This document shows, piece by piece, positions 1 to 61,622 of a DNA stretch of 61,622 nucleotides. The stretch is from Alistipes senegalensis. Lineage in GTDB: Bacteria > Pseudomonadota > Gammaproteobacteria > Burkholderiales > Burkholderiaceae_D. Position 1 is the first letter of the stretch. Each line of letters starts with the position of its first letter. The stretch spans positions 716,073 through 777,694 of the forward strand of contig JAMPER010000001.1 of the NCBI GenBank assembly GCA_023664945.1, read 5' to 3'. The notes below the pieces were generated by a model that had not been told where the DNA came from, ran no database searches, and worked only from the letters and a program-made list of their open reading frames with translations. A program made the position numbers and the translations under genes.

Positions 1-238
1 TCGCCAGTTTTGCAGGCGTTATGATGGTTGAGTCATCCTCCCAGGCTTCGGCTTCTTCTGCCGTGGCAATTCGCGCAATTCCGGCTACCTTTTCGGTTGC
101 CGCAGTCTCCGAAATGCTCGAAATACCTTTTGCTAATTCTTCAAAATTAGCATCAATTTCCCGATATCTACTGTTCCACAGCTCTGGAACCGCAGGAGGC
201 TCATTATTTGGAATTTTGGTGATTTTTATAATTCTCAC
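1..238 (-). CDS. tail fibre protein, N-terminal part (runs off the window)
   Basis: Partial gene entering from the left edge. The reading frame starts at a GTG at 238, six bases after an AGGAGA ribosome-binding site that overlaps the stop of the preceding gene (250-630). The peptide starts RIIKITKIPNNEPP and contains GIARIATAEEAEAWEDDSTI followed by ITPAKLA. That is the classic short repeat of phage tail-fibre N-termini (family pattern: IATxxEAxAGTDDxxIITPxKL). It probably forms the baseplate-proximal part of the fibre that binds the host surface. The receptor-binding end lies outside the window. Confidence 0.75.
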   Translation of the reverse strand, partial: MRIIKITKIPNNEPPAVPELWNSRYREIDANFEELAKGISSISETAATEKVAGIARIATAEEAEAWEDDSTIITPAKLA

Positions 239-249
239 ATCAATTCTCC

Positions 250-630
250 TTAAAATAACAATTTGATGCTGATTTCATATCGCTCATCGCTTTCCTTAAA
301 TTTCGGAGAAAACGTCTTTAATCCGACAAGATTACCGTCTGCATCAAATAGCCCCGCTTCGGAAATAGCAGCACCGGCTACCTCATCTATTTCGAGCGTA
401 CCTTTCCCGGTCACCGAATAGAGGTCTTCCTGTACAACACTTTCCAACGGTTTTCGCAGAATTTCATGATTGAGTGAGATAGCGTCCGTTGAAGGCTCCT
501 TTGGCGTCAGATCTTCATTGTGCCCTCCATCGCCAAAAGCCATATACGCAATAGGTGATATGCTTCCACTACCTGCCATATGTGCAGCCAGATGGCGTCG
601 ATAAATATTCGTTACCACGGCTTCAGCCAT
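250..630 (-). CDS. tail fibre / baseplate-associated protein
   Basis: A 126-residue protein starting MAEAVVTNIYRRHLAAHMAG, with a strong GGGAGGAG ribosome-binding site before the ATG. Motifs such as YMAFGDGGHNE and EISEAGLFDADGNLVGLKTF (approximate) are typical of the N-terminal domain of P2 gpH-like tail-fibre proteins, the part that attaches to the baseplate. It lies between the baseplate I-like gene and the fibre gene at 1-238, the usual tail-tip order. Here the domain stands alone rather than heading a long fibre, so it may be a linker protein. Confidence 0.7.
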   Translation of the reverse strand: MAEAVVTNIYRRHLAAHMAGSGSISPIAYMAFGDGGHNEDLTPKEPSTDAISLNHEILRKPLESVVQEDLYSVTGKGTLEIDEVAGAAISEAGLFDADGNLVGLKTFSPKFKESDERYEISIKLLF

Positions 631-710
631 GAATTTTCTCCTCCCAACATCCTAATAGCTGTCATTCTGCCTAAGTGAATTGACATTGAGAGGTCAGATT
701 TTCCGAATTA

Positions 711-1640
711 TCACACTTTGAAAACACTAATCTCCATGCTGGCTGCAACAGGAATGCGTATCCGTGAAAAACTTTCTACACAGACAAAACTTTCGATATT
801 TCTTTTGTTTAACCGTGGTGCATTAGAAGGATCCTCATCCCCTCCAAGATTCCAACGCCTTTCTTCATGTTCAGTCACAAGCAGTATGTCCCATAAGAAC
901 ATACGTAGCTTTTTCTGCATCAATATGAACATTGATACCTGCAACCGGATAATCAAAACCAGATTCATCCATAACCGGAAAATGGGTAACAGCCGCGCAG
1001 GAATAACAGACCGGATAATGCTCATGAGAGATGCTATTGACCGTGCATTGATATCCCAGTTAAGCGATAGCTCAACCCGGCTTGTCAGCCACATTTTGCT
1101 TGTATCAATACCGGGATATACCTGATCTTCATCGGCATTTGCGATATATGCCAAAGTGCCAACTCCCCAGCTTCCGTCCAGTTTTAACCTGGGTTCGCTA
1201 AGATAGTGCAGTCGCCAAAGAAGCTCTAATTCGGAAGATCGCAGTGCCGTTGGGTATGGTTTGTCCTTTTCATGCCAGAGTTGCTGCACCTTGCACTGAT
1301 TCGGAAACAGCATTTGCAAATAAGTTCGCAAAAAATGCAGCCCGCGCCCCTGTAAATTACAGGACTTCCAAGCGCGGTACAGATAGCGTGTTGCTGCTTC
1401 TTCACGGTCACCCTGCAATAGCACTAGGCCATCAGCATTCACCGAGCGACGAACAAGGTTAAAACTGCCCAGGTGCGCTGCGCCAAGCACGTTTACATCA
1501 AAGGTATCAACCGCCAGATGTTCGTTAAACAGATCAAGGAAAAACTTCTTCAAATCCGATTCAATTTCGTTTTCTGCATAGCTGTTCTCCAGTGGCAAAA
1601 GTACCGGCAACTTGGCATTTGAAAAATCAGTATCAGCCAT
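711..1640 (-). CDS. baseplate protein, phage tail protein I-like
   Basis: The start ATG (MADTDFSN) overlaps the stop of the baseplate J-like gene as TAATG, implying translational coupling. About 309 residues. The central region (LDGSWGVGTLAY, then INARSIASLMSIIRSVIPAR) and the position after gpJ suggest the P2 gpI family, a baseplate wedge component. Residues about 205-250 are oddly hydrophobic and use rare codons, while the -1 frame over the same bases (about 890-1010) gives a soluble-looking peptide (DESGFDYPVAGINVH). Two compensating indels are therefore possible. Assignment rests mainly on synteny. Confidence 0.55.
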   Translation of the reverse strand: MADTDFSNAKLPVLLPLENSYAENEIESDLKKFFLDLFNEHLAVDTFDVNVLGAAHLGSFNLVRRSVNADGLVLLQGDREEAATRYLYRAWKSCNLQGRGLHFLRTYLQMLFPNQCKVQQLWHEKDKPYPTALRSSELELLWRLHYLSEPRLKLDGSWGVGTLAYIANADEDQVYPGIDTSKMWLTSRVELSLNWDINARSIASLMSIIRSVIPARLLPIFRLWMNLVLIIRLQVSMFILMQKKLRMFLWDILLVTEHEERRWNLGGDEDPSNAPRLNKRNIESFVCVESFSRIRIPVAASMEISVFKV

Positions 1641-3136
1641 TAGATACCCCAAGACGGCGTAACGATATTGACGTTTTCAACATCAACGGTAAGTGTTTTG
1701 GCATCAAGATAACGCCACATTTCAGGCCGTGTTTTCAGGGATTCCGGCTCAACAATATTGACGGTCATATCTGCATCGCCATCAGACAATGCAATCACCT
1801 TGTTTTTGAGTAAAGAATAAACACGCTGATATAACGGACGTTGCCTCCCTCGCCTGGACGTTGCCGCTGTTTTCCCAAATTCGGCAAGCAATGCCTCGAT
1901 TATCTTTTCTCTCACGTCGGACGCCACATAAGATGTCGAAACCCGAGCATGAATACTCATGCTGATTTTTGAGATAACAGGCGTAAAAAAGCGCACTCTG
2001 TAACTATCGTCAGCTGCAAGGATTGCCGCTTTTATTTCGAGCTGAGTTTCTGTCAAATTCGCATTGCTGATTTCATCCGGCGCTACCGGATTTTCTGGAT
2101 TATCCTCTGTCAGCACTCTTTCACCGCCTTGCCCGGATAAGCAAGCAACAAAAAGCGCATTCACATTGTCCAGACTGGCTCCCCTGGCCTGTTCTTCGGC
2201 TGATTCATTCCAGACTGACAAAAAAGCCAGATTCGGAAACTTGCAGCGCACCAGAAAATCAAATTCTCCGAGAAACACTGCGTTATGGTCATAAACGGAT
2301 GGGTAGCGTGCCAAATCTCTCAAAATGGACATCGGCATAGGGTTTTGCCCGGCAGCCAACAAAGCATCCATTTTCAGCTCAACGCAGGATTCGGCCGGAG
2401 AGACCATATACTCAAAAGAAAACGGACTATCATATTCAGGGTTTACTTCGCCCGCCGTGTAAAAAACGGTCAGCGTTATTTCCGTGCCGTCCGTCGGTTG
2501 AACACCAACCACGCCATCAAATCCAAAACGGACATATACTTGTTGCAAATCATCCGTTTCAACGTGAAAAACCCGCTCGCCCGACATGGTATTAACGTAC
2601 CTGTCGCGATACTCAAACTGGCCGTCAGCATCATGCACGGAAATAGCGCACAAATAAGACCCGTCATCAGAAGCCGGAACGGGGATAGCGTAAAAAGGCT
2701 CTGAACCGCTGACAGTATGTCGGATGGTTACAGACGTAAGCTGTGATGCTTCAAAAGTTGCTTCACCCTCTGGCGGTACATCAGCTTTGGTTTCCACGCG
2801 CCATGCCAACCCGTTGGAATCCAGCATTGTCCTACCAGATTCAACTGTGTAAGCCGTATTTCCTGAATTGATTGCCCTAACCCTCACGCGCGCAGATTTT
2901 CCCTTGCGGACGATACCGCGCATTGCCGCATCAGCCAATACAGTAGCGTCGCGTACTTTTTCAAACGGCTCTGCCTGTGCTGTTTCAATTTGTGCAGAAA
3001 GCATGGCAAGCATGGTTGCCATCGCGTCTAGATGTTGCAAAATTCTGGGATCGCCCGCATGATAAAGAGGCGCAACCGCCGGATATTTTGAAATGGAATC
3101 GCGTATTTTTTGCTGAAAATCACCTTTTGTCAGCAT
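1640..3136 (-). CDS. baseplate assembly protein J-like
   Basis: A 498-residue protein beginning MLTKGDFQQKIRDSISKYP. Its length, an acidic middle with beta-rich segments, and a C-terminal half with a SMSIHARVSTSYVASDVREKI segment match the baseplate J-like family (P2 gpJ, Mu gp47, T4 gp6). These form the dimeric inner wedge ring of contractile-tail baseplates. It is flanked by the I-like gene (TAATG overlap) and, upstream, by the PBECR nuclease gene, which sits where gpW/gp25 would normally adjoin gpJ. Confidence 0.75.
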   Translation of the reverse strand: MLTKGDFQQKIRDSISKYPAVAPLYHAGDPRILQHLDAMATMLAMLSAQIETAQAEPFEKVRDATVLADAAMRGIVRKGKSARVRVRAINSGNTAYTVESGRTMLDSNGLAWRVETKADVPPEGEATFEASQLTSVTIRHTVSGSEPFYAIPVPASDDGSYLCAISVHDADGQFEYRDRYVNTMSGERVFHVETDDLQQVYVRFGFDGVVGVQPTDGTEITLTVFYTAGEVNPEYDSPFSFEYMVSPAESCVELKMDALLAAGQNPMPMSILRDLARYPSVYDHNAVFLGEFDFLVRCKFPNLAFLSVWNESAEEQARGASLDNVNALFVACLSGQGGERVLTEDNPENPVAPDEISNANLTETQLEIKAAILAADDSYRVRFFTPVISKISMSIHARVSTSYVASDVREKIIEALLAEFGKTAATSRRGRQRPLYQRVYSLLKNKVIALSDGDADMTVNIVEPESLKTRPEMWRYLDAKTLTVDVENVNIVTPSWGI

Positions 3137-3158
3137 ATTTTATTCTCACAAAGTATTT

Positions 3159-3893
3159 CTATTTTGGTTGATTGAACCCTGCAGGATTTTCTACTATACT
3201 AATTTCACCCCCTGGTTCGGTTCTGGCCGTATGCTGAAGGGACTTCTCTATGGAAGTAGCATGATGCCCCGGGGGATACTTCCACATAGTATGGGCAGTT
3301 AGTGTCTTTCTTCCCGTCCTCACTTCTTCCAGATAAACGGTTGTTCCATCCGGCATCTGTTTGATATACCCGATGACATCCTGGCCTCTGTCGTTTATTG
3401 CGCCGTAAACTGTTTTGTCAGGATTGGAAATAATTTCCGGGATAAGCAGAAAATCTTCTCTGGTTACGGCAACCTGCCCCCGGTTTGCCTCTGTTTTGGC
3501 ATTGCCATGATTTTTTATCATATGGCGGATGGCGCTGCCGTCAATGGCATGGTCAAATCCGGCGATATCCAGCCCATATCCGGCTGCCGCTTTGACAGCC
3601 CAATCAGCAACCGGCATCAGTTTGTGTGTATCTGTATATGTTTTATCAACAGCTTTTCCAAGCGCGTCCTGTATCGACTTCCCGGCAATCTGTTTAATAT
3701 TACTTTCTGACAAATTGCTATTCTGCTTCGACCCGACCTTGCAGCCTGCCTCAACAAACCTCCCGGTTGCAGAATCCCTTGGATGGTCTTCGTCATCAAA
3801 AGCGGAATCCAGGAACACATCCCCGAAAAATAATTTCCCAAACACCGCGTTATTTTCTTTTGCTAAAAACATAACCAAACGACTTTTAATCAC
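3159..3893 (-). CDS. PBECR-type nuclease (phage Barnase-EndoU-ColicinE5/D-RelE fold)
   Basis: A 244-residue protein starting with GTG, overlapping the gp25-like stop. An N-terminal linker contains HPRDSATGRFVEAG, the 'PRDxxGRF' segment found in phage polyvalent and head-morphogenesis proteins. The C-terminal half (about residues 118-205) has IRHMIKNHG, VTREDFLLIPEII, NPDKTVYG, DVIGYIKQM and YLEEVRTGRKTLTAHTMWK. This is the characteristic series of the PBECR RNase-toxin family; H124, H129 and the arginines near 192-195 are candidate catalytic residues. Such domains may be delivered with phage DNA or act as toxins. Its place inside the baseplate cluster suggests late expression. The function here is inferred. 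Confidence 0.6.
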   Translation of the reverse strand: MIKSRLVMFLAKENNAVFGKLFFGDVFLDSAFDDEDHPRDSATGRFVEAGCKVGSKQNSNLSESNIKQIAGKSIQDALGKAVDKTYTDTHKLMPVADWAVKAAAGYGLDIAGFDHAIDGSAIRHMIKNHGNAKTEANRGQVAVTREDFLLIPEIISNPDKTVYGAINDRGQDVIGYIKQMPDGTTVYLEEVRTGRKTLTAHTMWKYPPGHHATSIEKSLQHTARTEPGGEISIVENPAGFNQPK

Positions 3894-4176
3894 CTGTTAT
3901 TTCAATGGCTTGTCCTGCCACCTCGATAACCAAATCAAGCCTGTCGGGTAATGACGTTATGCCATAAAGATTCAATGCCCCGGCCGGCAATGCTTGAAGC
4001 ACCGGCACATCCTCCCTCATTTTTGCCAAAAAGGCGTCAGCCGCGCCATCCGCGTGAGGCCGCTGTAAGAGAGACTTCACATCTTGCCCGTAGTCTGACC
4101 CAAGATAGCTGCCCACCGGCGTATTCAGCCAGTGGCGCACCATGTTTTGAGTATCGTTTCCTGTAATCGTTGCCAT
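3886..4176 (-). CDS. baseplate wedge protein, gp25-like (putative)
   Basis: About 96 residues from MATITGND. The segment HWLNTPVGSYLGSDYGQDV near the N-terminus, and the size, fit the small T4 gp25 / P2 gpW-like baseplate wedge family, which nucleates sheath assembly at the baseplate. It directly precedes the nuclease and J-like genes in the transcript, and its TAA overlaps the GTG of the nuclease gene. The catalogue EPR motif of gp25 is not obvious, so a different small baseplate protein remains possible. Confidence 0.5.
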   Translation of the reverse strand: MATITGNDTQNMVRHWLNTPVGSYLGSDYGQDVKSLLQRPHADGAADAFLAKMREDVPVLQALPAGALNLYGITSLPDRLDLVIEVAGQAIEITGD

Positions 4177-4342
4177 GCTGCAAGTGTGCAACACAGACAG
4201 GTACAGGAATCAGTGGATTTTCCGGTTTCTGTGATGCAGTAACCGGGATGTCATAGGACTTTGCAAGCGATCAGATTTTGGGAGAGGAGCATTTTTAATG
4301 GGTATAGCAATCAAATGAGTGCCCCTTCCCAATCTGGACTTG

Positions 4343-4531
4343 TCAGGGCTGCTTCATGAAGCTGCTTTCCTTGGCAACAGAATACACACCTCTTGCCTTG
4401 GCGATCTCACGCAATGCCAGGCGAATGCCGCTGCCATCGCTCGGGTCTTCTGCAAAACTGGCCTCCAGAAAAAGCCGGAAATTTTCCTCCGTCTTCAGGT
4501 AATTTTGAACCTCAAAGTCAGCCGTTTCCAT
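4343..4531 (-). pseudogene. truncated HigA-like antitoxin remnant
   Basis: The first ~54 codons (METADFEVQNYLKTEENFRL...) are nearly identical to the intact antitoxin at 56987-57271, including LFLEASFAEDP and GSGIRLALREIAKARGVYS. After VAKES the frame departs into SFMKQP and stops, removing the helix-turn-helix recognition half. No toxin gene remains beside it. This is debris of a second copy of the same addiction module. Confidence 0.75.
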
Positions 4532-4549
4532 TTCTTGCCAAGCGCATTT

Positions 4550-4660
4550 TCAAGCTGTAACCGTCAACTTCAGGCCAAGAGCATGAGCCACTTTGAGTAT
4601 TGTTCCGAAACTGGGATTGCCTTCTCCTTGTCTCTTGCAGGCATCCAAAAGCCCGCGAAA
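4550..4660 (-). pseudogene. C-terminal fragment of a second HigA-like antitoxin
   Basis: Just upstream of the previous remnant, the minus strand encodes GEGNPSFGTILKVAHALGLK followed by LTVTA and a stop. This is the conserved end of COG3636-type antitoxins (compare LLKVIRALGLKLMVAA at 45189). The N-terminal part is missing. It differs in sequence from the 4343-4531 remnant, so at least two addiction modules decayed here. Confidence 0.65.
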
Positions 4661-4728
4661 AGCAGGCTTTTGGATGAAAGGGTTTCTGCGAGATAAGGCG
4701 CTCCAGAAAGAGCGTTTGTGCATGTGTT

Positions 4729-5010
4729 TCAGGTAGGCGGATAGATATTATTCTTGATATCGTTTGCCTGCATATCCAGTTCCGGGAAAAGGTAAGCTTG
4801 CGTGATACCCATGTCTTTCAGTTCATTGAGAATAGCCTTCTTTTTATCCATGGCAATAATGATAGACTTTGTTGAGAAATTGGGTTCTTTTTTAAAAGAA
4901 TAGTATCTAGGAAAATAAATGAAGGCCCCTTGTTGTTTCTGGATGCGTTCATTGTTCAGAGGCGGATAAATTATCCATTTTTCCGAATAGGAGGACACGA
5001 AATTTACCAT
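4729..5010 (-). pseudogene. C-terminal part of the FRG-domain protein, displaced by a -1 frameshift
   Basis: The frame contains WIIYPPLNNERIQKQQGAFI, the conserved 'P..N.R...Q.G.F' block that ends FRG-domain proteins, then a short alpha/beta tail. It has no convincing ribosome-binding site of its own. The same frame stays open upstream to the T7 run at 5145-5151, where it meets the FRG frame (5031-5879). Read together through a -1 shift they give one protein of about 383 residues. It is therefore the second half of a split or frameshifted gene. Confidence 0.7.
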
Positions 5011-5030
5011 TGATTTAACATTTGAGATAT

Positions 5031-5879
5031 TTATACTATATCTTCTTGATATATCTTGGAGTATTTCATTATCCGCATCATAAAGTTTAACAAGGAGACT
5101 ATCGGATTCGTTTTTGTTAAAATATGGGTCAATTTCACCTTGAATTTTTTTATGAGATCATAAAATTTATTTATATGCATATTTACGCATTTGTACAATT
5201 CCTCTTTATCTTTTATTGATACATTCTCACCAATACAACGTGCTAGATCCAATATTTTTCTTATATATCCTTCTTTTTTTCCATCCGCATTTTCGCAATC
5301 TATTTTAATGTTTCTGACAACTCTAGCTATTTCTGTAATTATACTGATGTATTGATATGAGATATATTTCAGGACATCTTTTAGTTGATATTGAAAATTG
5401 AATTCAGACAGAGCGCTGGATGGAAGATTTCCCTGAAAATATACATTCTCCTTTTTCGCCTTGATAACTAATACTTCGCCATCTTTTTCATTCTTCTCAC
5501 AGCACGCAAAATACAGAGCAACCAGTGGGCTTTGTGTCAGATCCAGCAGGCGTGTCGGCAAGCCATAATGCTGCATTTTGACAAGCCGCTCAAAAGTTGT
5601 TCGGCAGTCTTGGAATGCTTGCGGACTTCTGCGCAACATCTCTTGATACATCAGAAGTTCAACCTTGCGATAGCTTTTTTTGTTCCGACTAGTACTTTTT
5701 TCGCCCGGATAAGTGCGATAGACAGCTGGTTCCAGCTTCCAGTCGCTATCGGCATGTCCCCTGTAAAAAAGTGCCTGTGAATGATCTTTCTGTTCCTCTC
5801 TTGTGATGCAGGAGATTCGCTGAATGTATTCCGACAAGGAACGGATGGTGTCGCTGGATTTGGATTGTAAATCTGTCAT
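5031..5879 (-). CDS. FRG-domain protein, zero-frame product
   Basis: Starts at the ATG of MTDLQSKSSDTIRSLSEYIQ. The diagnostic FRG motif appears as ALFYRGHADSDWKLEPAVYR (about residues 35-55), followed by FERLVKMQHYGLPTRLLDLT and SPLVALYFAC, all family hallmarks. FRG domains occur in phage and mobile-element cargo genes; their biochemical activity is not settled. The zero frame ends in a nonconserved tail (YSKIYQEDIV) because of the A7 run. AT-rich, unlike its neighbours, and inserted between baseplate genes, so it looks like independently acquired cargo. Confidence 0.7.
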   Translation of the reverse strand: MTDLQSKSSDTIRSLSEYIQRISCITREEQKDHSQALFYRGHADSDWKLEPAVYRTYPGEKSTSRNKKSYRKVELLMYQEMLRRSPQAFQDCRTTFERLVKMQHYGLPTRLLDLTQSPLVALYFACCEKNEKDGEVLVIKAKKENVYFQGNLPSSALSEFNFQYQLKDVLKYISYQYISIITEIARVVRNIKIDCENADGKKEGYIRKILDLARCIGENVSIKDKEELYKCVNMHINKFYDLIKKFKVKLTHILTKTNPIVSLLNFMMRIMKYSKIYQEDIV

Positions 5880-6026
5880 ATGGAAAATCCCGTTCAAAAG
5901 CTATTGTTGCCTTACATAAAGCATCATCCTGCTTGCCTGGCTTTGTCAAGCACAGGTTTTACTTTCGCTCGGGTTTTTCCAAGACAAGGGAGCCTCCCTA
6001 CTGCTATCCGGCATAAAGAAAATGGG

Positions 6027-8516
6027 CTATGCGCTCAAGCCGCCGGTTGCAATATGGGCAATGCTTCTTTCGCGCAAATCCTGCCCTACTTCTTGTGGTG
6101 GCATAGAAACCTGGATTGTTTTGTTCGAATCGTTTGATGCCATCGGAACCGTCACCGACGGCGCGTCAGACAGCTGCGGAGGGCTCGGCATAATTGGTAC
6201 TGAAGGAGTGCTTGCAGCCGCAACAATCGCCTGCTTTCCGGAGCCGACATAACTCGGTGTTACCATTGGCGACGCGGCAGCCAGGGCCAGAGTTGGCGCT
6301 GGCTGTTCTGTTGGAACTGTCACTTTTGCGACAGTGGTCGTTGGTACGCCTCCGGCATGGTATTTGGCAAACAGTTTCTTGCGGTGTTCGATTCCGTTTT
6401 GCCCGCCGTTGATGGCCTGGGTCGCCGCTACTACGTTGCCAGCCTTTCCGGCAACGACGAGTTTCGGATTCTTCTTCCAGTACCACGTTGCAATCTTGGC
6501 AGCAATCTCCGGGTCTGCCGCAAGTTCCGGGTTATTCAGCAGATCAATTCCCAAAGCTTTGCCGGCTGCGGAGTAGTTATCCTTGCCGGTAAGTTGAATG
6601 TGACCGCGACCACGGAATTTGTAGGCGTCACCCTTTTCGGTGTTACCCATGCGCCCGCCATACATCAACTCGGCAACTGCTTCAGGGCCTTGCGCCATCG
6701 CCGTTTCGACGGCAGCCTTGCCTTGCTTTCTGGCGTGGCCACTCACGGCCATGATGCGGTCGGTGCTACGGTAGTTGAAACCCTCCTCCATTTTGGCGAA
6801 GCCGCCAGACTCATGCTCCATTTGTGCCATGAACATGGCTTGTTCATTCGGATCGGTGATACCGGCTGCCACCATCTGATTCTCAAGTGCCTGGCGGTTT
6901 CTTCTTCTTGAAATACTGTCCTTCAATCCTTGCGGCACCACCTTGGCAGCAACAGTTTTCGTTGCCTCCCACGCCTTTCCTGTGCCCTCCTTTACTTTCT
7001 CGACGGCCTTGCCTTTCAGTTCACTTGCAGCCTCTGCCGCTTTCTTCGCCGCCGCTTCTGCCGCCCTGATGGCAGAACCAATAACCGGAAGAGTTTTGAG
7101 AAACTCGTATGCGCCTGTAATGACTGAAGCAACGGCATTTAACCCGTTCCTGATTGGCTCTATGACACCGTTCCATGCCTCAGAAAGAGATTCTCCAACC
7201 TCCTTGAATGTGACCGTTGTGTCCTTCCACGCCTGTTTCACGCCGGATACAACCGTACTCCATCCAGACTCTATCCAGTCAAAAGTACCCAGCGCAACAA
7301 TCTTGACCTCGTTCCAGGCGGCCATAATCCTGTCAGGTATGCCTGAATCACGGATATAGGAAACCAGCTCACCCACCTTGCCGCCGATAATTTCTCCGGC
7401 AGTATCGCCCAGAAACATCCCGACAGCGCCACCCAGAAATCCGCCAATCGCTGTGCCAATCGGCCCGGCGAATGTGCCAACCATTGAGCCCAGCTTCGCG
7501 CCAACAAGCATCCCCCCAACATTACCGGCAAACGAACCAAGACTTTTACCCGCCCGTCTGTCTTTCTGTGCGCGGCTTAACGTATCGCTGTTTTCAGACT
7601 GATACAAATCCAGCGCCGTCCCCGCTGCATTTAGCAGGCTTCCAAGCAATGGTATGCGTTTGAATAGTCTGCCAGCCCTGCCAAGGTTCCCCATTTTGAG
7701 CAGGGAACCCAGCCTCATTCCCGCGCCCCCGGCCGCGCCAAAGGAGAATAACCTGCCTATAAACGGGATGTTGGAAAAAAGTTTTCCAAGCGTGCCGAAC
7801 AGACCGCCGCCGCCCTCCTTTTCATCCGGCTTTTCATCGATTGATTTCAGGCGTTTGGCCGCAATCTTGTTAAAAGCTCCCTCTTCTTTCCTGAAACCGG
7901 TCAGCGAGCGAAAAATTTTACGCAACCAGCTTTCCTGGCGTTTTTGCGGACTGCCGCCTAAAAGCAGGTCATACCCTCGCATTAAAGGCTTCGCCACTTC
8001 GTTCACCGCTTTAACAGCAGGGTCGGCTTCTTCCACACCTGCGACACCCTCTTTTACGGATTCGGCAATACGCCCGGAAATAGACCTGACAAAAGATTCT
8101 CCGTCGTCATAGACGCCGCCGTAATCGCTGCTCCTGCCGTTGCTTGTGCTTCCTGACTTACCATTTCCTGTAAAACGGCCTTTGTTATCACGCTGAACCT
8201 GATTTGCTGTTTTGCTGACCGGCTTTTCTTCGTTTTTCAACCTGACCGTGACATCCGCTTTGTCGCCTTTTTCAGTCTGTTTCGGAATACTGATAGTTGC
8301 AGATTCGTGTCTCCCGGCGTTAAGTTTGTGCTGTACATTGCGCTGCGCCGGCTGCACCGGTTTTGCCTGAAGCTGGATAACAGGCTCTTTTCTTCCTAAA
8401 ACGGCATCCCGGATATCGCGTACATCCTTGCGGATAATTGCCCAGTCTGCTGACAGTTTGTGTAAATCAACAGGATTACCGACAAGGAAGCCCTGCGCGT
8501 CATGTTGCAAAGCCAT
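6027..8516 (-). CDS. probable tape-measure protein with C-terminal GH19 lysozyme/chitinase domain
   Basis: 829 residues. The first third is charged and low in complexity. The middle (about 250-400) is rich in Gly/Ala with hydrophobic helices (GTAIGGFLGGAVGMFLGDT), typical of tape-measure proteins. A helical Ala/Lys-rich stretch follows (about 490-550). Residues about 565-735 form a GH19-type muramidase/chitinase fold with MAQMEHESGGF, the likely catalytic Glu, FKFRGRGHIQLTGKDNY-like and ATQAINGGQNGIEHRKK motifs. It is the only gene in the window that looks like a tape measure. The GH19 domain would open peptidoglycan during DNA entry. Alternative: a tail lysozyme, with the true tape measure lost. 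Confidence 0.6.
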   Translation of the reverse strand: MALQHDAQGFLVGNPVDLHKLSADWAIIRKDVRDIRDAVLGRKEPVIQLQAKPVQPAQRNVQHKLNAGRHESATISIPKQTEKGDKADVTVRLKNEEKPVSKTANQVQRDNKGRFTGNGKSGSTSNGRSSDYGGVYDDGESFVRSISGRIAESVKEGVAGVEEADPAVKAVNEVAKPLMRGYDLLLGGSPQKRQESWLRKIFRSLTGFRKEEGAFNKIAAKRLKSIDEKPDEKEGGGGLFGTLGKLFSNIPFIGRLFSFGAAGGAGMRLGSLLKMGNLGRAGRLFKRIPLLGSLLNAAGTALDLYQSENSDTLSRAQKDRRAGKSLGSFAGNVGGMLVGAKLGSMVGTFAGPIGTAIGGFLGGAVGMFLGDTAGEIIGGKVGELVSYIRDSGIPDRIMAAWNEVKIVALGTFDWIESGWSTVVSGVKQAWKDTTVTFKEVGESLSEAWNGVIEPIRNGLNAVASVITGAYEFLKTLPVIGSAIRAAEAAAKKAAEAASELKGKAVEKVKEGTGKAWEATKTVAAKVVPQGLKDSISRRRNRQALENQMVAAGITDPNEQAMFMAQMEHESGGFAKMEEGFNYRSTDRIMAVSGHARKQGKAAVETAMAQGPEAVAELMYGGRMGNTEKGDAYKFRGRGHIQLTGKDNYSAAGKALGIDLLNNPELAADPEIAAKIATWYWKKNPKLVVAGKAGNVVAATQAINGGQNGIEHRKKLFAKYHAGGVPTTTVAKVTVPTEQPAPTLALAAASPMVTPSYVGSGKQAIVAAASTPSVPIMPSPPQLSDAPSVTVPMASNDSNKTIQVSMPPQEVGQDLRERSIAHIATGGLSA

Positions 8517-8518
8517 TG

Positions 8519-9439
8519 TTAAACTCTCATGAAAGTATCAAGCTGTAAGAATGTCATAGCCAATTCTTCTAAACCATCCTCACGCCTGGAAAGATTTATA
8601 TCCAGGTTGACTGGACGAAACATCCCTATATCCTCATACCCGCCCCGGTTGCTTTCCTGCGTGATAAAGGCATGGACCATCTTGATGGTTACCGCGTAAT
8701 CATTCGGCTTGCCAATAGTGCCGTCCCGAGCCGCAACAGCGGCTGTATGGTCTGCAAACCAGCGTTTCAGCGAACCCTCTTTATCGTCAAGCGTTGTAAG
8801 ACGCAGTTCAACGGGGCTGCCTCCCTGCACCATGTCAATTACTGACCCGCCAACTTTGTTTTTATCGCCCTCAATGATGAACGGCGCATATTCAACCTCT
8901 GTTGCAAACAGGTTGAAACGATCAGGCATATTCCTGCCGCCGCCGCTTAAACGGCTGGTAACCTCCAAAAGCCATAGGTTTTTCTTGGCCAGCTCGCTGC
9001 TGAATATTTCTTCGCAGATGCGCTTGGCTTCAGCAGGAGTAATACCGCCCCAAAGAGGCGATTCAGAACCCCAGTAAGCTGCCTGAGAAGCGATATTGCG
9101 GTAAAACCCTGATAAAAACTTGTTCAGGACGCCTGACTGCAACACGCGCATACCGGCAGAATCCCAGTCCCCGCGAATTAAATCGCTTGCGACCCCTGCG
9201 CCAACATTGAGATACCGCTGCGTCTGCAATGGAACATGCTTGTTTATGGCATTCATGGCGGCGTTTACCGCTGCGCTCTGCCCCATTTTGGTTACGGCTT
9301 GTGCGACCTTTCCGCCTCCCATTGCCTGCGCCGCTGTACCGGCGGCACTGCCAAGCGCGGAATTTATGCCCGCCCGTATAGCCCCGAAAAGACCGCCTCC
9401 TCCTGAAATACTGTCTGAAACATTGTTGTAAAGAGACAT
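8519..9439 (-). CDS. tail tube-like baseplate protein (putative)
   Basis: 306 residues with a strong GGAG ribosome-binding site. An N-terminal Gly/Ala-rich segment precedes a beta-rich domain (WLLEVTSRLSGG, RFNLFATEVEYAPFIIEGDK, then PVNLDINLSRREDGLEELAM). This arrangement resembles T4 gp19/gp54-type tube proteins that cap the baseplate and start tube polymerisation. It lies between the portal and the tape-measure candidate. Its C-terminal domain recalls the 280-residue protein at 29082-29924. Assignment is by fold impression and context. Confidence 0.4.
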   Translation of the reverse strand: MSLYNNVSDSISGGGGLFGAIRAGINSALGSAAGTAAQAMGGGKVAQAVTKMGQSAAVNAAMNAINKHVPLQTQRYLNVGAGVASDLIRGDWDSAGMRVLQSGVLNKFLSGFYRNIASQAAYWGSESPLWGGITPAEAKRICEEIFSSELAKKNLWLLEVTSRLSGGGRNMPDRFNLFATEVEYAPFIIEGDKNKVGGSVIDMVQGGSPVELRLTTLDDKEGSLKRWFADHTAAVAARDGTIGKPNDYAVTIKMVHAFITQESNRGGYEDIGMFRPVNLDINLSRREDGLEELAMTFLQLDTFMRV

Positions 9440-9450
9440 GCTGCGCTCCT

Positions 9451-10995
9451 TTAGAAGCCGCCGGCCTCAGCGCCCTCATCAGCCGGCTTAACGTCAACAA
9501 TGGCCGAATACAGTTTTGCCTGGTCTTCATCCAGCATCATGGTTTTTGCCAGAAATTCGGCCACCATATCCTTGCTTGCTCCCATATCTTTTAGCGACTG
9601 CATGGCCTGAACCAGCAGCAGGCCGCCGTTCATTGCATCAGCCCGGGTGCGCTGCTTTTCCGCTTCAAGCGCCGAAATGGAGCCGTAGAAACTGATTTCC
9701 CACGGACGCTCGCTCGGATGAAAAACAACTCCGTAGCGTTTGTATGTGTGAATATCAATAACGTGATAAAAGAAGTCCGCCAGCGCAACGCGAATCACAC
9801 GCGCGCGCTCTGCTGCCTGAGCTGAAACACGAAAAAACCCGCCCTCGCCCAAACCGCCGGAAAGCTGGTCTGCAAAGCCGAGCATGGATAGGTCAACACC
9901 GATAGCGCCTGCCAAAAGCCGTGCGTGAAGCAGAACATCCTCAATGCTGATTGTTGCTGTTCTGCCTGCACCAAAGCCCGGGCTGATATTGGCAACCTGT
10001 TTTTCGTTGAAAACCGGAATGATATGGCGGATTCGCTCCATGATCGGCCGACCGTGTTTTACTGCCTGCTCCGCATACCGCTTCGATGACTTAAGCATCG
10101 TGGTGACCGATTCCATATAACGCTTGCGCTGTTCATTTGTCATGGTTTCCAGATTGACAGTCAGCATCTGCTCATCAATGGAATCCATCCAGCGCTGCCC
10201 GACAAGGCCGAGCAAGGACGCGGTCAGATTGTCATAAGGCTCTTCTGCGTTATACAAAAATGAACCGCCAATCATGCTGGGCATAATCGGCAATTCGTTT
10301 ATATCATCCTCTGTCAGCGCTACCTTAAGAGACTTTTCAACCACGCCGAATTGCGGAATCCACTGCGTGCGCGGCATTTTCAGGCGGCCAAGCTGGGAAA
10401 TATCCAGCCGCTCGAAATTGCGCTCCCCAACGGAAACGGCAAAACCAACCGTCCGGCTGCCTCTTTCAAAAGGCTGAACCAGTTGAGGCCGTACCATTTC
10501 ATCCGGGTTTAAGTCTATAACGCCTGTTTTATCAGAATAGATGCGGGCATAGGCGTCGCCATAGGCAGCGCCGACATAGGCCATCTGAAAGGCTATTTTG
10601 TTGAATAACGAAGCAAGCGATTCTGAAACTTCATCGGCGATGGCCGCCAGCTTTTTATCCTCTTTCGCCTTTGCTTTTTTTTCTACGAACACCAGTTCGC
10701 CGTTGGTTTCATGGCCGCCCAAAGCAGACGTGACAAGCAGCTGCAAGGCGCTTGATATAATCGGGTCGCCCTCCATGCGTGACCATTTTTCGTAAATTAT
10801 CTGCCTTGACCTTGCGCCGCGAAGCCCGTTCCCTAAAAGAGAGGCTATCGTTGTAGTACCCGCGCCATACAGGTACATGTCAGCCTGGGTAATTTCCTTG
10901 ACCGGTGTGATATTTTCAGACGCCCACTGCCTGGGCGCCCAGCCAATCTTTTGAAGAAACCGGTTGAACCGGCTATTTTTTGCGGTATCGTCCAT
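9451..10995 (-). CDS. portal protein
   Basis: 514 residues. The N-terminal region (MYLYGAGTTTIASLLGNGLR and KWSRMEGDPIISSALQLLVT), central KQV..ISPGFGAGRTATISIE and LLAGAIGVDLSMLGFADQLS, and the C-terminal helical clip match large contractile-phage portal proteins. The dodecameric ring is the DNA gate of the head, docks terminase and later joins the tail. It is separated from the capsid gene by about 22 kb, because tail genes and the antirestriction block intervene, an unusual arrangement for a portal. Confidence 0.75.
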   Translation of the reverse strand: MDDTAKNSRFNRFLQKIGWAPRQWASENITPVKEITQADMYLYGAGTTTIASLLGNGLRGARSRQIIYEKWSRMEGDPIISSALQLLVTSALGGHETNGELVFVEKKAKAKEDKKLAAIADEVSESLASLFNKIAFQMAYVGAAYGDAYARIYSDKTGVIDLNPDEMVRPQLVQPFERGSRTVGFAVSVGERNFERLDISQLGRLKMPRTQWIPQFGVVEKSLKVALTEDDINELPIMPSMIGGSFLYNAEEPYDNLTASLLGLVGQRWMDSIDEQMLTVNLETMTNEQRKRYMESVTTMLKSSKRYAEQAVKHGRPIMERIRHIIPVFNEKQVANISPGFGAGRTATISIEDVLLHARLLAGAIGVDLSMLGFADQLSGGLGEGGFFRVSAQAAERARVIRVALADFFYHVIDIHTYKRYGVVFHPSERPWEISFYGSISALEAEKQRTRADAMNGGLLLVQAMQSLKDMGASKDMVAEFLAKTMMLDEDQAKLYSAIVDVKPADEGAEAGGF

Positions 10996-11040
10996 GCAGG
11001 AAGTTTGCTACAGGCAATACCGCAATTTTTAAGGCGTTTT

Positions 11041-11198
11041 CCGATAAAACGTCCCTGGACTGGCGTTTAAGTTTTTTCGTGAGCTTCTGTTGGATGGCTG
11101 CTGTCTGATGATCACAGACAGGAAACTGCCGGGAGTTTCCCGGCAGTTTCCTGTTTGAAGTTCCAGTAACGTCCAAGTTTTCTGTATTACTGAAATGA
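11041..11198 (-). other. recombination scar made of fragments of other prophage genes
   Basis: Between the portal and the BrnA-like gene. The minus strand at about 11045-11105 encodes AAIQQKLTKKLKRQSRDVL, a copy of the C-terminus of the BRO protein at 12374-13105 (PAIQKKLTLKLKRQVIL). About 11163-11195 encodes FSNTENLDVTG, matching FSNTENLGVTG near the end of the gene at 45291-46004. A perfect hairpin (11118-11154) lies between the two fragments. No intact gene is present. Confidence 0.6.
11118..11154. repeat. perfect 17-bp-arm hairpin, related to the one at 59037
   Basis: Arms ACAGGAAACTGCCGGGA and its exact complement are separated by a 3-base loop. The same core (CAGGAACTGCCGG and its complement) recurs at 59037-59071 after an antirepressor gene. 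It could act as a transcription terminator or as a mobile palindrome left by recombination. Confidence 0.7.
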
Positions 11199-11510
11199 TT
11201 ATAATTTACTTAAGTCCTGACCGGAATGGATAACGTTTTTCAGGGCCGCATTGATTCTGGTTTGCCAGCCTACGCCGGTTTCCCTGAACAGATTCAGGGT
11301 TTCCTTGTCAATGCGCAAGGTCACCTGCTCTTTGTTTCCAGAACCAACAGGGCGGCCTCGCATTTTGAAAGGCCGCATTTCCCTGATTTCTTCTTCTGTC
11401 AATTCATAAGTATCCGGATCTGCTGCAATTCCGGCATTGATTGCAGCCTCTTCTTCGGGCGTATTAAGGCGAAGAACCCTCTCCGATTTGGTTTTAATGG
11501 TTTTCCCCAT
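11199..11510 (-). CDS. BrnA-like antitoxin without a partner toxin
   Basis: 103 residues from MGKTIKTKSERVLRLNTPEE, preceded by a GGGAG site. The C-terminal part (RGRPVGSGNKEQVTLRIDKE, then VGWQTRINAALKNVI) is the BrnA ribbon-helix-helix-like domain that binds the operator and the toxin. The usual BrnT RelE-fold toxin is absent: the next gene upstream is HicB. It may be a decayed module or an anti-addiction orphan. It probably shares the hicAB promoter at 12.2 kb. Confidence 0.7.
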   Translation of the reverse strand: MGKTIKTKSERVLRLNTPEEEAAINAGIAADPDTYELTEEEIREMRPFKMRGRPVGSGNKEQVTLRIDKETLNLFRETGVGWQTRINAALKNVIHSGQDLSKL

Positions 11511-11577
11511 AGTATTTTTTCTCCCGGTCGTTTGCTTTTCTGATCTCCTTTGTAAAAGTAAAAGAGAAGATAACAAC

Positions 11578-11979
11578 TCACATATGAAGCTGTGCTTTTA
11601 ATGCTTCCTGCAAGACTTGAGAAAAATTGATGTTATGCTCCATTGCCAGAGCGTTGAGCCATGCCGGAAGTGTCACGGTTCTGCTGACAGAACGTGTTAT
11701 CTGCGCCTGCCGTATGGAAGGCATATAGACATCAATCAGGATAGTGCGTTGGTTGTCTGCAACCTTCAAAGAATTGAGAGAAGATGGCAGAGGGATGTTT
11801 TCTCCGTCTTCCTCAAGTCCGTGGAGGACGCATCCAAGCAACTCACGGGCAGACAGAAGCGCATCTGATTCATCCTCTCCGCTTGTTGCAACATCCAAGT
11901 CGGGAAAGAGAATTGAAATTTCCTTCCCATCCTCATACGTGAAGATGGCCGGATAAAAATAACGTTCGGTTTTTTTCAT
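11578..11979 (-). CDS. hicB: HicB-like antitoxin
   Basis: 133 residues with a GAGGAGG ribosome-binding site. The N-terminal half (YFYPAIFTYEDGKEISILFP and DLDVATSGEDESDALLSARE) is the HicB partial RNase-H-like fold that blocks HicA. The C-terminal part (SRTVTLPAWLNALAMEHNIN) is a ribbon-helix-helix DNA-binding domain for autoregulation. It follows the HicA gene by 15 bp in one operon, the normal hicA-hicB order. Confidence 0.85.
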   Translation of the reverse strand: MKKTERYFYPAIFTYEDGKEISILFPDLDVATSGEDESDALLSARELLGCVLHGLEEDGENIPLPSSLNSLKVADNQRTILIDVYMPSIRQAQITRSVSRTVTLPAWLNALAMEHNINFSQVLQEALKAQLHM

Positions 11980-11994
11980 AAAACCTCCTCGACA

Positions 11995-12192
11995 TTATCG
12001 AAATTTAAGCCCGGATTGCCGTTCAATACTTTTTAACGTTTCGAGCGGAATATCTTTATCCGGGTGTTTGACTGTCGTACGACCTTTCTTTTCCGGATGT
12101 TTGAACTGGCAATGACTACCTACTGTATTGACCTTGTACCATCCGTCAGCAAGCAACATTTTGATAACTTCATTCGATGAGTAGCTTTTCAT
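11995..12192 (-). CDS. hicA: HicA-like mRNA interferase toxin
   Basis: About 65 residues from MKSYSSNEVIKMLLADGWY, with a GAAAGG ribosome-binding site. It is a dsRBD-like fold: the G-W-[YF] motif is followed by VGSHCQFKHPEKKGRTTVKH, with the catalytic histidine in GSHCQF, and ends with LKSIERQSGLKFR. This is typical HicA, which cleaves mRNA independently of ribosomes. Transcribed first in its operon from the palindromic promoter region at 12220-12245. Confidence 0.88.
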   Translation of the reverse strand: MKSYSSNEVIKMLLADGWYKVNTVGSHCQFKHPEKKGRTTVKHPDKDIPLETLKSIERQSGLKFR

Positions 12193-12219
12193 GGCCGCCT
12201 TTCTTCTTTTTCTGTTATT

Positions 12220-12245
12220 ATAACACATATTTTTATATGTGTTAT
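12220..12245 (-). promoter_or_regulatory. hicAB operator/promoter palindrome
   Basis: An 11-bp perfect inverted repeat (ATAACACATAT / ATATGTGTTAT with a TTTT centre) sits 28 bp upstream of the HicA start. On the minus strand it contains a TATAAT-like -10. It is the expected HicB ribbon-helix-helix binding site. Confidence 0.65.
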
Positions 12246-12373
12246 ATGTTCAGTTTCCGGCTTCAACGATTCCTGCCTGTTGCAGTCTGTCGGTAATGGC
12301 TGTCATGGTTTTGTGGTTTCTCCAAAGAAAACAGGATCGCCCCGCTTTTGGCAGGGCTTTATGGTTTACGCTT

Positions 12374-13105
12374 CTACTTCTTCCTTGTCTCATCCGCCAA
12401 CGCCAGCCAATCCACCTTGGGAGGGAGAATCACCTGACGTTTCAGCTTGAGCGTGAGTTTTTTCTGAATGGCGGGCGTCCACGGTGTGCCGTCGCCGAGG
12501 CATTCTTTTTCGAACCATGCTTTGAGATCACACATGAAATGAACAAATTCGCGGTATGCCTCTCTTTTGGAGGCGATCAGTTGTTTTGCGAGCGGGAAAA
12601 ACTCTTGTGGAATGTGTTTGACTTTTGCAACCTGAAAGGCAACACGCATGTGGTTATAAATCCACTGTTCTTCCAGACCGAGCCATCCACATGTGATGCT
12701 AGCGACATCGGCTCTCAGTTCCCGTGCCTGTTCAGGTGTTATAGCAGGACGCATGGCCGGGGCATGGATGTACGCGCCGGTTTTGCGGATGGCGGGCAGG
12801 ACTTCTTCACAAATCCATTTTCTGAACGACTTGGCAATCACAGAACGGCTTCGCATCATAACGAAATAGAGTTGCGGCTCGGTGATGAATGTTGCTTCCA
12901 ACAGGCGGTTTTGCGTGCTTTCAACAACCCCTACGTTTAATGTAGGGGTTCCAAATTCATCTTTAATCTGGTTCGCTGTATGAGATGGGTTTCTCAACTC
13001 AAGACAATCACATACATCAGCCAAGCAGAAATTTATCTCGTTATTGATAACCGAAGTCCGAACAAATTTTTCCTTAAATTTGAATTGAGCGAGTGAATTA
13101 GCCAT
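12374..13105 (-). CDS. BRO-family antirepressor
   Basis: 243 residues from MANSLAQFKFKEKFVRTSVI. The start is fixed by an AACGGAGG ribosome-binding site that is also the target of the upstream RNA. The BRO-N domain (about 10-120) has FCLADVCDCLELRNPSHTAN and FITEPQLYFVMMRSRSVIAK, then FRKWICEEVLPAIRKTGAYI. The C-terminal helical half resembles other prophage antirepressors. It would bind a phage repressor or DNA to trigger induction. The open frame extends upstream through the RNA cassette, but that part is not protein (see the ncRNA entry). Confidence 0.8.
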   Translation of the reverse strand: MANSLAQFKFKEKFVRTSVINNEINFCLADVCDCLELRNPSHTANQIKDEFGTPTLNVGVVESTQNRLLEATFITEPQLYFVMMRSRSVIAKSFRKWICEEVLPAIRKTGAYIHAPAMRPAITPEQARELRADVASITCGWLGLEEQWIYNHMRVAFQVAKVKHIPQEFFPLAKQLIASKREAYREFVHFMCDLKAWFEKECLGDGTPWTPAIQKKLTLKLKRQVILPPKVDWLALADETRKK

Positions 13106-13120
13106 TTTGGCCTCCGTTGA

Positions 13121-13231
13121 TTTGAGAGAGGCCGCCTTTGTGCGGGCGGTCGGGCGCACTCTCGGCATCAACGAAGCCGCGTCCGGATTTCCCCTTGCGG
13201 GTATTGTATGTCCGGTCTCTACCCCGACCAG
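13121..13231 (-). ncRNA. C4 antisense RNA-like element, cassette 1
   Basis: The core runs from CTGGTCGGGGTAGAGACCGG through GCCCGCACAAAGGCGGCCTC, the conserved signature of C4 antisense RNAs that control the ant gene in phages P1/P7. A CGGC/GCCG hairpin displays the loop TTCGTTGAT (13167-13175), which pairs with ATCAACGGAG in the ribosome-binding site of the BRO gene (13112-13121), 10 contiguous pairs including one G-U. It is more than 90% identical to cassette 2 except in this loop and its target. Confidence 0.82.
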
Positions 13232-13270
13232 TGATGGATATAACCTGCGCGCAGCATGGCACGCAGGCAT

Positions 13271-13357
13271 AAAAAAAGCCGCAGACTGACGGGGCGGTTT
13301 GACCGCTGTAGCTATAGAGAGGCTTTCAGCATATCCCGCCAGCAGGTGTTTTGTCAA
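13271..13357 (-). promoter_or_regulatory. promoter and attenuator of RNA cassette 1
   Basis: -35 TTGACA (13357-13352), an 18-bp spacer and -10 TATGCT (13333-13328). Downstream are a GCGGT-CAA-ACCGC hairpin (13294-13306) and an overlapping alternative CCGC...GCGG stem running into seven U's (13271-13277). The layout is shared by all four cassettes, although the terminator stem here is short. Confidence 0.6.
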
Positions 13358-13422
13358 ATGCTCATGGCTTAAGCATTATTTGGGATATAAATGGAAATTT
13401 TCAGTTATGAAGTCCGTTTTCC

Positions 13423-13830
13423 CTATTCCATATCCTGGTCAAACAGCTCCCAAAAACCCGGCTCTTCGGCATCAAGTAGAAACCGGTTGGTGTACCGGAT
13501 ATTCCGTTTCAGGTAATCTGTGCGAAATTCGTCGGCCATAATCAATGTTTCTTCGTCGGTATCGCCGCAATATATCCTGCGGATATTTTCCTCAGTCGTG
13601 TCGCCAAGCTCAAAACCGGCCTTTTTCAGCACTTCCTTGACAGCCCACCAGTACGGGCCGTAATCACGGTAGCGTTTTTTGTCCTGCTTTAACCGGAACA
13701 TAAAAACATCGTTCACCCAGAATCCAAGCGCGTCAGAAATACCCCTGTTTTCTTTCAGGTTTTTCTTTGCCTCAGCAACACGCCGCCTGATTGATTCTTT
13801 GTCAAACAGGTATTCGGTGTAATTCTTCAT
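13423..13830 (-). CDS. conserved hypothetical protein downstream of the methylase-helicase
   Basis: 135 residues, acidic, with a TAAGGAG ribosome-binding site. It contains WVNDVFMFRLKQDKKRYRDY and NRFLLDAEEPGFWELFDQDM. No family is recognised. It lies 12 bp after the giant DarB-like gene and is probably co-transcribed with it, so it may belong to the antirestriction block. No signal peptide or membrane segment is visible. Confidence 0.6.
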   Translation of the reverse strand: MKNYTEYLFDKESIRRRVAEAKKNLKENRGISDALGFWVNDVFMFRLKQDKKRYRDYGPYWWAVKEVLKKAGFELGDTTEENIRRIYCGDTDEETLIMADEFRTDYLKRNIRYTNRFLLDAEEPGFWELFDQDME

Positions 13831-13842
13831 TCGTCTAACTCC

Positions 13843-16800
13843 TTAAAAACGTTTCGTTGCATCTACAAGATAAAGTTCTCTTGCGGCGCTTTTATAGCTT
13901 TCAACCAGCTTGTCCCACGCTTTCCTACGCACATTCCAGACTTTGTTGTCGCTGTCCCACAAGCAGGGAGAGCCGACAAACGATGCCGCCGCTTTAATCG
14001 ACCGGAACCAGTCTCTTGTGCGCCCGGTAATGCCGACAGGCTTTTCAGGGTCAAGCTGAGTATCGGATGCTCCGGATTCTTTTGCGGCCTCTGCGGCGGC
14101 GCTTTTTAAGCCCCACGGCAAATCGTCATACCCAAAGTCAGAAGAAGCCCAGTCAAACCACGGTGTGCTGTTTTTCACGAAAGCAAGAGCCTGCTCCATG
14201 ATTTCACTATTAGTGCCGCCGGCAATAGCTGCTTTAAGGTCTGCAAGGACGATAGATCTTTCAATCAGTTTATACAGGTCAGGTCTGTATTCAAAATCGC
14301 CGGAAGTTAGCTTCATGTTATGCGCAGCAGCATAGTCGCGCAAACCGATCAACTCCTCATCTGTCATGCCGGATTGGCCTTTTACTACCTCAACATCCGA
14401 TTTAACAATGAATACACCTCTCCTTGTGTCATGCCCGCTGATGATTTTCTTCTGCTCATCGGAAATCTTGCGTTTAACCTCTGAATTTTCAATGCCTTCC
14501 GGTCTGAAAACATACGGGAAATAAGGCGCTGGCAAGCGGTAGGAGTAACTGTATGCAGCCATTATTTCCGTTTTACGTCGCTGAGCGACTTCCGGGATGA
14601 TTTCACTGAAAACATTTTCAACCCGCCCTTTTTCGGCCAGCATATCCTCAATTTCGGCGGCTTTGGTGATGCAGGCATCATAACCGTCCATCCCCGGGCA
14701 GATAAATTCAGCCGTTTTAATGTCTTCAGTATTGAAGCGTCGCGCAAGGAGCTCCCCGTTGTTAAGAATATACCCTTTTGCGTCAGGGCCGTTTCTGCCA
14801 AACAAGGAATCTGCGATGGCTAAAACGCCGTCCTTGAGGAAGAAGGTGCCTTTAACCAGCGGTTTGCCCTCAAACATCCTGCCTTCTTTGTTGACAATGG
14901 CTTCAGCAATATTGGCGGGGTAAGCCCCTTCGGCATCAGCGCTTTGCGTAAAGGAAGCCTGATTTTCTTCAATCATGCCTTTAGCTACGTCAACTTCATA
15001 CTGCCAGTCGTTGTATATCGGGCTTCCCTCAGACACGTTGAATGTGAACCTGCCGTAAGACTCTGTCACCATTTTTTCAACATCGCCGGCGTTAACCTTT
15101 TGTCTGGCGTTTCTGGCACTTTCGTTTTTCTGCCGGATGTAATCAAAGAAGCGTCCGAGATTAACCGGTTTTTCAACAGAACCCGTACCCGGCTCCCAAT
15201 AACTTTCAGTAACAACGATTGATTGCTCAATCTGCTTGCGCTTTTCATTGATTTCATCCTGAATAACTTCCAGCTGGTTCTTATAGTTCCGGATAGCTGA
15301 TTCATTCAGTTTCTGGTCAGGTTTCTCAACTCTTGCTTTTAGTTTCGCGGCCTCATTTTCTTTTGCAAAGAGCGTGGAAATCCGCGTGGAAAGAAGCGGC
15401 AAGGCTGTTTTATTCAGCTCGAGGAAACGTTTTTGCGCAACAATGGTTTCCAGGTTGGTGCGCTGATTGAAACGGTTGTTTTCAGCCCGTTTTTCAGCTT
15501 CAGCGGCGGCACCCTCTTCCTGCGCTTTCTTGATGGCATCATCATCGCCGATGCAGTTGGCCAGCATCTGGAGTTTTTCGTTATCAATACAGCTGTCAAC
15601 ATCCACTCTGCCAATGCCGTTTACATCCATCACTTTTTCAATCCATTCGGACTTTTTGTTTACCATCGTCCGCTTGGCTTCATCAAACGTTCCCTCAGCG
15701 TCGTAATAGTAAACATTGATCCGTGCTGTCATGTTCCCTTGGCGTACGCCACGTCCGTTTCTCTGCTCCAGGCTGTCTGGCGTCCAGCCGATGGTAAGGT
15801 GGTGGATAGCCTGAGTGCCTTTTTGCAGGTTGATACCGACTTCGGCCTTTTCGTTGGCAATAATAACCTGGTATTTATTGTCGCTGCCGCTGGCATTAAA
15901 GCCGTCCTGAACCGCCTGGATTTCTTCAGGGGAATCGTTGGTCTTGCCTGTAACAATGGCAACCTTGCCGGACGAAACGCCGGCCCTCTTGGCCAGCAGG
16001 CGTTTAATCTTGTTGTGCAGCGGCAGAATGTCGCAGAAAATAATTTGTTTGACGATAGGCAGTTTTTTGCCGTCTGAACCGATGCCGCGCGGGTTTGCCA
16101 TCTCATCCTTGAAGTTTTCAAGCATGGCGGCCAGCTTCGGCGGAACAGATACATCCAAATCCAGGCCGAGGCTGTCGGCAATTTTTTCAAATGCTGTCTG
16201 CACATCCGGATCCATCGAATCGACAGCGATACTCCCCTCGCTGATGATTCTTGCCTGTACCGCGATTTTCTTAATCTCTACTTCACGGCCTGTGCCGGCA
16301 TCTTTAATCAACTCGCTTCCGACAATGGCTGATTCTTCGGTCATAGGGCCGGGACGCGGCCTCTTTTCAATAAACCGCTTGGCATTAAACTGCCTAATAG
16401 CGGCTTCTGCCTTGTCTTTCTGCGGTTTAATGAAATTGTAGAAAGTTGCCCGCGAATCCAGCTCAGGATCCGCTATCAGGTACGTCATTTTGTTAATCAG
16501 ATTAAACGGATGGCCAATCAGCTTAATGTCCTCGCCAAAATGCTCTGCCACCCACTCATAATCTTCCTTATTGCCTCTGTTCGGCTTTTTCATTAACTCG
16601 TCAATGGCGTATCGGAAAGCGCCTTTGTAGCGTTTCAGCTGGTCAACGACAGCAGGCGGCAGGGTAACGCGCGTTGCCTTTTCTTCTTTTTCCGGCGCAA
16701 CAATCTGCGCGCCGACGCTTTGCGCCGTCCGCGCTGTGTACACATCGCCTATGGCTTTGCGTAACACATCGGTATTATCCAGTCCTGTAAACACGTCTGT

Positions 16801-19800
16801 AATGCGCGGAATACCATCTGTTGTTACGTCATCCTGGTTCTCTTTAACGCACATCATTTCCATGAAATGGTCTGAGCCGCGGATACCGAGGCAGGTATCG
16901 TTTACGCGCTCATGGCCGACTGCCAGAGAAAGCATGGAGTAAATTTCCAGCGGGCTGTTGGTAATCGGCGTTGCTGTCAGCACCAATACGCCGTCTTTCA
17001 GTTCAGACTTGCCGCGGATAAACCATGCCTTTGCCTGTGCATCAATGCCGCGTTTGGACGCAGGCGCAAGAGACAGATATTTTGCACCCTTGAAATCCAC
17101 GGTTTGCGAGGAGTTTTTATACATATGCCCCTCGTCAAACACCAGGCTGTCAATACCCATGTCTTCCAGATACGGCGCTCCGCCTTTTTTATCTGAAAGA
17201 ATAGCCAAAAGGCTGGCCTGCTTGCCTTTATTCCTTTCATCTTTTTTCTTATCCTCGCTTTCGGCAAAGCTGGCGTCTACGCTTCGCATAAACTGTTCGT
17301 AATCACCGACAGTGCTATCTCTCAGCTTGATGCGTTCGAAAGCCTCCATCGTCATGAAAATCTTGCTGTGGCGGTTTTCAAGCACCTTATTCAGGTCTTC
17401 ATCGAAGTTGGCAGAACGTACTGCTGCTTTGCCGTTTTTATCCACGCGCAGGCCGACAAACAGACAGTCTTCGGTATTGGAATAGATGGCGCTGGCTTCT
17501 TTTTTCCAGTTGGAAAGCACGGAATTAGGCACCACAAAAGCGGTTTTCTTCTTGATACCGATGCTTTGCGCATATTGGACAGCGGCAAGCCCCTGGAAAG
17601 TCTTTCCAAGCCCGACGCCGTCGCCGTTGCCCCCGCCGAATTCACGCCCCATTTTGCGGACAAAGGCATTTTGGTAACCGTGCAGCTTAATTTCAGAATT
17701 TAACCCCGGGATAGACATGGGCGATTCATCATCAACTGCCTTAAACCGGAGTTTTTCAGGATCAGAGGCCGCTGCTTTAATGCGATCCATGATTTTCCGG
17801 TTCGCCTTTACCCATCCGTTAAACTGTTCGTTGCGCTGGTTCACCATATCGCGCAATTTCATCAGCGCGTCTTCATCGCTCATATCCAGCTTGATGCCGC
17901 CGAGCGTGATAGTGCCGTTTTTCATATAATCGCCGAAACGGTTCAGCAGCTTTTCATCGTCAGACAAATTGCTCCCGCGGACGTTAATATCGGCGTATTT
18001 CTTATTCCGCCTTTCGTCAAAAGCCTCGTAAGCAGAGCTGTCAACAAATCTCTTCAAAAACTCTACTTTTTCGTCAACCGTAACCAGCGGGCTGAAAAGA
18101 TTAAATCTCAGCTTCGATACGTCGATCTTTTCAACTCTTGCCTCAGCGTCCATTTTCTGGCGGAGCAGCTTCCCTTTAACTTTTTCGTCCGCCGCATTGG
18201 CAATATCGGCGTCAACCTTGCGGATAAAGTCGGCATACTTACCGATGTAATAATCATCGGCTTTCGTTACGCTCTTGCCGTCGCTTGATACGCACCAGCC
18301 GCTGTCACCGAACGGGTCAAAACTGTCGCCAAAGATTTTTTTAGCTTCTTCCAAGCTTACCCATTTCGATTTTGTGGTGTAGCGCAGCCCCTCGAAAGTC
18401 CCGTCAGCTGATACTTCAATAGACGGCATTTCCTGCACGTCGCCGCGCCAGACAGCAGAAAACGCTTTTTTCTTGTAATGACGCCCGATAAAATCAAGCC
18501 CCTCTCTCAAACTGCCGCCGATAGAGGACAGCCGTTTTTTGGCTGTTACCGCATGGCGCTGCATGGCATCTGACAAAGCCTTATATTCTTCAACGAAATT
18601 GACGGCCGGCGTTTCGTTTGAGCGCTCATCAAACACATACATTGCAGCCATGCCAATAACACCGGCATTCCAGTATTTTTCACGGTCGCCCGCTTTCTTG
18701 ATTTTTTTAAGTTCAGCAACCGCACCCCGCACCCATCCGGGTATTTCAATCGTCTGAGCCATGTCAGTCATGTATTGCGCAAAACCGGCAAGGCTCTTGT
18801 AATCCACCTTGTTTTCAAAAGCGCTGTAAGGATTGGCAAGTCGGCCAAGCAGATCTGCCATATCCTCATCTTTTTTGGGTTTTCCCAGCGCAACCCAGCG
18901 TCCGTCCTGCATTTGCAGTGTCTGCCCTGCCTGGACAATCGTGTCGCCGTCCTTGTAGATAATCGGCATGGTTTCCGATGCGCCAAGCAATTCCCATTTC
19001 ACGCGGGAATCAGGGAATTTCCTGATCATCTGCGCGATTTCGGCTATCGGTTTTGTGGTGATAACCCGGTCAACATCGCGGAATTTGTCCGGGTCTTTCG
19101 GCACAAATTCACCTAAAACAAAGCGCTTGCCATCTGTATCAAAATAACGCCCATCAATAAAGTCATCCCACAAAACATTGGCTTCTCTCAGAGTTTCAGG
19201 AGATTGCCCGCGCAATTCCTCGATTTTTTCCTGCGTATCTTTGCTGTATTTGCGGAAAGCGATAACGTCGGTCATGGTGTCAGCATTTGCCGTTCCAAAT
19301 ACCGCGTTTGGCAAGCGGTAAGCTCCAAGAAACTCGGCCATATAGCAGCTCTTCCTGCGCAAATCTTCTTCTTTGCCACCCTTGCCGGAAACGCATCTTG
19401 GCGGCGTAATGAATATTGCCAGCCCGCCCTGTCTTAATTTTTCCAGAGAACGCAAAATAAAGTAGTTTTGCAGCGGTTCTTCCTGATAACGCTGGTCATC
19501 AAGATAGTTTTTGCCACGGTCTGCTTTTCCACCAAACGGGACGTTGGTGATCACTGCGTCATACTGCTCATCCGGCGTTGCCGCAGCCACTTTCTCAAAA
19601 TTGGAAATCACCGCGTTGTAACCTGTGCCTCCGTTAACCAGCTGATTGATACGTCCAGATGTTTCATTCAGTTCAACAGCGTCAATAGCCGCATTCAGCG
19701 GCGCTGTTGCTCCAAAAATACCCACACCTGCGCAAGGGTCAAGCACTTTTCCGCCTGTGAATCCAAGCTCACCCATCAGATTCCAAAGGCCCTCTGCGAT

Positions 19801-20286
19801 CGGCTTCGGCGTGTAATATTCGTATGCGCTGCCCTTTTTGCCGTCTGCACCGACCAGCGCCCCGCCTGTGCCGGAATATTTCGCCAGCACCGTTTTCTGT
19901 TCATCGGTCAAACTGTCCGGGTTAACCTCGCCTGCGTCAATGATGTCCAGAAGTTTCATTGCCTCCGCATTGTCACGCTTTCTTTGCGATAGTTTGCGGT
20001 TCGGGTCAAATTCGTAATACTGCGAAGTCTTGATGCGGGGAGAAAGCTGTGCCTCATCGGCGGCTTCAGGCCGCTCGTTTTCAACAGCGTTTTCAGCCTC
20101 GTCTGCCTTTGATGCGCCAAGCGAAAGGCGAATCTGGTTTGCCCTAGCAGCCAGTCTCAGTCGTTCAACCGCACCTCCAGCATTGCCGAGTTCTGCCTTG
20201 ATCCGTGCCAGCTCGCCAACCAGTTTCAGCCGTTCCAGTACGCGGTTGCTCCCCGTGGCTTTATCTAAAACGATACTGTCAAACAT
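13843..20286 (-). CDS. giant DarB-like polyvalent protein: adenine methylase + SNF2-type helicase
   Basis: 2147 residues. An N-terminal helical region is followed by an N6-adenine methylase: motif I LDPCAGVGIFG (about 181-191) and motif IV TNVPFGG (about 247-253, a variant of NPPY). An SNF2/DEAD-like ATPase follows, with Walker A GDGVGLGKT (about 887) and a VFDEGH box (about 1048), then a helicase-C domain with QRNGRGVRQG (about 1510). A C-terminal LPD-like tail ends the protein. This is the architecture of P1 DarB/DdrB and related polyvalent proteins, packaged with phage DNA to block type I restriction after entry. All key motifs look intact. Confidence 0.85.
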   Translation of the reverse strand: MFDSIVLDKATGSNRVLERLKLVGELARIKAELGNAGGAVERLRLAARANQIRLSLGASKADEAENAVENERPEAADEAQLSPRIKTSQYYEFDPNRKLSQRKRDNAEAMKLLDIIDAGEVNPDSLTDEQKTVLAKYSGTGGALVGADGKKGSAYEYYTPKPIAEGLWNLMGELGFTGGKVLDPCAGVGIFGATAPLNAAIDAVELNETSGRINQLVNGGTGYNAVISNFEKVAAATPDEQYDAVITNVPFGGKADRGKNYLDDQRYQEEPLQNYFILRSLEKLRQGGLAIFITPPRCVSGKGGKEEDLRRKSCYMAEFLGAYRLPNAVFGTANADTMTDVIAFRKYSKDTQEKIEELRGQSPETLREANVLWDDFIDGRYFDTDGKRFVLGEFVPKDPDKFRDVDRVITTKPIAEIAQMIRKFPDSRVKWELLGASETMPIIYKDGDTIVQAGQTLQMQDGRWVALGKPKKDEDMADLLGRLANPYSAFENKVDYKSLAGFAQYMTDMAQTIEIPGWVRGAVAELKKIKKAGDREKYWNAGVIGMAAMYVFDERSNETPAVNFVEEYKALSDAMQRHAVTAKKRLSSIGGSLREGLDFIGRHYKKKAFSAVWRGDVQEMPSIEVSADGTFEGLRYTTKSKWVSLEEAKKIFGDSFDPFGDSGWCVSSDGKSVTKADDYYIGKYADFIRKVDADIANAADEKVKGKLLRQKMDAEARVEKIDVSKLRFNLFSPLVTVDEKVEFLKRFVDSSAYEAFDERRNKKYADINVRGSNLSDDEKLLNRFGDYMKNGTITLGGIKLDMSDEDALMKLRDMVNQRNEQFNGWVKANRKIMDRIKAAASDPEKLRFKAVDDESPMSIPGLNSEIKLHGYQNAFVRKMGREFGGGNGDGVGLGKTFQGLAAVQYAQSIGIKKKTAFVVPNSVLSNWKKEASAIYSNTEDCLFVGLRVDKNGKAAVRSANFDEDLNKVLENRHSKIFMTMEAFERIKLRDSTVGDYEQFMRSVDASFAESEDKKKDERNKGKQASLLAILSDKKGGAPYLEDMGIDSLVFDEGHMYKNSSQTVDFKGAKYLSLAPASKRGIDAQAKAWFIRGKSELKDGVLVLTATPITNSPLEIYSMLSLAVGHERVNDTCLGIRGSDHFMEMMCVKENQDDVTTDGIPRITDVFTGLDNTDVLRKAIGDVYTARTAQSVGAQIVAPEKEEKATRVTLPPAVVDQLKRYKGAFRYAIDELMKKPNRGNKEDYEWVAEHFGEDIKLIGHPFNLINKMTYLIADPELDSRATFYNFIKPQKDKAEAAIRQFNAKRFIEKRPRPGPMTEESAIVGSELIKDAGTGREVEIKKIAVQARIISEGSIAVDSMDPDVQTAFEKIADSLGLDLDVSVPPKLAAMLENFKDEMANPRGIGSDGKKLPIVKQIIFCDILPLHNKIKRLLAKRAGVSSGKVAIVTGKTNDSPEEIQAVQDGFNASGSDNKYQVIIANEKAEVGINLQKGTQAIHHLTIGWTPDSLEQRNGRGVRQGNMTARINVYYYDAEGTFDEAKRTMVNKKSEWIEKVMDVNGIGRVDVDSCIDNEKLQMLANCIGDDDAIKKAQEEGAAAEAEKRAENNRFNQRTNLETIVAQKRFLELNKTALPLLSTRISTLFAKENEAAKLKARVEKPDQKLNESAIRNYKNQLEVIQDEINEKRKQIEQSIVVTESYWEPGTGSVEKPVNLGRFFDYIRQKNESARNARQKVNAGDVEKMVTESYGRFTFNVSEGSPIYNDWQYEVDVAKGMIEENQASFTQSADAEGAYPANIAEAIVNKEGRMFEGKPLVKGTFFLKDGVLAIADSLFGRNGPDAKGYILNNGELLARRFNTEDIKTAEFICPGMDGYDACITKAAEIEDMLAEKGRVENVFSEIIPEVAQRRKTEIMAAYSYSYRLPAPYFPYVFRPEGIENSEVKRKISDEQKKIISGHDTRRGVFIVKSDVEVVKGQSGMTDEELIGLRDYAAAHNMKLTSGDFEYRPDLYKLIERSIVLADLKAAIAGGTNSEIMEQALAFVKNSTPWFDWASSDFGYDDLPWGLKSAAAEAAKESGASDTQLDPEKPVGITGRTRDWFRSIKAAASFVGSPCLWDSDNKVWNVRRKAWDKLVESYKSAARELYLVDATKRF

Positions 20287-20301
20287 CTCATTACCCTTTC
20301 A

Positions 20302-23007
20302 TTAAAGATTCGATGTAGCGGCCAGCATGGCATTCTGGTATGCGCTGACAGCCAGCTCAAACAGGTTCACCATGTCCTCATCGTCCTGGTTTCGGTTAAA
20401 AGCGGCCTCAAGTGCATCGGCTAATTCCGGCGACAAAATATCCGCAACTGTTCCATTAATGACCGATTGAAATAGGGCACGGTCGGCTTCTTTCTGCGCG
20501 TCAGATACCTCTTCCTCTTTCCCCTCTTCATCCACCAGCTCATCAGCTTCTTCGCCAACAATAAACATATTGAGTACCTTTCTCTCGCCGCTTACCGCAT
20601 CAAAAACCGCGTCCGGCACAAAGTCTTCAAAGGCCGCACTGTCCAGCGCCTTATTTCCATCTGCGTTTTGACCCATTGCTTCATCTCCGCTATACTGGAT
20701 AGCAAGAGGTGAACCCTCCAGGCAGGCGCGTGAGGCCAGTTCAGAGTAGAATAGGAGCGCGTCGGCTGCAGGAAAGGCGCTATCCAGCGCCTTTCCTGTT
20801 TGGCGGTCAACCAAAAAGTCATAGTGGTACGAACCAGAAGCATCCTTTTCCACCAGCACTTTTACCAGCACCGGATCTCCGTTTATCGCCACCTTGCAAT
20901 CCAGCGTGAAATAACCCTCGATGCCAGGCTTTGTTTCCTGTTTGTAGTTTTCTTCCCATGACTTGGCATAGGCATTTTGGAAAATCTCGCGAATGCCGGC
21001 CACAAGCTTCAACTTGTCCGGGTTTCCGCTGAATTGTTCAACTTCACGGATTCCTCTTCCTCGGATATAAACCTTGCTGCCAAGAATCGGGCAGTCCATC
21101 CCGCGGCTTTTATCAGCCTGCATTTCGTCACGCATGAATTTCATACGCTCAATGGCCGCTTGGCGAAGCTGTTTCTTACCCTCCTCCGTATCAGGGAAAA
21201 CGCCAAGCTCATTACCGCTCAAATTCACCGGCTTCGCATCGAAATAAGCCAGGGTTTTTTCAAGCGTGCCGAAGTATTTTTTACCCAGTCTCAAAAATTC
21301 ATAAATATGCTTCAGGTACGGCATCAGTTTTCGCTGATATTTCGGCCAGTAAAAACTGCCTCCGTCCCCATGCCACGCCACAACCGGACGAGAAACCACG
21401 CCATGTTTGTGCATGTCAAAATCGGCTCCCTTTTCAAGCTTATGCCTCAGCAAATCCTGTGCGGTTTTACCGATTGCATAGCGCATTCCGCCCATTTGAT
21501 GCCACGCAGCGTCCAAAGCCCGCATTTCGCTGATGCGCAAATTCCTGGCCTGTAGGCTTTCTTCAAGTTTCTTGGCTCTGGCATCCATTTCCGCCCGTTT
21601 CTCAGGCGTAATGCCGGCCCACTCATCTATTTGCAACAGGCGGTCTTTCTGGTTTTTGGCCAGTTTGATGCACGTTGCATGTTCAAAAACATTTGCGCTT
21701 GCCTTGTTGCTGTTTGATCTCAGTATGTCCCACACTCTATCCGCGTCCTTGTTTTCGATAGCAGTCACAATTGGTGGGATTCGGCCTTCAAGATCAATGC
21801 CTTCCTTGTGGAACATTGCCGCCGCAACGTCAGCCAGCGGACTATCCTTTGTCAACGCGGCAACTTCTTCTTTCCCTTTCGCGGTAATGATTTTTTTGGC
21901 AATGTTTCTGATATTCCTGATGACAGTCTCGGAAGATTCGCTGACAGCCAGCCACGCTTTACCCTCTTCGCTGTTTTTGCGAATACCGTCCAGCCTCCAG
22001 TCCCACGGGGCCAACCCCAAACTTTCAGCGGCTTTGCCGATAATCTCCTTGATGCACTTGTCTTGCACAGCTCTCAGCTTGAAGATTTCCTCTTCTGCCG
22101 ACTGTTTGCTTGTAATACCGTCCCAATTCACACCAGAGACAGCGGCATTGAGCAAAGCGGCTGCGTCGCCAAGCGCTGCCTTGTAGGCATCAAACGATGG
22201 TTCAGAAGCCGGCTGATCAGCAGTGTTTCCTGCCGCACTATTCCCTGTTTCGGAAGTGCCTTTGGGAGGTTCAGGCTCTGCCGGTTTTTCAGCTACGGGC
22301 GCTTCGGCAGCTTTAGCCGCGTCTTCTGCTTCCCTGCGTTTTCTGTCTTCAGATTCAATCTTTTCAACCTCCAGCTCGTGATTGGCTTTTTCAAGCTCTT
22401 TTTCCAGCAAGGCAACTTCATCTTTCAACTCCTGGATGGCTTTCATCCTTTCGGCGCGTTTCGAGTTGGCGCGCTGGAAAGCCGTGCTATTTTTCTCTGC
22501 CAGCTTCATAATCCGGCGTGCAACTTCACGGATGTTTAAGTCAGTGCCTTTTTCAGGCGCAACCAGGATAGTTATATCTTTTTTGTTTAACAGCCATTTC
22601 CACGAAACAACTTCATCTGACGGCTGAATTTTTGCAGGAGTTGTGTCCGGGTTATGAAAGAAAATAGAGACTGTCTGCCCGTCTGACAGCTCAAAGATGG
22701 CGGCTACATTCGCTACGCCGCGTTGTTTGAACGGCTCAGTAAGGGTTATGGATAACGGCTTAACCTTATCGCCAGCCCGCTCCATGACGTCTTTCATGAT
22801 TTCCATCTTGCGGTTTAACTTCGCATATGGCGATACAAGCGCGTCAAAAGTTAAAACACCCTCTGAATCCTCAATAATGTCAGCCGCCGTTATCGCGTCC
22901 ATTATCAAACCCTCGCCGGCATCAGAGCGGCGAATGTCGTATAAAACTCGGTCAAGTGTGATACCTACGGGCATGGCATTGCCATCCCAATAAATTTTCT
23001 CTGGCAT
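20302..23007 (-). CDS. DarA-like polyvalent antirestriction protein
   Basis: About 901 residues. The ATG at 23007 is preferred because AAGGG lies six bases upstream; another ATG is two codons earlier. The N-terminal ~190 residues (ANVAAIFELSDGQTVSIFFH, then IMKLAEKNSTAFQRANSKRA) match the DarA-N domain also found at 23908-24426. A coiled coil (about 195-235) and a Pro/Glu-rich linker follow. Around 670-790 is an LPD3-like beta domain (AGIREIFQNAYAKS, YHYDFLVDRQTGKAL). It precedes the DarB-like gene by 15 bp. By analogy with P1, DarA-type proteins are head internal proteins needed for DarB packaging. Confidence 0.7.
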   Translation of the reverse strand: MPEKIYWDGNAMPVGITLDRVLYDIRRSDAGEGLIMDAITAADIIEDSEGVLTFDALVSPYAKLNRKMEIMKDVMERAGDKVKPLSITLTEPFKQRGVANVAAIFELSDGQTVSIFFHNPDTTPAKIQPSDEVVSWKWLLNKKDITILVAPEKGTDLNIREVARRIMKLAEKNSTAFQRANSKRAERMKAIQELKDEVALLEKELEKANHELEVEKIESEDRKRREAEDAAKAAEAPVAEKPAEPEPPKGTSETGNSAAGNTADQPASEPSFDAYKAALGDAAALLNAAVSGVNWDGITSKQSAEEEIFKLRAVQDKCIKEIIGKAAESLGLAPWDWRLDGIRKNSEEGKAWLAVSESSETVIRNIRNIAKKIITAKGKEEVAALTKDSPLADVAAAMFHKEGIDLEGRIPPIVTAIENKDADRVWDILRSNSNKASANVFEHATCIKLAKNQKDRLLQIDEWAGITPEKRAEMDARAKKLEESLQARNLRISEMRALDAAWHQMGGMRYAIGKTAQDLLRHKLEKGADFDMHKHGVVSRPVVAWHGDGGSFYWPKYQRKLMPYLKHIYEFLRLGKKYFGTLEKTLAYFDAKPVNLSGNELGVFPDTEEGKKQLRQAAIERMKFMRDEMQADKSRGMDCPILGSKVYIRGRGIREVEQFSGNPDKLKLVAGIREIFQNAYAKSWEENYKQETKPGIEGYFTLDCKVAINGDPVLVKVLVEKDASGSYHYDFLVDRQTGKALDSAFPAADALLFYSELASRACLEGSPLAIQYSGDEAMGQNADGNKALDSAAFEDFVPDAVFDAVSGERKVLNMFIVGEEADELVDEEGKEEEVSDAQKEADRALFQSVINGTVADILSPELADALEAAFNRNQDDEDMVNLFELAVSAYQNAMLAATSNL

Positions 23008-23094
23008 GTTCATCCCTTAACGGAAGTAAGTCATGCCGAAAATGGTATGGCCTCTCATGAAGGTAAAACGCCATGTTTTTCCGATTCCCGGCAT

Positions 23095-23119
23095 CAAAAA
23101 AGCCACCCAGCAGGATGGC
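23095..23119 (-). terminator. intrinsic terminator after the short LPD3-like gene
   Basis: On the minus strand a GCCATCC-TGCT-GGGTGGC hairpin (23119-23102) is followed by seven T's (23101-23095). It separates the 24.4-23.1 kb genes from the large DarA/DarB-like genes, which must have their own promoter or rely on read-through. Confidence 0.75.
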
Positions 23120-23143
23120 TTCTTGTGTATTGTTTGGCTGGCA

Positions 23144-23662
23144 TTAACCAAGAATCCGTATGCCGATTACTTCCAGCTTGACGGGAACGAAAGCACCAGT
23201 TAAACTGTCTTCAAGTGGTCGGGTTACTGTATCCAGCGTATAAAATATCGCCGAATCCTCCGAGGATGGTAATAGAACAGAATCCAGACCGCTTTTTCTT
23301 TTTTCTGCATTCTTTATCAGCCATTCGAGTTTTTTTCGAAACGAAGAAACCCCCTCCATATTGACCGAATAGGCGTGTACCTTGCCTTTCACGTCTTCTC
23401 CAATATCAACAGCAACCAATTTTTTACCACTTGGCGTTGAGACACGCTTTATTTTTGTGTGAAATGCTACTTGGGGCAAATGGTCTCTCTCCACTTTACG
23501 CCCGGCATATTCCCCTGATGCAATGACTTCCGGAGCAGCCGCTATGGCATCAAGTATCAAGGCAGACTCTCCTCCGAATTTTCGGAATTCTTCTCTTCCT
23601 TTTACGTCAAATTCCACTCGCGCCGGTATCATTTTCCCGCCCATTTCAAGCCAGGTATCCAC
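23144..23662 (-). CDS. LPD3-like polyvalent-associated protein with no clear start
   Basis: From a GTG at 23662 the product is 172 residues: MIPARVEFDVKGREEFRKFG, then ALILDAIAAAPEVIASGEYA and VAVDIGEDVKGKVHAYSVN. This recalls LPD3-type domains of polyvalent phage proteins. Coding-like sequence continues upstream to 23929 in the same frame (DQPRDELGRFAKDDDREGFH, another 'PRDxxGRF' linker) but contains no ATG or TTG. The upstream frame overlaps the end of the DarA-N gene in the -1 frame. The real gene is therefore N-terminally truncated, fused by frameshift, or starts at a rare codon. Confidence 0.55.
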   Translation of the reverse strand: MDTWLEMGGKMIPARVEFDVKGREEFRKFGGESALILDAIAAAPEVIASGEYAGRKVERDHLPQVAFHTKIKRVSTPSGKKLVAVDIGEDVKGKVHAYSVNMEGVSSFRKKLEWLIKNAEKRKSGLDSVLLPSSEDSAIFYTLDTVTRPLEDSLTGAFVPVKLEVIGIRILG

Positions 23663-23907
23663 ATGGCCGCCTCGTAACTCGTTGTCATAGTAATCAACAA
23701 TCGCTCTTCTTACGTTGCCATTGACTTCCTTCAGGTACTGCGCCGGGGTTTTAGTTTGCGTCCTTTCAAGCAGGTTCTTTCCGGTATTGGGGAAAGTTTT
23801 CTGCCCGGAAAATTTCTTACTGTCCGCGTGAAAACCTTCCCGATCATCATCCTTTGCAAACCGCCCGAGTTCATCCCTCGGCTGGTCTATTGAATCTAAT
23901 GCGGACT

Positions 23908-24426
23908 CTACACAGGCTCCGTAGCGGTTTCACCATCGGGCGTTTCTGCCTTTTTCAAGTCCGCAATCTCCTTTCGCACCCGCTCGATCTCGCCTTTCAG
24001 CTCATCGCGTCTCTGCGTCAGTTTCTGCTGCATCGTGACAGAGGATGTAACAGCGCCTTTCGGCAATTCGGCTTTGGCCTTAACCATCGCCTGCTTTTTC
24101 TGGAATTTCGCCCGGCCTGCTTCCATTGCCTTAACGATTTCAGCAATGGCTTTTGCGTGGTCATCCTGGTTTGTGATCGGCAGCACTTTGCCGTTTAGCT
24201 GCACCTGGAAAATATCGCCTGTCTGCTTGATGCGGAGCGTGACCTGCTGCGAATCGGCAAAAGTGAAAAACATTTCACGGTATGAGACGCCTGCCGACCG
24301 CTTGATTTTAGGCGGTATGTCATGGCTGATAATGTTTGCGCCTCCTCGCTTGAAGTAGTTTTGTACCTTTTTGAAAGCCTTGTCTTTGTCTGACAAATCC
24401 TCAAAGCTGAAAAGCAGGTTCTTCAT
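23908..24426 (-). CDS. stand-alone DarA N-terminal domain protein
   Basis: 172 residues. The DarA-N fold covers about 1-115: VSYREMFFTFADSQQVTLRI, KQTGDIFQVQLNGKVLPI, then HAKAIAEIVKAMEAGRAKFQ. A coiled coil follows (QQKLTQRRDELKGEIERVRK). In P1 this domain belongs to head-internal antirestriction proteins. The same domain heads the 901-residue protein at 20302-23007, so this is a paralogue. The upstream region 24427-24480 contains a CCTGCC/GGCAGG inverted repeat over a possible -10. Confidence 0.7.
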   Translation of the reverse strand: MKNLLFSFEDLSDKDKAFKKVQNYFKRGGANIISHDIPPKIKRSAGVSYREMFFTFADSQQVTLRIKQTGDIFQVQLNGKVLPITNQDDHAKAIAEIVKAMEAGRAKFQKKQAMVKAKAELPKGAVTSSVTMQQKLTQRRDELKGEIERVRKEIADLKKAETPDGETATEPV

Positions 24427-24524
24427 GGTGTCTCCCTAGTTGTATCCTGCCAGCATTATGTATAACGGCAGGAATCAACCAATGGCAGATTTTCCGTGAA
24501 TGTTCGCCTACTCTCTGGCGAACG

Positions 24525-24612
24525 TTGACAACCGCATAAGCTATTGGCATACTGAATATCTCTCTAAATTTCCAAGGCGGTAATCGCCCCTGTTAGTCTG
24601 GCGATTTTTTTT
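24525..24612 (+). promoter_or_regulatory. promoter and attenuator of RNA cassette 3
   Basis: -35 TTGACA (24525-24530), a 17-bp spacer, -10 CATACT (24548-24553). Then a TTCCAAGG site (24570-24577) identical to the downstream ribosome-binding region, a GGCG-GTAAT-CGCC hairpin (24576-24588), and a mutually exclusive intrinsic terminator AATCGCC...GGCGATT plus a T8 run (24582-24612). Confidence 0.7.
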
Positions 24613-24629
24613 ACGCCCATAGCTTTTTA

Positions 24630-24736
24630 CTGGTCGGGGTAGAGACCGGACATACAATACCCGTAAGGGGAAATCCGGACGCGGCAACCTTGGAAGCCGA
24701 GAGTGCGCCTGACCGCCCGCACAAAGGCGGCCTCTC
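24630..24736 (+). ncRNA. C4 antisense RNA-like element, cassette 3
   Basis: It has the same C4 core as cassettes 1 and 2 (CTGGTCGGGGTAGAGACCGG ... GCCCGCACAAAGGCGGCCTC), in the opposite orientation. The CGGC/GCCG hairpin carries the loop AACCTTGGAA. CCTTGGAA (24688-24695) is perfectly complementary to TTCCAAGG both in the attenuator (24570-24577) and at the ribosome-binding site of the BRO gene (24740-24747). Confidence 0.83.
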
Positions 24737-24754
24737 AATTTCCAAGGAATCTCT

Positions 24755-25549
24755 ATGTCTAATCTCGCCTTTCGCAATCTCATCTTTGACGCCCGTATCA
24801 TCAATCACACCGTTTATATCACGTCTGTACAACTCGCCGCTGCGCTGGGGTACTCGCGCCCGGAAGCTGTAACGAAGATTTTTAACCGAAATTCAGATGA
24901 ATTTTCTCCCGAAATGTCGCTTGCCCAATTTGGGCAAGCGGGGGTAGCGGGTGACAATATCCGCCTTTTCTCACTTCGTGGCGCTCATCTTATCGCCATG
25001 TTCTCCCGGACTCCTGTCGCAAAGGAATTCCGGCGCTGGGTACTTGATGTGCTGGACAAGGAAGTAAGCCAGACCTCCACAAACCTCCCTACCCTATGCG
25101 AAGACGACGCCATGTTCCTGATTAACATGGCAAGTGGTTGCCTAAAGAGGCTTGTGCCCGTAACAATCAATCCTGACGACTACGTCCTGAAAGCACCCGT
25201 TCCTCCTGATATACAGGCCGCACTGGATAATAAGGCACTAATGCTGGCTGCCGAAGCACACAAAATCATCCACCGGTATCTGCAAATGTCTATCGATTAT
25301 TCGTGTGCCATTGGACATCCGGAACGCTACATTGACAAGCCCGGTGCTATGGAAAAAATCGCCCAAACCACTTTGGAAATGGCGCTCACGCCACACAATG
25401 CCGATTTGTGCCTGGTAGAACGCTGGTCTGACTTCATTGCAGAAGCAGCGAAAAATTACGCTGATGCTGTCAAAGCCGGAATAGGCGACCTGAGGAAACG
25501 CGGTATCGTGATCGGCTTTATTCCTCAAAAAAGGCGCGCATCAAACTGA
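24755..25549 (+). CDS. BRO-family antirepressor
   Basis: 264 residues, the only plus-strand gene between 13 and 38 kb. The BRO-N domain (about 1-110) contains IINHTVYITSVQLAAALGYS, IRLFSLRGAHLIAMFSRTPV and AKEFRRWVLDVLDKE. The C-terminal half is helical (RYLQMSIDYSCAIGHPERYI). Translation starts at the ATG after CAAGGAATCTCT, where the CAAGG is the RNA-cassette target. The gene with its RNA cassette is inserted between the antirestriction block and the spike gene, convergent with the late genes. Confidence 0.78.
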   Translation: MSNLAFRNLIFDARIINHTVYITSVQLAAALGYSRPEAVTKIFNRNSDEFSPEMSLAQFGQAGVAGDNIRLFSLRGAHLIAMFSRTPVAKEFRRWVLDVLDKEVSQTSTNLPTLCEDDAMFLINMASGCLKRLVPVTINPDDYVLKAPVPPDIQAALDNKALMLAAEAHKIIHRYLQMSIDYSCAIGHPERYIDKPGAMEKIAQTTLEMALTPHNADLCLVERWSDFIAEAAKNYADAVKAGIGDLRKRGIVIGFIPQKRRASN

Positions 25550-25568
25550 CAATGAAAAAACTACTTTC

Positions 25569-26168
25569 TCAGTGAGAGTGATGATTGGAGTTACCGGCAC
25601 CGTCCATAATGCTGCCGGAGGCGTCAATATTGCCTGTTACTGATACATCGCCGGTGATGGTTGCCGCTCTGCCTCCGCCTGAACCGGCCATACCGCCCAA
25701 ATACGTCAAAAGGCCATTAACCGTTAAATTGCCAGTGCAGGTTGTCTGCGAGGAATCAACGGTAACCAATGGCGCTTGCACCGTGACATGCGAACCTGAC
25801 TTGATAAGAAAATCAGAGCCGGAGATCAGATTCATTAAGGCTTCTGCCAAAAGCTCCACGTTGGCGTGATGCCAGCGCCGCCAGTCAACGGAATTGCCCG
25901 CCAGCGGATTCCGGTAACCGGTAATAATCGGATAGCGCGGGTCTCCGCCGATAAAGGCTATCCAGACGGTATCGCCGGGTAAAATCTCGATTTCCGTTTC
26001 AAAAGCGCCTGATCGCGATTTATCGCCTATCGGATATTCAATTTCCGCTTCAGGCAATACGTCAGCACCGTCAGTTAAGCCCGGTATCTCAATACGGCAC
26101 GTCCGCCTCTGCGGATTGTATGATTTGACTATGGCAGGGTATCGCCCCTGCATTAAACCTGCTTCCAT
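25569..26168 (-). CDS. baseplate spike protein (gpV-like)
   Basis: 199 residues. The OB-like N-terminal part (GRYPAIVKSYNPQRRTCRIE and GDTVWIAFIGGDPRYPIITG) matches the gp5 N-terminal OB domain of P2 gpV / T4 gp5. The C-terminal beta-helical repeats (LVTVDSSQTTCTGNLTVNGL) end in NSNHHSH, a histidine-rich tip that in this family binds an iron ion at the needle point. It would be the membrane-piercing spike on the hub encoded by the next gene upstream. Confidence 0.85.
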   Translation of the reverse strand: MEAGLMQGRYPAIVKSYNPQRRTCRIEIPGLTDGADVLPEAEIEYPIGDKSRSGAFETEIEILPGDTVWIAFIGGDPRYPIITGYRNPLAGNSVDWRRWHHANVELLAEALMNLISGSDFLIKSGSHVTVQAPLVTVDSSQTTCTGNLTVNGLLTYLGGMAGSGGGRAATITGDVSVTGNIDASGSIMDGAGNSNHHSH

Positions 26169-26169
26169 A

Positions 26170-27075
26170 TCATTCCTCTAAAGCACCAAGCCACATCCGG
26201 CTATAAGTCTCGTTTTTCCCGCCGTCGTCCGTACCGCTCTTGAACACATGAGCAACCGTTACTACAACCAGATTTAGGCCGCCGGCAAAAGCAATCAAAT
26301 CACCGGCGTTTATCCGTCCGTCGTAGTTGATTTTCATGGTCTTTCGGTGAACCAGGCAGCGCGTCATGCTCCGCAGTCTCTGCGTATTCTTAAACGGCGA
26401 AAACCGCACAGTGCGGGACTTCCCCCTATTACCAAACAGAAACCCGCCGAAGTCATCCAGAGAAAAGAACCAGGGAATTTGATGGCGCTCCATGAAACCG
26501 CCGTCCACATTATCCGCAGCATTATCCGGCAGGGTAACAGCGGCCTTTTGCCGAAAAAGGTCTGGAAGCCGGATAAATTGCAGGCGTGAATTTTTCCAGC
26601 GGACCACCCCTCCTTCTTCCTGTAATGTCCGCGCGATATGGAATGTCGGTGTTTCCCCTACCGGGCAATAAAAACGCGGCACGGGAAAATCGGCCTCAAC
26701 CGCCTTTACCGATGCCCCGGCAGCCTTGTAAATGGCAGACAGAGAAGCGTTTTCTTTGATAATGGCGCGGTTTCTGACTAACGCTGCGCCAAGACAGGAT
26801 TCCAGTAATGCCGTGATACGAAAGGCTGCTTTTTCGCGTTTGTCCTGCGTTTCCCTGCCGGCCACCCTGACAGACTTCACGATGTGCAAACGGTCGCCGC
26901 TCGAAACAGACAGTTTTTTACCCTCTGCCAAGAGCTTATCCATTTCGCCCTCGTTATCGCCAGCGCGGATATCCGCCTCCAAAGTCATGGGAATCGGGGC
27001 CAGGTCAGAGCGTAAAACAGCCGATGCGATAAGGTCGCCCCTTATCTGTTTACCATTTTCAAGCAATAGAATCAT
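26170..27075 (-). CDS. baseplate hub protein (gp27/gpD-like)
   Basis: 301 residues. The features SDLAPIPMTLEADIRAGDNE, FYCPVGETPTFHIARTLQEE and LVVVTVAHVFKSGTDDGGKN fit a gp27/gpD-like hub that joins tail tube and spike. It directly precedes the spike gene (1-bp gap), the standard hub-spike order. Assignment rests on this order and on the size and beta-rich composition. Confidence 0.6.
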   Translation of the reverse strand: MILLLENGKQIRGDLIASAVLRSDLAPIPMTLEADIRAGDNEGEMDKLLAEGKKLSVSSGDRLHIVKSVRVAGRETQDKREKAAFRITALLESCLGAALVRNRAIIKENASLSAIYKAAGASVKAVEADFPVPRFYCPVGETPTFHIARTLQEEGGVVRWKNSRLQFIRLPDLFRQKAAVTLPDNAADNVDGGFMERHQIPWFFSLDDFGGFLFGNRGKSRTVRFSPFKNTQRLRSMTRCLVHRKTMKINYDGRINAGDLIAFAGGLNLVVVTVAHVFKSGTDDGGKNETYSRMWLGALEE

Positions 27076-27079
27076 GGCG

Positions 27080-27460
27080 TCATACCGTTACGATCGGCTC
27101 GTAAAACGCCTTGTGCGGCAATTCCGCTTCCATTTGCGCTATTTCGCCGGATATTTCACTGGAAGAGCGTCCGAAAGGGTCAACCCCCATATTGCGGGAA
27201 GCCTCTAAATGGATGGCGTTTTCACGCTCCACATACAGCAGGAAAAGAGGCCGGATAATCGCCCATTCGGATGTAGTGATATCGGTTTTTTCGTCTACAT
27301 CGCCAGGATCCATGCTTTCATGCGAGCAAAGCACGGCATACCCGGCATAAAACCGGGCGGCGGCAATGATTTGCGCCAGGACAGCGTCATCTCCGATAAC
27401 GATTCCTGCCGGCCGCTCGTTTTCGGCAAAGCCTTTAGCCAGGTCAGAAAGTGAGGCCAT
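27080..27460 (-). CDS. tail/virion protein of unknown function
   Basis: 126 residues: IVIGDDAVLAQIIAAARFYA and TDITTSEWAIIRPLFLLYVE. It shares one base with the tube-like gene upstream and lies 4 bp before the hub gene, so it belongs to the tail operon. It has no signal peptide, membrane span or recognised domain. It might be a tail completion or connector protein. Confidence 0.55.
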   Translation of the reverse strand: MASLSDLAKGFAENERPAGIVIGDDAVLAQIIAAARFYAGYAVLCSHESMDPGDVDEKTDITTSEWAIIRPLFLLYVERENAIHLEASRNMGVDPFGRSSSEISGEIAQMEAELPHKAFYEPIVTV

Positions 27461-27981
27461 TATCGGTAATCACTGGAATTGCCGGAAATAATGTCGCCGA
27501 AATAGTGGTAGAAAAGCGTCCCGCTGAAAGTCAGCACTTGGGATCGGTTTTCCCAGTCGCGGTCCGGAATATCCAGCTGCAAAAAGCAGTTCACAATGCG
27601 TTTTGCCCTCAGGAATTTCTGAGGCGTCCCCTCGTAAATCTTGGCATTGAAAGTTGCCTTGCTGCCGGCATACGTGCCTGAGCGGGTAATCAGGTCAACC
27701 AAAAGCTGGTCAATGTCGCCCGCTACGGTCTCAAACATGCTGACTTGCCCCTGCTGAGCGACTTTCAGCTGCTGAGGCTCCCATAGCGTTGCGCCCAGAG
27801 GCGTCGGCACTTCAATTTCACCGGTCGTTGATAAAACAGGCCACGGCGCCTGCTTGCATAGCAGGTATTTGTCCTCGAATCCCTCGATTTCCATTGTGAA
27901 ATCGCTGGAGATTACCTTTGCGCCAAGCGCGGTAGTCTGGTCATAAAAGCCCTTAAGATAGGCAGCGTTAGATACGGTCAT
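27460..27981 (-). CDS. tail tube protein-like
   Basis: 173 residues. A beta-rich protein with the segments ALGAKVISSDFTMEIEGFED and PTPLGATLWEPQQLKVAQQG and a C-terminal PDRDWENRSQVLTFSGTLFY strand. Its size and its place between chaperone-like genes and the hub fit the gp19-type tube fold, which stacks in hexamers inside the sheath. No motif is unique to the family, so it is moderately supported. Confidence 0.5.
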   Translation of the reverse strand: MTVSNAAYLKGFYDQTTALGAKVISSDFTMEIEGFEDKYLLCKQAPWPVLSTTGEIEVPTPLGATLWEPQQLKVAQQGQVSMFETVAGDIDQLLVDLITRSGTYAGSKATFNAKIYEGTPQKFLRAKRIVNCFLQLDIPDRDWENRSQVLTFSGTLFYHYFGDIISGNSSDYR

Positions 27982-28039
27982 TTCACATTCCTCTCGGTAA
28001 GGTAATACGAAAAACTGTACCGCCCGAAGAGAGTGCCGT

Positions 28040-28070
28040 AACGCCCTGTTTTCCGATAAAACAGGGCGTT
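28040..28070. repeat. strong 13-bp hairpin between tail genes
   Basis: AACGCCCTGTTTT and its exact complement flank a CCGAT loop. A shorter hairpin with the same loop lies near 11030-11055. There is no U-run on the transcribed strand, so it is more likely an mRNA processing or stability element than a terminator. Confidence 0.65.
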
Positions 28071-28073
28071 GGT

Positions 28074-28301
28074 TTATCTCGGCACTTTTGCAACCGTCTT
28101 GGCGACCACCACGCTTGCCCGGATAACATCATTTAACCGGTTAACCACGGCAGCCTGCATTTTCAGTTCTGATTCGCGGCCTTTTTTCCAGTCGGAAAAC
28201 GCTTTGCCGTCAAAGAATTTACGCACAATGCTCGGCTGCATATTCATGGCGTCAGCAAGGGATGTGGCAGAGTAAAGCGTCAAGCTGGATGCAAGCTCCA
28301 T
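28074..28301 (-). CDS. small tail-assembly protein (putative second chaperone)
   Basis: 75 residues from MELASSLTLYSATSLADAMN, ending RASVVVAKTVAKVPR. It starts four bases after the stop of the 254-residue gene, and its frame stays open upstream inside that gene. A chaperone pair at this position often uses a frameshift, but the offset here is +1 and no slippery site is seen. It may simply be reinitiated after the upstream stop. Function inferred from position. Confidence 0.5.
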   Translation of the reverse strand: MELASSLTLYSATSLADAMNMQPSIVRKFFDGKAFSDWKKGRESELKMQAAVVNRLNDVIRASVVVAKTVAKVPR

Positions 28302-28305
28302 GAGA

Positions 28306-29070
28306 TTATCTGACCAGGTCAATCGTGAGGCCGGATAAGCAGGAACGTACCGGAAATCGCGCCGGCGGCAGATGATCCGCCGCCCCTCCTTTCGGCAATG
28401 CAACCATGCCATCCCCGTTAAACTCAATCCTGAAAAGATGGTGTAATTTTTCCCTGCCATCCATGTAAAGCCGCATGAGCTGCGCAAAGTCGCTTTCCGG
28501 GAACGACCCCATTATTTTCATGCGGTTAACCAGGTATTCATCAAAAGCGCCGTCTGCCGTGTCTTTCCCCGGCACATCCTCGCCTTTTCTCACCATTTGA
28601 GCCGCCATACCGCCCAAAATCCAGTGAAGGCGGACAGGAAGCGGGTTTGAGTGAGCATCAGTAACTTCGCCTTTCAGCCGTTCTATTGCCTCAGCCATGC
28701 GCCCGGTAAGGTGTCTGACGCTCCAGACATCGCCGGCTAACTCCCCTGCTTCAACCTCAGTGATATCCGGGTCAATATCGGCGGCCATATCCAGATAATC
28801 GGTATAACGCCCTTTGCCCAGAGAAAAATCCGGGCCGTCGTCAGACGTTGCAGCCAAGTAATGACACACGGCCAGCATTCTTTCCTGCACCGTCCAGTCA
28901 GCCGGGTCTTCAATACCTTGTACAGACTGGACAGCAGCACGCAGAAAGGCGGTATATTCGGCTTCTTCCATGTGAGGCGGCATCGAAGCAATGGCAATGG
29001 ATTCGCCAATCGAAAGCTCGCGCAGCTGTACCGTCAGGCGTCGCGTGCGAAGCAAAGAAAAATGAATCAC
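28306..29070 (-). CDS. tail assembly chaperone-like protein
   Basis: 254 residues, starting at GTG after an AAAGGAG site. ELSIGESIAIASMPPHMEEA followed by EYTAFLRAAVQ resembles T4-type and Mu-like tail chaperones. The rest is helical (MAEAIERLKGEVTDAHSNPL). It lies between tube-like genes, where the chaperone that guards the tape measure is normally encoded, but no tape-measure gene follows it. The only candidate is 20 kb away at 6027-8516. Confidence 0.5.
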   Translation of the reverse strand: MIHFSLLRTRRLTVQLRELSIGESIAIASMPPHMEEAEYTAFLRAAVQSVQGIEDPADWTVQERMLAVCHYLAATSDDGPDFSLGKGRYTDYLDMAADIDPDITEVEAGELAGDVWSVRHLTGRMAEAIERLKGEVTDAHSNPLPVRLHWILGGMAAQMVRKGEDVPGKDTADGAFDEYLVNRMKIMGSFPESDFAQLMRLYMDGREKLHHLFRIEFNGDGMVALPKGGAADHLPPARFPVRSCLSGLTIDLVR

Positions 29071-29081
29071 TTCTTACTCCT

Positions 29082-29924
29082 TTACAGGATATTGACGGCA
29101 TCTGACCAATCTTTACGGTCAATTGCCGTCAGGGAACAAAGGGTCATAGGAACGGCCAACTGAACAAAACGGCCGTCGCTGTCAATCGGTGAGTTAATCG
29201 GCGCCCCGATAGATTCAATTACCAAAGGGCAAAACAGCATCCTTTTGTACTTCATGGCAATACGGGTTGGCGATTTCGACGGCATAAGCGCCTCGACATA
29301 TCCCATTTCGCCTTTTGCTGTTTCAGACATCCTTGCCAGAACCGAACCGTCTTTGGACAGCGCAATCGGCAATGCCCACTCCATCAGCTTGTTAAACGGC
29401 GCTTCCACTTCACTTGCCGAATCACGCCACGCCCGAAAGAGCGCTGTTACCGTGATTTTGACCGGCGGCATACCGTTAAACACTTGCGTTGAGTTCAGCT
29501 TGGTAATGCCTGTCCGCCCCTCAAACTGGCTGAGAAACTCTTTTGACTTCTGGTTCACTTTCTGCATCGTCTCGCTATCGCTTTGCTTGCCGACAAGCGC
29601 GTCAACGACGGGCTGCAAAGCTCCTGACTGCAGCATGGACATTAATGCCGGAGCGCGTGATTCCGGCCCTGCCTGTTCAAACGGGCTTTGCCAGTTCAGA
29701 ACCATTTCCATATTGGCTTCTGTCAACGGCGCTTTAACAACAATCGGGTCGGTTTGATCGTTAGTCCCCCATTTATCCTCACCGGTTTTTGCCACTTCAT
29801 AGAAAGAGGCGATCAGATGAGGAGAAAGGCCGTCCCACATGGAACCCAGCGTATTTAAGTTCAATGCGCTTGCAACGGTCGTTGCGGCATTCGATAAGGT
29901 GTTGTTTGGCGTGAATATCGTCAT
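29082..29924 (-). CDS. virion protein, tube/baseplate-like
   Basis: 280 residues. The N-terminus is MTIFTPNNTLSNAATTVASA; a beta-rich half contains PPVKITVTALFRAWRDSASE, EAPFNKLMEWALPIALSKDG and a C-terminal DGRFVQLAVPMTLCSLTAID. The pattern resembles the 306-residue tube-like protein at 8519-9439. It may be a tail-terminator or baseplate-tube component. It is preceded by a terminator-like hairpin, so it may have its own promoter. Confidence 0.45.
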   Translation of the reverse strand: MTIFTPNNTLSNAATTVASALNLNTLGSMWDGLSPHLIASFYEVAKTGEDKWGTNDQTDPIVVKAPLTEANMEMVLNWQSPFEQAGPESRAPALMSMLQSGALQPVVDALVGKQSDSETMQKVNQKSKEFLSQFEGRTGITKLNSTQVFNGMPPVKITVTALFRAWRDSASEVEAPFNKLMEWALPIALSKDGSVLARMSETAKGEMGYVEALMPSKSPTRIAMKYKRMLFCPLVIESIGAPINSPIDSDGRFVQLAVPMTLCSLTAIDRKDWSDAVNIL

Positions 29925-29964
29925 AAAAAAGAGCGCTGCCGGCTTTTTACGGCGCGGCGGCGCT
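29924..29964 (-). terminator. intrinsic terminator after the EF-hand gene
   Basis: On the minus strand AGCGCCGCC ... GGCAGCGCT forms an interrupted stem followed by CTTTTTT. It lies between the EF-hand gene (29988-30683) and the gene at 29082-29924. Confidence 0.6.
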
Positions 29965-29987
29965 TCAGCCCCAAGGTAGGTTTACTC

Positions 29988-30683
29988 TTACAAGCCGGCT
30001 TTTTTGCGCAGCCGCATAGACTTCATCCGGCGGATTTTTGCTTTTGCGGAATGGCTTTTCATTCTGGCCTTTTTAATGGCGATCTTTTGGGCGCCGCTTA
30101 ACCTGACCTGGCCGGAAATGCGTTTCCTGACACGCACTTTCTTACCTTGGCGAACAGCAACCACTTTGCGATAGGCGGCGTCCAAAACCGCGTCCATCAG
30201 CGGTTCCTGGTCTTCATCGCCAAACACAAAGCTGTCGATGTTTTCGCCGGCCTCATCCTCGCCGTCAGGCAATGCCCCCGCAACCAGGTCACGAACACGG
30301 TCAGCTGTTTCTTCTTCCCAGTCATTCAACAGTGAATCGGCATCATCTTCGGAAACACCCAGTTTCACCAGATAATCCCAGGCAGCTTCCAGCGCAACAT
30401 TCAAAACAGCCTGTTCATCATCGGTAATTTCGCCATCTTTGTTTTCGTCAGCGATACCAACCATGAGCGCCATTAAACGGCCTGCATAACCCTCGCCCTC
30501 TGCCAGATCGTCAGTTTCCGCCCACTCCTGGACGGCAGCGGCTGCTGACATCTTGATATCGGCGATAGTGTAATCGGCAGCGCTTTCCATCCCGGTACCG
30601 TCTGTTTTGGCATCATCCAATATCGGGGCCTCAGATACGCGGCGTTTTAATGCACCGCGTAACAATTCATTTGTAACGTTCAT
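29988..30683 (-). CDS. EF-hand virion protein with basic C-terminus
   Basis: 231 residues. Residues 79-90 (DENKDGEITDDE) form a canonical EF-hand calcium loop: D1, N3, D5, G6, I8 and E12 are all present. The central part is strongly acidic; the last ~60 residues are strongly basic (GKKVRVRKRISGQVRLSGAQ followed by KIAIKKARMK), as in nucleic-acid-binding tails. It sits next to the sheath gene and is probably a structural or assembly protein whose conformation depends on calcium. No named phage family is recognised. Confidence 0.6.
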   Translation of the reverse strand: MNVTNELLRGALKRRVSEAPILDDAKTDGTGMESAADYTIADIKMSAAAAVQEWAETDDLAEGEGYAGRLMALMVGIADENKDGEITDDEQAVLNVALEAAWDYLVKLGVSEDDADSLLNDWEEETADRVRDLVAGALPDGEDEAGENIDSFVFGDEDQEPLMDAVLDAAYRKVVAVRQGKKVRVRKRISGQVRLSGAQKIAIKKARMKSHSAKAKIRRMKSMRLRKKAGL

Positions 30684-30692
30684 CTTGAATCC

Positions 30693-32381
30693 TCATAAAA
30701 AGTCAGCGGGTAAGGGTTTGGGTGACGAATGTCTGCCGGTTCGTGCCGTCATAGCGGAGCCCGTAAAACACGTCCATCGCGTCATAAGGCCGCGCTGCTC
30801 ATTCGGCTCAACGATAAACACCCATGCTTTCCCGTTCATCATCGGGTCGCTGGACGGCACAATCCACTTTGACGCCTCTGCCCCCTCAAACAGGGTAAGC
30901 AGGAAGTCTTTCATGCGCTTGACAGCCATGTCCATCGGCAGCTGCAGATAGTCTTTTGCCGCGCGGGTAACCGCATCGTCAATGCTGGTACTCATGTCAG
31001 CCACGGCTATCAGCTTTTTCAGGCTGGACTCCACCTGGGCGCAAGTAATGGAATCCCTGAACACATACCGGCCTCCGCCAGTGTATATTTCATAGATAAC
31101 CGGGTTAATCTTGGCCCGTGCAAGCAGGTTCAGTTCCTGGTTGCTCGGAGAATAAGTCTGAACAATTCTCGTACGCTGGATAGGCCATTCGCGCCCCGCA
31201 ATCGGGTAATTCTTCGGCGCGAACCCTTTGGCATTCCTTGCCGCGTTTCGCCCGCAGGCATACGCGATATTTAAGGTTTCCGTACCGACATACCCGTGCG
31301 GGTTGACGCCCGTCGGGTCGTCCGTTTTCAACGGTGACCAGAAAGCGTGCATCAAATGCGCGGTCTGGCTGGCGCCCATGTTCAGCTGGTTCACAAACGC
31401 AACAGCGGCTTCCGGGTTTAACTCGCCGGGAACGCCGAAACGCAATTGCCGGTTTGTGTCGAAAGCCAGTTGCGCAAGTTGCGCCAGCAAAGCCGGAGCG
31501 CGCGTTCCGCCGGATGAGATGTAAGCGTAGTCAAACTGCGTGTATTGCAGTTTTTCCCGTGCTTTCATGTAATCCTGTGTGGTGTAGGCCGTGCCGCCCT
31601 CGACAAAGCAGATCTGCGGGTCAGACTTCTCCCACTTCTGCAAGCCGTTGTCGTTATAGCCGTAGGCGTTAGAACCGGCGGCAATAACGGCATTATCTCC
31701 CGTTACGCCGACGGCCACCTCTACCGCATCGGTTTGAGATGCCGCCACATCAGGAAGCCAGGCAGAGTTGCCGTAATCGTCTTTGGCATCATTTTTCAAA
31801 GAGCCGTAAAACTCATACAGCAAGTTCCCTTCTTTGTCCCGAATCCGCAATGTCAGCTTGTCGTTATCAGCCGGCTGGCCGTTATCGTCAGCTTCATCAG
31901 CGCGGAACTCCAGGACAATCCCGTCGTTGTAACATTCCAGGTGTTTGACAGCGAAAAGGAAAGGCGTCTCAGGCAGCTCATCCTCTACACTGTAAACAAA
32001 CTTGCCCGTTGGCTTCTGCTCTTCTTCACCTTCTTCCGGCGCTGCCATTTCGGGTTTTACGACTGCCCATTTAATGACGGCGGCATCGGTTACAAGGCGC
32101 TGGACAATAGCTTGATACGCCCCTTTGTTGAGCGCCTCAACCACATGCACCCAGGCTTCATTTAATGCATTCAGCCTGATTTGTTCGCCCGTGCCAAGTT
32201 TACGGAAAACATTTCCGCGATCGACGGCAAAAGGTTTATCGATTCGGCCTCGGGTTGCCCGCATCATAATGCCGAAAATCTGGTCAGAATTGTCAGCTGT
32301 TGAAATTTCAGAGTTATCTCTGAGCGGGTTTAACTGTACACCTGATTCAGCGCCCAGTTGACGCACGAAAGCGGTTGTCAT
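30693..32381 (-). CDS. tail sheath protein, C-terminus frameshifted
   Basis: 562 residues as read. IFGIMMRATRGRIDKPFAVD, the middle insertion domain and YACGRNAARNAKGFAPKNYP support a contractile sheath subunit. The last ~27 residues as read (MTRWTCFTGSAMTARTGRHS...) are aberrant. The -1 frame from about 30787 gives GLYDAMDVFYGLRYDGTNRQ and then TFVTQTLTR with a stop at 30703, the conserved sheath C-terminus. One base appears to be missing in the AA at 30786-30787. If real, this would block the C-terminal arm that links sheath subunits. Confidence 0.75.
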   Translation of the reverse strand: MTTAFVRQLGAESGVQLNPLRDNSEISTADNSDQIFGIMMRATRGRIDKPFAVDRGNVFRKLGTGEQIRLNALNEAWVHVVEALNKGAYQAIVQRLVTDAAVIKWAVVKPEMAAPEEGEEEQKPTGKFVYSVEDELPETPFLFAVKHLECYNDGIVLEFRADEADDNGQPADNDKLTLRIRDKEGNLLYEFYGSLKNDAKDDYGNSAWLPDVAASQTDAVEVAVGVTGDNAVIAAGSNAYGYNDNGLQKWEKSDPQICFVEGGTAYTTQDYMKAREKLQYTQFDYAYISSGGTRAPALLAQLAQLAFDTNRQLRFGVPGELNPEAAVAFVNQLNMGASQTAHLMHAFWSPLKTDDPTGVNPHGYVGTETLNIAYACGRNAARNAKGFAPKNYPIAGREWPIQRTRIVQTYSPSNQELNLLARAKINPVIYEIYTGGGRYVFRDSITCAQVESSLKKLIAVADMSTSIDDAVTRAAKDYLQLPMDMAVKRMKDFLLTLFEGAEASKWIVPSSDPMMNGKAWVFIVEPNEQRGLMTRWTCFTGSAMTARTGRHSSPKPLPADFL

Positions 32382-32390
32382 GCTTTCTCC

Positions 32391-32906
32391 TTATTGGTTA
32401 GTGTCCGCGTCCGGCGAATCTGCTGTTTCCCCACCGGCTTCCGGCATGTTTACGCCGGGTTCAGGCGTGTTATCCAGCAAGTCAGCAAGATCAGACTTCT
32501 TTGCATTCGGCGCAAACCCGATTCCTTTGGCTTTCAGCACTTCTTTCAGCTGTTCCACTGTCAGCCCGTCGGATGGTTTTGCTGTTTTCCCGCCAGCTTC
32601 CGGCACATCGGCAGATACCGTCACGGCTTTTTCGTAGCCGTTTAATTCGGCAATCTGTTCAATGCTGGATGTAACCCTTTGGAAAAGGTCATAGCTGGCC
32701 ACCATGACCGTTGCCTGCGTTCCTTCTTTGCTGGCGGCATGGCGTAAAAACAGCCCGTCCACTTCCGGCAGGGAGACATTGCGCGGTGCATGGTTTTGGA
32801 AAGTGACTTTCAGCGGGTAAACAGCGTTGCTGAAAGCCTCCGCAACCAAATCGTTGCAGTCTTTCCCGGTCAGTTTGGGCGCTCCCAGTTCAATAGTTTT
32901 TCTCAT
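32391..32906 (-). CDS. head-associated protein with C-terminal SAP/HeH-like helix-extension-helix
   Basis: 171 residues. The N-terminal ~90 residues carry VYPLKVTFQNHAPRNVSLPE and QATVMVASYDLFQRVTSSIE. The C-terminal part DGLTVEQLKEVLKAKGIGFA then KKSDLADLLDNT is a HeH/SAP-type DNA-binding motif. PEAGGKT/PEAGGET repeats flank that motif. The gene follows the capsid gene by two bases. It resembles capsid-adjacent head or head-tail proteins. Confidence 0.55.
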   Translation of the reverse strand: MRKTIELGAPKLTGKDCNDLVAEAFSNAVYPLKVTFQNHAPRNVSLPEVDGLFLRHAASKEGTQATVMVASYDLFQRVTSSIEQIAELNGYEKAVTVSADVPEAGGKTAKPSDGLTVEQLKEVLKAKGIGFAPNAKKSDLADLLDNTPEPGVNMPEAGGETADSPDADTNQ

Positions 32907-32908
32907 AC

Positions 32909-34594
32909 TTAGTTACCCCCGCCGATTTTCATGTTGGTCACTTCAATCATGGCAAAACCGCGCGAAGACGGGTCATGCGGGTTGACTGACGTAAAGTTTC
33001 TGGCATAGAAACCGGCGCCTTGCCGCAAGTCGGCGTTAACGGCAAGAGGAATAACCGTCGGCGGGACAGCATCGCCAAGCACAATCGGATTGCGGGTAAC
33101 ATCGGTTGCACGGCCAACACAAAGGATTTGTGCGCTGTTCTCGGTTTCAGTCAGATACTTCGGCGTGTAGTAAACCTCGTAAGTACCGAACAGACGGCCA
33201 AGACGGTAAATGCACGGACGCGGCGTAATACCGGACGGCTGGAAAATTTCATTCGGTGCAAGCCCCATCAGCTGAGCGGCAACATACTTGCCGACGTAGA
33301 TATGGGTAATACCGTGATCCATCGTTTCTTCTGCCATTTTTTGCGAAGCCACACCCAGCGGATAGGCAAGGTCGCGCCATACGTCGCCGCGGCCGCGGTC
33401 ATGGATAGACGATTCCTTGGCAAAATCGAACGATTCGATATTCATTGCCGCCAGCCGTTTGCCTTTGCGAAGCACGTCATAGTGGCGTTCGTTCGCAAAT
33501 TGCGCCTGGATGGCAATAATGCTTTCTCTGTACGGGTCAAGGCCCAGTTCGTTTGCCATCTGAGTGCGCGTATCAATGGTTTGATAGGTATGAACGCGCC
33601 ACGGTTTGGCAAACAGGGAGAAAGTATCTACCGAGGAAACCAGAGACGGCGTTAAACCAGGTTCACGCTCGAAATCAATGAAACCCTCAACAGCAACCGG
33701 CACGGATTCCGGCAGGCTCGGTGTAGTGGTCAGCGAAAATGCGCCGGTATCGGTGTTGATATTGCCGGCAATGGTGTAGTTTGTATCGCCAACCTTGATG
33801 GAACCGGAAATCGGGGAGTTGCCGCTTCCGCTGGTATCGTTTTCACGGGCGGCTACGCGGCCGTCAATGTAAACAATGGTGCGGCCTCTTAACAGCTTCA
33901 GATCGCCGGCATCCTGTTTGCAGGTGTCGTCGGTGTCCTGGATGGCTGTGATTTTGCCTCTGATTGCGCCGTCAGCACCCGGTTTTGCAGTATGCACACG
34001 GCTGGAACTGAGGTAGGTATTGCCGGAGTGAATACCGTCCATCCAGTCTTCCTGATTGTAAGCGCCGAAAGAAGAACCAGCCCGGTGGGTCATGATGGCA
34101 AGACGCGCTTCATTCGAACCGATATCGGCAGGCAGGTAATGCGCAAACGGAATAGCGTCGCCCATTGTGGCAATAATGGCCACAACAGCGCGGTTCGGCT
34201 GCAAAGAAGCCTGGTCATGATGCAAAGACGTTGCAGAATCCAGAGAATATTTACGGCGGGCATCGTCGGTAGTGGCATAAGCAGAGTGCAAAGCCATTTC
34301 CACCAGGTCAGCCGGGGCGGCAGTGCCGTGCTGCTGTTCGTAGACGTTACAGCCATCCATAATGGCGCGGATGATGGCCGGGGATTCTTCTTTCTTGACT
34401 TCGTCCAGCACAGCCTGCAATGTTTTAGGCACTTTAATGCCGGCGCTTTGGTTCAATGCGTTTGAAACAAAATCGGTTGCAGCGGCAGAATCCAGGATAC
34501 CTTCTTTGACAGAATTCTCCTTGAGACCGTTGATGAATTGTGCTACTTCAGCTGTTTCGCGCTTAAAGTAGTCCTGATTGGTACGCTTGGTCAT
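32909..34594 (-). CDS. major capsid protein
   Basis: 561 residues from MTKRTNQDYFKRETAEVAQF, with a GAAAGGG site; the in-frame extension upstream is unsupported. A helical N-terminal region (about 1-100) is followed by YSLDSATSLHHDQASLQPNR, LPADIGSNEARLAIMTHRAG, an inserted beta domain and FAKPWRVHTYQTIDTRTQMA. The length, the downstream HeH protein and the upstream head genes make it the HK97-fold major head subunit. A strong terminator at 34705-34730 isolates it from upstream genes, as expected for a very highly expressed product. Confidence 0.75.
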   Translation of the reverse strand: MTKRTNQDYFKRETAEVAQFINGLKENSVKEGILDSAAATDFVSNALNQSAGIKVPKTLQAVLDEVKKEESPAIIRAIMDGCNVYEQQHGTAAPADLVEMALHSAYATTDDARRKYSLDSATSLHHDQASLQPNRAVVAIIATMGDAIPFAHYLPADIGSNEARLAIMTHRAGSSFGAYNQEDWMDGIHSGNTYLSSSRVHTAKPGADGAIRGKITAIQDTDDTCKQDAGDLKLLRGRTIVYIDGRVAARENDTSGSGNSPISGSIKVGDTNYTIAGNINTDTGAFSLTTTPSLPESVPVAVEGFIDFEREPGLTPSLVSSVDTFSLFAKPWRVHTYQTIDTRTQMANELGLDPYRESIIAIQAQFANERHYDVLRKGKRLAAMNIESFDFAKESSIHDRGRGDVWRDLAYPLGVASQKMAEETMDHGITHIYVGKYVAAQLMGLAPNEIFQPSGITPRPCIYRLGRLFGTYEVYYTPKYLTETENSAQILCVGRATDVTRNPIVLGDAVPPTVIPLAVNADLRQGAGFYARNFTSVNPHDPSSRGFAMIEVTNMKIGGGN

Positions 34595-34704
34595 AGATAA
34601 TACCCTTTCGGAAAAGTTGCAATAAATGTCAAAAAATGACTTGCTGACATTCTCAAACACCGAAAAGGCATCAAAACCGGCATTTTTCCGATTTTTGCAC
34701 TGAT

Positions 34705-34730
34705 AGAAAAAAGCCCTCGCTAAAGAGGGC
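34705..34730 (-). terminator. intrinsic terminator upstream of the capsid gene
   Basis: On the minus strand GCCCTC-TTTAGC-GAGGGC (34730-34713) is followed by TTTTTT. It ends transcription from the upstream head genes and implies a separate promoter for the capsid gene in 34595-34704, or controlled antitermination. Confidence 0.85.
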
Positions 34731-34735
34731 GCTTT

Positions 34736-35236
34736 TCATTTAGCCGGAATATGTAAATCATCGCGCCGGTTCATGATGTAGCGCGTGGTGTACGGCGGAA
34801 TATTTGACGTTGTTTCAATGTCTATGACTTCGAACGCCAGCTTTGCATCGTCCGGTTCAATACCCAAAAGCAGATACACCATATCGTGCTTTCTCACGTC
34901 AAACCAATCAGGATGGCCTGACGGTTCTTCCGGCTCGATAAGGAAACGAAATTCAGATAAAGCGCCGATATTGGCATCAGCGTTATCCATCATCAGCGCC
35001 GGGGAAAAACTCTCTACCTGCAAGGCATAGCCGTTGCCCAGAAATTGATACTCAAAATCCTCTTCATCCTGATTGTCCAATACGCCCAAACCGCCCATTG
35101 TCGGCTCCCCGCCCATCGTTTCAGGCGCCGGCCGTGTTATCACCTTTCTGAACACTTGGCAGTTAATTGAGTTCGGGTGGTTCATTACCACGTTGCGCGC
35201 CAGCCTGTTTATGCTGTTCGGTACGTTTGTCAGCAT
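34736..35236 (-). CDS. head/neck protein of unknown function
   Basis: 166 residues: LTNVPNSINRLARNVVMNHP at the N-terminus, FEYQFLGNGYALQVESFSPA and DMVYLLLGIEPDDAKLAFEV. A beta-rich protein directly ahead of the capsid terminator and 3 bp after the SWIM-motif gene. It is probably a neck or head-completion protein. Not assigned to a named family. Confidence 0.55.
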   Translation of the reverse strand: MLTNVPNSINRLARNVVMNHPNSINCQVFRKVITRPAPETMGGEPTMGGLGVLDNQDEEDFEYQFLGNGYALQVESFSPALMMDNADANIGALSEFRFLIEPEEPSGHPDWFDVRKHDMVYLLLGIEPDDAKLAFEVIDIETTSNIPPYTTRYIMNRRDDLHIPAK

Positions 35237-35239
35237 GGT

Positions 35240-36337
35240 TTATCCTTTCTTTTTGGCTTTATCCAAAAGCGCCAATACCTGTTCCGGCGTTAATCCGTGT
35301 AAAGCGGCAAGATACGAGGCTGCTGACTTTGCCCTGCGGCTTAATGGCGCGGCCTTTTTTGGCTTTCTCGCTGATGCCTTTTGCGCCGCTTTGACAAGTT
35401 CTGCCTTTTGTCTTGCGCGATCCGCTTCGGCTTTTCTCTGCTCGCTGGTCTTAATCCGGGTAATGCTTTTTTTCTCTTTTAGGAGTTTTTCAGCTTCTTT
35501 CTGTTTGATTTTTGTATTGGCCTTGTATTCCGATACGCTGGACAAGTGTTTTTCCAGAAAGCGCAGAACCGTCCCGGATGATTCCAGCTCAGCCATGACG
35601 CGCAAAACGTGTTTGCAGGCAACGCCCTTTAAATTCGGGTTTCTGATTTTCGGATAGCCTGTTTCTGGCCGGCCGGCGGCAAAACCGCCGATACTGGCCA
35701 CATACCGGAAAAAATACCTGTGCCTCTCGCAGTCGCAGTCAAACGCCAGCTTCTGCTTCCTTAACCAGTTGGCAATCTGCCTCGGCGTTTTGGTGTCATT
35801 TTTTGAGACAGCAGCCATCTGCGCGGCCGCTTCGTTAAAAGCATTCAGCTTCACAAGAACATGGTGTCTGCTTGCTTTGGAATCCTTGCCTGCATTGGTT
35901 ATAAAACGGATTTCCCCGTTTAACGCCGATACCGGAACGGCCATCGTGATTTCACGCCTTGCCTTATCAATATCGCTCTCGTACCGCGTGTTTAACGGGA
36001 CATAATTCAACGGTTTGGATGAGGCAAAGTCGATAACCTGTCTTGCTGTTATGCCGCTGATAACCTGCTTTTTACTCTTGCTGACACCAAACCGCTTTTC
36101 AGCCTGGCGCATATTTTGCCGAAAGGCCGCCAGATCAGAAGCTGTAATCGGTCTCGGGGATCCGCCCAAAGTAGTAAGCAATACCCGGCTGGCGTCCCAT
36201 TCACCCCTGACTTCCCTTTCTGTCAGGATAATGCTTCGCGGGGATTGCCCCGCCGCCTCGCGCTCCCTGCTGTCCTTTGCAAAGCGGCTTTTGGATTCGT
36301 TGACGTGTCCACGTACTTTGCCTAACCAGCCGCTCAT
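35240..36337 (-). CDS. SWIM-type zinc-finger virion protein
   Basis: About 365 residues. The ATG at 36337 is chosen because it overlaps the previous stop as ATGA. A central CDCERHRYFFRYV ... GVACKHVLRVMAEL gives the CxC...CxH zinc ligands of a SWIM finger (about residues 204-250). The C-terminal ~100 residues are lysine-rich and helical, possibly coiled. It lies in the head-neck gene group. The zinc finger suggests contact with DNA, perhaps inside the head or portal vestibule. The family is otherwise unknown to me. Confidence 0.6.
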   Translation of the reverse strand: MSGWLGKVRGHVNESKSRFAKDSREREAAGQSPRSIILTEREVRGEWDASRVLLTTLGGSPRPITASDLAAFRQNMRQAEKRFGVSKSKKQVISGITARQVIDFASSKPLNYVPLNTRYESDIDKARREITMAVPVSALNGEIRFITNAGKDSKASRHHVLVKLNAFNEAAAQMAAVSKNDTKTPRQIANWLRKQKLAFDCDCERHRYFFRYVASIGGFAAGRPETGYPKIRNPNLKGVACKHVLRVMAELESSGTVLRFLEKHLSSVSEYKANTKIKQKEAEKLLKEKKSITRIKTSEQRKAEADRARQKAELVKAAQKASARKPKKAAPLSRRAKSAASYLAALHGLTPEQVLALLDKAKKKG

Positions 36338-36672
36338 GATTCCGCCCATATCGGCTGCCCGTCTTCCCTCAGACTGGCGATAGATTCAAACCCTGTGCGG
36401 CGCTTGATAGACAAAAGCATTCTGTCATTCGGCAGGGCAAGCCGTTTTTGCTTCAGTGGCTGGTAAGCGGTATCCAATCCGGCGGCAGCCATGACAGCTA
36501 AATACTCATCCCGGCGTCCGTAAACGCGGCTTGAAACCAGCGTTATATCGTACATTTCATCCGGCCTTGTTTCATACCAGACTACGTTGTTATCCCACGG
36601 CTTGGCGCTTTCGGAAAACTTCCTGACTTCGCGGTAAAAAGACTTGGCCGCGCGGGTATTTTTATCCAGCAT
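36334..36672 (-). CDS. small head/neck protein
   Basis: 112 residues with a strong GAGGGG site: LDKNTRAAKSFYREVRKFSE and YETRPDEMYDITLVSSRVYG. No domain recognised. ATGA overlap with the SWIM gene indicates coupled translation. It is probably a head-tail joining protein. Confidence 0.55.
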   Translation of the reverse strand: MLDKNTRAAKSFYREVRKFSESAKPWDNNVVWYETRPDEMYDITLVSSRVYGRRDEYLAVMAAAGLDTAYQPLKQKRLALPNDRMLLSIKRRTGFESIASLREDGQPIWAES

Positions 36673-36681
36673 ACAGCCCCT

Positions 36682-37170
36682 CTATATCGTCAGAACTTCT
36701 CCACGCATCAGGCGGAGCAAGTCATCTGCCATATCCAGCGTATTTTCTATTGCACTGCACTTGCTGGCATAAAGGCACGTTGCCAATGCCGCCGCCTGGC
36801 TGTTCGTAATGTTTTCTGAAACACGGTATTTCGGGCCGCTTACGTCCATGCCGTCTCGTTCAACGGCTTGTTCAGGGTTCGCCCGGGCGGCACGCTCGGA
36901 AAATACCAGCCTTGCGCTTTGTCCATCGGACGCCACGCCCGTTTTCAGGGAGTGAAAAGCACTAATCGCTTGCATTAAATCGGCGTCCGTGAAAAAGGTA
37001 TCGCGGTCAATCCCCTGCACATTCGTCAGCACGATACAGCAGCTGCGCCTTTCAGTCCTGTACCCTGCTTCGGCACTGATAACAAGCACCGCGGAATCGG
37101 TATCGTAAGCGGAAAAAAGACTGCACGCGTTACCGTTAAACCCTGCAAATGTTGCCTGTATCTGAACCAT
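36682..37170 (-). CDS. head-tail connector-like protein
   Basis: 162 residues from MVQIQATFAGFNGNACSLFS. An in-frame GTG lies two codons earlier, overlapping the previous stop. It contains NVQGIDRDTFFTDADLMQAI and TNSQAAALATCLYASKCSAI. No recognised fold. It is in the compact head-neck cluster. Confidence 0.5.
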   Translation of the reverse strand: MVQIQATFAGFNGNACSLFSAYDTDSAVLVISAEAGYRTERRSCCIVLTNVQGIDRDTFFTDADLMQAISAFHSLKTGVASDGQSARLVFSERAARANPEQAVERDGMDVSGPKYRVSENITNSQAAALATCLYASKCSAIENTLDMADDLLRLMRGEVLTI

Positions 37171-37172
37171 GC

Positions 37173-37898
37173 TCACGGTTTTGCCTCGCTGCTCTCAATG
37201 GGAATATCAACAACCACCGGATAACCGGCAGGGTCATCAGTTCCCGGTATGCCTTTCCCGTCATTCGGCTCGCCGTGCTTCGGTGCATCAAAAAACGGTA
37301 TTTCAACTTTCAGCGGCACATCAATTGCCAGGATGGTCAGGTTTTTAGCCTCGCTGGCAATGGACATAGCCGGCGAATCCGGCGATTCAATCTGCACCGG
37401 CCACTCGGTATCAATACCGGCAAAACGGAAAACCGCCTTAAACCGCCGGTTCATGGTTTCATCCAGATACAGCGCGAATTGCGCGGCTAAAGAGCGTGCT
37501 GACGGCTCATCCGTCGCGAAAATAACGCATTGCGCCCTAACATCCCCTGCTGCCGTGCGAAGTCCGAAAAGCCGCTCTTTTTCATCGCCGGGGATCATGA
37601 CCATCTGACGGTCTGCCACCTGGCGGGTATAGTCCCGGCCGGTCGGCGTGTAATCTTTCGCTATCGCACAAATAATGACCGGCAGGTTATGCGGTGTTGT
37701 CGGCGCCGGATGGACGTCCGTCTGCATCCACTTGTTTAACATTTCTTCGGCCGCATCCACCATCCTGGCCGGCGCAAATACGATAGCCTGAGACAGCGGA
37801 CGGGAAACAAAGCTGTTAAGCGGCTTTGTCGTTGATACAACAGAGGCGAAAAAACGCCCCATGAACTGCCCGAAAGCGACTTTTACGGGTTCAAGCAT
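37173..37898 (-). CDS. virion protein of the head-neck cluster
   Basis: 241 residues: FASVVSTTKPLNSFVSRPLS, LPVIICAIAKDYTPTGRDYT and NLTILAIDVPLKVEIPFFDA. A mixed alpha/beta protein with a Pro/Asp-rich C-terminal tail. It follows the protease/scaffold gene by 6 bp. It could be a tail terminator or neck protein. Not assigned. Confidence 0.5.
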   Translation of the reverse strand: MLEPVKVAFGQFMGRFFASVVSTTKPLNSFVSRPLSQAIVFAPARMVDAAEEMLNKWMQTDVHPAPTTPHNLPVIICAIAKDYTPTGRDYTRQVADRQMVMIPGDEKERLFGLRTAAGDVRAQCVIFATDEPSARSLAAQFALYLDETMNRRFKAVFRFAGIDTEWPVQIESPDSPAMSIASEAKNLTILAIDVPLKVEIPFFDAPKHGEPNDGKGIPGTDDPAGYPVVVDIPIESSEAKP

Positions 37899-37904
37899 TG
37901 CCTG

Positions 37905-38729
37905 TTACCTGAATTGGTTAAGCAACCGGCGGTACACCGGTACGGATTTAGCGGGATCTGCCTGGAGTTCTTCCGGCGCGACCGGCAACGGCAGCCATTT
38001 GGCCTCCCTGAACGCGGCTGAATCAAGCGTTATCCGTTCAGCAAGGTCAACCGGCACGGCAACAGGAAGCACTGAAACGGCGTCCAGCACCTTGCCTGCA
38101 TCAATGCCCTTTGACGCCAGCGCGGAAATAAGCTGCTCGTTTTCCGCTTTCAGGTGTTCGATTACCTCGTTTGCCCTGTCTCTTTCTGCCGTTGCAGAAT
38201 CCAAAAGGCGCAAAACGCCCTGCATCTGCTCGCCGTAAATAGCCGCTTCAATATCCTCCGGCGTCATGCTGTTTACATCGTCGAGCGTGTAGCCACGGTT
38301 GGTGCTGTAATTCGGCTCTAAAACATAGTCGAAACCATAAAAACACGGCGGGGTCTGTGTTATGGCAGAGCTGAAACCGCCCACGCGCCCGGCATACAGC
38401 TTGGCGGCCACATTGCCCGGGTCATTGTTCAGAAACTCGGCCTGATGCTCAATCGTGCCGTCCGGGTATGCTTTTAAGTACGTTGTCACAAGCGCCGGTT
38501 CAGCGATCGCCGGCCGGCCTTTTTCCAGCCCACCCTCTGCCGGATTCATACCAAACTTTACGCGCGGCCAGTGGCCGTAATAACCAAGCATGTCGCGGCT
38601 TTTAACCCGCTCCTGGCATTCAGGACCATTGATGGCATCGCAGATTGCCTTGATGTTGAAATGGCGCTCTTTCCCGCGGTATTCGCGGCCGCGCTCTTTG
38701 AGGTTGTATTTGATTACTTTGGTCTGCAT
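37905..38729 (-). CDS. probable prohead protease with C-terminal scaffold-like coiled coil
   Basis: 274 residues with a GGAGA site. The centre has IEHQAEFLNNDPGNVAAKLY followed by AGRVGGFSSAI. The pattern 'H..x(7)P..x(6)L..G.VGGFSS' resembles the T4 gp21 / herpesvirus-type assembly protease, with the His and the Ser of GFSS as candidate catalytic residues. Residues about 165-205 (RLLDSATAERDRANEVIEHL then KAENEQLISA) form a coiled coil like a scaffold. It lies between terminase and the neck and capsid genes, the usual place. Confidence 0.5.
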   Translation of the reverse strand: MQTKVIKYNLKERGREYRGKERHFNIKAICDAINGPECQERVKSRDMLGYYGHWPRVKFGMNPAEGGLEKGRPAIAEPALVTTYLKAYPDGTIEHQAEFLNNDPGNVAAKLYAGRVGGFSSAITQTPPCFYGFDYVLEPNYSTNRGYTLDDVNSMTPEDIEAAIYGEQMQGVLRLLDSATAERDRANEVIEHLKAENEQLISALASKGIDAGKVLDAVSVLPVAVPVDLAERITLDSAAFREAKWLPLPVAPEELQADPAKSVPVYRRLLNQFR

Positions 38730-38844
38730 AACAAAATCTCCTTGCTACCTGGATGATGTTATACGAGCCAAATCTGAGAAAATCCTGCTATTTTCCATTG
38801 TGGTTACCCAAGAAAAACACAACATTTATGTTATAGTTTTTCTC

Positions 38845-39027
38845 ATGAAATACACCGAGTTCAAAAAATGGCTACAGAAACAGGGGGCTGTTTTTACACC
38901 GCATAAATCCGGTAGTAGCCATTTCAAGGTCACCCTGAACGGGAAATCAACAGTTTTTCCGTTTCATGGCAGCAAGGAAATCGGTACGGGTCTTGTTCAG
39001 AAAATCAAAAGAGACCTTGGCTTGTAA
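38845..39027 (+). CDS. hicA: HicA-like toxin
   Basis: 60 residues: MKYTEFKKWLQKQGAVFTPH then KSGSSHFKVTLNGKSTVFPF. The conserved histidine is in SSHFKV, and the end GTGLVQKIKRDLGL is typical. It opposes the surrounding late genes. A TATAGT -10-like box lies 10 bp before the start, with almost no 5' leader. It pairs with the HicB gene 11 bp downstream. Confidence 0.88.
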   Translation: MKYTEFKKWLQKQGAVFTPHKSGSSHFKVTLNGKSTVFPFHGSKEIGTGLVQKIKRDLGL

Positions 39028-39038
39028 GGAGGCAAAAC

Positions 39039-39458
39039 ATGCTTGCATATCCTGTGAAACTCACACCGGACGATAACGGAACCGTCTTGATTGAAATGCC
39101 GGACATTCCGGAAGTCACTTCTGTTGGCGACAACGAAGAAGAAGCCTTGCTGAATGTCAGGGAAGCACTGGAATGCGCTATCCAGATTTATTTTGACGAG
39201 CGACGCCAGATTCCCCTGCCCTCCAAACCGGACAAAGGACAAAAAACGGTCTGTCTGCCTGCTCTTGAAACATCAAAAGTCCTGTTGTGGAACGAAATGT
39301 TTAATCAGAAAATCAGAAAAGCAGAGCTGGCACGAAGACTGAATGTCCATCAGCCGCAAATAGATAGGCTCTTCAGTCTGAAGCACGCATCCAAAATAGA
39401 ATTTGTTGAAAAGGCTCTTCTCGCTATCGGAAAACAGTTGTCTGTATCTATTCAATAA
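39039..39458 (+). CDS. hicB: HicB-like antitoxin
   Basis: 139 residues with an AGGAGG site. The N-terminal RNase-H-like domain (MLAYPVKLTPDDNGTVLIEM then PDIPEVTSVGDNEEEALLNV) is followed by a C-terminal Xre-type helix-turn-helix (KAELARRLNVHQPQIDRLFS). The DNA-binding domain differs from the ribbon-helix-helix of the 11.6-kb HicB, so the two modules are of independent origin and unlikely to cross-regulate. Confidence 0.88.
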   Translation: MLAYPVKLTPDDNGTVLIEMPDIPEVTSVGDNEEEALLNVREALECAIQIYFDERRQIPLPSKPDKGQKTVCLPALETSKVLLWNEMFNQKIRKAELARRLNVHQPQIDRLFSLKHASKIEFVEKALLAIGKQLSVSIQ

Positions 39459-39459
39459 C

Positions 39460-41034
39460 TCAGACATCGGCAAAGAGGTCTTCAACCTTTTTCTGGATGG
39501 ATTTTGTGAGGCTTTTGGCTTCTATCTGATGGCCGTCCGCAGGCATGTACACTGCGCCCTCGAGAAACGCAAAAGACATGGCGTCAATCAAATCAGGCGA
39601 TTTAATACCGTCGCGCCTCATATCCTCTTTTCTGTCCATGACGTAGCGAAGCCCGCCTGCCTCGCTGAAGTGGTAAGGAAGCCTTGTTGCCTGGTCGATT
39701 ATTTTCTCTTTCAGTTTTCTGTCCAGCCCTTGCGGCAATACGACCCGCCCCTGCCTGACGGCATCGCGGAAGCGCACCATTGCGCAGGCGCGCAAGTTGT
39801 AAAAGCGGTTTTTGTATTCTTTCTTGAAACACGGCGCTCCCCAGTTCACCCTGGAAACGATGCCGCCTGAGCGCTCAATCAGTTTTGCAACCGTTGCGCC
39901 AACGCCGCCCGCGTCCAGATACAGCGTTGCATTGGACAGCCTGCCTGTCAGGCTGATTAAATCACCCGCCAGGTCAATTTCGTTTTTATCGTTGGCACAA
40001 ATCGGTATGCTGACAAACTCCACGCGCCGGGCGTCCATGCCGTGGTCGCTGTTTCCGATTACCTTGGCAATAATGGCAACCGAATCATCCCGGTATTCAC
40101 CCAAAGCGACGTCAGACAGCACCATGAACCCATACGGCTCATCATCCTCTATGATTTTTCTTGGTGCAAAAGCCGCTTCAACGTCAGGCCGCGTCAGCAA
40201 GACGTTGCTGCTGTCCTGCGCAAAAAGCCCCAGCACCCGGATTTGATACTCAATCGAATTGCGCCCGCCGGATTCGTTTTCCCGGTCGTAAAGCCATTGC
40301 GTCGTCACAAAAGGCGACATTTCCGAGTTAAAACGCAGCGGAATCCAGCTTCCTCCGTTATCAACTGACAAACTGTGATGGGAATCGTAAAACCGGCCTG
40401 TGTTTCTGGCTCCCTGCGACGCCATCAGCGTCCTATTCCCGGGCTGTGTCTGCGTGCCGTCAATCACATTGAAATGCTCATCCGGCACACCAGCGGCTTC
40501 ATCAATGATAATCATCTGCCAGTACCTGTGCTTGCCTGCAACGCCGATTGCTTCGCCCTTTTTCATGGCGATCTGGGTTACAAACCACTGATCAGCATAG
40601 CCGTTGACATGGACGCGGGTTTTGGTAATCGTGAAATAGTCCAGAATCCACGCATGAGGGCCGTTGCCGATTGCAACACGGGTATCCTGCATCTCTTTCC
40701 ACACACCGTCTGCAACCTGCTGGATAAACGGCGCGCCGATGTAGGTATTGCTGCCGATTTCCGTTTTTCCGTCATAAACCGCAAAAGGAAAGCAGAGTAA
40801 ATGCCACAACACAATACGTGCGAAGCTCGCCGTTTTTCCTGTACCCGTCCCTGAAACAACAGATACTTTGGCGTTATCCTGCACAATCGAATTAAACAGC
40901 GCCTCCTGGTCGCTGCTCGGCGCAAACCCGGTTACTTCAATGGAAAAGCGGAGCGGGTCTTGCTGATACCGCTCCACAAAATCAATATAGCGCGGGTCAT
41001 CCAGAATGTTTTTATTTGCCTTGCTTTTGGACAT
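39460..41034 (-). CDS. terminase large subunit
   Basis: 524 residues from MSKSKANKNILDDPRYIDFV. The packaging ATPase has Walker A SGTGTGKT (about 61-68) and Walker B MIIIDEAAG (about 163-171), with a coupling motif near LMASQGARNTG. The C-terminal RNase H-like nuclease has acidic candidates in VLSDVALGEY, LYLDAGGVG and DLIDAMSF. It cleaves concatemers and drives DNA into the head. The start overlaps the small-subunit gene by 23 bp. Confidence 0.9.
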   Translation of the reverse strand: MSKSKANKNILDDPRYIDFVERYQQDPLRFSIEVTGFAPSSDQEALFNSIVQDNAKVSVVSGTGTGKTASFARIVLWHLLCFPFAVYDGKTEIGSNTYIGAPFIQQVADGVWKEMQDTRVAIGNGPHAWILDYFTITKTRVHVNGYADQWFVTQIAMKKGEAIGVAGKHRYWQMIIIDEAAGVPDEHFNVIDGTQTQPGNRTLMASQGARNTGRFYDSHHSLSVDNGGSWIPLRFNSEMSPFVTTQWLYDRENESGGRNSIEYQIRVLGLFAQDSSNVLLTRPDVEAAFAPRKIIEDDEPYGFMVLSDVALGEYRDDSVAIIAKVIGNSDHGMDARRVEFVSIPICANDKNEIDLAGDLISLTGRLSNATLYLDAGGVGATVAKLIERSGGIVSRVNWGAPCFKKEYKNRFYNLRACAMVRFRDAVRQGRVVLPQGLDRKLKEKIIDQATRLPYHFSEAGGLRYVMDRKEDMRRDGIKSPDLIDAMSFAFLEGAVYMPADGHQIEAKSLTKSIQKKVEDLFADV

Positions 41035-42091
41035 TGATCTCACCATCAATAACTATGCCGCGCTCTGCCAAAACAGAAGCCTGGCGCTCCCTTGCCTTGT
41101 TCCGTATTTCTTCGAAACGCATGGCCAGCTCTTCTTTTGAGACCATATTGAAAGTTACGTTGGTATCAGGCTCCCTGAACAAGCCCAAAGCCTTCGCCAG
41201 ATTCTCTAAAGCCTTTTCTTTGGAAAGCAAAAGAAACTCGATACCATCCTTTCCGTCCTTGACGCCGCAATAAACCAGCCGCGCCGTTGCTGATAACGTC
41301 CTGGTGTCGGCGTGATATATCTCTGCCATGCCATCGCCAAAGCATTCCGGGCAATTCTCTACAGGCGGCTTCTTTTTGTCGTACCACGCGTCTGAATATT
41401 CGGGGAACTCGCCAATGTCATCTTCCGGATTGTCTTTCAACCGGCGCGCACGCTCTTTGTTGTGACGCTTTGTCTCTGCTTCCAGCCCTGCCGGCGTGTA
41501 CTGTTTTTGATGGTCTTTGCCGTAACAGTAAGGGCAGCAATACCGGCGGAGCTGCACAATCTCGTTTACGTCGAAATTGACAATGGCTGCCCATATTTTG
41601 AGTAACTCATCCGCGTCAATGCCAAGCTTTCGCGCACGCTCTGACAGCTGCTGCTCAACGGCCTCACGGATATGCGGTTTTGCCAGGAGTTTGCTTGCCA
41701 CAGAACTTGCGCTCTTTGCCGTATATCCGGCGCGGATGGCTGCCTGAGTAGCATTCAAATCAACAAGGTATTCCCTGACAAAAAATTCTTCCTTGTCCTT
41801 TAATTTTGCTTTGTCCGTTTCATTGTCCGCCCGATTGTCTTTGTCCGTTTCATTGTCTTTTTCGCGGACAATGGAATTTTTTTCAGAATCTTTTAGCGGA
41901 TTAACGTTTTTTAAGTCGTTGCTATCCTGCTTTTTCCAGCCCTTGCGCGTAGCTTCCTTGCGAACGCCATCGGCTGAAACCGGCAACTTCAATTCATCGA
42001 CAAGCCATGAATATCCCTTGCGCGGGTCTTTTTCCCAAAACGCCCTGGCAAGCTCCCATTGTTCAGGCGTAACCTTTGCTTTTGCTGCCAC
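41012..42091 (-). CDS. terminase small subunit
   Basis: 359 residues, longer than usual, starting at GTG (MAAKAKVTPEQWELARAFWE). It combines an N-terminal winged-helix-like part, a charged linker with a repeated DNETDK/DNRADNETDK block, the Terminase_2 helix-turn-helix (FFVREYLVDLNATQAAIRAG then YTAKSASSVASKLL), and a cysteine-bearing segment (CCPYCYGKDH ... CPECFGDGM) that looks like a zinc ribbon. It recognises packaging sites for the large subunit. Confidence 0.8.
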   Translation of the reverse strand: MAAKAKVTPEQWELARAFWEKDPRKGYSWLVDELKLPVSADGVRKEATRKGWKKQDSNDLKNVNPLKDSEKNSIVREKDNETDKDNRADNETDKAKLKDKEEFFVREYLVDLNATQAAIRAGYTAKSASSVASKLLAKPHIREAVEQQLSERARKLGIDADELLKIWAAIVNFDVNEIVQLRRYCCPYCYGKDHQKQYTPAGLEAETKRHNKERARRLKDNPEDDIGEFPEYSDAWYDKKKPPVENCPECFGDGMAEIYHADTRTLSATARLVYCGVKDGKDGIEFLLLSKEKALENLAKALGLFREPDTNVTFNMVSKEELAMRFEEIRNKARERQASVLAERGIVIDGEINVQKQGK

Positions 42092-42104
42092 GAAACGCCT
42101 CAGA

Positions 42105-42719
42105 TCAGATAAGCAGGCTCAACTGCCTTGTATCGCCAGCCGCCAGAACACACTCTGTTTTGAAGCGATCCAGTTTCAGTTTCGCCAGTTTTGTTGCATC
42201 GGTAATCAGCCTGATTGACCGGACAAGTCTTGCGCCGCCAGGATAATCATCAAAGCCCTTGTTCATCTCAATAAACATATCAAGAGCTGCTGACACATTC
42301 TCGTTTGCCTGAATCATGTGATTGGTGTATTCGCTCATGGCCTGAAGCCGGTCATGCAGCTTTTTCAGCGTTTCCATATCGCGTTGCCGGGCAGTGTCAA
42401 AAGCATCAAAAAGCCAGGTTGACACTTCCCTTTCTTGCATCATGCGTGCGCCGGTTTCCCAGTCATCCATAATGCCAAAAAGAAAATCAATGCTGACTTC
42501 ATACACTTCAGAGGCACGAATAATCAGCCATAAAGGAACACTTTTTGTGTCTGTTGCTTTCTCGACTTTTGCCAGCTTGCTGCTATTAGCGTAGCCGAAC
42601 CGCTTTGCCGCTGCGATTTGTGACAGATTGCATAATTCCCTCGCCTCTCTCATGCGTGAACCTATCATCTTGACAACTTCCGCCTGTTTTTTACGAATTG
42701 AAGCGCCATCCCCTCTCAA
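42105..42719 (-). CDS. Xre-family DNA-binding regulator
   Basis: 204 residues. A helix-turn-helix at about 15-75: MIGSRMREARELCNLSQIAA then AKRFGYANSSKLAKVEKATD. The C-terminal ~110 residues are helical (RQRDMETLKKLHDRLQAMSE) and may dimerise. It is located just before terminase, where late-gene regulators often lie, so it may control late transcription. The target is unknown. Confidence 0.65.
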   Translation of the reverse strand: MRGDGASIRKKQAEVVKMIGSRMREARELCNLSQIAAAKRFGYANSSKLAKVEKATDTKSVPLWLIIRASEVYEVSIDFLFGIMDDWETGARMMQEREVSTWLFDAFDTARQRDMETLKKLHDRLQAMSEYTNHMIQANENVSAALDMFIEMNKGFDDYPGGARLVRSIRLITDATKLAKLKLDRFKTECVLAAGDTRQLSLLI

Positions 42720-42773
42720 TTTTTCACCTCATTTTCAACAAAACGTAAATCGCGTTTTTGTCCATTGGCTCTG

Positions 42774-43118
42774 TCAAAATCTCTCAACTTCCCATCCGCC
42801 GCCGTCACGTTTTGCGCGTTTCTTCACTGCCAGAAAGACAACCGGGTACTGGTCTGCTGCTACCTTTATTTTTACTCTGGCATCATCCTGCCAGTAGCCT
42901 TTGACCTCGTGCATTTCCAGCGTGCCATCCGCCAGCATGACGGCAAAGTCCGGCGTGTAGAACGTGTTGTCAGCCAGCCGGAATTTCATGCCCTCGAACC
43001 GATAAAAGGCTATGATGCCGGCCTGTTTCTGCTGCTCCAGATAGCGGGCATATTCCGCCTCTGTCTTGTTCATTGAACCGGACTTCAGGCGACCAAGCGC
43101 CTGTAATCCCCGCTTCAT
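42774..43118 (-). CDS. DUF1064-type putative endonuclease
   Basis: 114 residues: MNKTEAEYARYLEQQKQAGI, FRLADNTFYTPDFAVMLADG, HEVKGYWQDDARVKIKVAAD and YPVVFLAV. The PDF...(D/E)xK pattern (TPDF, EVKG) is the PD-(D/E)xK nuclease core of DUF1064, common near phage recombination or packaging genes and probably acting on branched or replicating DNA. It lies between antirepressor and Xre genes in the leftward operon. Confidence 0.75.
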   Translation of the reverse strand: MKRGLQALGRLKSGSMNKTEAEYARYLEQQKQAGIIAFYRFEGMKFRLADNTFYTPDFAVMLADGTLEMHEVKGYWQDDARVKIKVAADQYPVVFLAVKKRAKRDGGGWEVERF

Positions 43119-43185
43119 GCCTACACCTCGCTTTCTGTTACATTACGGCAACCGCCGGTTTCGCCGACGGTCGCCCCTTATTTCA

Positions 43186-43983
43186 TTACGCTTGTGCTTC
43201 GGCCTTGATTTCATGAGCCAGCAACGCCAGCTTTGCCAGGCCTTTAGGTGTGACGATGACCTGTTCGCTAATCCGCTCGTCTCCATTGTCCAGGGTAACG
43301 GCATAGACTTTGTGTTTCAGGTAGCCTGCCCGGATTTTGTCCTGAAAGGCTACATAGCTTTTGCCGCCTGCCCGCCGGTATATCCACCGGTTGGCAACGA
43401 GCCACGCAAAGAAGATTTTGGGCTGGATATCCAGGCTTTTTGCTGCATTGGTCAGGTTCATGCCGCCGTCTGCATTGGCAATGCGGTCAAAGCCGTCCGC
43501 TTTTGGCTGCTGCTCGGCAACCTTGTTTTCCAATGACTGCACTCTTTCGGCATAATTGCCCAGCAGGCCGCGCAAGGAAGCGGGGTCGTTGAGTATCGCC
43601 ATCGGGTCAGCCGGTTTGGCTACCTGCTTTTCCAGTTCATCCATCCGGTCAATGACAGATTTTCTCAATCTGGCGTCATATCCGGTGACCAGCGTCATGG
43701 TATGCGAGCGGTCAAGCCGGATTTCTGATACATACCCGCGGTTGTCCCGGATGATTGTAACTCCTTGATTTTGTTCATTCCCCAGTTTTGGGGAATCATT
43801 TTTTAATACAAATCGGGCGGACACAGCATCAAAAATATCCTGCTCTTTTATGTCCTCGCCATAGAGATTGGTCAGCATGTTTTTAATATCTCTTAAAACA
43901 TGGTCATGACGCTTTCCTGTCAGCTCGGCAATTTCCCTGCTGGACATGGTCAAGGGGGCGTTTTCAATCATCATTATTTCCAT
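43186..43983 (-). CDS. Rha-family antirepressor with KilA-C domain
   Basis: 265 residues. The N-terminal Rha domain TMSSREIAELTGKRHDHVLR then DIKNMLTNLY (about 12-110) is followed by a linker coiled coil. The KilAC domain (about 165-260) has GGMNLTNAAKSLDIQPKIFF, AWLVANRWIYRRAGGKSYVA and VTPKGLAKLALL. This domain ends P1 Ant. The small gene at 43995-44294 and a C4-like RNA precede it, the same order as c4-icd-ant of P1. It likely antagonises the phage repressor. Confidence 0.8.
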   Translation of the reverse strand: MEIMMIENAPLTMSSREIAELTGKRHDHVLRDIKNMLTNLYGEDIKEQDIFDAVSARFVLKNDSPKLGNEQNQGVTIIRDNRGYVSEIRLDRSHTMTLVTGYDARLRKSVIDRMDELEKQVAKPADPMAILNDPASLRGLLGNYAERVQSLENKVAEQQPKADGFDRIANADGGMNLTNAAKSLDIQPKIFFAWLVANRWIYRRAGGKSYVAFQDKIRAGYLKHKVYAVTLDNGDERISEQVIVTPKGLAKLALLAHEIKAEAQA

Positions 43984-43994
43984 GATTATCTCCT

Positions 43995-44294
43995 TCAGGC
44001 TTTGGCGGCATTGAGTGCGGCATATCGACGCCGCATGGCTTTGTTGACGTAGTTACAGCCGACCTCTTCGGCAGCGTAATTGATATCGTTTTGCAGCATT
44101 TCAGCTTTCCCCCAGATGGCAGAAAGCGCATTGGCAATGTTTTCCGGATAACGAGAAGCGGCTGGCGTTTCCATATACGCCAGTGCGAGCTTGGCTATGG
44201 AAACAATTTCAGGAAGTGCATCAGACGCAAAGCAATCTATCGTCTCGATTGTCCCTTGCAGTGTTTCGATGGATACAGCAGTAGATTTAGGCAT
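43995..44294 (-). CDS. small protein in the icd position before the antirepressor
   Basis: 99 residues: STAVSIETLQGTIETIDCFA, LPEIVSIAKLALAYMETPAA, then CNYVNKAMRRRYAALNAAKA. Its ribosome-binding site CAGGAGG is the target of the C4-like RNA immediately upstream. In P1 the small icd gene sits between c4 and ant and is translationally coupled to ant. Here the gap to the antirepressor is 11 bp. No sequence similarity to Icd is claimed. Confidence 0.65.
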   Translation of the reverse strand: MPKSTAVSIETLQGTIETIDCFASDALPEIVSIAKLALAYMETPAASRYPENIANALSAIWGKAEMLQNDINYAAEEVGCNYVNKAMRRRYAALNAAKA

Positions 44295-44310
44295 GATAGC
44301 CTCCTGTAGA

Positions 44311-44421
44311 TTTGAGAGAGGCCGCCTTTGTGCGGGCGGTCGGGCGCACTCTCGGCGCTACAGTAGCCGCGTCCGGATTTCCCCTTGCGGGTGTTGTATG
44401 TCCGGTCTCTACCCCGACCAG
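44311..44421 (-). ncRNA. C4 antisense RNA-like element, cassette 2
   Basis: It is nearly identical to cassette 1 over about 225 bp including upstream DNA. The differences concentrate in the CGGC/GCCG hairpin loop (here TACTGTAGC, 44358-44366) and in the target CTACAGGAGG at 44300-44309. CTGTAG in the loop pairs with CTACAG in the target, and CTGTAGC pairs with GCTACAG in the upstream attenuator. Confidence 0.82.
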
Positions 44422-44460
44422 TGATGGATATAACCTGCGCGCAGCATGGCACGCAGGCAT

Positions 44461-44547
44461 AAAAAAAGCCGCAGACTGACGGGGCGGTTTGACCGCTGTA
44501 GCTATAGAGAGGCTTTCAGTATGCCTTGCTGCGGGGAATGATGTCAA
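44461..44547 (-). promoter_or_regulatory. promoter and attenuator of RNA cassette 2
   Basis: -35 TTGACA (44547-44542), an 18-bp spacer, -10 CATACT (44523-44518). Downstream lie GCTACAG, a GCGGT-CAA-ACCGC hairpin and a weak terminator-like stem followed by seven U's (44461-44467). The 34-bp promoter segment is identical to that of cassette 4. Confidence 0.62.
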
Positions 44548-44557
44548 GAAAAAGGAT

Positions 44558-44586
44558 TTGACAATGTGTAGCCTAAAGGCTACTAT
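44558..44586 (+). promoter_or_regulatory. HigBA-like operon promoter with embedded operator
   Basis: -35 TTGACA (44558-44563), a 17-bp spacer, -10 TACTAT (44581-44586). The palindrome GTAGCCTAAAGGCTAC (44568-44583) fills the spacer and touches the -10, the expected site for antitoxin autorepression. The predicted transcript starts at the toxin ATGs, so translation may be leaderless. Confidence 0.75.
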
Positions 44587-44589
44587 ATT

Positions 44590-44889
44590 ATGATGAATAC
44601 CATCCTTCAGCTTCCTGAATTTGAGCAATGGCTTAATGGCCTGAAAGACGCTTTTACCCGCAGAAGGCTTGTTGCAAGGCTGCGCAAGGCAGAACTTGGC
44701 AACCTGGGCGATGTGAAGCATGTCGGTTCTGGTGTATGGGAGATGCGCGAATTCTTTGGATCTGGCTGGAGGATGTATTACGTTCAGCGTGGGGAGATAT
44801 TGATTGTCATGCTTGGCGGTGGAGATAAATCCACGCAGAGCAAAGATATTGAACGCGCTATTGAGCTTGCTGCGATGTTGGAGGATTAG
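44590..44889 (+). CDS. RelE/HigB-like toxin (COG3657 type)
   Basis: 99 residues, with a second ATG one codon on. FEQWLNGLKDAFTRRRLVAR, GDVKHVGSGVWEMREFFGSG and WRMYYVQRGEILIVMLGGGD are the core of the putative addiction-module killer family, a RelE-like mRNA interferase. KSTQSKDIERAIELA forms the C-terminal helix. The antitoxin follows after 3 bp. Toxin-first order is the HigBA norm. No ribosome-binding site is visible. Confidence 0.85.
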   Translation: MMNTILQLPEFEQWLNGLKDAFTRRRLVARLRKAELGNLGDVKHVGSGVWEMREFFGSGWRMYYVQRGEILIVMLGGGDKSTQSKDIERAIELAAMLED

Positions 44890-44892
44890 GCA

Positions 44893-45189
44893 ATGAACAG
44901 GAAAATCAAAATCGCTGATCTGAAACGCTTTGACGTAACGGAACATCTGGATAGTGATGAGGCCATTGCCGATTACATGAATATCGTCCTGGAGGAAAAT
45001 GACCCAGCTTTGCTTGCCGCTGCGCTTGGCGATATTGCAAAAGCAAGAGGTATGGCCGAGCTTGCCAGAAAGACAGGATTGAGCAGAGAAAGCCTTTATA
45101 AATCGCTTTCCGGTGAGCGCATTCCTTCTGCCGATACTTTGCTTAAGGTAATCAGGGCGCTTGGCCTGAAGCTGATGGTTGCTGCATAA
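44893..45189 (+). CDS. HigA-like antitoxin (COG3636 type)
   Basis: 98 residues: KIADLKRFDVTEHLDSDEAI followed by a helix-turn-helix GMAELARKTGLSRESLYKSL SGER and LLKVIRALGLKLMVAA. It is the standard partner of the preceding toxin and represses through the palindrome at 44568-44583. It is only distantly similar to the antitoxin at 56987-57271, so the modules are probably not interchangeable. Confidence 0.85.
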   Translation: MNRKIKIADLKRFDVTEHLDSDEAIADYMNIVLEENDPALLAAALGDIAKARGMAELARKTGLSRESLYKSLSGERIPSADTLLKVIRALGLKLMVAA

Positions 45190-45222
45190 GATTGCAGTTT
45201 CCCGCGGTGAGAGAGGACAAAT

Positions 45223-45255
45223 CTTGGCTATGCCATGATGCCGGTTCATCTGTGA
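45223..45255 (+). pseudogene. short antitoxin-end fragment
   Basis: CTTGGCTATGCCATGATGCC and the following bases encode LGYAMMPVHL and a stop, almost identical to LGYAMTPVHL at the end of the antitoxin at 56987-57271. About 32 of 34 bp match in inverted orientation. It marks an old exchange between the two toxin-antitoxin loci. Confidence 0.6.
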
Positions 45256-45290
45256 ATTTCCCGTTATAACCATGTTTCTGTTTTGTGCAA

Positions 45291-46004
45291 TCATGCCGCG
45301 ACCCTGTCATGCAAAGCGGCAGGACAAATATCGCGCTTATTCGCCAGCAACGCCCTCACCTTCGCCCCAGTAACGCCCAGGTTTTCTGTATTACTGAAAC
45401 CTTGCTCTGTCACTCGTGTAACCAGTTTTTTGCCGTCTCCGCCAAGAGCAATAACTTGCTTTGCTTTTTCAGGATCGCCCATCAGCACCGGCTCATCACA
45501 TTTAAAGCCCTCGCGCCGGTTATGCGCATTGGCAATCCCTGTCAGCACAGCCGGATATTCAGGTGCAAGCCCCCGCAGGGCATACCCCCGGTAACGGGTC
45601 TCAAATTCTTTGGCCACAAAGGGCCATTCACTTTCCTTTTTGTCGCCCAAACGAATCCACCCGCCCATATCCTGCAACACGCGGTGAATCAACGCATCAT
45701 CAAACACCACATCCTTGTAAACCCCCACCTGCCGCACCGTCCTGTCCACCTTCTCCCAGGCAAGCAACGCCCGGTCCGTAGTCGTGCCGCCCATCATCCG
45801 AACCACATCTGCCGGTTTGGGCATAAATTGCCCATTATCAGGATTGGTAACATACCGGGAGAGCGCATTTCGCATTGCCGTCAGGTCGTAACCCTTGAGT
45901 GCTTCCCACCAGATGGCCAAGGCGAATTCAGACAGTTCTTTGCCGTAAACTTCACCGACACCGGAAAGCATGTCTTCGAATTTTTCAAAATCGTCCTGCG
46001 TCAT
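45291..46004 (-). CDS. probable replication-associated protein (helicase-loader position)
   Basis: 237 residues: TQDDFEKFEDMLSGVGEVYG, FALAIWWEALKGYDLTAMRN and FMPKPADVVRMMGGTTTDRA. Helical, without ATPase motifs. It starts within the stop of the initiator-like gene (ATGA) and occupies the position of lambda P or other helicase loaders. 'FMPKPADVVRMM' is common in phage proteins that recruit the host helicase, but this is a weak indication. Confidence 0.55.
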   Translation of the reverse strand: MTQDDFEKFEDMLSGVGEVYGKELSEFALAIWWEALKGYDLTAMRNALSRYVTNPDNGQFMPKPADVVRMMGGTTTDRALLAWEKVDRTVRQVGVYKDVVFDDALIHRVLQDMGGWIRLGDKKESEWPFVAKEFETRYRGYALRGLAPEYPAVLTGIANAHNRREGFKCDEPVLMGDPEKAKQVIALGGDGKKLVTRVTEQGFSNTENLGVTGAKVRALLANKRDICPAALHDRVAA

Positions 46005-46816
46005 GCTGTCTCTCCAAAAATCAGTTTTTTCGCTCTGGTCCCGGCTTCCCGGTTTTTCTCGTAAATCGATTTTTCTTCTTTTCGGTTATTCCTCCGTGGC
46101 TGGGTTATCCACTCCGCCCGAAATCCCTGCCAGCCATTGGCACAGCTGATTTTCAGGGCATCCTCCAGGCTGATGCCGGCCTTTTGCGCTTCACCCGCTA
46201 TGCCGTCTATGGCGGTTTTGGTCGGCTGGGCTTTTTTGGCCTTTCGCATGGCAAGCCAGTCCCCGGCCACTTCCGCATCTACGCCTTTTGCTGTCAGGTA
46301 ATCCATCGGTAAAAACTTTTCCGGTTTTTCGGGTTTGGGTTTTGGTGAGGGTGGTGCCTCGCGCGCGGGCGCGTATTGACGGTTCCCCTGATGGTTATTT
46401 GATGGTTCTATGATGGTTATGGGCGCATTTCCTGCGGGGGTGTCCCGCATATTATGCGGGGGTCCCCCGCATTTGGTGCGGGGGTGGGGTGCATCTGATG
46501 CGGGGTGCATTTCCTGCGGGGGTGCATCTTGTGCGGGGGTTGTGGATAAGTCTTGAGGCCATTCCGATACAGGCCGGATGGTGTAAACGGTACTCTGTCC
46601 CCGCCGCATTCTGGCAGTCATGTAGCCTTTTTCGACCAGTTCCTTGATTGCACCCTGCACAGCCCGCTCCTTCAGGCTGGTCTTCTCGCATATCGTGAAA
46701 ATAGAGGGAAAGCACTCGCCCTGATCGCTTGCGTTGTCACATAGGGCGACAAACACAAATTTCTGGGTTGTCGGCAAAGTTGTCTTGAATGCCTCTGTCA
46801 TTAAGGTGATGCTCAT
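46001..46816 (-). CDS. O-like replication initiator carrying the origin
   Basis: 271 residues from MSITLMTEAFKTTLPTTQKF after a GGGGGAG site. A winged-helix domain (about 10-85) has CFPSIFTICEKTSLKERAVQ then GAIKELVEKGYMTARMRRGQ. A Pro-rich low-complexity linker (about 85-160, encoded by the iterons) follows, and a helical C-terminal domain contains ISLEDALKISCANGWQGFRA EW. The winged helix, linker containing iterons and C-terminal partner domain mirror lambda O, which binds iterons in its own gene and recruits the helicase loader. Confidence 0.72.
   Translation of the reverse strand: MSITLMTEAFKTTLPTTQKFVFVALCDNASDQGECFPSIFTICEKTSLKERAVQGAIKELVEKGYMTARMRRGQSTVYTIRPVSEWPQDLSTTPAQDAPPQEMHPASDAPHPRTKCGGPPHNMRDTPAGNAPITIIEPSNNHQGNRQYAPAREAPPSPKPKPEKPEKFLPMDYLTAKGVDAEVAGDWLAMRKAKKAQPTKTAIDGIAGEAQKAGISLEDALKISCANGWQGFRAEWITQPRRNNRKEEKSIYEKNREAGTRAKKLIFGETA
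46389..46549. other. putative replication origin: six iterons, DnaA box and DUE-like repeats
   Basis: Six repeats of consensus GCATnTnnTGCGGGGGT start at 46425, 46447, 46469, 46491, 46507 and 46524 (spacing 22, 22, 22, 16, 17 bp; the fourth is one base short). A perfect DnaA box TGTGGATAA (46541-46549) abuts the last. Three TGATGGTT direct repeats at 46389, 46400 and 46411, 11 bp apart, form a less GC-rich flank that could be the unwinding element. All lie inside the initiator-like gene, as in lambda. Confidence 0.75.
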
Positions 46817-46827
46817 TTTCTCCCCCT

Positions 46828-47160
46828 TTATTTCCACACATCCGACAAAGGCAATTTCTTCACTACCGGACAGTTTCTGACAGTGGCACGATAGGTGTTG
46901 AATTTCACGCCATTGATCAGGGTTTCTTTTTTGGCGATCAGTCCCTTTTTTGTCAGCTCCGCTAGCGCCGAAATCACGGCATTTCTTGATGCTCCCAAAG
47001 CCTTCTGCAAGTAGGAAATAGAACCGCTAAAACATCCGTTTAGGTCTTGGGAATCGTTGTAGATAGCGGCATAAATGAATGCCTGGTAACCGCTCAATTT
47101 GAGGTCAGTGAGCATCCAGTCAAATACCACGAAAAAGCAGCTTTTACGGTCGTCTTTCAT
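46828..47160 (-). CDS. winged-helix replication/regulatory protein
   Basis: 110 residues from MKDDRKSCFFVVFDWMLTDL, with a GAAGGGG site. LSGYQAFIYAAIYNDSQDLN, CFSGSISYLQKALGASRNAV and ISALAELTKKGLIAKKETLI form a MarR/replication-type winged helix. It overlaps the YbcO-like gene (ATGA) and precedes the initiator-like gene. It may assist replication initiation or regulate the operon. Confidence 0.65.
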   Translation of the reverse strand: MKDDRKSCFFVVFDWMLTDLKLSGYQAFIYAAIYNDSQDLNGCFSGSISYLQKALGASRNAVISALAELTKKGLIAKKETLINGVKFNTYRATVRNCPVVKKLPLSDVWK

Positions 47161-47462
47161 TTTTTCCCCTTCACGTCCACCGCACCAGACAGAAACCACC
47201 ACTCAACTGTCTTTCTGTGCGCTTCTTCCCATCTTTCGATTCGCTCTGCCTTGCTCATTTTGCTGCCCTGGTCTATTTCGATGTGGCAGCTGTTGCAGAG
47301 GTAAGCTATGCGGAAGTCATGCGCTTTTATGCTTTTGCCTTTGCCGTCTCTAAGCTGGTTGCTGTGGGCGGCGACTATGTCTCCCTGATTGACTTTCCCG
47401 CAGCCCATACAACAAGGGGCGTATCGGGCAAGCTGAAGCAGGTGTGGTTTCCGGTAGTTCAT
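47157..47462 (-). CDS. YbcO-like (DUF1364) putative nuclease
   Basis: 101 residues: HLLQLARYAPCCMGCGKVNQ, GDIVAAHSNQLRDGKGKSIK and FRIAYLCNSCHIEIDQGSKM. The paired CxxC motifs, a histidine in AAHSN and CNSCHIEID are the HNH/zinc-like signature of DUF1364 (YbcO), a nuclease-fold family linked to phage recombination. It is in an ATGA-coupled chain of early genes. Confidence 0.75.
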   Translation of the reverse strand: MNYRKPHLLQLARYAPCCMGCGKVNQGDIVAAHSNQLRDGKGKSIKAHDFRIAYLCNSCHIEIDQGSKMSKAERIERWEEAHRKTVEWWFLSGAVDVKGKK

Positions 47463-47920
47463 GCGTATGCCAGGATGTTGTTGACCACGTTTTCTACTTC
47501 CGCACGGGTCTGGTTGATAAATATGCGCTGTAGCAGGACGTCTATGACGGATGAATACAGCCTGGAAAATTCTTCTTCGCCCATGTTGGAAAAGGCGATG
47601 CTTTTGGGGGTGATGCGAATGCTCCCGTCCAGCCGGATGGCTGTCTCATAGAATCCGGCAAGAATCGTGATGTCTGCCCGGAACTGGTCAAAGTTCTTGG
47701 CAACGGGGATGCCTTTGTAAAGTTTCTGCTCTGGCTCCCAGGCGTCAAAGGCGTAGTTAAGCAAGGCAAAGTATTTCCGTTGGAATTGAAGATTGCGCAT
47801 TTCGGATACGCGAGCACGGAATGTCTGCCCGGTTTTCTTTTTTTGCAGCCATTCGAAGCTTTTCTCATCGGCTGCAATAAGCGATGTGCCTGTGGCTTTC
47901 TGTAGGAGCAATTCAGGCAT
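47459..47920 (-). CDS. DUF1367-family phage protein
   Basis: 153 residues from MPELLLQKATGTSLIAADEK. GQTFRARVSEMRNLQFQRKY, FALLNYAFDAWEP and a helical C-terminus (FSRLYSSVIDVLLQRIFINQ) match DUF1367 proteins of prophage early operons. The function is unknown; it is usually near recombination and replication genes. The start lies inside the upstream gene's end. Confidence 0.75.
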   Translation of the reverse strand: MPELLLQKATGTSLIAADEKSFEWLQKKKTGQTFRARVSEMRNLQFQRKYFALLNYAFDAWEPEQKLYKGIPVAKNFDQFRADITILAGFYETAIRLDGSIRITPKSIAFSNMGEEEFSRLYSSVIDVLLQRIFINQTRAEVENVVNNILAYA

Positions 47921-48482
47921 TTTTTGTCTTCTCTGCAATCATCTTTTCCAAATCATCGCCCGCCTTCTTTGCCGCACTTTCAGCTTCCCGAAGTTCCCGC
48001 AATCCTTCCAGCAGTGTTTCAACCGGTGCGCCAGGCTCGATAACTGCCATTGCCACCACCGCCTCGGAACTTTCTTTTGCAACCGATTGCGTATGCCGAA
48101 TCCGGTCAAAACAGGCACTGTCATCACTACTGGTTGTTTTCACTTTCAGGCCGGTTGGACGAAGCAAGTCATCAACACAGCGAACTTTCAGGTCATCCGG
48201 AAACGCATAAAGGATGGAGGTAAGGATGTTGACCGGCAAAAGGTTGGTGTCTTTGCTGGAATCGTCCAGCCAGCGGTAAACGCGGTCAGCATTGACTTTT
48301 GCCCGCATGAAGGTGTCACGGTTGTCTGAAAAGGTGATGCCGGTTATTTCCGGGCCGTTTATCCGCTGATGTGCCGACACGATGAAATGCACGACTGTTT
48401 CCCGGCTCCACCCTTCCCGTTTCCGCCACAGGTCAACGTAGGAGCGGATTATTGCAATGTTGGTGTGCGACTCACGTAGCAT
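47913..48482 (-). CDS. YdaT/CII-like early regulatory protein
   Basis: 189 residues. IIRSYVDLWRKREGWSRETV, TFMRAKVNADRVYRWLDDSS and NLLPVNILTSILYAFPDDLK resemble the YdaT family (paired with YdaS in Rac) and related CII-like proteins encoded just after cro. The C-terminal 70 residues are a charged coiled coil. It is the second gene of the leftward early operon under PR. It may regulate early transcription or act as a toxin. Confidence 0.6.
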   Translation of the reverse strand: MLRESHTNIAIIRSYVDLWRKREGWSRETVVHFIVSAHQRINGPEITGITFSDNRDTFMRAKVNADRVYRWLDDSSKDTNLLPVNILTSILYAFPDDLKVRCVDDLLRPTGLKVKTTSSDDSACFDRIRHTQSVAKESSEAVVAMAVIEPGAPVETLLEGLRELREAESAAKKAGDDLEKMIAEKTKNA

Positions 48483-48521
48483 GACTGCTTTCCGGTTGGT
48501 GGTTAGGATGTGAACAGGCTT

Positions 48522-48740
48522 TCATTTGTCTGCAAGCTCGGGCCAGATCAGATACCAGTCGTCTCGTAACTCCTTGCGAGTCACTCGCCCGCCTGTTACC
48601 TGTTCGATCTGAACTGCTCGCTTCGGGGGAACTTTTTTACCTTTTCCCCACAAACAAACAGTTACAGGAGTAACCCCAAGAGCGGACGCCATCTTTCGTT
48701 GGCTTCCTAAAATTTTGAATGCTTTATGTACAGGATTCAT
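48522..48740 (-). CDS. Cro/YdaS-like repressor
   Basis: 72 residues, helix-turn-helix HKAFKILGSQRKMASALGVT then PVTVCLWGKGKKVPPKRAVQ and IEQVTGGRVTRKELR, typical of YdaS/Cro proteins. It is the first gene of the leftward early operon, divergent from the CI-like repressor, with AAGGAT before the ATG. Expected to bind the same operators as CI with a different order of preference. Confidence 0.8.
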   Translation of the reverse strand: MNPVHKAFKILGSQRKMASALGVTPVTVCLWGKGKKVPPKRAVQIEQVTGGRVTRKELRDDWYLIWPELADK

Positions 48741-48815
48741 ATCCTTACATTAGTTAATTCCTAACATCCTGTCAATAGGAATTGCCTAAATTTATCAATT
48801 AGCCAATAGTTAAGT
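48741..48815. promoter_or_regulatory. early control region: PR promoter and three operators
   Basis: Operators of the form TTAG-N7-CTAA at 48750-48764 (TTAGTTAATTCCTAA), 48775-48789 (ATAGGAATTGCCTAA) and 48799-48813 (TTAGCCAATAGTTAA), with centres 25 and 24 bp apart as in lambda OR. Leftward PR: -35 TTGACA (48775-48770), 17-bp spacer, -10 TAATGT (48752-48747), overlapping two operators. The third operator ends 2 bp before the repressor ATG. Confidence 0.82.
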
Positions 48816-49580
48816 ATGCTTACAGGAAAAAAGTTAGGCGAAGCAATCGCCAGCGCCATACAAAAAAAGATTGACAGTGGCGCAATCAAGTCAAAAGCAG
48901 AAGTTGCCAGGCACTTTCATATCAAACCTCCATCAATACATACATGGATAAAGAATGGAACCGTAAGCAAAGATAAACTGCCAGAGTTATGGAACTATTT
49001 TTCTGATGTTGTTGGGCCAGAACATTGGGGGATACCTAATCAATTGATGCCCGAACAAACAAAAACAGAAGAGCAAATTCAGGATTCAATCCGGCTCAGG
49101 GCTCTATTCGCTGAACGCGCCGGGATGAGTCAACTTGACTTCGGCCAAACATATGGAATTGGCAATCAAGGGATGGTTTGGCAATACTTAAATGCCGATA
49201 AACCTAAGGGTTCGGCACTTAATATTTCTGCTGCAATAAAATTTGCGGAGGGACTGGACTGCCGTATTTCAGATTTCAGTCCGTCAATTCAGAAAGAAAT
49301 TGACAGAATTGCCCAGTTTGCCAGTAAAACTGAAAAAGACACCGGCGGAAAAAATGATTCAATGGAAGAAAACGCATCTTCAAAATGGCCGTTCAAAGCA
49401 AATTATGATCAATATTTACAGCTAGACCCGCTAATCAAAGAGGCTATGGATAAATTTCTTTCCATAGCGATAAAAGGCTACCCAATAAGCAATGATGATT
49501 ATACAAATTTAACAGAATCAGTAAACGATGCCATCAGAATCATGAGAGAAAACAAAATAAAAAAAGCCGAAAATTATTAA
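48816..49580 (+). CDS. CI-like prophage repressor without protease domain
   Basis: 254 residues with two DNA-binding-like regions: AEVARHFHIKPPSIHTWIKN (about 27-48) and MSQLDFGQTYGIGNQGMVWQ (about 107-130). The C-terminal 80 residues are helical. No S24/LexA-type Ser-Lys peptidase is visible, so RecA-driven self-cleavage is unlikely. Induction more likely depends on the antirepressors encoded elsewhere in the prophage. The ATG has no ribosome-binding site and may be translated from a leaderless PRM transcript. Confidence 0.75.
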   Translation: MLTGKKLGEAIASAIQKKIDSGAIKSKAEVARHFHIKPPSIHTWIKNGTVSKDKLPELWNYFSDVVGPEHWGIPNQLMPEQTKTEEQIQDSIRLRALFAERAGMSQLDFGQTYGIGNQGMVWQYLNADKPKGSALNISAAIKFAEGLDCRISDFSPSIQKEIDRIAQFASKTEKDTGGKNDSMEENASSKWPFKANYDQYLQLDPLIKEAMDKFLSIAIKGYPISNDDYTNLTESVNDAIRIMRENKIKKAENY

Positions 49581-49704
49581 AATTATTAGCAACATCATTT
49601 ATATTGATTTTAATTAAATTATCTAAAACCCGCAATAATAATGCCAAAATAAGGATAGCAGCAAAGAGAAGTAATATAATCAAAAAAGATTTTGATTCAA
49701 ACAT
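49540..49704 (-). CDS. small single-span membrane protein (possible)
   Basis: 54 residues: a short N-terminus FESKS, a transmembrane helix FLIILLLFAAILILALLLRV, then a polar NINDVANNFNNF tail. It overlaps the 3' end of the repressor gene by about 40 bp on the opposite strand and has only a weak ribosome-binding site. Small membrane proteins near the immunity region often exclude superinfecting phage; that is inference only. Confidence 0.3.
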   Translation of the reverse strand: MFESKSFLIILLLFAAILILALLLRVLDNLIKININDVANNFNNFRLFLFCFLS

Positions 49705-49771
49705 TGGCGAAGATATGTTAGCATTAGCTTAAATCGCAATAATAAGCTACAAATGTTTTATAAATGCAGGT

Positions 49772-49966
49772 ATGAAAAAAGACCATAAACATTTTTTTGA
49801 GGCATTGGTTTCTGCTGAACAATCGGCAGAAAATATTCGTAATGCGTTCAAAAACTTCGCCATAACAGTCGCAAATTCTCAATCTTCTTTTGATAGTAAA
49901 AAGAAAAAAATAGAAAAGGAAATGCAGCATGGTGCAAGACAAACAACCCACAGAATCCGTATTTGA
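49772..49966 (+). CDS. small helical protein
   Basis: 64 residues, lysine-rich: KKDHKHFFEALVSAEQSAEN, FKNFAITVANSQSSFDSKKK. AT-rich DNA like the rest of the 49.5-51.7 kb island. It overlaps the next gene's start by 38 bp. No family recognised. It may be a small partner of the following protein. Confidence 0.5.
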   Translation: MKKDHKHFFEALVSAEQSAENIRNAFKNFAITVANSQSSFDSKKKKIEKEMQHGARQTTHRIRI

Positions 49967-50804
49967 TTTTCTATACTCCGACACGCGTCGCATCAGGTCA
50001 TGGTACGCACAAGTGTTTCCTGATGGCGTACTTCTGTCTCACAGCAAAACGTCTAAAACCGGAGAGCACAAAGAAGATGGAATATCTGGTAACGTCAATA
50101 TGTCCGCTGGTCTTGATGCTCTTGTTGCAAAAGGTGCGGTAACAGGCGAGGCAACAGCATCATCACAAACTGGTGAAAATCTATCGCGCTCACATGAACG
50201 TAATTTTGATACAAGCTGGTCTTTAGAGCTTGATCTATTAAATCGCCTTGATGAGCTGGGAATGATAAACCGTGACATATCCTCATCTGTACTAGGCTCA
50301 CTTGTTCTTATATCGGGTCACTCCAAATTGATTGATGTGAAACTTATGCAGGAAATGTGGGACGATGGAACCAATCTAGCAATAGCAGACATAAAAATAA
50401 CACATCAAAATAAATCCCAAATAAAACAACAAAAAGACACAATGAAATCAATAGGAGGTGTGTTTAAACGGCTTCCAGCAGTACCTCAACTTTATTTAAT
50501 GGACGAAAGCGGCACCAGTTTCTGGTCATGCCTGAATGAGCAAAACATGATTGTTTCTTCATCATCTTTAGCGCTGATGTACGGAACAATAGTAGTAGAT
50601 GAGTGGCATGTGCTTGGAATTCTTGATGCGAAACCTGACGATGAGGAAAAAATGAAGTCGGTTGAAGAAGTTAAAAAAGAATACAAGCAAAGCCAAATAG
50701 CATACTTTTCTAGTGATATTCTTAACGTAGTTAGGGAATTGATGGGACGTCCCAAAGAAGCCTATGGAATAACACCGCTATTGATATTCAGAAAAGTAAA
50801 ATAG
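49929..50804 (+). CDS. cargo protein of unknown function, possibly DUF6414-like
   Basis: 291 residues with an AAGGA site. The start VFDFLYSDTRRIRSWYAQVF is followed by a GNVNMSAGLDALVAKGAVTG segment and a long alpha/beta body (IGGVFKRLPAVPQLYLMDES, YGTIVVDEWHVLGILD). The 'FLYxDxxRIxSWYAQ' opening resembles a family found in defence-associated loci, often labelled DUF6414; I am not certain. It is probably an operon with the ParB-like gene. Confidence 0.55.
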   Translation: MVQDKQPTESVFDFLYSDTRRIRSWYAQVFPDGVLLSHSKTSKTGEHKEDGISGNVNMSAGLDALVAKGAVTGEATASSQTGENLSRSHERNFDTSWSLELDLLNRLDELGMINRDISSSVLGSLVLISGHSKLIDVKLMQEMWDDGTNLAIADIKITHQNKSQIKQQKDTMKSIGGVFKRLPAVPQLYLMDESGTSFWSCLNEQNMIVSSSSLALMYGTIVVDEWHVLGILDAKPDDEEKMKSVEEVKKEYKQSQIAYFSSDILNVVRELMGRPKEAYGITPLLIFRKVK

Positions 50805-50837
50805 ACAAAGGTCGTATCTATTTTGAAAGACAATTAC

Positions 50838-51665
50838 ATGAATGTTTTTCTAAACGACGAAGACATAAAAATAGTTTCACTTAACTCTCTCTATTTTGAT
50901 GAGGCAAATCCTTGGCTTCCTTGGGATGTGGAACATAGTCAACAGTCGATATTGGAATATTTTGCAAGGACTGCAATAGAAAAATTAGTTTCATCTATAG
51001 CTAAATATGATTATTTCCCTGGCGAGCCTTTAATAGTTGTACCTCGCAATAATATGAATAATGAATGGACGGTTGTTGACGGAAACAGACGTCTTACCGC
51101 CCTAAAAATACTTGAAAACCCAGATATTTTGCCGTCTCTTTCTGGTCAATTAAAGAATCTAACTAAAAAGGCACGGCATAGGCCTCAAAATGTCCCTGTA
51201 ATTATAGATAAAGATAATACTGCAGAGCAGTATTATGAGCGCCTTCACGAACTGGAAGCCGCATTGCCTGATTGGCTGCGTATTGACCGCGAGGCACTGA
51301 TAGATCGTATCATCGCCGGAATACTCGCAGCATATTGCGAAATGCCCTCCCCGGAAGAGATAGAAGGAATAAATACCGGCCTGGACTTCCTGGGACTGCT
51401 TCTCACAGAAGGTGGCGATAATGGCTTGTACGAGACAACTATAGAACAACTTGAAAGCGAAATATACCAGGCCGTCAGCAATCTGCAAGATAATGAGATT
51501 ATCGCCCTGCTGCTTCCGATGGAAGAAGACGATATTGAAGACCTTATTACCGATCGCAAAATCAGCGAATGGCCACACTTTCTTCTGCAAGGAACATTTT
51601 GGAGAAATGAAATGCTGGGCTTGTTGTTAGACCAGGTTGAGCCTAGGGACAGGTACGAATCTTAA
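50838..51665 (+). CDS. ParB/sulfiredoxin-fold N-terminal domain protein
   Basis: 275 residues from MNVFLNDEDIKIVSLNSLYF; a TTG start is five codons earlier. VSSIAKYDYFPGEPLIVVPR then WTVVDGNRRLTALKILENPD carries the DGNRR nucleotide-binding motif (about 81-85) of ParB-like nucleases/CTPases. The remainder is helical and acidic (NEIIALLLPMEEDDIEDLIT). No CTP-clamp DNA-binding partner is seen, so it is not a partition system. With the preceding gene it forms a two- or three-gene cargo operon. Confidence 0.65.
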   Translation: MNVFLNDEDIKIVSLNSLYFDEANPWLPWDVEHSQQSILEYFARTAIEKLVSSIAKYDYFPGEPLIVVPRNNMNNEWTVVDGNRRLTALKILENPDILPSLSGQLKNLTKKARHRPQNVPVIIDKDNTAEQYYERLHELEAALPDWLRIDREALIDRIIAGILAAYCEMPSPEEIEGINTGLDFLGLLLTEGGDNGLYETTIEQLESEIYQAVSNLQDNEIIALLLPMEEDDIEDLITDRKISEWPHFLLQGTFWRNEMLGLLLDQVEPRDRYES

Positions 51666-51795
51666 AATAAACATATCTGTTGTGAAAGTGATGTGACAAG
51701 AAATGATTTTGGAATGGCGGCCATGAAACAGATAAACGGTACAATCCAGATTTTTACTTTCTTCTTACCTGCTCAAACTTTCTATATAGTAGATC

Positions 51796-52632
51796 TTATC
51801 TGTTATTCTTTCTGTTCTTTTTTTGAGAATCAAGTTTCTTCATCTCTTTTGATGCAACTTTTATCCGTTTCTTAACAGAGTTAATGTCTTCCTCAAGTGA
51901 AAGATCTTCTGGAGCTGTTCCCCCTGATCGAAGCATAACACTTCTTACCTCTGAACCAACAGTTCTTGCTGTTTCATTTAAATTTCTTAATCCCCTTACG
52001 TTATTGTTTTTTATCCTCTCTGATGTTTGCGTAACACGAAAAAGGTTAGCTGCAAGCTCCGCCTTCCCCATAAAATCATATAATGTTCTGTTACCTTCTA
52101 TTTTCATCCCTTTGTAGCGGATTAAATCAGAAAGTGACATATTATATAACCCTCTGTACCCAGCATCTTTAAAAATGCCAAACTCATTTGATTTCAATCC
52201 AGCTGATTTAGCAAGACTACTTAAAAATCTTTCGCCACCTTTTAATTCCTCTCTTGCTTCGATTCTCTCCATACTATCTTGATGGATAGCCTGCTCCACT
52301 AGTGCATCTGCAATCCCTGCTAATACCGTCTTCGCTTGTATTACTTCTTGTTTTCTTGAATCAGCATTCATTGTTACAAGGAAACAAGCGAACCGCGTCA
52401 ACTTATAAGTAATTACTTCCTTACCATTATATATATATTCCATTTGCATGAAATTTTCCATGACTGGAACATTTAATGATGCACAAGCAGAAATAGAACG
52501 ATTGATAACTTTATGAAATGAATCCCATGAGTTATACCCTAACTTGCGCATAAATTCATGTGCAATCCAGTAGCGAATCCCATTCTGATGAGATGATTCT
52601 TCAAAATTCTGAATACTAAAATCTTCTGACAT
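51796..52632 (-). CDS. dinD: DinD-like DNA-damage-inducible protein (BRO-related)
   Basis: 278 residues: NGIRYWIAHEFMRKLGYNSW DSF, ACASLNVPVMENFMQMEYIY, KLTRFACFLVTMNADSRKQE, and LKGGERFLSSLAKSAGLKSN. These are typical of the DinD/BRO-N-related family, whose E. coli member inhibits RecA filament activities. It is convergent with the ParB-like gene and divergent from the rightward early operon. No clear LexA box is seen upstream, so SOS control is not shown. Confidence 0.78.
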   Translation of the reverse strand: MSEDFSIQNFEESSHQNGIRYWIAHEFMRKLGYNSWDSFHKVINRSISACASLNVPVMENFMQMEYIYNGKEVITYKLTRFACFLVTMNADSRKQEVIQAKTVLAGIADALVEQAIHQDSMERIEAREELKGGERFLSSLAKSAGLKSNEFGIFKDAGYRGLYNMSLSDLIRYKGMKIEGNRTLYDFMGKAELAANLFRVTQTSERIKNNNVRGLRNLNETARTVGSEVRSVMLRSGGTAPEDLSLEEDINSVKKRIKVASKEMKKLDSQKKNRKNNR

Positions 52633-52794
52633 AGCACCCCCAAGATGTTGCTAAATTTTACACTAACCGGACTTGCTACGCATTCCCCCATCCTCTCTCA
52701 ACTCACCACTCTTATATAAGACAACCAGGAACGCTTCCCTGAAGGTGGTCAAGGCTCCTTACCAGCTTGCCCCAGGTCAAATTTATCATAAATA

Positions 52795-52837
52795 TTAGCT
52801 ATTACCTATTTACATATTATTAGTTATTGGCTAATAT
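52795..52837 (+). promoter_or_regulatory. second early promoter (PL-like) with two operators
   Basis: Operators TTAGCTATTACCTAT (52795-52809) and TTAGTTATTGGCTAA (52820-52834) have centres 25 bp apart and match the set at 48.75 kb. They overlap a rightward promoter: -35 TTTACA (52809-52814), 17-bp spacer, -10 TAATAT (52832-52837). It drives the recombination operon starting at 52864. Confidence 0.78.
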
Positions 52838-52863
52838 ACCTCCATCAACACGATGGAGACCAC

Positions 52864-53328
52864 ATGAGAACCTACAGCTACCCCTACGGCCCCGGAGACA
52901 TGCAAACGTGGGGGCCGTGCCTGGGCCACCCGAACGACCCGCGCACGCCAGAGGGGGATTACGAGGAAGTCTTTGAAGTTGAAAAGCAGAAAGCCCTCGC
53001 CTTCATCAATGAACACGTTTGCGGGGAATGGGGAACTGCTGGTACTTCTCACGGCGTAACAGCCAAAGTTATGCCCTTCTTCCGCCTGGCTCTTTCAGGT
53101 TTGCCGGAGGAAAAGAAACTTACCGTAACCCGGTATGCAGAAACTCTGACCGGTCAGGATGACTTCTGGACAGGCAGGCTCATGAAATCCGCCTGCTGGG
53201 GGATGGATTCACAGGCAGCCTGGAAGTTCAAACCTGCTGATGTAAGAAAAGCAGAAGAAATCCTGCTTGATGTATTGGACGAAGCCTGCGAAAGGCTCGC
53301 CGAAGACCAGGCCGCCGGGAGGTGCTAA
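52864..53328 (+). CDS. first gene of the rightward early operon, hypothetical
   Basis: 154 residues with GGAG before the ATG: RTYSYPYGPGDMQTWGPCLG then EVFEVEKQKALAFINEHVCG. No domain recognised. The next gene starts within its stop (TAATG). The first early gene of such operons often encodes host-takeover or antitermination proteins; no antitermination motif is seen. Confidence 0.6.
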   Translation: MRTYSYPYGPGDMQTWGPCLGHPNDPRTPEGDYEEVFEVEKQKALAFINEHVCGEWGTAGTSHGVTAKVMPFFRLALSGLPEEKKLTVTRYAETLTGQDDFWTGRLMKSACWGMDSQAAWKFKPADVRKAEEILLDVLDEACERLAEDQAAGRC

Positions 53329-53480
53329 TGAGCCTATTTAGCATCCGTCACGTTTCACCGCGAGGAGAGCGGAGAGAACTGTACGTACTGGCGCATAGCT
53401 CTGGGAGTGCATTGGACTATGCGCATGACCGGTACGGCATCGGCTCAATCATCGTCAAGTTGGCACGGAGGCAGGCATGA
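53328..53480 (+). CDS. 50-residue early protein
   Basis: Starts at ATG overlapping the previous stop and ends at TGA overlapping the next ATG: MSLFSIRHVSPRGERRELYV then LAHSSGSALDYAHDRYGIGS. Both overlaps (TAATG and ATGA) support translation although the gene is very short. Function unknown; short proteins are frequent in lambda-type recombination operons. Confidence 0.6.
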   Translation: MSLFSIRHVSPRGERRELYVLAHSSGSALDYAHDRYGIGSIIVKLARRQA

Positions 53481-53662
53481 AAAACCTCCTCAAAGGCGCA
53501 GTAGAAAATTTTATCTACATCATCGTCGGTGCAATCATCTGGGCAGCCGGGTATGCCACCGGCTACGACAACGGCGTAGATGCCGTCATCAACCGCTTTG
53601 CTGGCGTGGAAATCGTGGCACAGACAGAAATCCCCCTGCCCGTTCAGGAGGCGCGGAAATGA
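53477..53662 (+). CDS. small membrane protein of the recombination operon
   Basis: 61 residues with one membrane span: NFIYIIVGAIIWAAGYATGY. ATGA overlaps join it to both neighbours. Function unknown; it could be an early inner-membrane effector like lambda Kil or Sie proteins. Confidence 0.6.
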   Translation: MKNLLKGAVENFIYIIVGAIIWAAGYATGYDNGVDAVINRFAGVEIVAQTEIPLPVQEARK

Positions 53663-54561
53663 CCCATTCCGACTTCCTTGCCGCCCGTCAGACCGGCATC
53701 GGCGGCTCTGACATCGGCGCCATTTTGGGTGTCAGCCCCTTCAAAACCGCAATGGACGTGTATCTGGCCAAAGTAGAACCGAATCCTGAAGATGAGCAGA
53801 CAGAACTCACCTACTGGGGCCATGCGCTCGAGCCCGCCATCATAGAGCGCTTTGCCAGAGACCACGGCATTGTCGTTGACCGACCAGAAAAGATTGCCCG
53901 ACATCCGCAACACGGCTGGATGGTAGCCAATCTGGACGGGATCATTTTGGACAGCAAGCCCGGCGTGCTGGAAATCAAGAACGTCAACCAGTTTGCGGCA
54001 AAGCACTGGGGCGAAGCAGGCAGCGACAATGTGCCGCTGGCCTATGTTGCGCAATGCGCCTGGTACATGGCGGTCATGGATTTTGATTATGCGGTGGTAG
54101 CCGCCCTCTTTGGCGGGCATGACTATCGGGAGTTCAGGATTGAACGGGACGAGGATCTGGAGAAGCTCCTGATATCACGCGGCCATGATTTCTGGCACAC
54201 GTTTGTTCTCCCCAAAACACCCCCTGCACCGGTAACGGAAAGGGACACGCTTCGCCTGTTGGGCAAGTCGCAGGATGAGGGAACGGCTGTTGCGGATGAG
54301 GATACTTTTTCGCTGTACAGGGAGCTTGCCAATGCCAAAGCGGATGCGGCGGTCCTGGGGGAAAGAATCAAGTCTCTTGAGGCAAAACTCAAGATTGTCA
54401 CTGGCACAGCATCCGCCCTGGCCTACCACGACAAGACGCTTGCGACATGGAAGGTACAGAAATGCCGCCGGCTGGATCAGCAGGCATTGAAGGCAGCCTG
54501 TCCGGATATTTACGAACGGTTTTTGAAAACGTCCGAAACCCGTGTGTTTCGGTTGAAATGA
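53659..54561 (+). CDS. YqaJ-type recombination exonuclease
   Basis: 300 residues: RQTGIGGSDIGAILGVSPFK (the start motif of YqaJ/lambda Exo nucleases), YWGHALEPAIIERFARDHGI, MVANLDGIILDSKPGVLEIK and NVPLAYVAQCAWYMAVMDFD. The catalytic D...ExK is in ANLDGI and LEIKN, and the Q...Y motif is in AQCAWYM. It resects DNA 5'-3' to load RecT from the next gene. A C-terminal coiled coil ends the protein. Confidence 0.9.
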   Translation: MTHSDFLAARQTGIGGSDIGAILGVSPFKTAMDVYLAKVEPNPEDEQTELTYWGHALEPAIIERFARDHGIVVDRPEKIARHPQHGWMVANLDGIILDSKPGVLEIKNVNQFAAKHWGEAGSDNVPLAYVAQCAWYMAVMDFDYAVVAALFGGHDYREFRIERDEDLEKLLISRGHDFWHTFVLPKTPPAPVTERDTLRLLGKSQDEGTAVADEDTFSLYRELANAKADAAVLGERIKSLEAKLKIVTGTASALAYHDKTLATWKVQKCRRLDQQALKAACPDIYERFLKTSETRVFRLK

Positions 54562-54572
54562 AAGGATAGATG

Positions 54573-55622
54573 ATGAGTGTTCAGGCATTGAAACAGGTTG
54601 CAGGCAATGAGAAGGCGCTTGCCGAGATGAAACCGAAGGAGAAGGTGGCGTATTTTCTGAATGCCAGAAAGGCGGAGATTGCCAAGATGTTGCCGCAAAA
54701 GATGAATGCAGAGCGGCTTTTGAAGGTGGCGCAGATCGCCGCAACAACAACCCCTGCCCTGGCGGAATGCGATGTGGCCAGTCTGGTCGGGGCGATTGGC
54801 CAATGTGCCCAGATGGGGCTGGAACCCAATACGGTACTGGGCCATGCCTATCTGGTGCCATTTAACACGAAACGCAAGGATAAGAACGGCAGGGAACGCT
54901 GGGTAAAAAGTGTCCAGGTGATTATCGGGTACAAGGGACTGATCGACCTGGCAAGGCGCTCAGGCCAGATTGTCAGTATTGCCGCGCATGAAGTCCGGGA
55001 AAAGGATCAGTTTGAGCTGGTGTACGGGTTGGATGAGAAGCTGAACCATACCCCGGCAATGGACAATCGCGGGGAAATTATCGGGTTTTATGCGGTGGCC
55101 AAGCTGAAGGACGGCGGCTATTGCTTTGAGTTCATGAGCCTTGCAGATGTACAAGCCATCATGCTTTCTACGCAAAGCGAGGGGAAATACGGCCCCTGGA
55201 AGGATAACTTTGTGGAGATGGGCAGAAAGACGGTTATCCGCCGTCTGGCCAAGTACCTGCCGCTTTCTGTTGAGTTTCAGACGGCTTCCGCGCTGGATGG
55301 GATGGCAGAAGCCGGGAAAGACCAGCATCTTGATGCGGTGATTGACGGGGAGTTTGTGGTTATGCCGGATGATGCGCCGGTTGTCCAAGATGAATCTGCC
55401 GAACCGGCGCAAGCCTCCCCTGCCCCTGCTCCTGTACCCGAACAGATAGATACCGTCTCCCCGCAATTCACCTTTGCAGAGGTCAACGACCGCCTCATCA
55501 AGGCAAAGACACCTGATGAGCTGGACGAGGCAGCGGACATGATTGCGCTGGTGCCGAACCCGGCACATCAGGAGGAGCTGAGGAAGGTGTATGCGGGATT
55601 GAAAAAAGGAGATGAGGCATGA
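54573..55622 (+). CDS. recT: RecT single-strand annealing protein
   Basis: 349 residues (an ATG one codon earlier is possible) with an AAAGGA site. FLNARKAEIAKMLPQKMNAE, LAECDVASLVGAIGQCAQMG then LEPNTVLGHAYLVPF, IGYKGLIDLARRSGQIVSIA and WEDNFVEMGRKTVIRRLAK-like segments are classic RecT. The C-terminal Pro/Ala linker and a small helical domain are an extension. It forms a recombinase pair with the upstream exonuclease for lambda Red-like annealing. Confidence 0.93.
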   Translation: MSVQALKQVAGNEKALAEMKPKEKVAYFLNARKAEIAKMLPQKMNAERLLKVAQIAATTTPALAECDVASLVGAIGQCAQMGLEPNTVLGHAYLVPFNTKRKDKNGRERWVKSVQVIIGYKGLIDLARRSGQIVSIAAHEVREKDQFELVYGLDEKLNHTPAMDNRGEIIGFYAVAKLKDGGYCFEFMSLADVQAIMLSTQSEGKYGPWKDNFVEMGRKTVIRRLAKYLPLSVEFQTASALDGMAEAGKDQHLDAVIDGEFVVMPDDAPVVQDESAEPAQASPAPAPVPEQIDTVSPQFTFAEVNDRLIKAKTPDELDEAADMIALVPNPAHQEELRKVYAGLKKGDEA

Positions 55623-55858
55623 AGGTCACGATAACCATTTCCGACACCCCTACCGGTGTGCAAGTCACGCGGGAATTTCAGCGGGAACCGGATGATGAGG
55701 AAGTGCCGATGGCTTATGTGGTCGGCAGGCTGCTATGCGTACCTGAGAAGCCGAAGAGAAGCATCTGGGTGGATAAATTCTTCCCGGCCATCATGACCGG
55801 GTGGGGTGTATTCGCCATCATCTGGCTTGCGATGTCTATCTGGAAAGCGATTTTTTAG
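55619..55858 (+). CDS. small C-terminally anchored membrane protein
   Basis: 79 residues; the ATG overlaps the RecT stop. A soluble N-terminal part (MKVTITISDTPTGVQVTREF) and a C-terminal span FFPAIMTGWGVFAIIWLAMS. No family recognised. It is the last gene of the recombination group before the repeat region. Confidence 0.6.
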   Translation: MKVTITISDTPTGVQVTREFQREPDDEEVPMAYVVGRLLCVPEKPKRSIWVDKFFPAIMTGWGVFAIIWLAMSIWKAIF

Positions 55859-55860
55859 CC

Positions 55861-56117
55861 AGTCACCCGGCAGCTGTAGATGCCGGGCCAGTTACCCGGT
55901 CTGGACAAAACCGGGACCAATCCGTGAGGGGCTGCATTTTTTATCAACCCGGTTAATAGATGCGTCAAACGGCCCCTCACGGATTGGGAACAAATCATTT
56001 TGGTGACGCCAACAAAATGATCACCTTCGTGAAGCCGCGAAAATGATATCGGAACCCATTTTCGTGACGTCACGAAAAAGGTATCGGAACCCATTTTGCT
56101 GGCGTCAGCAAAAAGGT
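55861..56117. repeat. cluster of inverted repeats and tandem hairpins
   Basis: A perfect 16-bp inverted repeat (CCAATCCGTGAGGGGC at 55917-55932; complement at 55972-55987) is followed by hairpins at 55997-56018, 56026-56041, 56059-56078 (perfect palindrome TTTTCGTGACGTCACGAAAA) and 56094-56113 (TTTTGCTGGCGTCAGCAAAA). The last two repeat with a 35-bp period including TATCGGAACCCATTTT. Non-coding; it lies just upstream of an antirepressor gene. Confidence 0.75.
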
Positions 56118-56149
56118 TAAAGGCCAAACTGACAAAAAAGGAAAAAGAA

Positions 56150-56944
56150 ATGGGCGATTTGAAAATATTTGAAAAAGAAGATTTTGGCTCTATCCGTGTC
56201 GTTGAACAGAACGGCGAACCGTGGTTTGTTGCAAAAGATATAGCGCGGGCACTTGGCTATTCCAGTACAAACATGACAACTATTTTTCAGGCTGTTCCGG
56301 ATGAATGGAAGGGTAGCAAAGAGATTGCTACCCCTGGTGGAACACAGGAAATGCTTATTGTCTCTGAACCAGGGCTGTATTTCTTTCTTGGACGTTCAGA
56401 CAAACCTAAAGCGCTTCCCTATCAAAAGTGGATTGCCAGTGATGTTGTACCTTCTATCCGCAAGACAGGCCAATACGGCGGCTATGCTTTGCCGCGTGTG
56501 CCCAAGTCATTCCCGGATGCCCTTCGCATGATTGCGGATATCGAAGAAGAGAAAGCGCTCGCCATTGAACAGCGGGATTACTACCGCCGCACAAAAGCAG
56601 AAATAGGAAATAAACGCGAAGCAACCGCAATGGCCACCGCTTCTGCTGCCGTCCGTAAAGTAAATGCCCTTGAAGAGGAGCTTGGCCGCGGCAAAAAATT
56701 CAAGGTCGTTAAAGCCATCCCGTGGCTTCTGGAAATCTTTGAACCCTCCCGCGGCATGTACTCCGTTGTTGGCAAGTACCTGAAACGCTTGTCTGAAGAA
56801 CAGGGGTATGAAGTTGGCAAAATCGTCACATCCGAATACCCGGATGGTATCAACATGTACCATGTGGATGCCATCAAGCTGTTCCGCATTGAGCTGGGTA
56901 ACCCCAATACCCTTCGCCGCTATCGTAGAAAAATGGCGGCTTAA
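56150..56944 (+). CDS. BRO-family antirepressor
   Basis: 264 residues from MGDLKIFEKEDFGSIRVVEQ; an in-frame ATG at 56096 is inside the repeats and unlikely. The BRO-N domain (about 1-110) has EPWFVAKDIARALGYSSTNM, LIVSEPGLYFFLGRSDKPKA and WIASDVVPSIRKTGQYGGYA. The helical linker and C-terminal domain (YEVGKIVTSEYPDGINMYHV) match prophage antirepressors. Instead of a C4-like RNA it is preceded by the tandem hairpin cluster. Confidence 0.78.
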   Translation: MGDLKIFEKEDFGSIRVVEQNGEPWFVAKDIARALGYSSTNMTTIFQAVPDEWKGSKEIATPGGTQEMLIVSEPGLYFFLGRSDKPKALPYQKWIASDVVPSIRKTGQYGGYALPRVPKSFPDALRMIADIEEEKALAIEQRDYYRRTKAEIGNKREATAMATASAAVRKVNALEEELGRGKKFKVVKAIPWLLEIFEPSRGMYSVVGKYLKRLSEEQGYEVGKIVTSEYPDGINMYHVDAIKLFRIELGNPNTLRRYRRKMAA

Positions 56945-56986
56945 ATGGCTATTTGCAAAAAAATTAACCCGGGAACGCCAACAACC

Positions 56987-57271
56987 TCACAGATGAACCG
57001 GCGTCATGGCATAGCCAAGAGACCGCATGATTCTCATGATGGTTTCAAAAGAAGGGTTGCCGTTTTCTCCCAGCGATTTGTAAATTCCCTGTGGGGTGAT
57101 GCCACTTTCCTTTGCAACAGAATACACACCCCTTGCCTTGGCAATCTCACGCAATGCCAGGCGAATGCCGCTACCATCGCCCGGATCTTCTGCAAAACTG
57201 GCTTCCAGAAAAAGCCGGAAATCTTCCTCTGTTTTCAGATGGTCTTGCACATCAAACTCAGTGGTATCCAT
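56987..57271 (-). CDS. HigA-like antitoxin (COG3636 type)
   Basis: 94 residues: TEFDVQDHLKTEEDFRLFLE, SGIRLALREIAKARGVYSVA, KESGITPQGIYKSLGENGNP and IMRIMRSLGYAMTPVHL, a helix-turn-helix antitoxin. It lies 3 bp after its toxin. Truncated relatives exist at 4343-4531 and 45223-45255, showing that this module has been copied and lost within the prophage. Confidence 0.87.
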   Translation of the reverse strand: MDTTEFDVQDHLKTEEDFRLFLEASFAEDPGDGSGIRLALREIAKARGVYSVAKESGITPQGIYKSLGENGNPSFETIMRIMRSLGYAMTPVHL

Positions 57272-57274
57272 CTT

Positions 57275-57565
57275 TCATTCCTCCGATTCAAAAAACTGTT
57301 TGGCAAAAGCAATATCACGTTGCTGAGAATCTTTGTTCCCACCGCCAATAACGATAATCAGTTCCTCATCGCGAAAACCGTAGTACACACGAATGCCGGA
57401 CGGGACATGAAAGCGCAACTCAAAAACGCCACCTCCTACGCTTTTGCTGTCCCCGAAATAACCATTTTCTTTTATCTGGGCAAACCGGAAAACGATTCGC
57501 TTCTGGATAGCGTTGTCCTGCTTGCTCAACCATTTGTCAAAAATTTTTGTTGTTTTTACTTTCAT
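57275..57565 (-). CDS. RelE/HigB-like toxin (COG3657 type)
   Basis: 96 residues: TTKIFDKWLSKQDNAIQKRI, GDSKSVGGGVFELRFHVPSG, IRVYYGFRDEELIIVIGGGN and KDSQQRDIAFAKQFFESEE. A complete RelE-like addiction killer. Promoted from 57575-57603 on the minus strand, opposite to the antirepressor genes on both sides. Confidence 0.88.
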   Translation of the reverse strand: MKVKTTKIFDKWLSKQDNAIQKRIVFRFAQIKENGYFGDSKSVGGGVFELRFHVPSGIRVYYGFRDEELIIVIGGGNKDSQQRDIAFAKQFFESEE

Positions 57566-57574
57566 GATGTCTTA

Positions 57575-57617
57575 ATTATAAACTATGGTTTATTAAAAGT
57601 CAACTATAGTTTATATA
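57575..57617 (-). promoter_or_regulatory. HigBA-like operon promoter and operators
   Basis: -35 TTGACT (57603-57598), a 17-bp spacer and a consensus -10 TATAAT (57580-57575). Two copies of ATAAACTATRGTT in opposite orientation (57576-57590 and about 57603-57617) flank the -35 and touch the -10, likely antitoxin sites. Confidence 0.8.
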
Positions 57618-57628
57618 TTGACAATCTC

Positions 57629-57741
57629 TTGACATCATTCCCCGCAGCAAGGCATACTGAAACCGCGCTGGAAAAAGACAGCGCCGGGTTTGGCGACCTG
57701 ATTTGCTTAAGGCGGACAACCGCCTGCTGCGCGGTTTTTTT
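57629..57741 (+). promoter_or_regulatory. promoter and attenuator of RNA cassette 4
   Basis: -35 TTGACA (57629-57634), an 18-bp spacer, -10 CATACT (57653-57658). Then GCTTAAGG (57705-57712), a GGCGG-ACAA-CCGCC hairpin (57711-57724) and an overlapping intrinsic terminator AACCGC...GCGGTT with a T7 run (57718-57741). Confidence 0.7.
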
Positions 57742-57750
57742 ATGTCCGTT

Positions 57751-57850
57751 TCATGTCTCCTATGGTGGGTCATGCAGGGCAGCCGCAAGGCTGGCCGGTT
57801 TCCTTAAGCGCCGGTTCGCCAACCCTGCATGGTTCCGCCACCCTATTTGG
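57751..57850 (+). ncRNA. structured antisense-type leader RNA, cassette 4 (not C4 fold)
   Basis: A long stem (GTGGG...CATGCAGGG pairing with CCCTGCATG...CCACC), a CAGCC-GCAA-GGCTG hairpin and a CCGG/CCGG hairpin whose 12-base loop holds TCCTTAAGCG. That loop is perfectly complementary to CGCTTAAGGA at the ribosome-binding site of the next gene (57875-57884). ATGTCTCCT at 57753-57761 is complementary to the overlapping AGGAGACAT (57881-57889). The same DNA is often translated as a spurious Ash-family reading frame. Confidence 0.7.
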
Positions 57851-57891
57851 CGATGGGGTGCGGGTTCAAAAAACCGCTTAAGGAGACATAC

Positions 57892-58203
57892 ATGTCTGAA
57901 ACTCTCACTGTATCCGCAGAACCCTCATTTCAACCCTTCTCGTGGTTGCCGGAAGGCGACACAAAAAGCACTGATGTACTCATTGCCTGGTGCTCTGATG
58001 TTGCCTATGGCATCGAGACGATATTGCAAATTGTCGAAGACAACAGGCTGCGCAATAACAACGACGAGCCAGGCTATTTTGACGATTACTACATCGGCCG
58101 CCTCATGCGCTTCGCTACTGTCAGCGCTAGGCTTTTGGGCGAAGCCGCCGATGCTGAAATAGACCGTATCAACCGGGAACATCAAACCGCGAAAAAACAC
58201 TGA
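57892..58203 (+). CDS. small protein before the antirepressor (icd-like position)
   Basis: 103 residues: SETLTVSAEPSFQPFSWLPE then DVLIAWCSDVAYGIETILQI and RFATVSARLLGEAADAEIDR. Acidic and helical. It has AAGGAG before the ATG, the exact target of the RNA leader. It precedes the antirepressor by 12 bp, matching the small-gene plus antirepressor arrangement at 43.2-44.3 kb, although the two small proteins are not clearly alike. Confidence 0.68.
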   Translation: MSETLTVSAEPSFQPFSWLPEGDTKSTDVLIAWCSDVAYGIETILQIVEDNRLRNNNDEPGYFDDYYIGRLMRFATVSARLLGEAADAEIDRINREHQTAKKH

Positions 58204-58215
58204 CAGGAGAGAATC

Positions 58216-59031
58216 ATGGAACTTATAAAAATCAATCAGCAAGCCATCAACGGAAATGCCGTCCAGACCGTCAACGCTAGGGAGCTTCACGCTTTTCTGG
58301 AAGTAAAAACACGTTTCAATGATTGGATTAAAAAACGCATTGAGGAGTATGGCTTTGTAGAGGGTGTTGATTTTGTGAAATTTGAGCTTCCAGCCGGGAT
58401 GAAGATGTCGGAAAACGGTGGTGAAATTGGTGGAATCGGGAATGCTCAAAAAAATGTAGCCCTGGAATCAATGGGTTACGAAAGTTTCGGGCAACAAGGC
58501 CGAATTGAATACGCGATTTCTTTGAACATGGCCAAAGAGCTGGCAATGGTCGAGCGAAACGAGAAAGGCAAACAGGCACGCCAATATTTCATCGAGTGCG
58601 AGAGAAAAGCGCAGAGTCCCGCCCTCACCCCTGCCAACCTGTCGCGGATGCAACTCATCCAGCTTGCCATGGAAGCAGAACAGGAAAGGCAGGCGCTGGA
58701 AAACAAGGTGGAGGAAATGCGACCAGACTGTGAAGCCTTCGCCCGAATAGCTGTATCTGAAGGCTCCATGAGCTTAACCGATGCGGCAAAAGCCTTACAG
58801 GTTCAGCCCAAGGCTTTCTTTGCCTGGCTGTCTGCCAACGGCTGGATATACCGGCGGCTGGGTACAAACTGGATAGCTTACCAGGAGAAGATTCAGCAAG
58901 GTCTGCTTGAGCATAAGGTCACTATTGTGCAGCGTGATGATGGCTCTGAAAAGAGTGTTCATCAGGTCAGGGTTACGCCTAAAGGTATTGCAAAGCTCTC
59001 CCGTCTGTTGAATGAGAAGGAAGCGGCTTGA
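58216..59031 (+). CDS. AntA/AntB-type antirepressor with KilA-C domain
   Basis: 271 residues with an AGGAGAG site. The AntA/AntB N-terminal domain (about 15-110) has VQTVNARELHAFLEVKTRFN and DWIKKRIEEYGFVEGVDFV. The KilAC domain (about 170-268) has GSMSLTDAAKALQVQPKAFF, AWLSANGWIYRRLGTNWIAY and VTPKGIAKLSRLL. The KilAC half is closely similar to that of the 43.2-kb antirepressor, while the N-terminal halves differ, a mosaic of swapped domains. Confidence 0.85.
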   Translation: MELIKINQQAINGNAVQTVNARELHAFLEVKTRFNDWIKKRIEEYGFVEGVDFVKFELPAGMKMSENGGEIGGIGNAQKNVALESMGYESFGQQGRIEYAISLNMAKELAMVERNEKGKQARQYFIECERKAQSPALTPANLSRMQLIQLAMEAEQERQALENKVEEMRPDCEAFARIAVSEGSMSLTDAAKALQVQPKAFFAWLSANGWIYRRLGTNWIAYQEKIQQGLLEHKVTIVQRDDGSEKSVHQVRVTPKGIAKLSRLLNEKEAA

Positions 59032-59036
59032 ACAAA

Positions 59037-59071
59037 TCAGGAACTGCCGGGAACTTTCCGGCAGTTCCTGA
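59037..59071 (+). terminator. hairpin after the antirepressor
   Basis: TCAGGAACTGCCGG and its exact complement with a 7-base loop, 5 bp after the antirepressor stop. No T-run follows, so it may not stop transcription by itself. Related to the hairpin at 11118-11154. Confidence 0.55.
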
Positions 59072-59083
59072 AAGGAGAAAAAA

Positions 59084-59440
59084 ATGAGTAAAAACAAAGC
59101 CAGACTTTGCCCGTTTTGCGGACATGAAAACGTTATCACAGAAGCAGGTGGCGCTATGTGTAATCGTTGTTTCTCGATGGGAAGAATTGATAACTGGAAC
59201 AAGCGAACAACAGATAAACAAATAGAGAATCTGCTGGCCGAACTTGACAAGGCCACCCTTGATTCAGCAAGGCTGGATTTCGTCATAGAGACAAACCTGC
59301 CTTTGCAACGCAGTGCCGAAGGCATTTATGTGCATGAGCTGGGCTTTTTCGCTACCGGCAGGGAAGCGATTGATGCCGCCATGCAGCGGGGAAAAATGGG
59401 TAAACGTATCGCTGCCGACTTCGATAAGGCGAGGGAATGA
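59084..59440 (+). CDS. Lar-like zinc-ribbon protein (restriction alleviation family)
   Basis: 118 residues. ARLCPFCGHENVITEAGGAM then CNRCFSMGRIDNWNKR is the zinc ribbon (CPxC...CxxC) ending in WNxR that defines the Lar/restriction-alleviation-like family. The C-terminal half is helical. Lar of Rac moderates type I restriction. With the Dar-like block this would be a second antirestriction function, expressed early rather than packaged. Confidence 0.7.
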   Translation: MSKNKARLCPFCGHENVITEAGGAMCNRCFSMGRIDNWNKRTTDKQIENLLAELDKATLDSARLDFVIETNLPLQRSAEGIYVHELGFFATGREAIDAAMQRGKMGKRIAADFDKARE

Positions 59441-60039
59441 TGGCTGAAAAACCTATCCTGTTCAACGGCCCGATGGTGCGGGCCATTCTCGAAGGCCGCA
59501 AGACACAGACGCGCCGGGTGATGAATCCGCAACCTGCCCTTCCGCTCGGGAGGTATCGCTATGATGGAGAAGGGGATGGCACACATTGGCTTGAGTTATT
59601 TAAGAATGATTGCCCGACTGAAAGATATTTTGTTTGTGAAAAGCCGCCCTACCAACCCGGCGACAGGCTGTGGGTGCGTGAAACATTCCGTACCGTTCAG
59701 GATGAGGAAACGGGTGCCGAAAGATTCATATACCGTGCTGATCCGGATAAAGAAAAAAATCCCTATGCAAGATGGAAACCATCCATCCACATGCCACGCT
59801 CTGCCAGCCGCATTACGCTGGAGGTGACGGATGTCCGGGCAGAACGCTTGCAGGATATATCTCCGAATGACTGTATTGCAGAGGGAGCATGGCGGATAGA
59901 GGATAAAGCCTTTGGACGAGGGCATGAGGCCGTGGCCGAATACCGCGCTTTATGGGAGAAGCTCTACGGCCCCGGCTCATGGGAGGCAAACCCCTGGGTT
60001 TGGGTAATCTGCTTCAAGGTAGCGGAGGTGAAGGAATGA
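59437..60039 (+). CDS. ASCH-like phage protein
   Basis: 200 residues. PILFNGPMVRAILEGRKTQT RR, PPYQPGDRLWVRETFR, RSASRITLEVTDVRAERLQD and GSWEANPWVWVICFKV are characteristic of prophage proteins with an ASCH-like (PUA-related) RNA-binding fold. Two adjacent ATGs are possible, overlapping the Lar-like stop. The function in phage is unknown. Confidence 0.75.
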   Translation: MMAEKPILFNGPMVRAILEGRKTQTRRVMNPQPALPLGRYRYDGEGDGTHWLELFKNDCPTERYFVCEKPPYQPGDRLWVRETFRTVQDEETGAERFIYRADPDKEKNPYARWKPSIHMPRSASRITLEVTDVRAERLQDISPNDCIAEGAWRIEDKAFGRGHEAVAEYRALWEKLYGPGSWEANPWVWVICFKVAEVKE

Positions 60040-60329
60040 ACGAAACAGCTATGCTTGAAAACTTGGCAGCAAAACTGGCTGATGCTGTTATTGCCAACGC
60101 AAAAAGCCCTATCCCCATTGAACATGACGTCTGGGACACAAAAACCATTGGGCAATTTTTGAAATGTTCTGAATACCAGGTGCGCACTCGTTTTGCCTGC
60201 CTACCTGATTTTCCAAAATCAACAAGGCTCCCTCTTCCAAATGGTGGATGGAGCAATCGCCGGTGGAAAGCAAAAGAAATTATGGACTGGTACAACAAGT
60301 ATGAGCGTGATCAGCGAAGAGGGAAATGA
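60036..60329 (+). CDS. small MerR/AlpA-like DNA-binding protein (excisionase candidate)
   Basis: 97 residues; the ATG overlaps the previous stop. The C-terminal part VWDTKTIGQFLKCSEYQVRT then GGWSNRRWKAKEIMDWYNKY is an AlpA/excisionase-like winged helix. It is the last prophage gene, 52 bp from the tRNA attachment site. An integrase would be expected nearby, but none is present on this side. Confidence 0.65.
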   Translation: MNETAMLENLAAKLADAVIANAKSPIPIEHDVWDTKTIGQFLKCSEYQVRTRFACLPDFPKSTRLPLPNGGWSNRRWKAKEIMDWYNKYERDQRRGK

Positions 60330-60381
60330 TTACACCATTTTTACACCAATTCATCGAAAACCCGCATAAATACTTATATAA

Positions 60382-60468
60382 TGGTGCGAGGGAGGGGACT
60401 CGAACCCCTACACCATTACTGGCGTCAGGACCTAAACCTGGTGCGTCTACCAATTTCGCCACCCTCGC
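60382..60468 (-). tRNA. tRNA-Leu(UAG)
   Basis: 87 bases ending in encoded CCA. Acceptor stem GCGAGGG/CCCTCGC, D-arm GGCGAAATTGGTAGACGC, anticodon loop TTTAGGT with anticodon UAG, a short variable arm of the class II type and T-loop GGGGTTCGAGTCCCC. The 3' end faces the prophage, the usual orientation for an attachment site inside a tRNA 3' end. Confidence 0.93.
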
Positions 60469-60660
60469 TGGAATGACAATAACCGGCTGGCATTTTACTG
60501 CATTATCTGCCTATGGTGTACTTTTCCATCAATGAATAGCCTATCCAAAAGCAGATTTCACCCATAGCAACGAACTGACCTTTTTTCTGCTGTCCCAATG
60601 CTATCGAGTACGGCTTTACTTTAATATTGACGTAATTGTTATTATTCTTGCCTTTACTCT

Positions 60661-61476
60661 ATGTCAGTCGATCATTACGAAAATTTTCCTGTTGCCTCTT
60701 TCCTGCTCCCCGCCCGCCTCCGCTACCCCGTCTCTGTCATTTATGCTTTTGCTCGCTCTGCAGATGACATTGCTGACGAAGGAAACGCCACGTTAAATGA
60801 ACGCCAGGCAAAATTGGATACTTACCTCCGCGAACTGGATACCATTGAAAACCACACCGTACCGCAACAAACACTTTTCCTGCATTTAAAAAGTGTGATT
60901 AACCAATACCATCTTCCCTTACAGCCATTCCGCGACCTGTTATCTGCCTTCAGGCAGGATACCCACACCTCGCGATATGCAACTTATAGCAGTCTGCTGG
61001 ATTATTGCCAGCGCTCAGCTAATCCAGTGGGCCTTTTGATGCTGCACCTTTACAATGCCATATCAGAAGAAAACATCCGTTTGTCCAATGCTGTTTGCAC
61101 TGCCCTGCAACTCGTTAATTGCTGGCAGGATATTGCCATAGACTGGCAAAAAAAACGGGTTTATCTTCCCCAGGAAGATATGGCCTCTTTTGGTGTAACA
61201 GAACAGATAATCGCCAATGCTTCTCCCAACGCATCCTGGCGTGCGCTGATGCAATTTGAAATCAAACGTACCCGCCAGCTCATGCTCTCCGGAGCATCGC
61301 TGCCTGCACGGCTGCCTGGGCGTATTGGCTGGGAACTACGTCTCGTCATCCATGGCGGACTGAGAATTCTTGAAAAAATTGAGAAAGCTGAATTTGACAT
61401 CTTTCACAATCGTCCCATTTTAAACAAAACAGACTGGCTCCTTATCGCTCTGCGTTCTCTGCCCTGTCTGGCCTGA
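60661..61476 (+). CDS. hpnC: hydroxysqualene synthase HpnC (host)
   Basis: 271 residues. FPVASFLLPARLRYPVSVIY then AFARSADDIADEGN supplies the first aspartate-rich motif; LVNCWQDIAIDWQKKRVYLP supplies the second (QDxxxD). Members convert presqualene diphosphate to hydroxysqualene as part of the HpnC-HpnD-HpnE route to squalene and hopanoids, at the inner membrane surface. It lies outside the prophage. hpnD and hpnE would be expected to the right. Confidence 0.88.
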   Translation: MSVDHYENFPVASFLLPARLRYPVSVIYAFARSADDIADEGNATLNERQAKLDTYLRELDTIENHTVPQQTLFLHLKSVINQYHLPLQPFRDLLSAFRQDTHTSRYATYSSLLDYCQRSANPVGLLMLHLYNAISEENIRLSNAVCTALQLVNCWQDIAIDWQKKRVYLPQEDMASFGVTEQIIANASPNASWRALMQFEIKRTRQLMLSGASLPARLPGRIGWELRLVIHGGLRILEKIEKAEFDIFHNRPILNKTDWLLIALRSLPCLA

Positions 61477-61622
61477 TCTGTCTTTCTGCATCTTGCTTTT
61501 CTCCCTCTCCTCTTTTTTGTTTTTCCTGTTTTTGTTTTTTTGTTTTCTTTGATTGTGTCTTATTCTCAAATCTATGTAACTTTGTTTTTCTTCATCTTTT
61601 TGTTTTTTCTAGGCTTTTGGGG
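61477..61622. other. T-rich non-coding tail
   Basis: A pyrimidine-dominated stretch after hpnC with runs of T broken by C and G. No open frame, tRNA or clear hairpin is visible before the window ends. Confidence 0.6.

Follow-up and report, generated by a model that had tools for sequence, protein, structure and literature searches.

The closest described systems include the immI regions of phages P1 and P7, in which the C4 antisense RNA (RF01695; c4-a1b1 RF03163) precedes an ant gene; termination in P1 immI is Rho-dependent. A second structured RNA, sRNA-Xcc1 (RF02221), belongs to a widespread small-RNA family that, in the part of the literature available, previously lacked an established role, and is recorded beside symE in Xanthomonas (PMC12444791). 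Acinetobacter baumannii AB5075 has 21 C4-type RNAs with a variable a′ loop in one genome, termed 'Group 1', and the available text of that report already has its authors suggesting that they could target incoming phages (PMC5320573).

The window, i.e. the whole 61,622 nt stretch of DNA analysed, derives from a P1-like prophage of Oxalobacter, a gut bacterium. It contains four cassettes (A–D) in which a promoter, an attenuator, a structured RNA and a start site lie ahead of an antirepressor-type gene. These had been put forward in the original prediction as four RNA-gated antirepressor-type cassettes in one prophage, and all four are present, with coordinates verified base by base. Judged from the sequence, each is very probably a C4-type antisense lock on its antirepressor gene, and the comparison shows several differently keyed putative locks within a single prophage.

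Cassette layout in the prophage

The features of cassettes A and B are as follows; promoters, attenuators and target words were read directly from the DNA.

13352..13357 and 13328..13333, minus strand: cassette A promoter, −35 TTGACA and −10 TATGCT
13271..13306, minus strand: cassette A attenuator, antiterminator GCGG-5-CCGC versus terminator CCGC-11-GCGG-C-T7
13306..13311, minus strand: cassette A b1 word CTACAG, C type
13140..13229, minus strand: cassette A predicted antisense RNA, sRNA-Xcc1-like, GAGAG class (RF02221, 43.4 bits; covariation)
13167..13173 and 13159..13163, minus strand: cassette A RNA words, b′ loop CGTTGAT and a′ GAGAG
13115..13121, minus strand: cassette A b2 target ATCAACG, beside the Shine–Dalgarno
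12374..13105, minus strand: cassette A antirepressor-type gene, Bro-N (PF02498, 2e-15; PHROG anti-repressor Ant)
24525..24530 and 24548..24553, plus strand: cassette B promoter, −35 TTGACA and −10 CATACT
24570..24577, plus strand: cassette B b1 target TTCCAAGG, within leader feature 24570..24612
24576..24612, plus strand: cassette B attenuator, competing hairpins (also by the terminator rule)
24632..24722, plus strand: cassette B predicted antisense RNA (RF02221, 39.8 bits)
24688..24695 and 24699..24703, plus strand: cassette B RNA words, b′ CCTTGGAA and a′ GAGAG
24740..24747, plus strand: cassette B b2 target TTCCAAGG, at the Shine–Dalgarno
24755..25549, plus strand: cassette B antirepressor-type gene, Bro-N (PF02498, 8.5e-9)

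Cassettes C and D each carry a small ORF before the antirepressor-type gene; that of C, which has no family match, presumably sits at the position of P1 orfX/icd.

44542..44547 and 44518..44523, minus strand: cassette C promoter, −35 TTGACA and −10 CATACT
44496..44502, minus strand: cassette C b1 target GCTACAG, within leader feature 44461..44502
44461..44496, minus strand: cassette C attenuator
44330..44419, minus strand: cassette C predicted antisense RNA (RF02221, 42.4 bits)
44357..44363 and 44349..44353, minus strand: cassette C RNA words, b′ CTGTAGC and a′ GAGAG
44304..44309, minus strand: cassette C b2 target CTACAG
43995..44294, minus strand: cassette C first small ORF, 99 aa
43186..43983, minus strand: cassette C antirepressor-type gene, Rha and KilAC (PF09669, 1.6e-11; PF03374, 9.8e-27)
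57629..57634 and 57653..57658, plus strand: cassette D promoter, −35 TTGACA and −10 CATACT
57665..57741, plus strand: cassette D isrK-like leader (RF01394, 53.6 bits)
57689..57695, 57705..57712 and 57711..57741, plus strand: cassette D leader words a1 TTTGGCG and b1 GCTTAAGG, and attenuator
57758..57845, plus strand: cassette D C4 antisense RNA, predicted (RF01695, 77.6 bits)
57801..57810 and 57818..57824, plus strand: cassette D RNA words, b′ TCCTTAAGCG and a′ GCCAACC
57846..57884, plus strand: cassette D targets, a2 TTTGGCG (57846..57852) and b2 CGCTTAAGGA (57875..57884)
57892..58203, plus strand: cassette D first small ORF, 103 aa
58216..59031, plus strand: cassette D antirepressor-type gene, AntA and KilAC (PF08346, 2.8e-25; PF03374, 2.4e-29)
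48816..49580, plus strand: CI-like repressor (PHROGs repressor match)

By Pfam and PHROGs, the downstream genes are thus Bro-N types in A and B, Rha-KilAC in C and AntA-KilAC in D. The promoters agree with those predicted, reading TTGACA-N18-TATGCT in A, TTGACA-N17-CATACT in B and TTGACA-N18-CATACT in C and D, and 36 nt of the promoter region are identical between the latter two. The predicted attenuators are likewise found, with two mutually exclusive hairpins before a T-run in all four leaders. A strict terminator rule passes over A and C, where a single base lies between the arm and the T-run; applied to a wider set, it detected a terminator in 43 of 86 leaders (mean of 0.4 in shuffles), and 29 of these 43 have an upstream hairpin competing for the 5′ arm of the terminator, compared with 4.4 expected.

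This layout suggests how such a lock would operate. Transcription from the single promoter would give a short terminated leader, whilst read-through transcripts would hold the 80–90 nt RNA, presumably released by processing in the way that P1 C4 is by RNase P. The RNA would then pair with two places bearing the same word, a1–b1 in the leader and a2–b2 at the Shine–Dalgarno of the first gene. The b1 word lies directly next to the GCGG arm of the antiterminator or overlaps it, so that an RNA bound at b1 should leave the terminator free to form and halt transcription; pairing at b2 should stop translation. In a lysogen the RNA would keep its own antirepressor off, and it could act in trans on an incoming phage carrying the same word.

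The CI-like repressor had been described as having no visible self-cleavage domain, and indeed Peptidase_S24 is not listed for it up to E 5 in a Pfam search, a setting at which the HMMER filters still remove the majority of matches with E above about 0.1. The original prediction was that the antirepressors may be the induction inputs; their products might act on this CI. Control of the promoters by LexA was considered and rejected, the one-mismatch LexA-like sites at 13306..13321 (A) and 44496..44511 (C) overlapping a1–b1. An SOS link may exist elsewhere in the window, since it holds 25 one-mismatch LexA-like sites against 14.3 expected, a count reached in 0 of 100 shuffles. Judged by its tail sheath (63.7 %), the closest phage is Xanthomonas phage Rb1, in which no RNA like those of the cassettes is found at E 0.01.

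Two RNA classes with a common layout

A stem–loop RNA had been predicted for each cassette, and a structured RNA is present in all four; these nevertheless fall into two classes rather than one. The cassette D RNA passes the gathering cut-off of RF01695 (77.6 versus 45 bits), whilst no C4 match is listed for A, B or C up to E 1. For the latter, RF02221 is the best Rfam match, over the full-length model (positions 1–87), at 43.4, 39.8 and 42.4 bits for A, B and C, respectively. As these scores lie under the RF02221 gathering score of 53 bits, as do those of other GAGAG-class members of the genus, the three RNAs are named sRNA-Xcc1-like, and not members. The idea that one RNA family covers all the cassettes was accordingly discarded. 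The c4-2 family (RF02944) gave no match in any of 13 genomes of the genus, in a search whose controls gave no signal either.

The layout of A–C is that of C4, with a closing stem, a P2 hairpin, a P3 hairpin with b′ in its loop and a′ in the junction. This three-helix fold with a variable P3 loop is found for the A–B–C class, where, in an alignment of 10 sequences, 99.5 % of cells are paired, double changes occur in 8 of 19 pairs and the covariation score is 0.394 (0.113 when shuffled). The structures of this and of a 14-row alignment were hand-set from the Rfam layout, so that the proportion of paired cells is biased towards that layout; slid and shuffled controls on the 10-row alignment served as a check. 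Both replaced a model built from all 75 RNAs, which misaligned and gave 3 pairs. By single-sequence folding, the energies of A, B and C are unexceptional (z −0.4 to −1.2) and that of D exceptional (z −3.5); the consensus fold is not the minimum-energy structure of A or C.

The leader of cassette D also passes the isrK (RF01394) gathering cut-off, at 53.6 versus 50 bits. The short leader IsrK of Gifsy-1 activates in trans, and thus the sign of the leader could be positive here: a short terminated leader would bind the antisense RNA or a downstream structure in trans and turn the antirepressor on. The available text on Gifsy-1 reports that IsrK supplied in trans raised anrP translation ~140-fold and transcription ~8-fold (PMC4825925). 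We regard such positive control as unlikely for these cassettes, as the A–C leaders yield no isrK match up to E 1, and as the b1 word both complements b′ and is the same as that of b2, which suits one antisense RNA with two targets. A leader alone would merely compete for the RNA, and both models can coexist, with the leader as a sponge.

Loop words and their targets

The variable loop is an exact 6–10 nt antisense of its own Shine–Dalgarno region in every cassette, in line with the matched start sites of the original prediction, at 7, 8, 6 and 10 nt for A, B, C and D, respectively, and the B, C and D loops match their own leader too. In cassette D, this amounts to 8 nt at the leader and 10 nt at the start, with a′ GCCAACC facing TTTGGCG at both sites. 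Non-cognate start-site pairs in the window reach 4 nt, save for D on B at 6 nt (equal to C's own), and start-site duplexes range from −23.7 to −31.1 kcal/mol for own pairs and from −12.9 to −22.6 kcal/mol for non-cognate ones. Given that the words are hypervariable, the four start-site locks would be separately keyed.

The leaders are less selective. The A loop matches its own leader over only 4 nt, whilst the C RNA matches the A leader over 7 nt, at −25.4 kcal/mol; because the A leader carries the C word, the C RNA should also attenuate A, and the set is not fully orthogonal. Leader duplexes separate own from foreign poorly (A RNA on its own leader, −19.8 kcal/mol; on the D leader, −20.9 kcal/mol), and several duplexes between window RNAs or leaders and those of an array of three further RNA units, found in tandem in the same genome outside the window, are as strong as own pairs. 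The original prediction that each cassette is gated by its own RNA, in an orthogonal set, is supported only in part, and full orthogonality was rejected, given the C-type leader of A, the a′ GAGAG common to A, B and C, and 7-nt non-cognate leader matches with array units (B on T3, T1 on D).

Over a stretch of 217 nt, cassettes A and C are 96 % identical, with the leader and most of the RNA identical and the differences almost confined to b′ and b2, which changed together. This similarity, along with the 36 nt common to C and D, indicates that copying happened, and one could read the cassettes as remnants that recombination has left of a single ancestral immI module, their variation being drift and D alone functional; the mismatch of the A leader to its own RNA is consistent with this. 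Such a reading is nonetheless improbable, as drift sits poorly with the joint change of b′ and b2 against a background of near identity, with the covariation that holds the fold, and with four open frames out of four encoding three domain make-ups (Bro-N twice, Rha-KilAC and AntA-KilAC).

The correspondence between RNA and targets extends well beyond this prophage. Amongst 85 RF02221 loci (from at least 91, a part of the matches listed, minus five near-duplicates and one with a short leader), 32 have a 7-mer complementary at both their own leader and their own start site, compared with 29 of 7,140 swaps; at 6 nt, the figures are 44 of 85 and 167 of 7,140. In viral sequences (at least 120 pattern stretches, 80 of them used, giving 79 sites with full flanks and 65 after near-duplicate removal), both own sites are matched by a 7-mer at 37 of 65 sites versus 69 of 4,160 swaps, and at 6 nt at 48 of 65 versus 301 of 4,160. 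A shared 7-mer at both sites is absent from 53 of the 85 genomic loci and 28 of the 65 viral sites, and some loci (e.g. L012, L018 and L027) show a match at the leader alone. For C4 loci in the genus, D among them, the result is 10 of 14 versus 12 of 182, the tested stretch including a′, which is common to several loci. These exact-word tests took over from a weighted duplex test that included the GC-rich stem and was noisy: at each of the two sites the own target came first for only 3 of the 85 RNAs, with own means above all 5,000 permutations. In four named records examined out of 22 listed (Acinetobacter phage 4316, Moraxella phage Mcat15, a Providencia stuartii plasmid and a P. aeruginosa plasmid), a 6–7 nt word occurs at both sites in all four, and the gene that follows the RNA is of Bro-N, Rha, KilA-N or BRO type. 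Together, these comparisons show, at the level of primary structure and predicted fold, a C4-type architecture for sRNA-Xcc1.

Downstream of the RF02221 loci, the first ORFs (66 of 83 scanned) include Bro-N (6), SymE (4) and AntA, KilA-N, Rha and P22_AR_N (2 each), most of the 66 having no Pfam family match; second ORFs (56 of 63 scanned) include AntA (4), ANT (3), Bro-N (2), KilA-N (1) and Rha (1). It has been proposed for plant pathogens that sRNA-Xcc1 acts mainly on host mRNAs, in virulence or as vesicle-borne RNA, and the available text of these reports gives many predicted targets for it and its homologues in Xanthomonas and Xylella (PMC2996969, PMC12189769). For the RNAs considered here this is very improbable, as the hypervariable loop fits its own cassette far above swaps in two sets, and the identified downstream genes are mostly of phage antirepressor types or SymE. 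The sRNA-Xcc1-type RNA thereby gains a testable function, that of holding prophage antirepressors and SymE under an antisense lock with its own key.

Tandem units and relation to known systems

Tandem RNA units lacking their own gene, as in the array outside the window, also occur in 8 of 120 viral stretches, among the matches listed, and 83 nt of one of these RNAs are the same, base for base, in the lock of a different viral contig. In six of six distinct viral tandem arrays, the last unit is followed by a gene of antirepressor type; behind the array of this genome, no antirepressor domain is detected at E 0.001 in the four ORFs scanned, and a small ORF there shares 34 % identity over 77 aa with the 103-aa ORF of cassette D. 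The table of units took in 127 of 135 model hits. RNAs matching foreign cassettes number 10 of 12 for gene-less units and 89 of 154 for complete ones, which does not clearly set the two apart. The gene-less units are best read as extra locks. More tentatively, and with rather less than even confidence, C4 and sRNA-Xcc1 RNAs might constitute a phage-versus-phage immunity with accumulated specificities, in which locks are duplicated or captured, lose their gene and are stacked against the antirepressors of rivals, whilst own cassettes are re-keyed for escape. If so, the four-cassette prophage and the three-unit array would represent two stages of it. With the gene-less units, the idea that immunity is stored as antisense RNA can be put directly to the test in reporters. 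As one prophage can carry several differently keyed putative locks, both induction and immunity to superinfection may depend on multiple inputs, and silencing between prophages should be predictable from sequence, as the key is about 7 nt and is written three times per complete cassette.

Compared with known systems, A–C resemble sRNA-Xcc1 in their three-helix layout, tetraloop hairpin and variable P3 loop, although the available accounts describe that RNA as integron-borne or virulence-linked and do not mention an antirepressor context. Cassette D resembles IsrK-anrP of Gifsy-1 (RF01394) in its isrK-matching terminated leader, small ORF and antirepressor; unlike what would be expected here, the short leader of that system, in the text available, activates the antirepressor mRNA in trans (PMC4825925). 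The AB5075 Group 1 RNAs differ in that the accessible description does not present them as complete antirepressor cassettes inside a single prophage, nor as RNAs stacked in tandem whose start sites match. As in Gifsy/Fels crosstalk, where antirepressors are reported to act on uncleaved repressors (PMC3121763), the products here may act on a repressor that is not cleaved, although control there is described as LexA-dependent and here would be by RNA. The nearest likeness is to C4/immI of P1 and P7, shared features being an RNA before the ant gene on the same strand, a′/b′ complementary to a leader a1–b1 and a near-start a2–b2 with words that vary, and, in C and D, a small ORF before ant. Unlike immI, there are four cassettes rather than one, A–C match another RNA family, and the leaders have an intrinsic terminator with a competing hairpin. 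The P1 immI order of C4 RNA, small ORF and AntA/KilAC-type antirepressor is found in full in D, and recurs in C with an sRNA-Xcc1-like RNA and a Rha-KilAC gene.

Four cassettes in a P1-like prophage

A promoter opens each of the four cassettes, A to D, and is followed by an attenuator leader, then a structured RNA, a start site and an antirepressor-type gene. The original prediction of four parallel cassettes in one prophage is upheld, with the complete layout present in all four.

Cassettes of the window
13357 to 12374, minus strand: cassette A
24525 to 25549, plus strand: cassette B
44547 to 43186, minus strand: cassette C
57629 to 59031, plus strand: cassette D

The cassette D RNA is a C4 RNA (77.6 bits) with an isrK leader ahead of it (53.6 bits). 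The best match for the RNAs of A, B and C is sRNA-Xcc1 (Rfam RF02221), at 43.4, 39.8 and 42.4 bits, respectively, all below the 53-bit cut-off. These three RNAs, along with seven relatives, form a class in which the junction word a′ is GAGAG. Within this class 99.5 % of 187 cells are paired, 8 of the 19 pairs display double changes, and the covariation score is 0.394, compared with 0.113 for shuffled alignments and at most 0.063 when slid; covariation therefore supports the fold.

Judged by its gene content, the prophage, which lies in an Oxalobacter genome of 1.93 Mb, is P1-like, with portal, tail sheath, PmgG-like, baseplate, and DarB-, Ulx- and Hdf-like antirestriction genes, which bear the names of P1 genes. 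RecE- and RecT-like genes are also present, and a Xanthomonas phage Rb1 protein shares 63.7 % identity with the tail sheath. The right end of the prophage is suggested by a tRNA (60385-60468) and the squalene/phytoene synthase gene of host type (60661-61476) behind it. No S24 domain was detectable in the CI-like repressor, in keeping with the claim that it lacks a visible self-cleavage domain; the action of the four antirepressor-type proteins on this repressor is putative. The same type of RNA is found in the same place on a contig of another genome of the genus and on an Oxalobacter formigenes contig.

Ahead of a fifth antirepressor-type gene (56096-56944; Bro-N, 1.2e-20), for which no RNA cassette was detected, lies a tandem repeat of 35 nt (56026-56095); its cores are palindromic and it looks like a protein operator. 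Toxin/antitoxin-like pairs (PHROG toxin phrog_3445, repressor phrog_4268) lie divergently upstream of C (44590-45189) and D (56987-57565), and part of the latter pair recurs with 87 % identity in a 175-nt piece at 4357-4531.

Leaders and specificity words

In all four leaders a GCGG-loop-CCGC hairpin comes before a terminator that it overlaps, a CCGC-loop-GCGG hairpin followed by a T-run, in line with the predicted attenuator with alternative hairpins. The leader target, b1, of the variable RNA loop word, b′, is located directly ahead of, or within, the first arm of the upstream hairpin, and at some loci (L001, L003, L005 and L020) pairing by the RNA can extend into this arm, with mismatches and G-U pairs. 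A strict terminator is found in 43 of 86 leaders (mean of 0.4 in shuffles); in 29 of these 43 a second hairpin competes for that arm, where 4.4 would be expected. Pairing of the RNA with the leader would in this way free the terminator, and the functioning of the cassettes as a whole, from expression and processing to silencing, is likewise proposed from sequence. One-mismatch LexA-like sites overlap a1-b1 in the leaders of A (13306-13321) and C (44496-44511); the whole window contains 25 such sites, against 14.3 in shuffles.

The region of the Shine-Dalgarno sequence of each cassette (b2) is exactly antisense to its own b′ over 7, 8, 6 and 10 nt for A, B, C and D, respectively, as anticipated for loop-matched start sites, and non-cognate start-site matches in the window reach at most 4 nt, with the exception of D on B (6 nt). 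The same word is held by the own leader in B, C and D (8, 7 and 8 nt). The idea of orthogonal RNAs needs correction here: each start site has its own key, but the leader of A carries the word of C and matches the RNA of C over 7 nt and that of A over 4 nt; the RNA of C should, by this prediction, also attenuate A. Apart from this, A and C have identical leaders and almost fully identical RNAs; what differs is b′ and b2, both at once, and a single further base of the stretch compared. This is direct evidence for a paired change of RNA loop and start site. Duplex energies separate own from foreign less well for leaders than for start sites.

Tandem units and candidate stored immunity

Outside the window, the same genome contains three further units, T1 to T3, in tandem approximately 280 nt apart. 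T1 and T2 each retain promoter, leader, RNA, Shine-Dalgarno sequence and some 20 codons up to the promoter of the unit that follows, into which their reading frame continues. T3 opens into small ORFs that gave no match in a Pfam search, which found no antirepressor domain behind it; one of them has 34 % identity over 77 aa to the small ORF of D. The words shared by own leader and own start site are 8, 7 and 6 nt for T1, T2 and T3, respectively, and 7-nt leader matches across window and array are those of B on T3 and T1 on D. Upstream of this array, in divergent orientation, are an HTH gene and a gene for a HigB-like toxin (PF05015, 1.5e-17; L009, 3685-4315), and a few kb away a translated repeat, GERGNYN (L009, 6422-6664), suggests a CRISPR-like repeat array. 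On another Oxalobacter contig (L107, 1-1500), two C4 cassettes occur in series, each with its own start site and a differing word.

Among the 120 viral stretches listed, model searches also show units no more than 350 nt apart in 8, of which two pairs share identical RNAs, leaving six that are distinct. Loops differ from unit to unit, and the gene behind the last unit is antirepressor-type in all six (AntA, Rha, Rha, KilA-N, Bro-N and Bro-N/P22_AR), the own start-site word of that unit being at least 6 nt in five and 5 nt in the sixth. In one stretch (L182) neither leader nor start site matches in the first unit, the RNA of which is identical over 83 nt to that of a complete Rha cassette on viral contig L176; the Rha cassette of the L182 contig itself uses a different word. 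The boldest reading is that stacked RNAs may serve as stored immunity. In a small test, a foreign two-site match was found for 10 of 12 gene-less RNAs, but also for 89 of 154 complete or genomic RNAs.

The wider family and known systems

RF02221 searches gave matches at every rank from genus (8 of 13 genomes) through family (14 of 294) and order (31 of 399) to class (26 of 369); the four sets overlap, and the genome of the window belongs to all of them. The same word of at least 7 nt on own leader and own start site occurs in 32 of 85 RF02221 loci versus 29 of 7,140 swapped pairs, and at 6 nt in 44 versus 167. For 65 non-redundant viral sites among the matches listed, the corresponding values are 37 versus 69 of 4,160 swapped pairs at 7 nt or longer, and 48 versus 301 at 6 nt. 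C4 loci of the genus, including D, give 10 of 14 for own and 12 of 182 for swapped pairs. All four named records fetched, from 22 listed, have a two-site word, ahead of Rha, KilA-N, Bro-N and BRO genes. Within the genus, some sRNA-Xcc1 loci (L012, L018 and L027) match their own leader and leave their own start site unmatched. Families downstream of sRNA-Xcc1 loci include Bro-N, AntA, KilA-N, Rha, ANT, P22_AR_N and SymE, with no family assigned to most first ORFs.

At least three RF02221 matches within 61.6 kb were seen, among the matches listed, in the genome of the window and in a single further genome (G064), where three lie in 26 kb and two of them have the same loop. This count is a lower bound, since filters were strict in the larger searches and few candidates were scored for each genome. 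No paper naming both sRNA-Xcc1 and an antirepressor was found in a literature search that covered few subscription journals, and the link may have been recognized earlier in print.

Multiple C4-type RNAs per genome are known from A. baumannii, with 21 Group 1 sRNAs according to PMC5320573, and a family c4-2 is also named in the Rfam 15 paper (PMC11701678). The only paper found to name sRNA-Xcc1 together with C4 antisense RNA concerns Xylella (PMC12189769); its table places five sRNA-Xcc1 homologues within approximately 1.6 kb in X. fastidiosa Temecula1, treated there as RNAs of vesicles, with targets predicted in bacteria and plants, and sRNA-Xcc1, isrK and C4 within 400 nt in De Donno. SymE downstream of loci in this study agrees with the sRNA-Xcc1-symE integron cassette reported from Xanthomonas in PMC12444791. 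The first gene of both C and D is a small ORF, likened to P1, where orfX/icd stands before ant (PMC8201110). Finally, the layout of the A, B and C RNAs equals that of C4: a closing stem, a tetraloop hairpin, a hairpin with b′ in its loop and then a′ in the junction.
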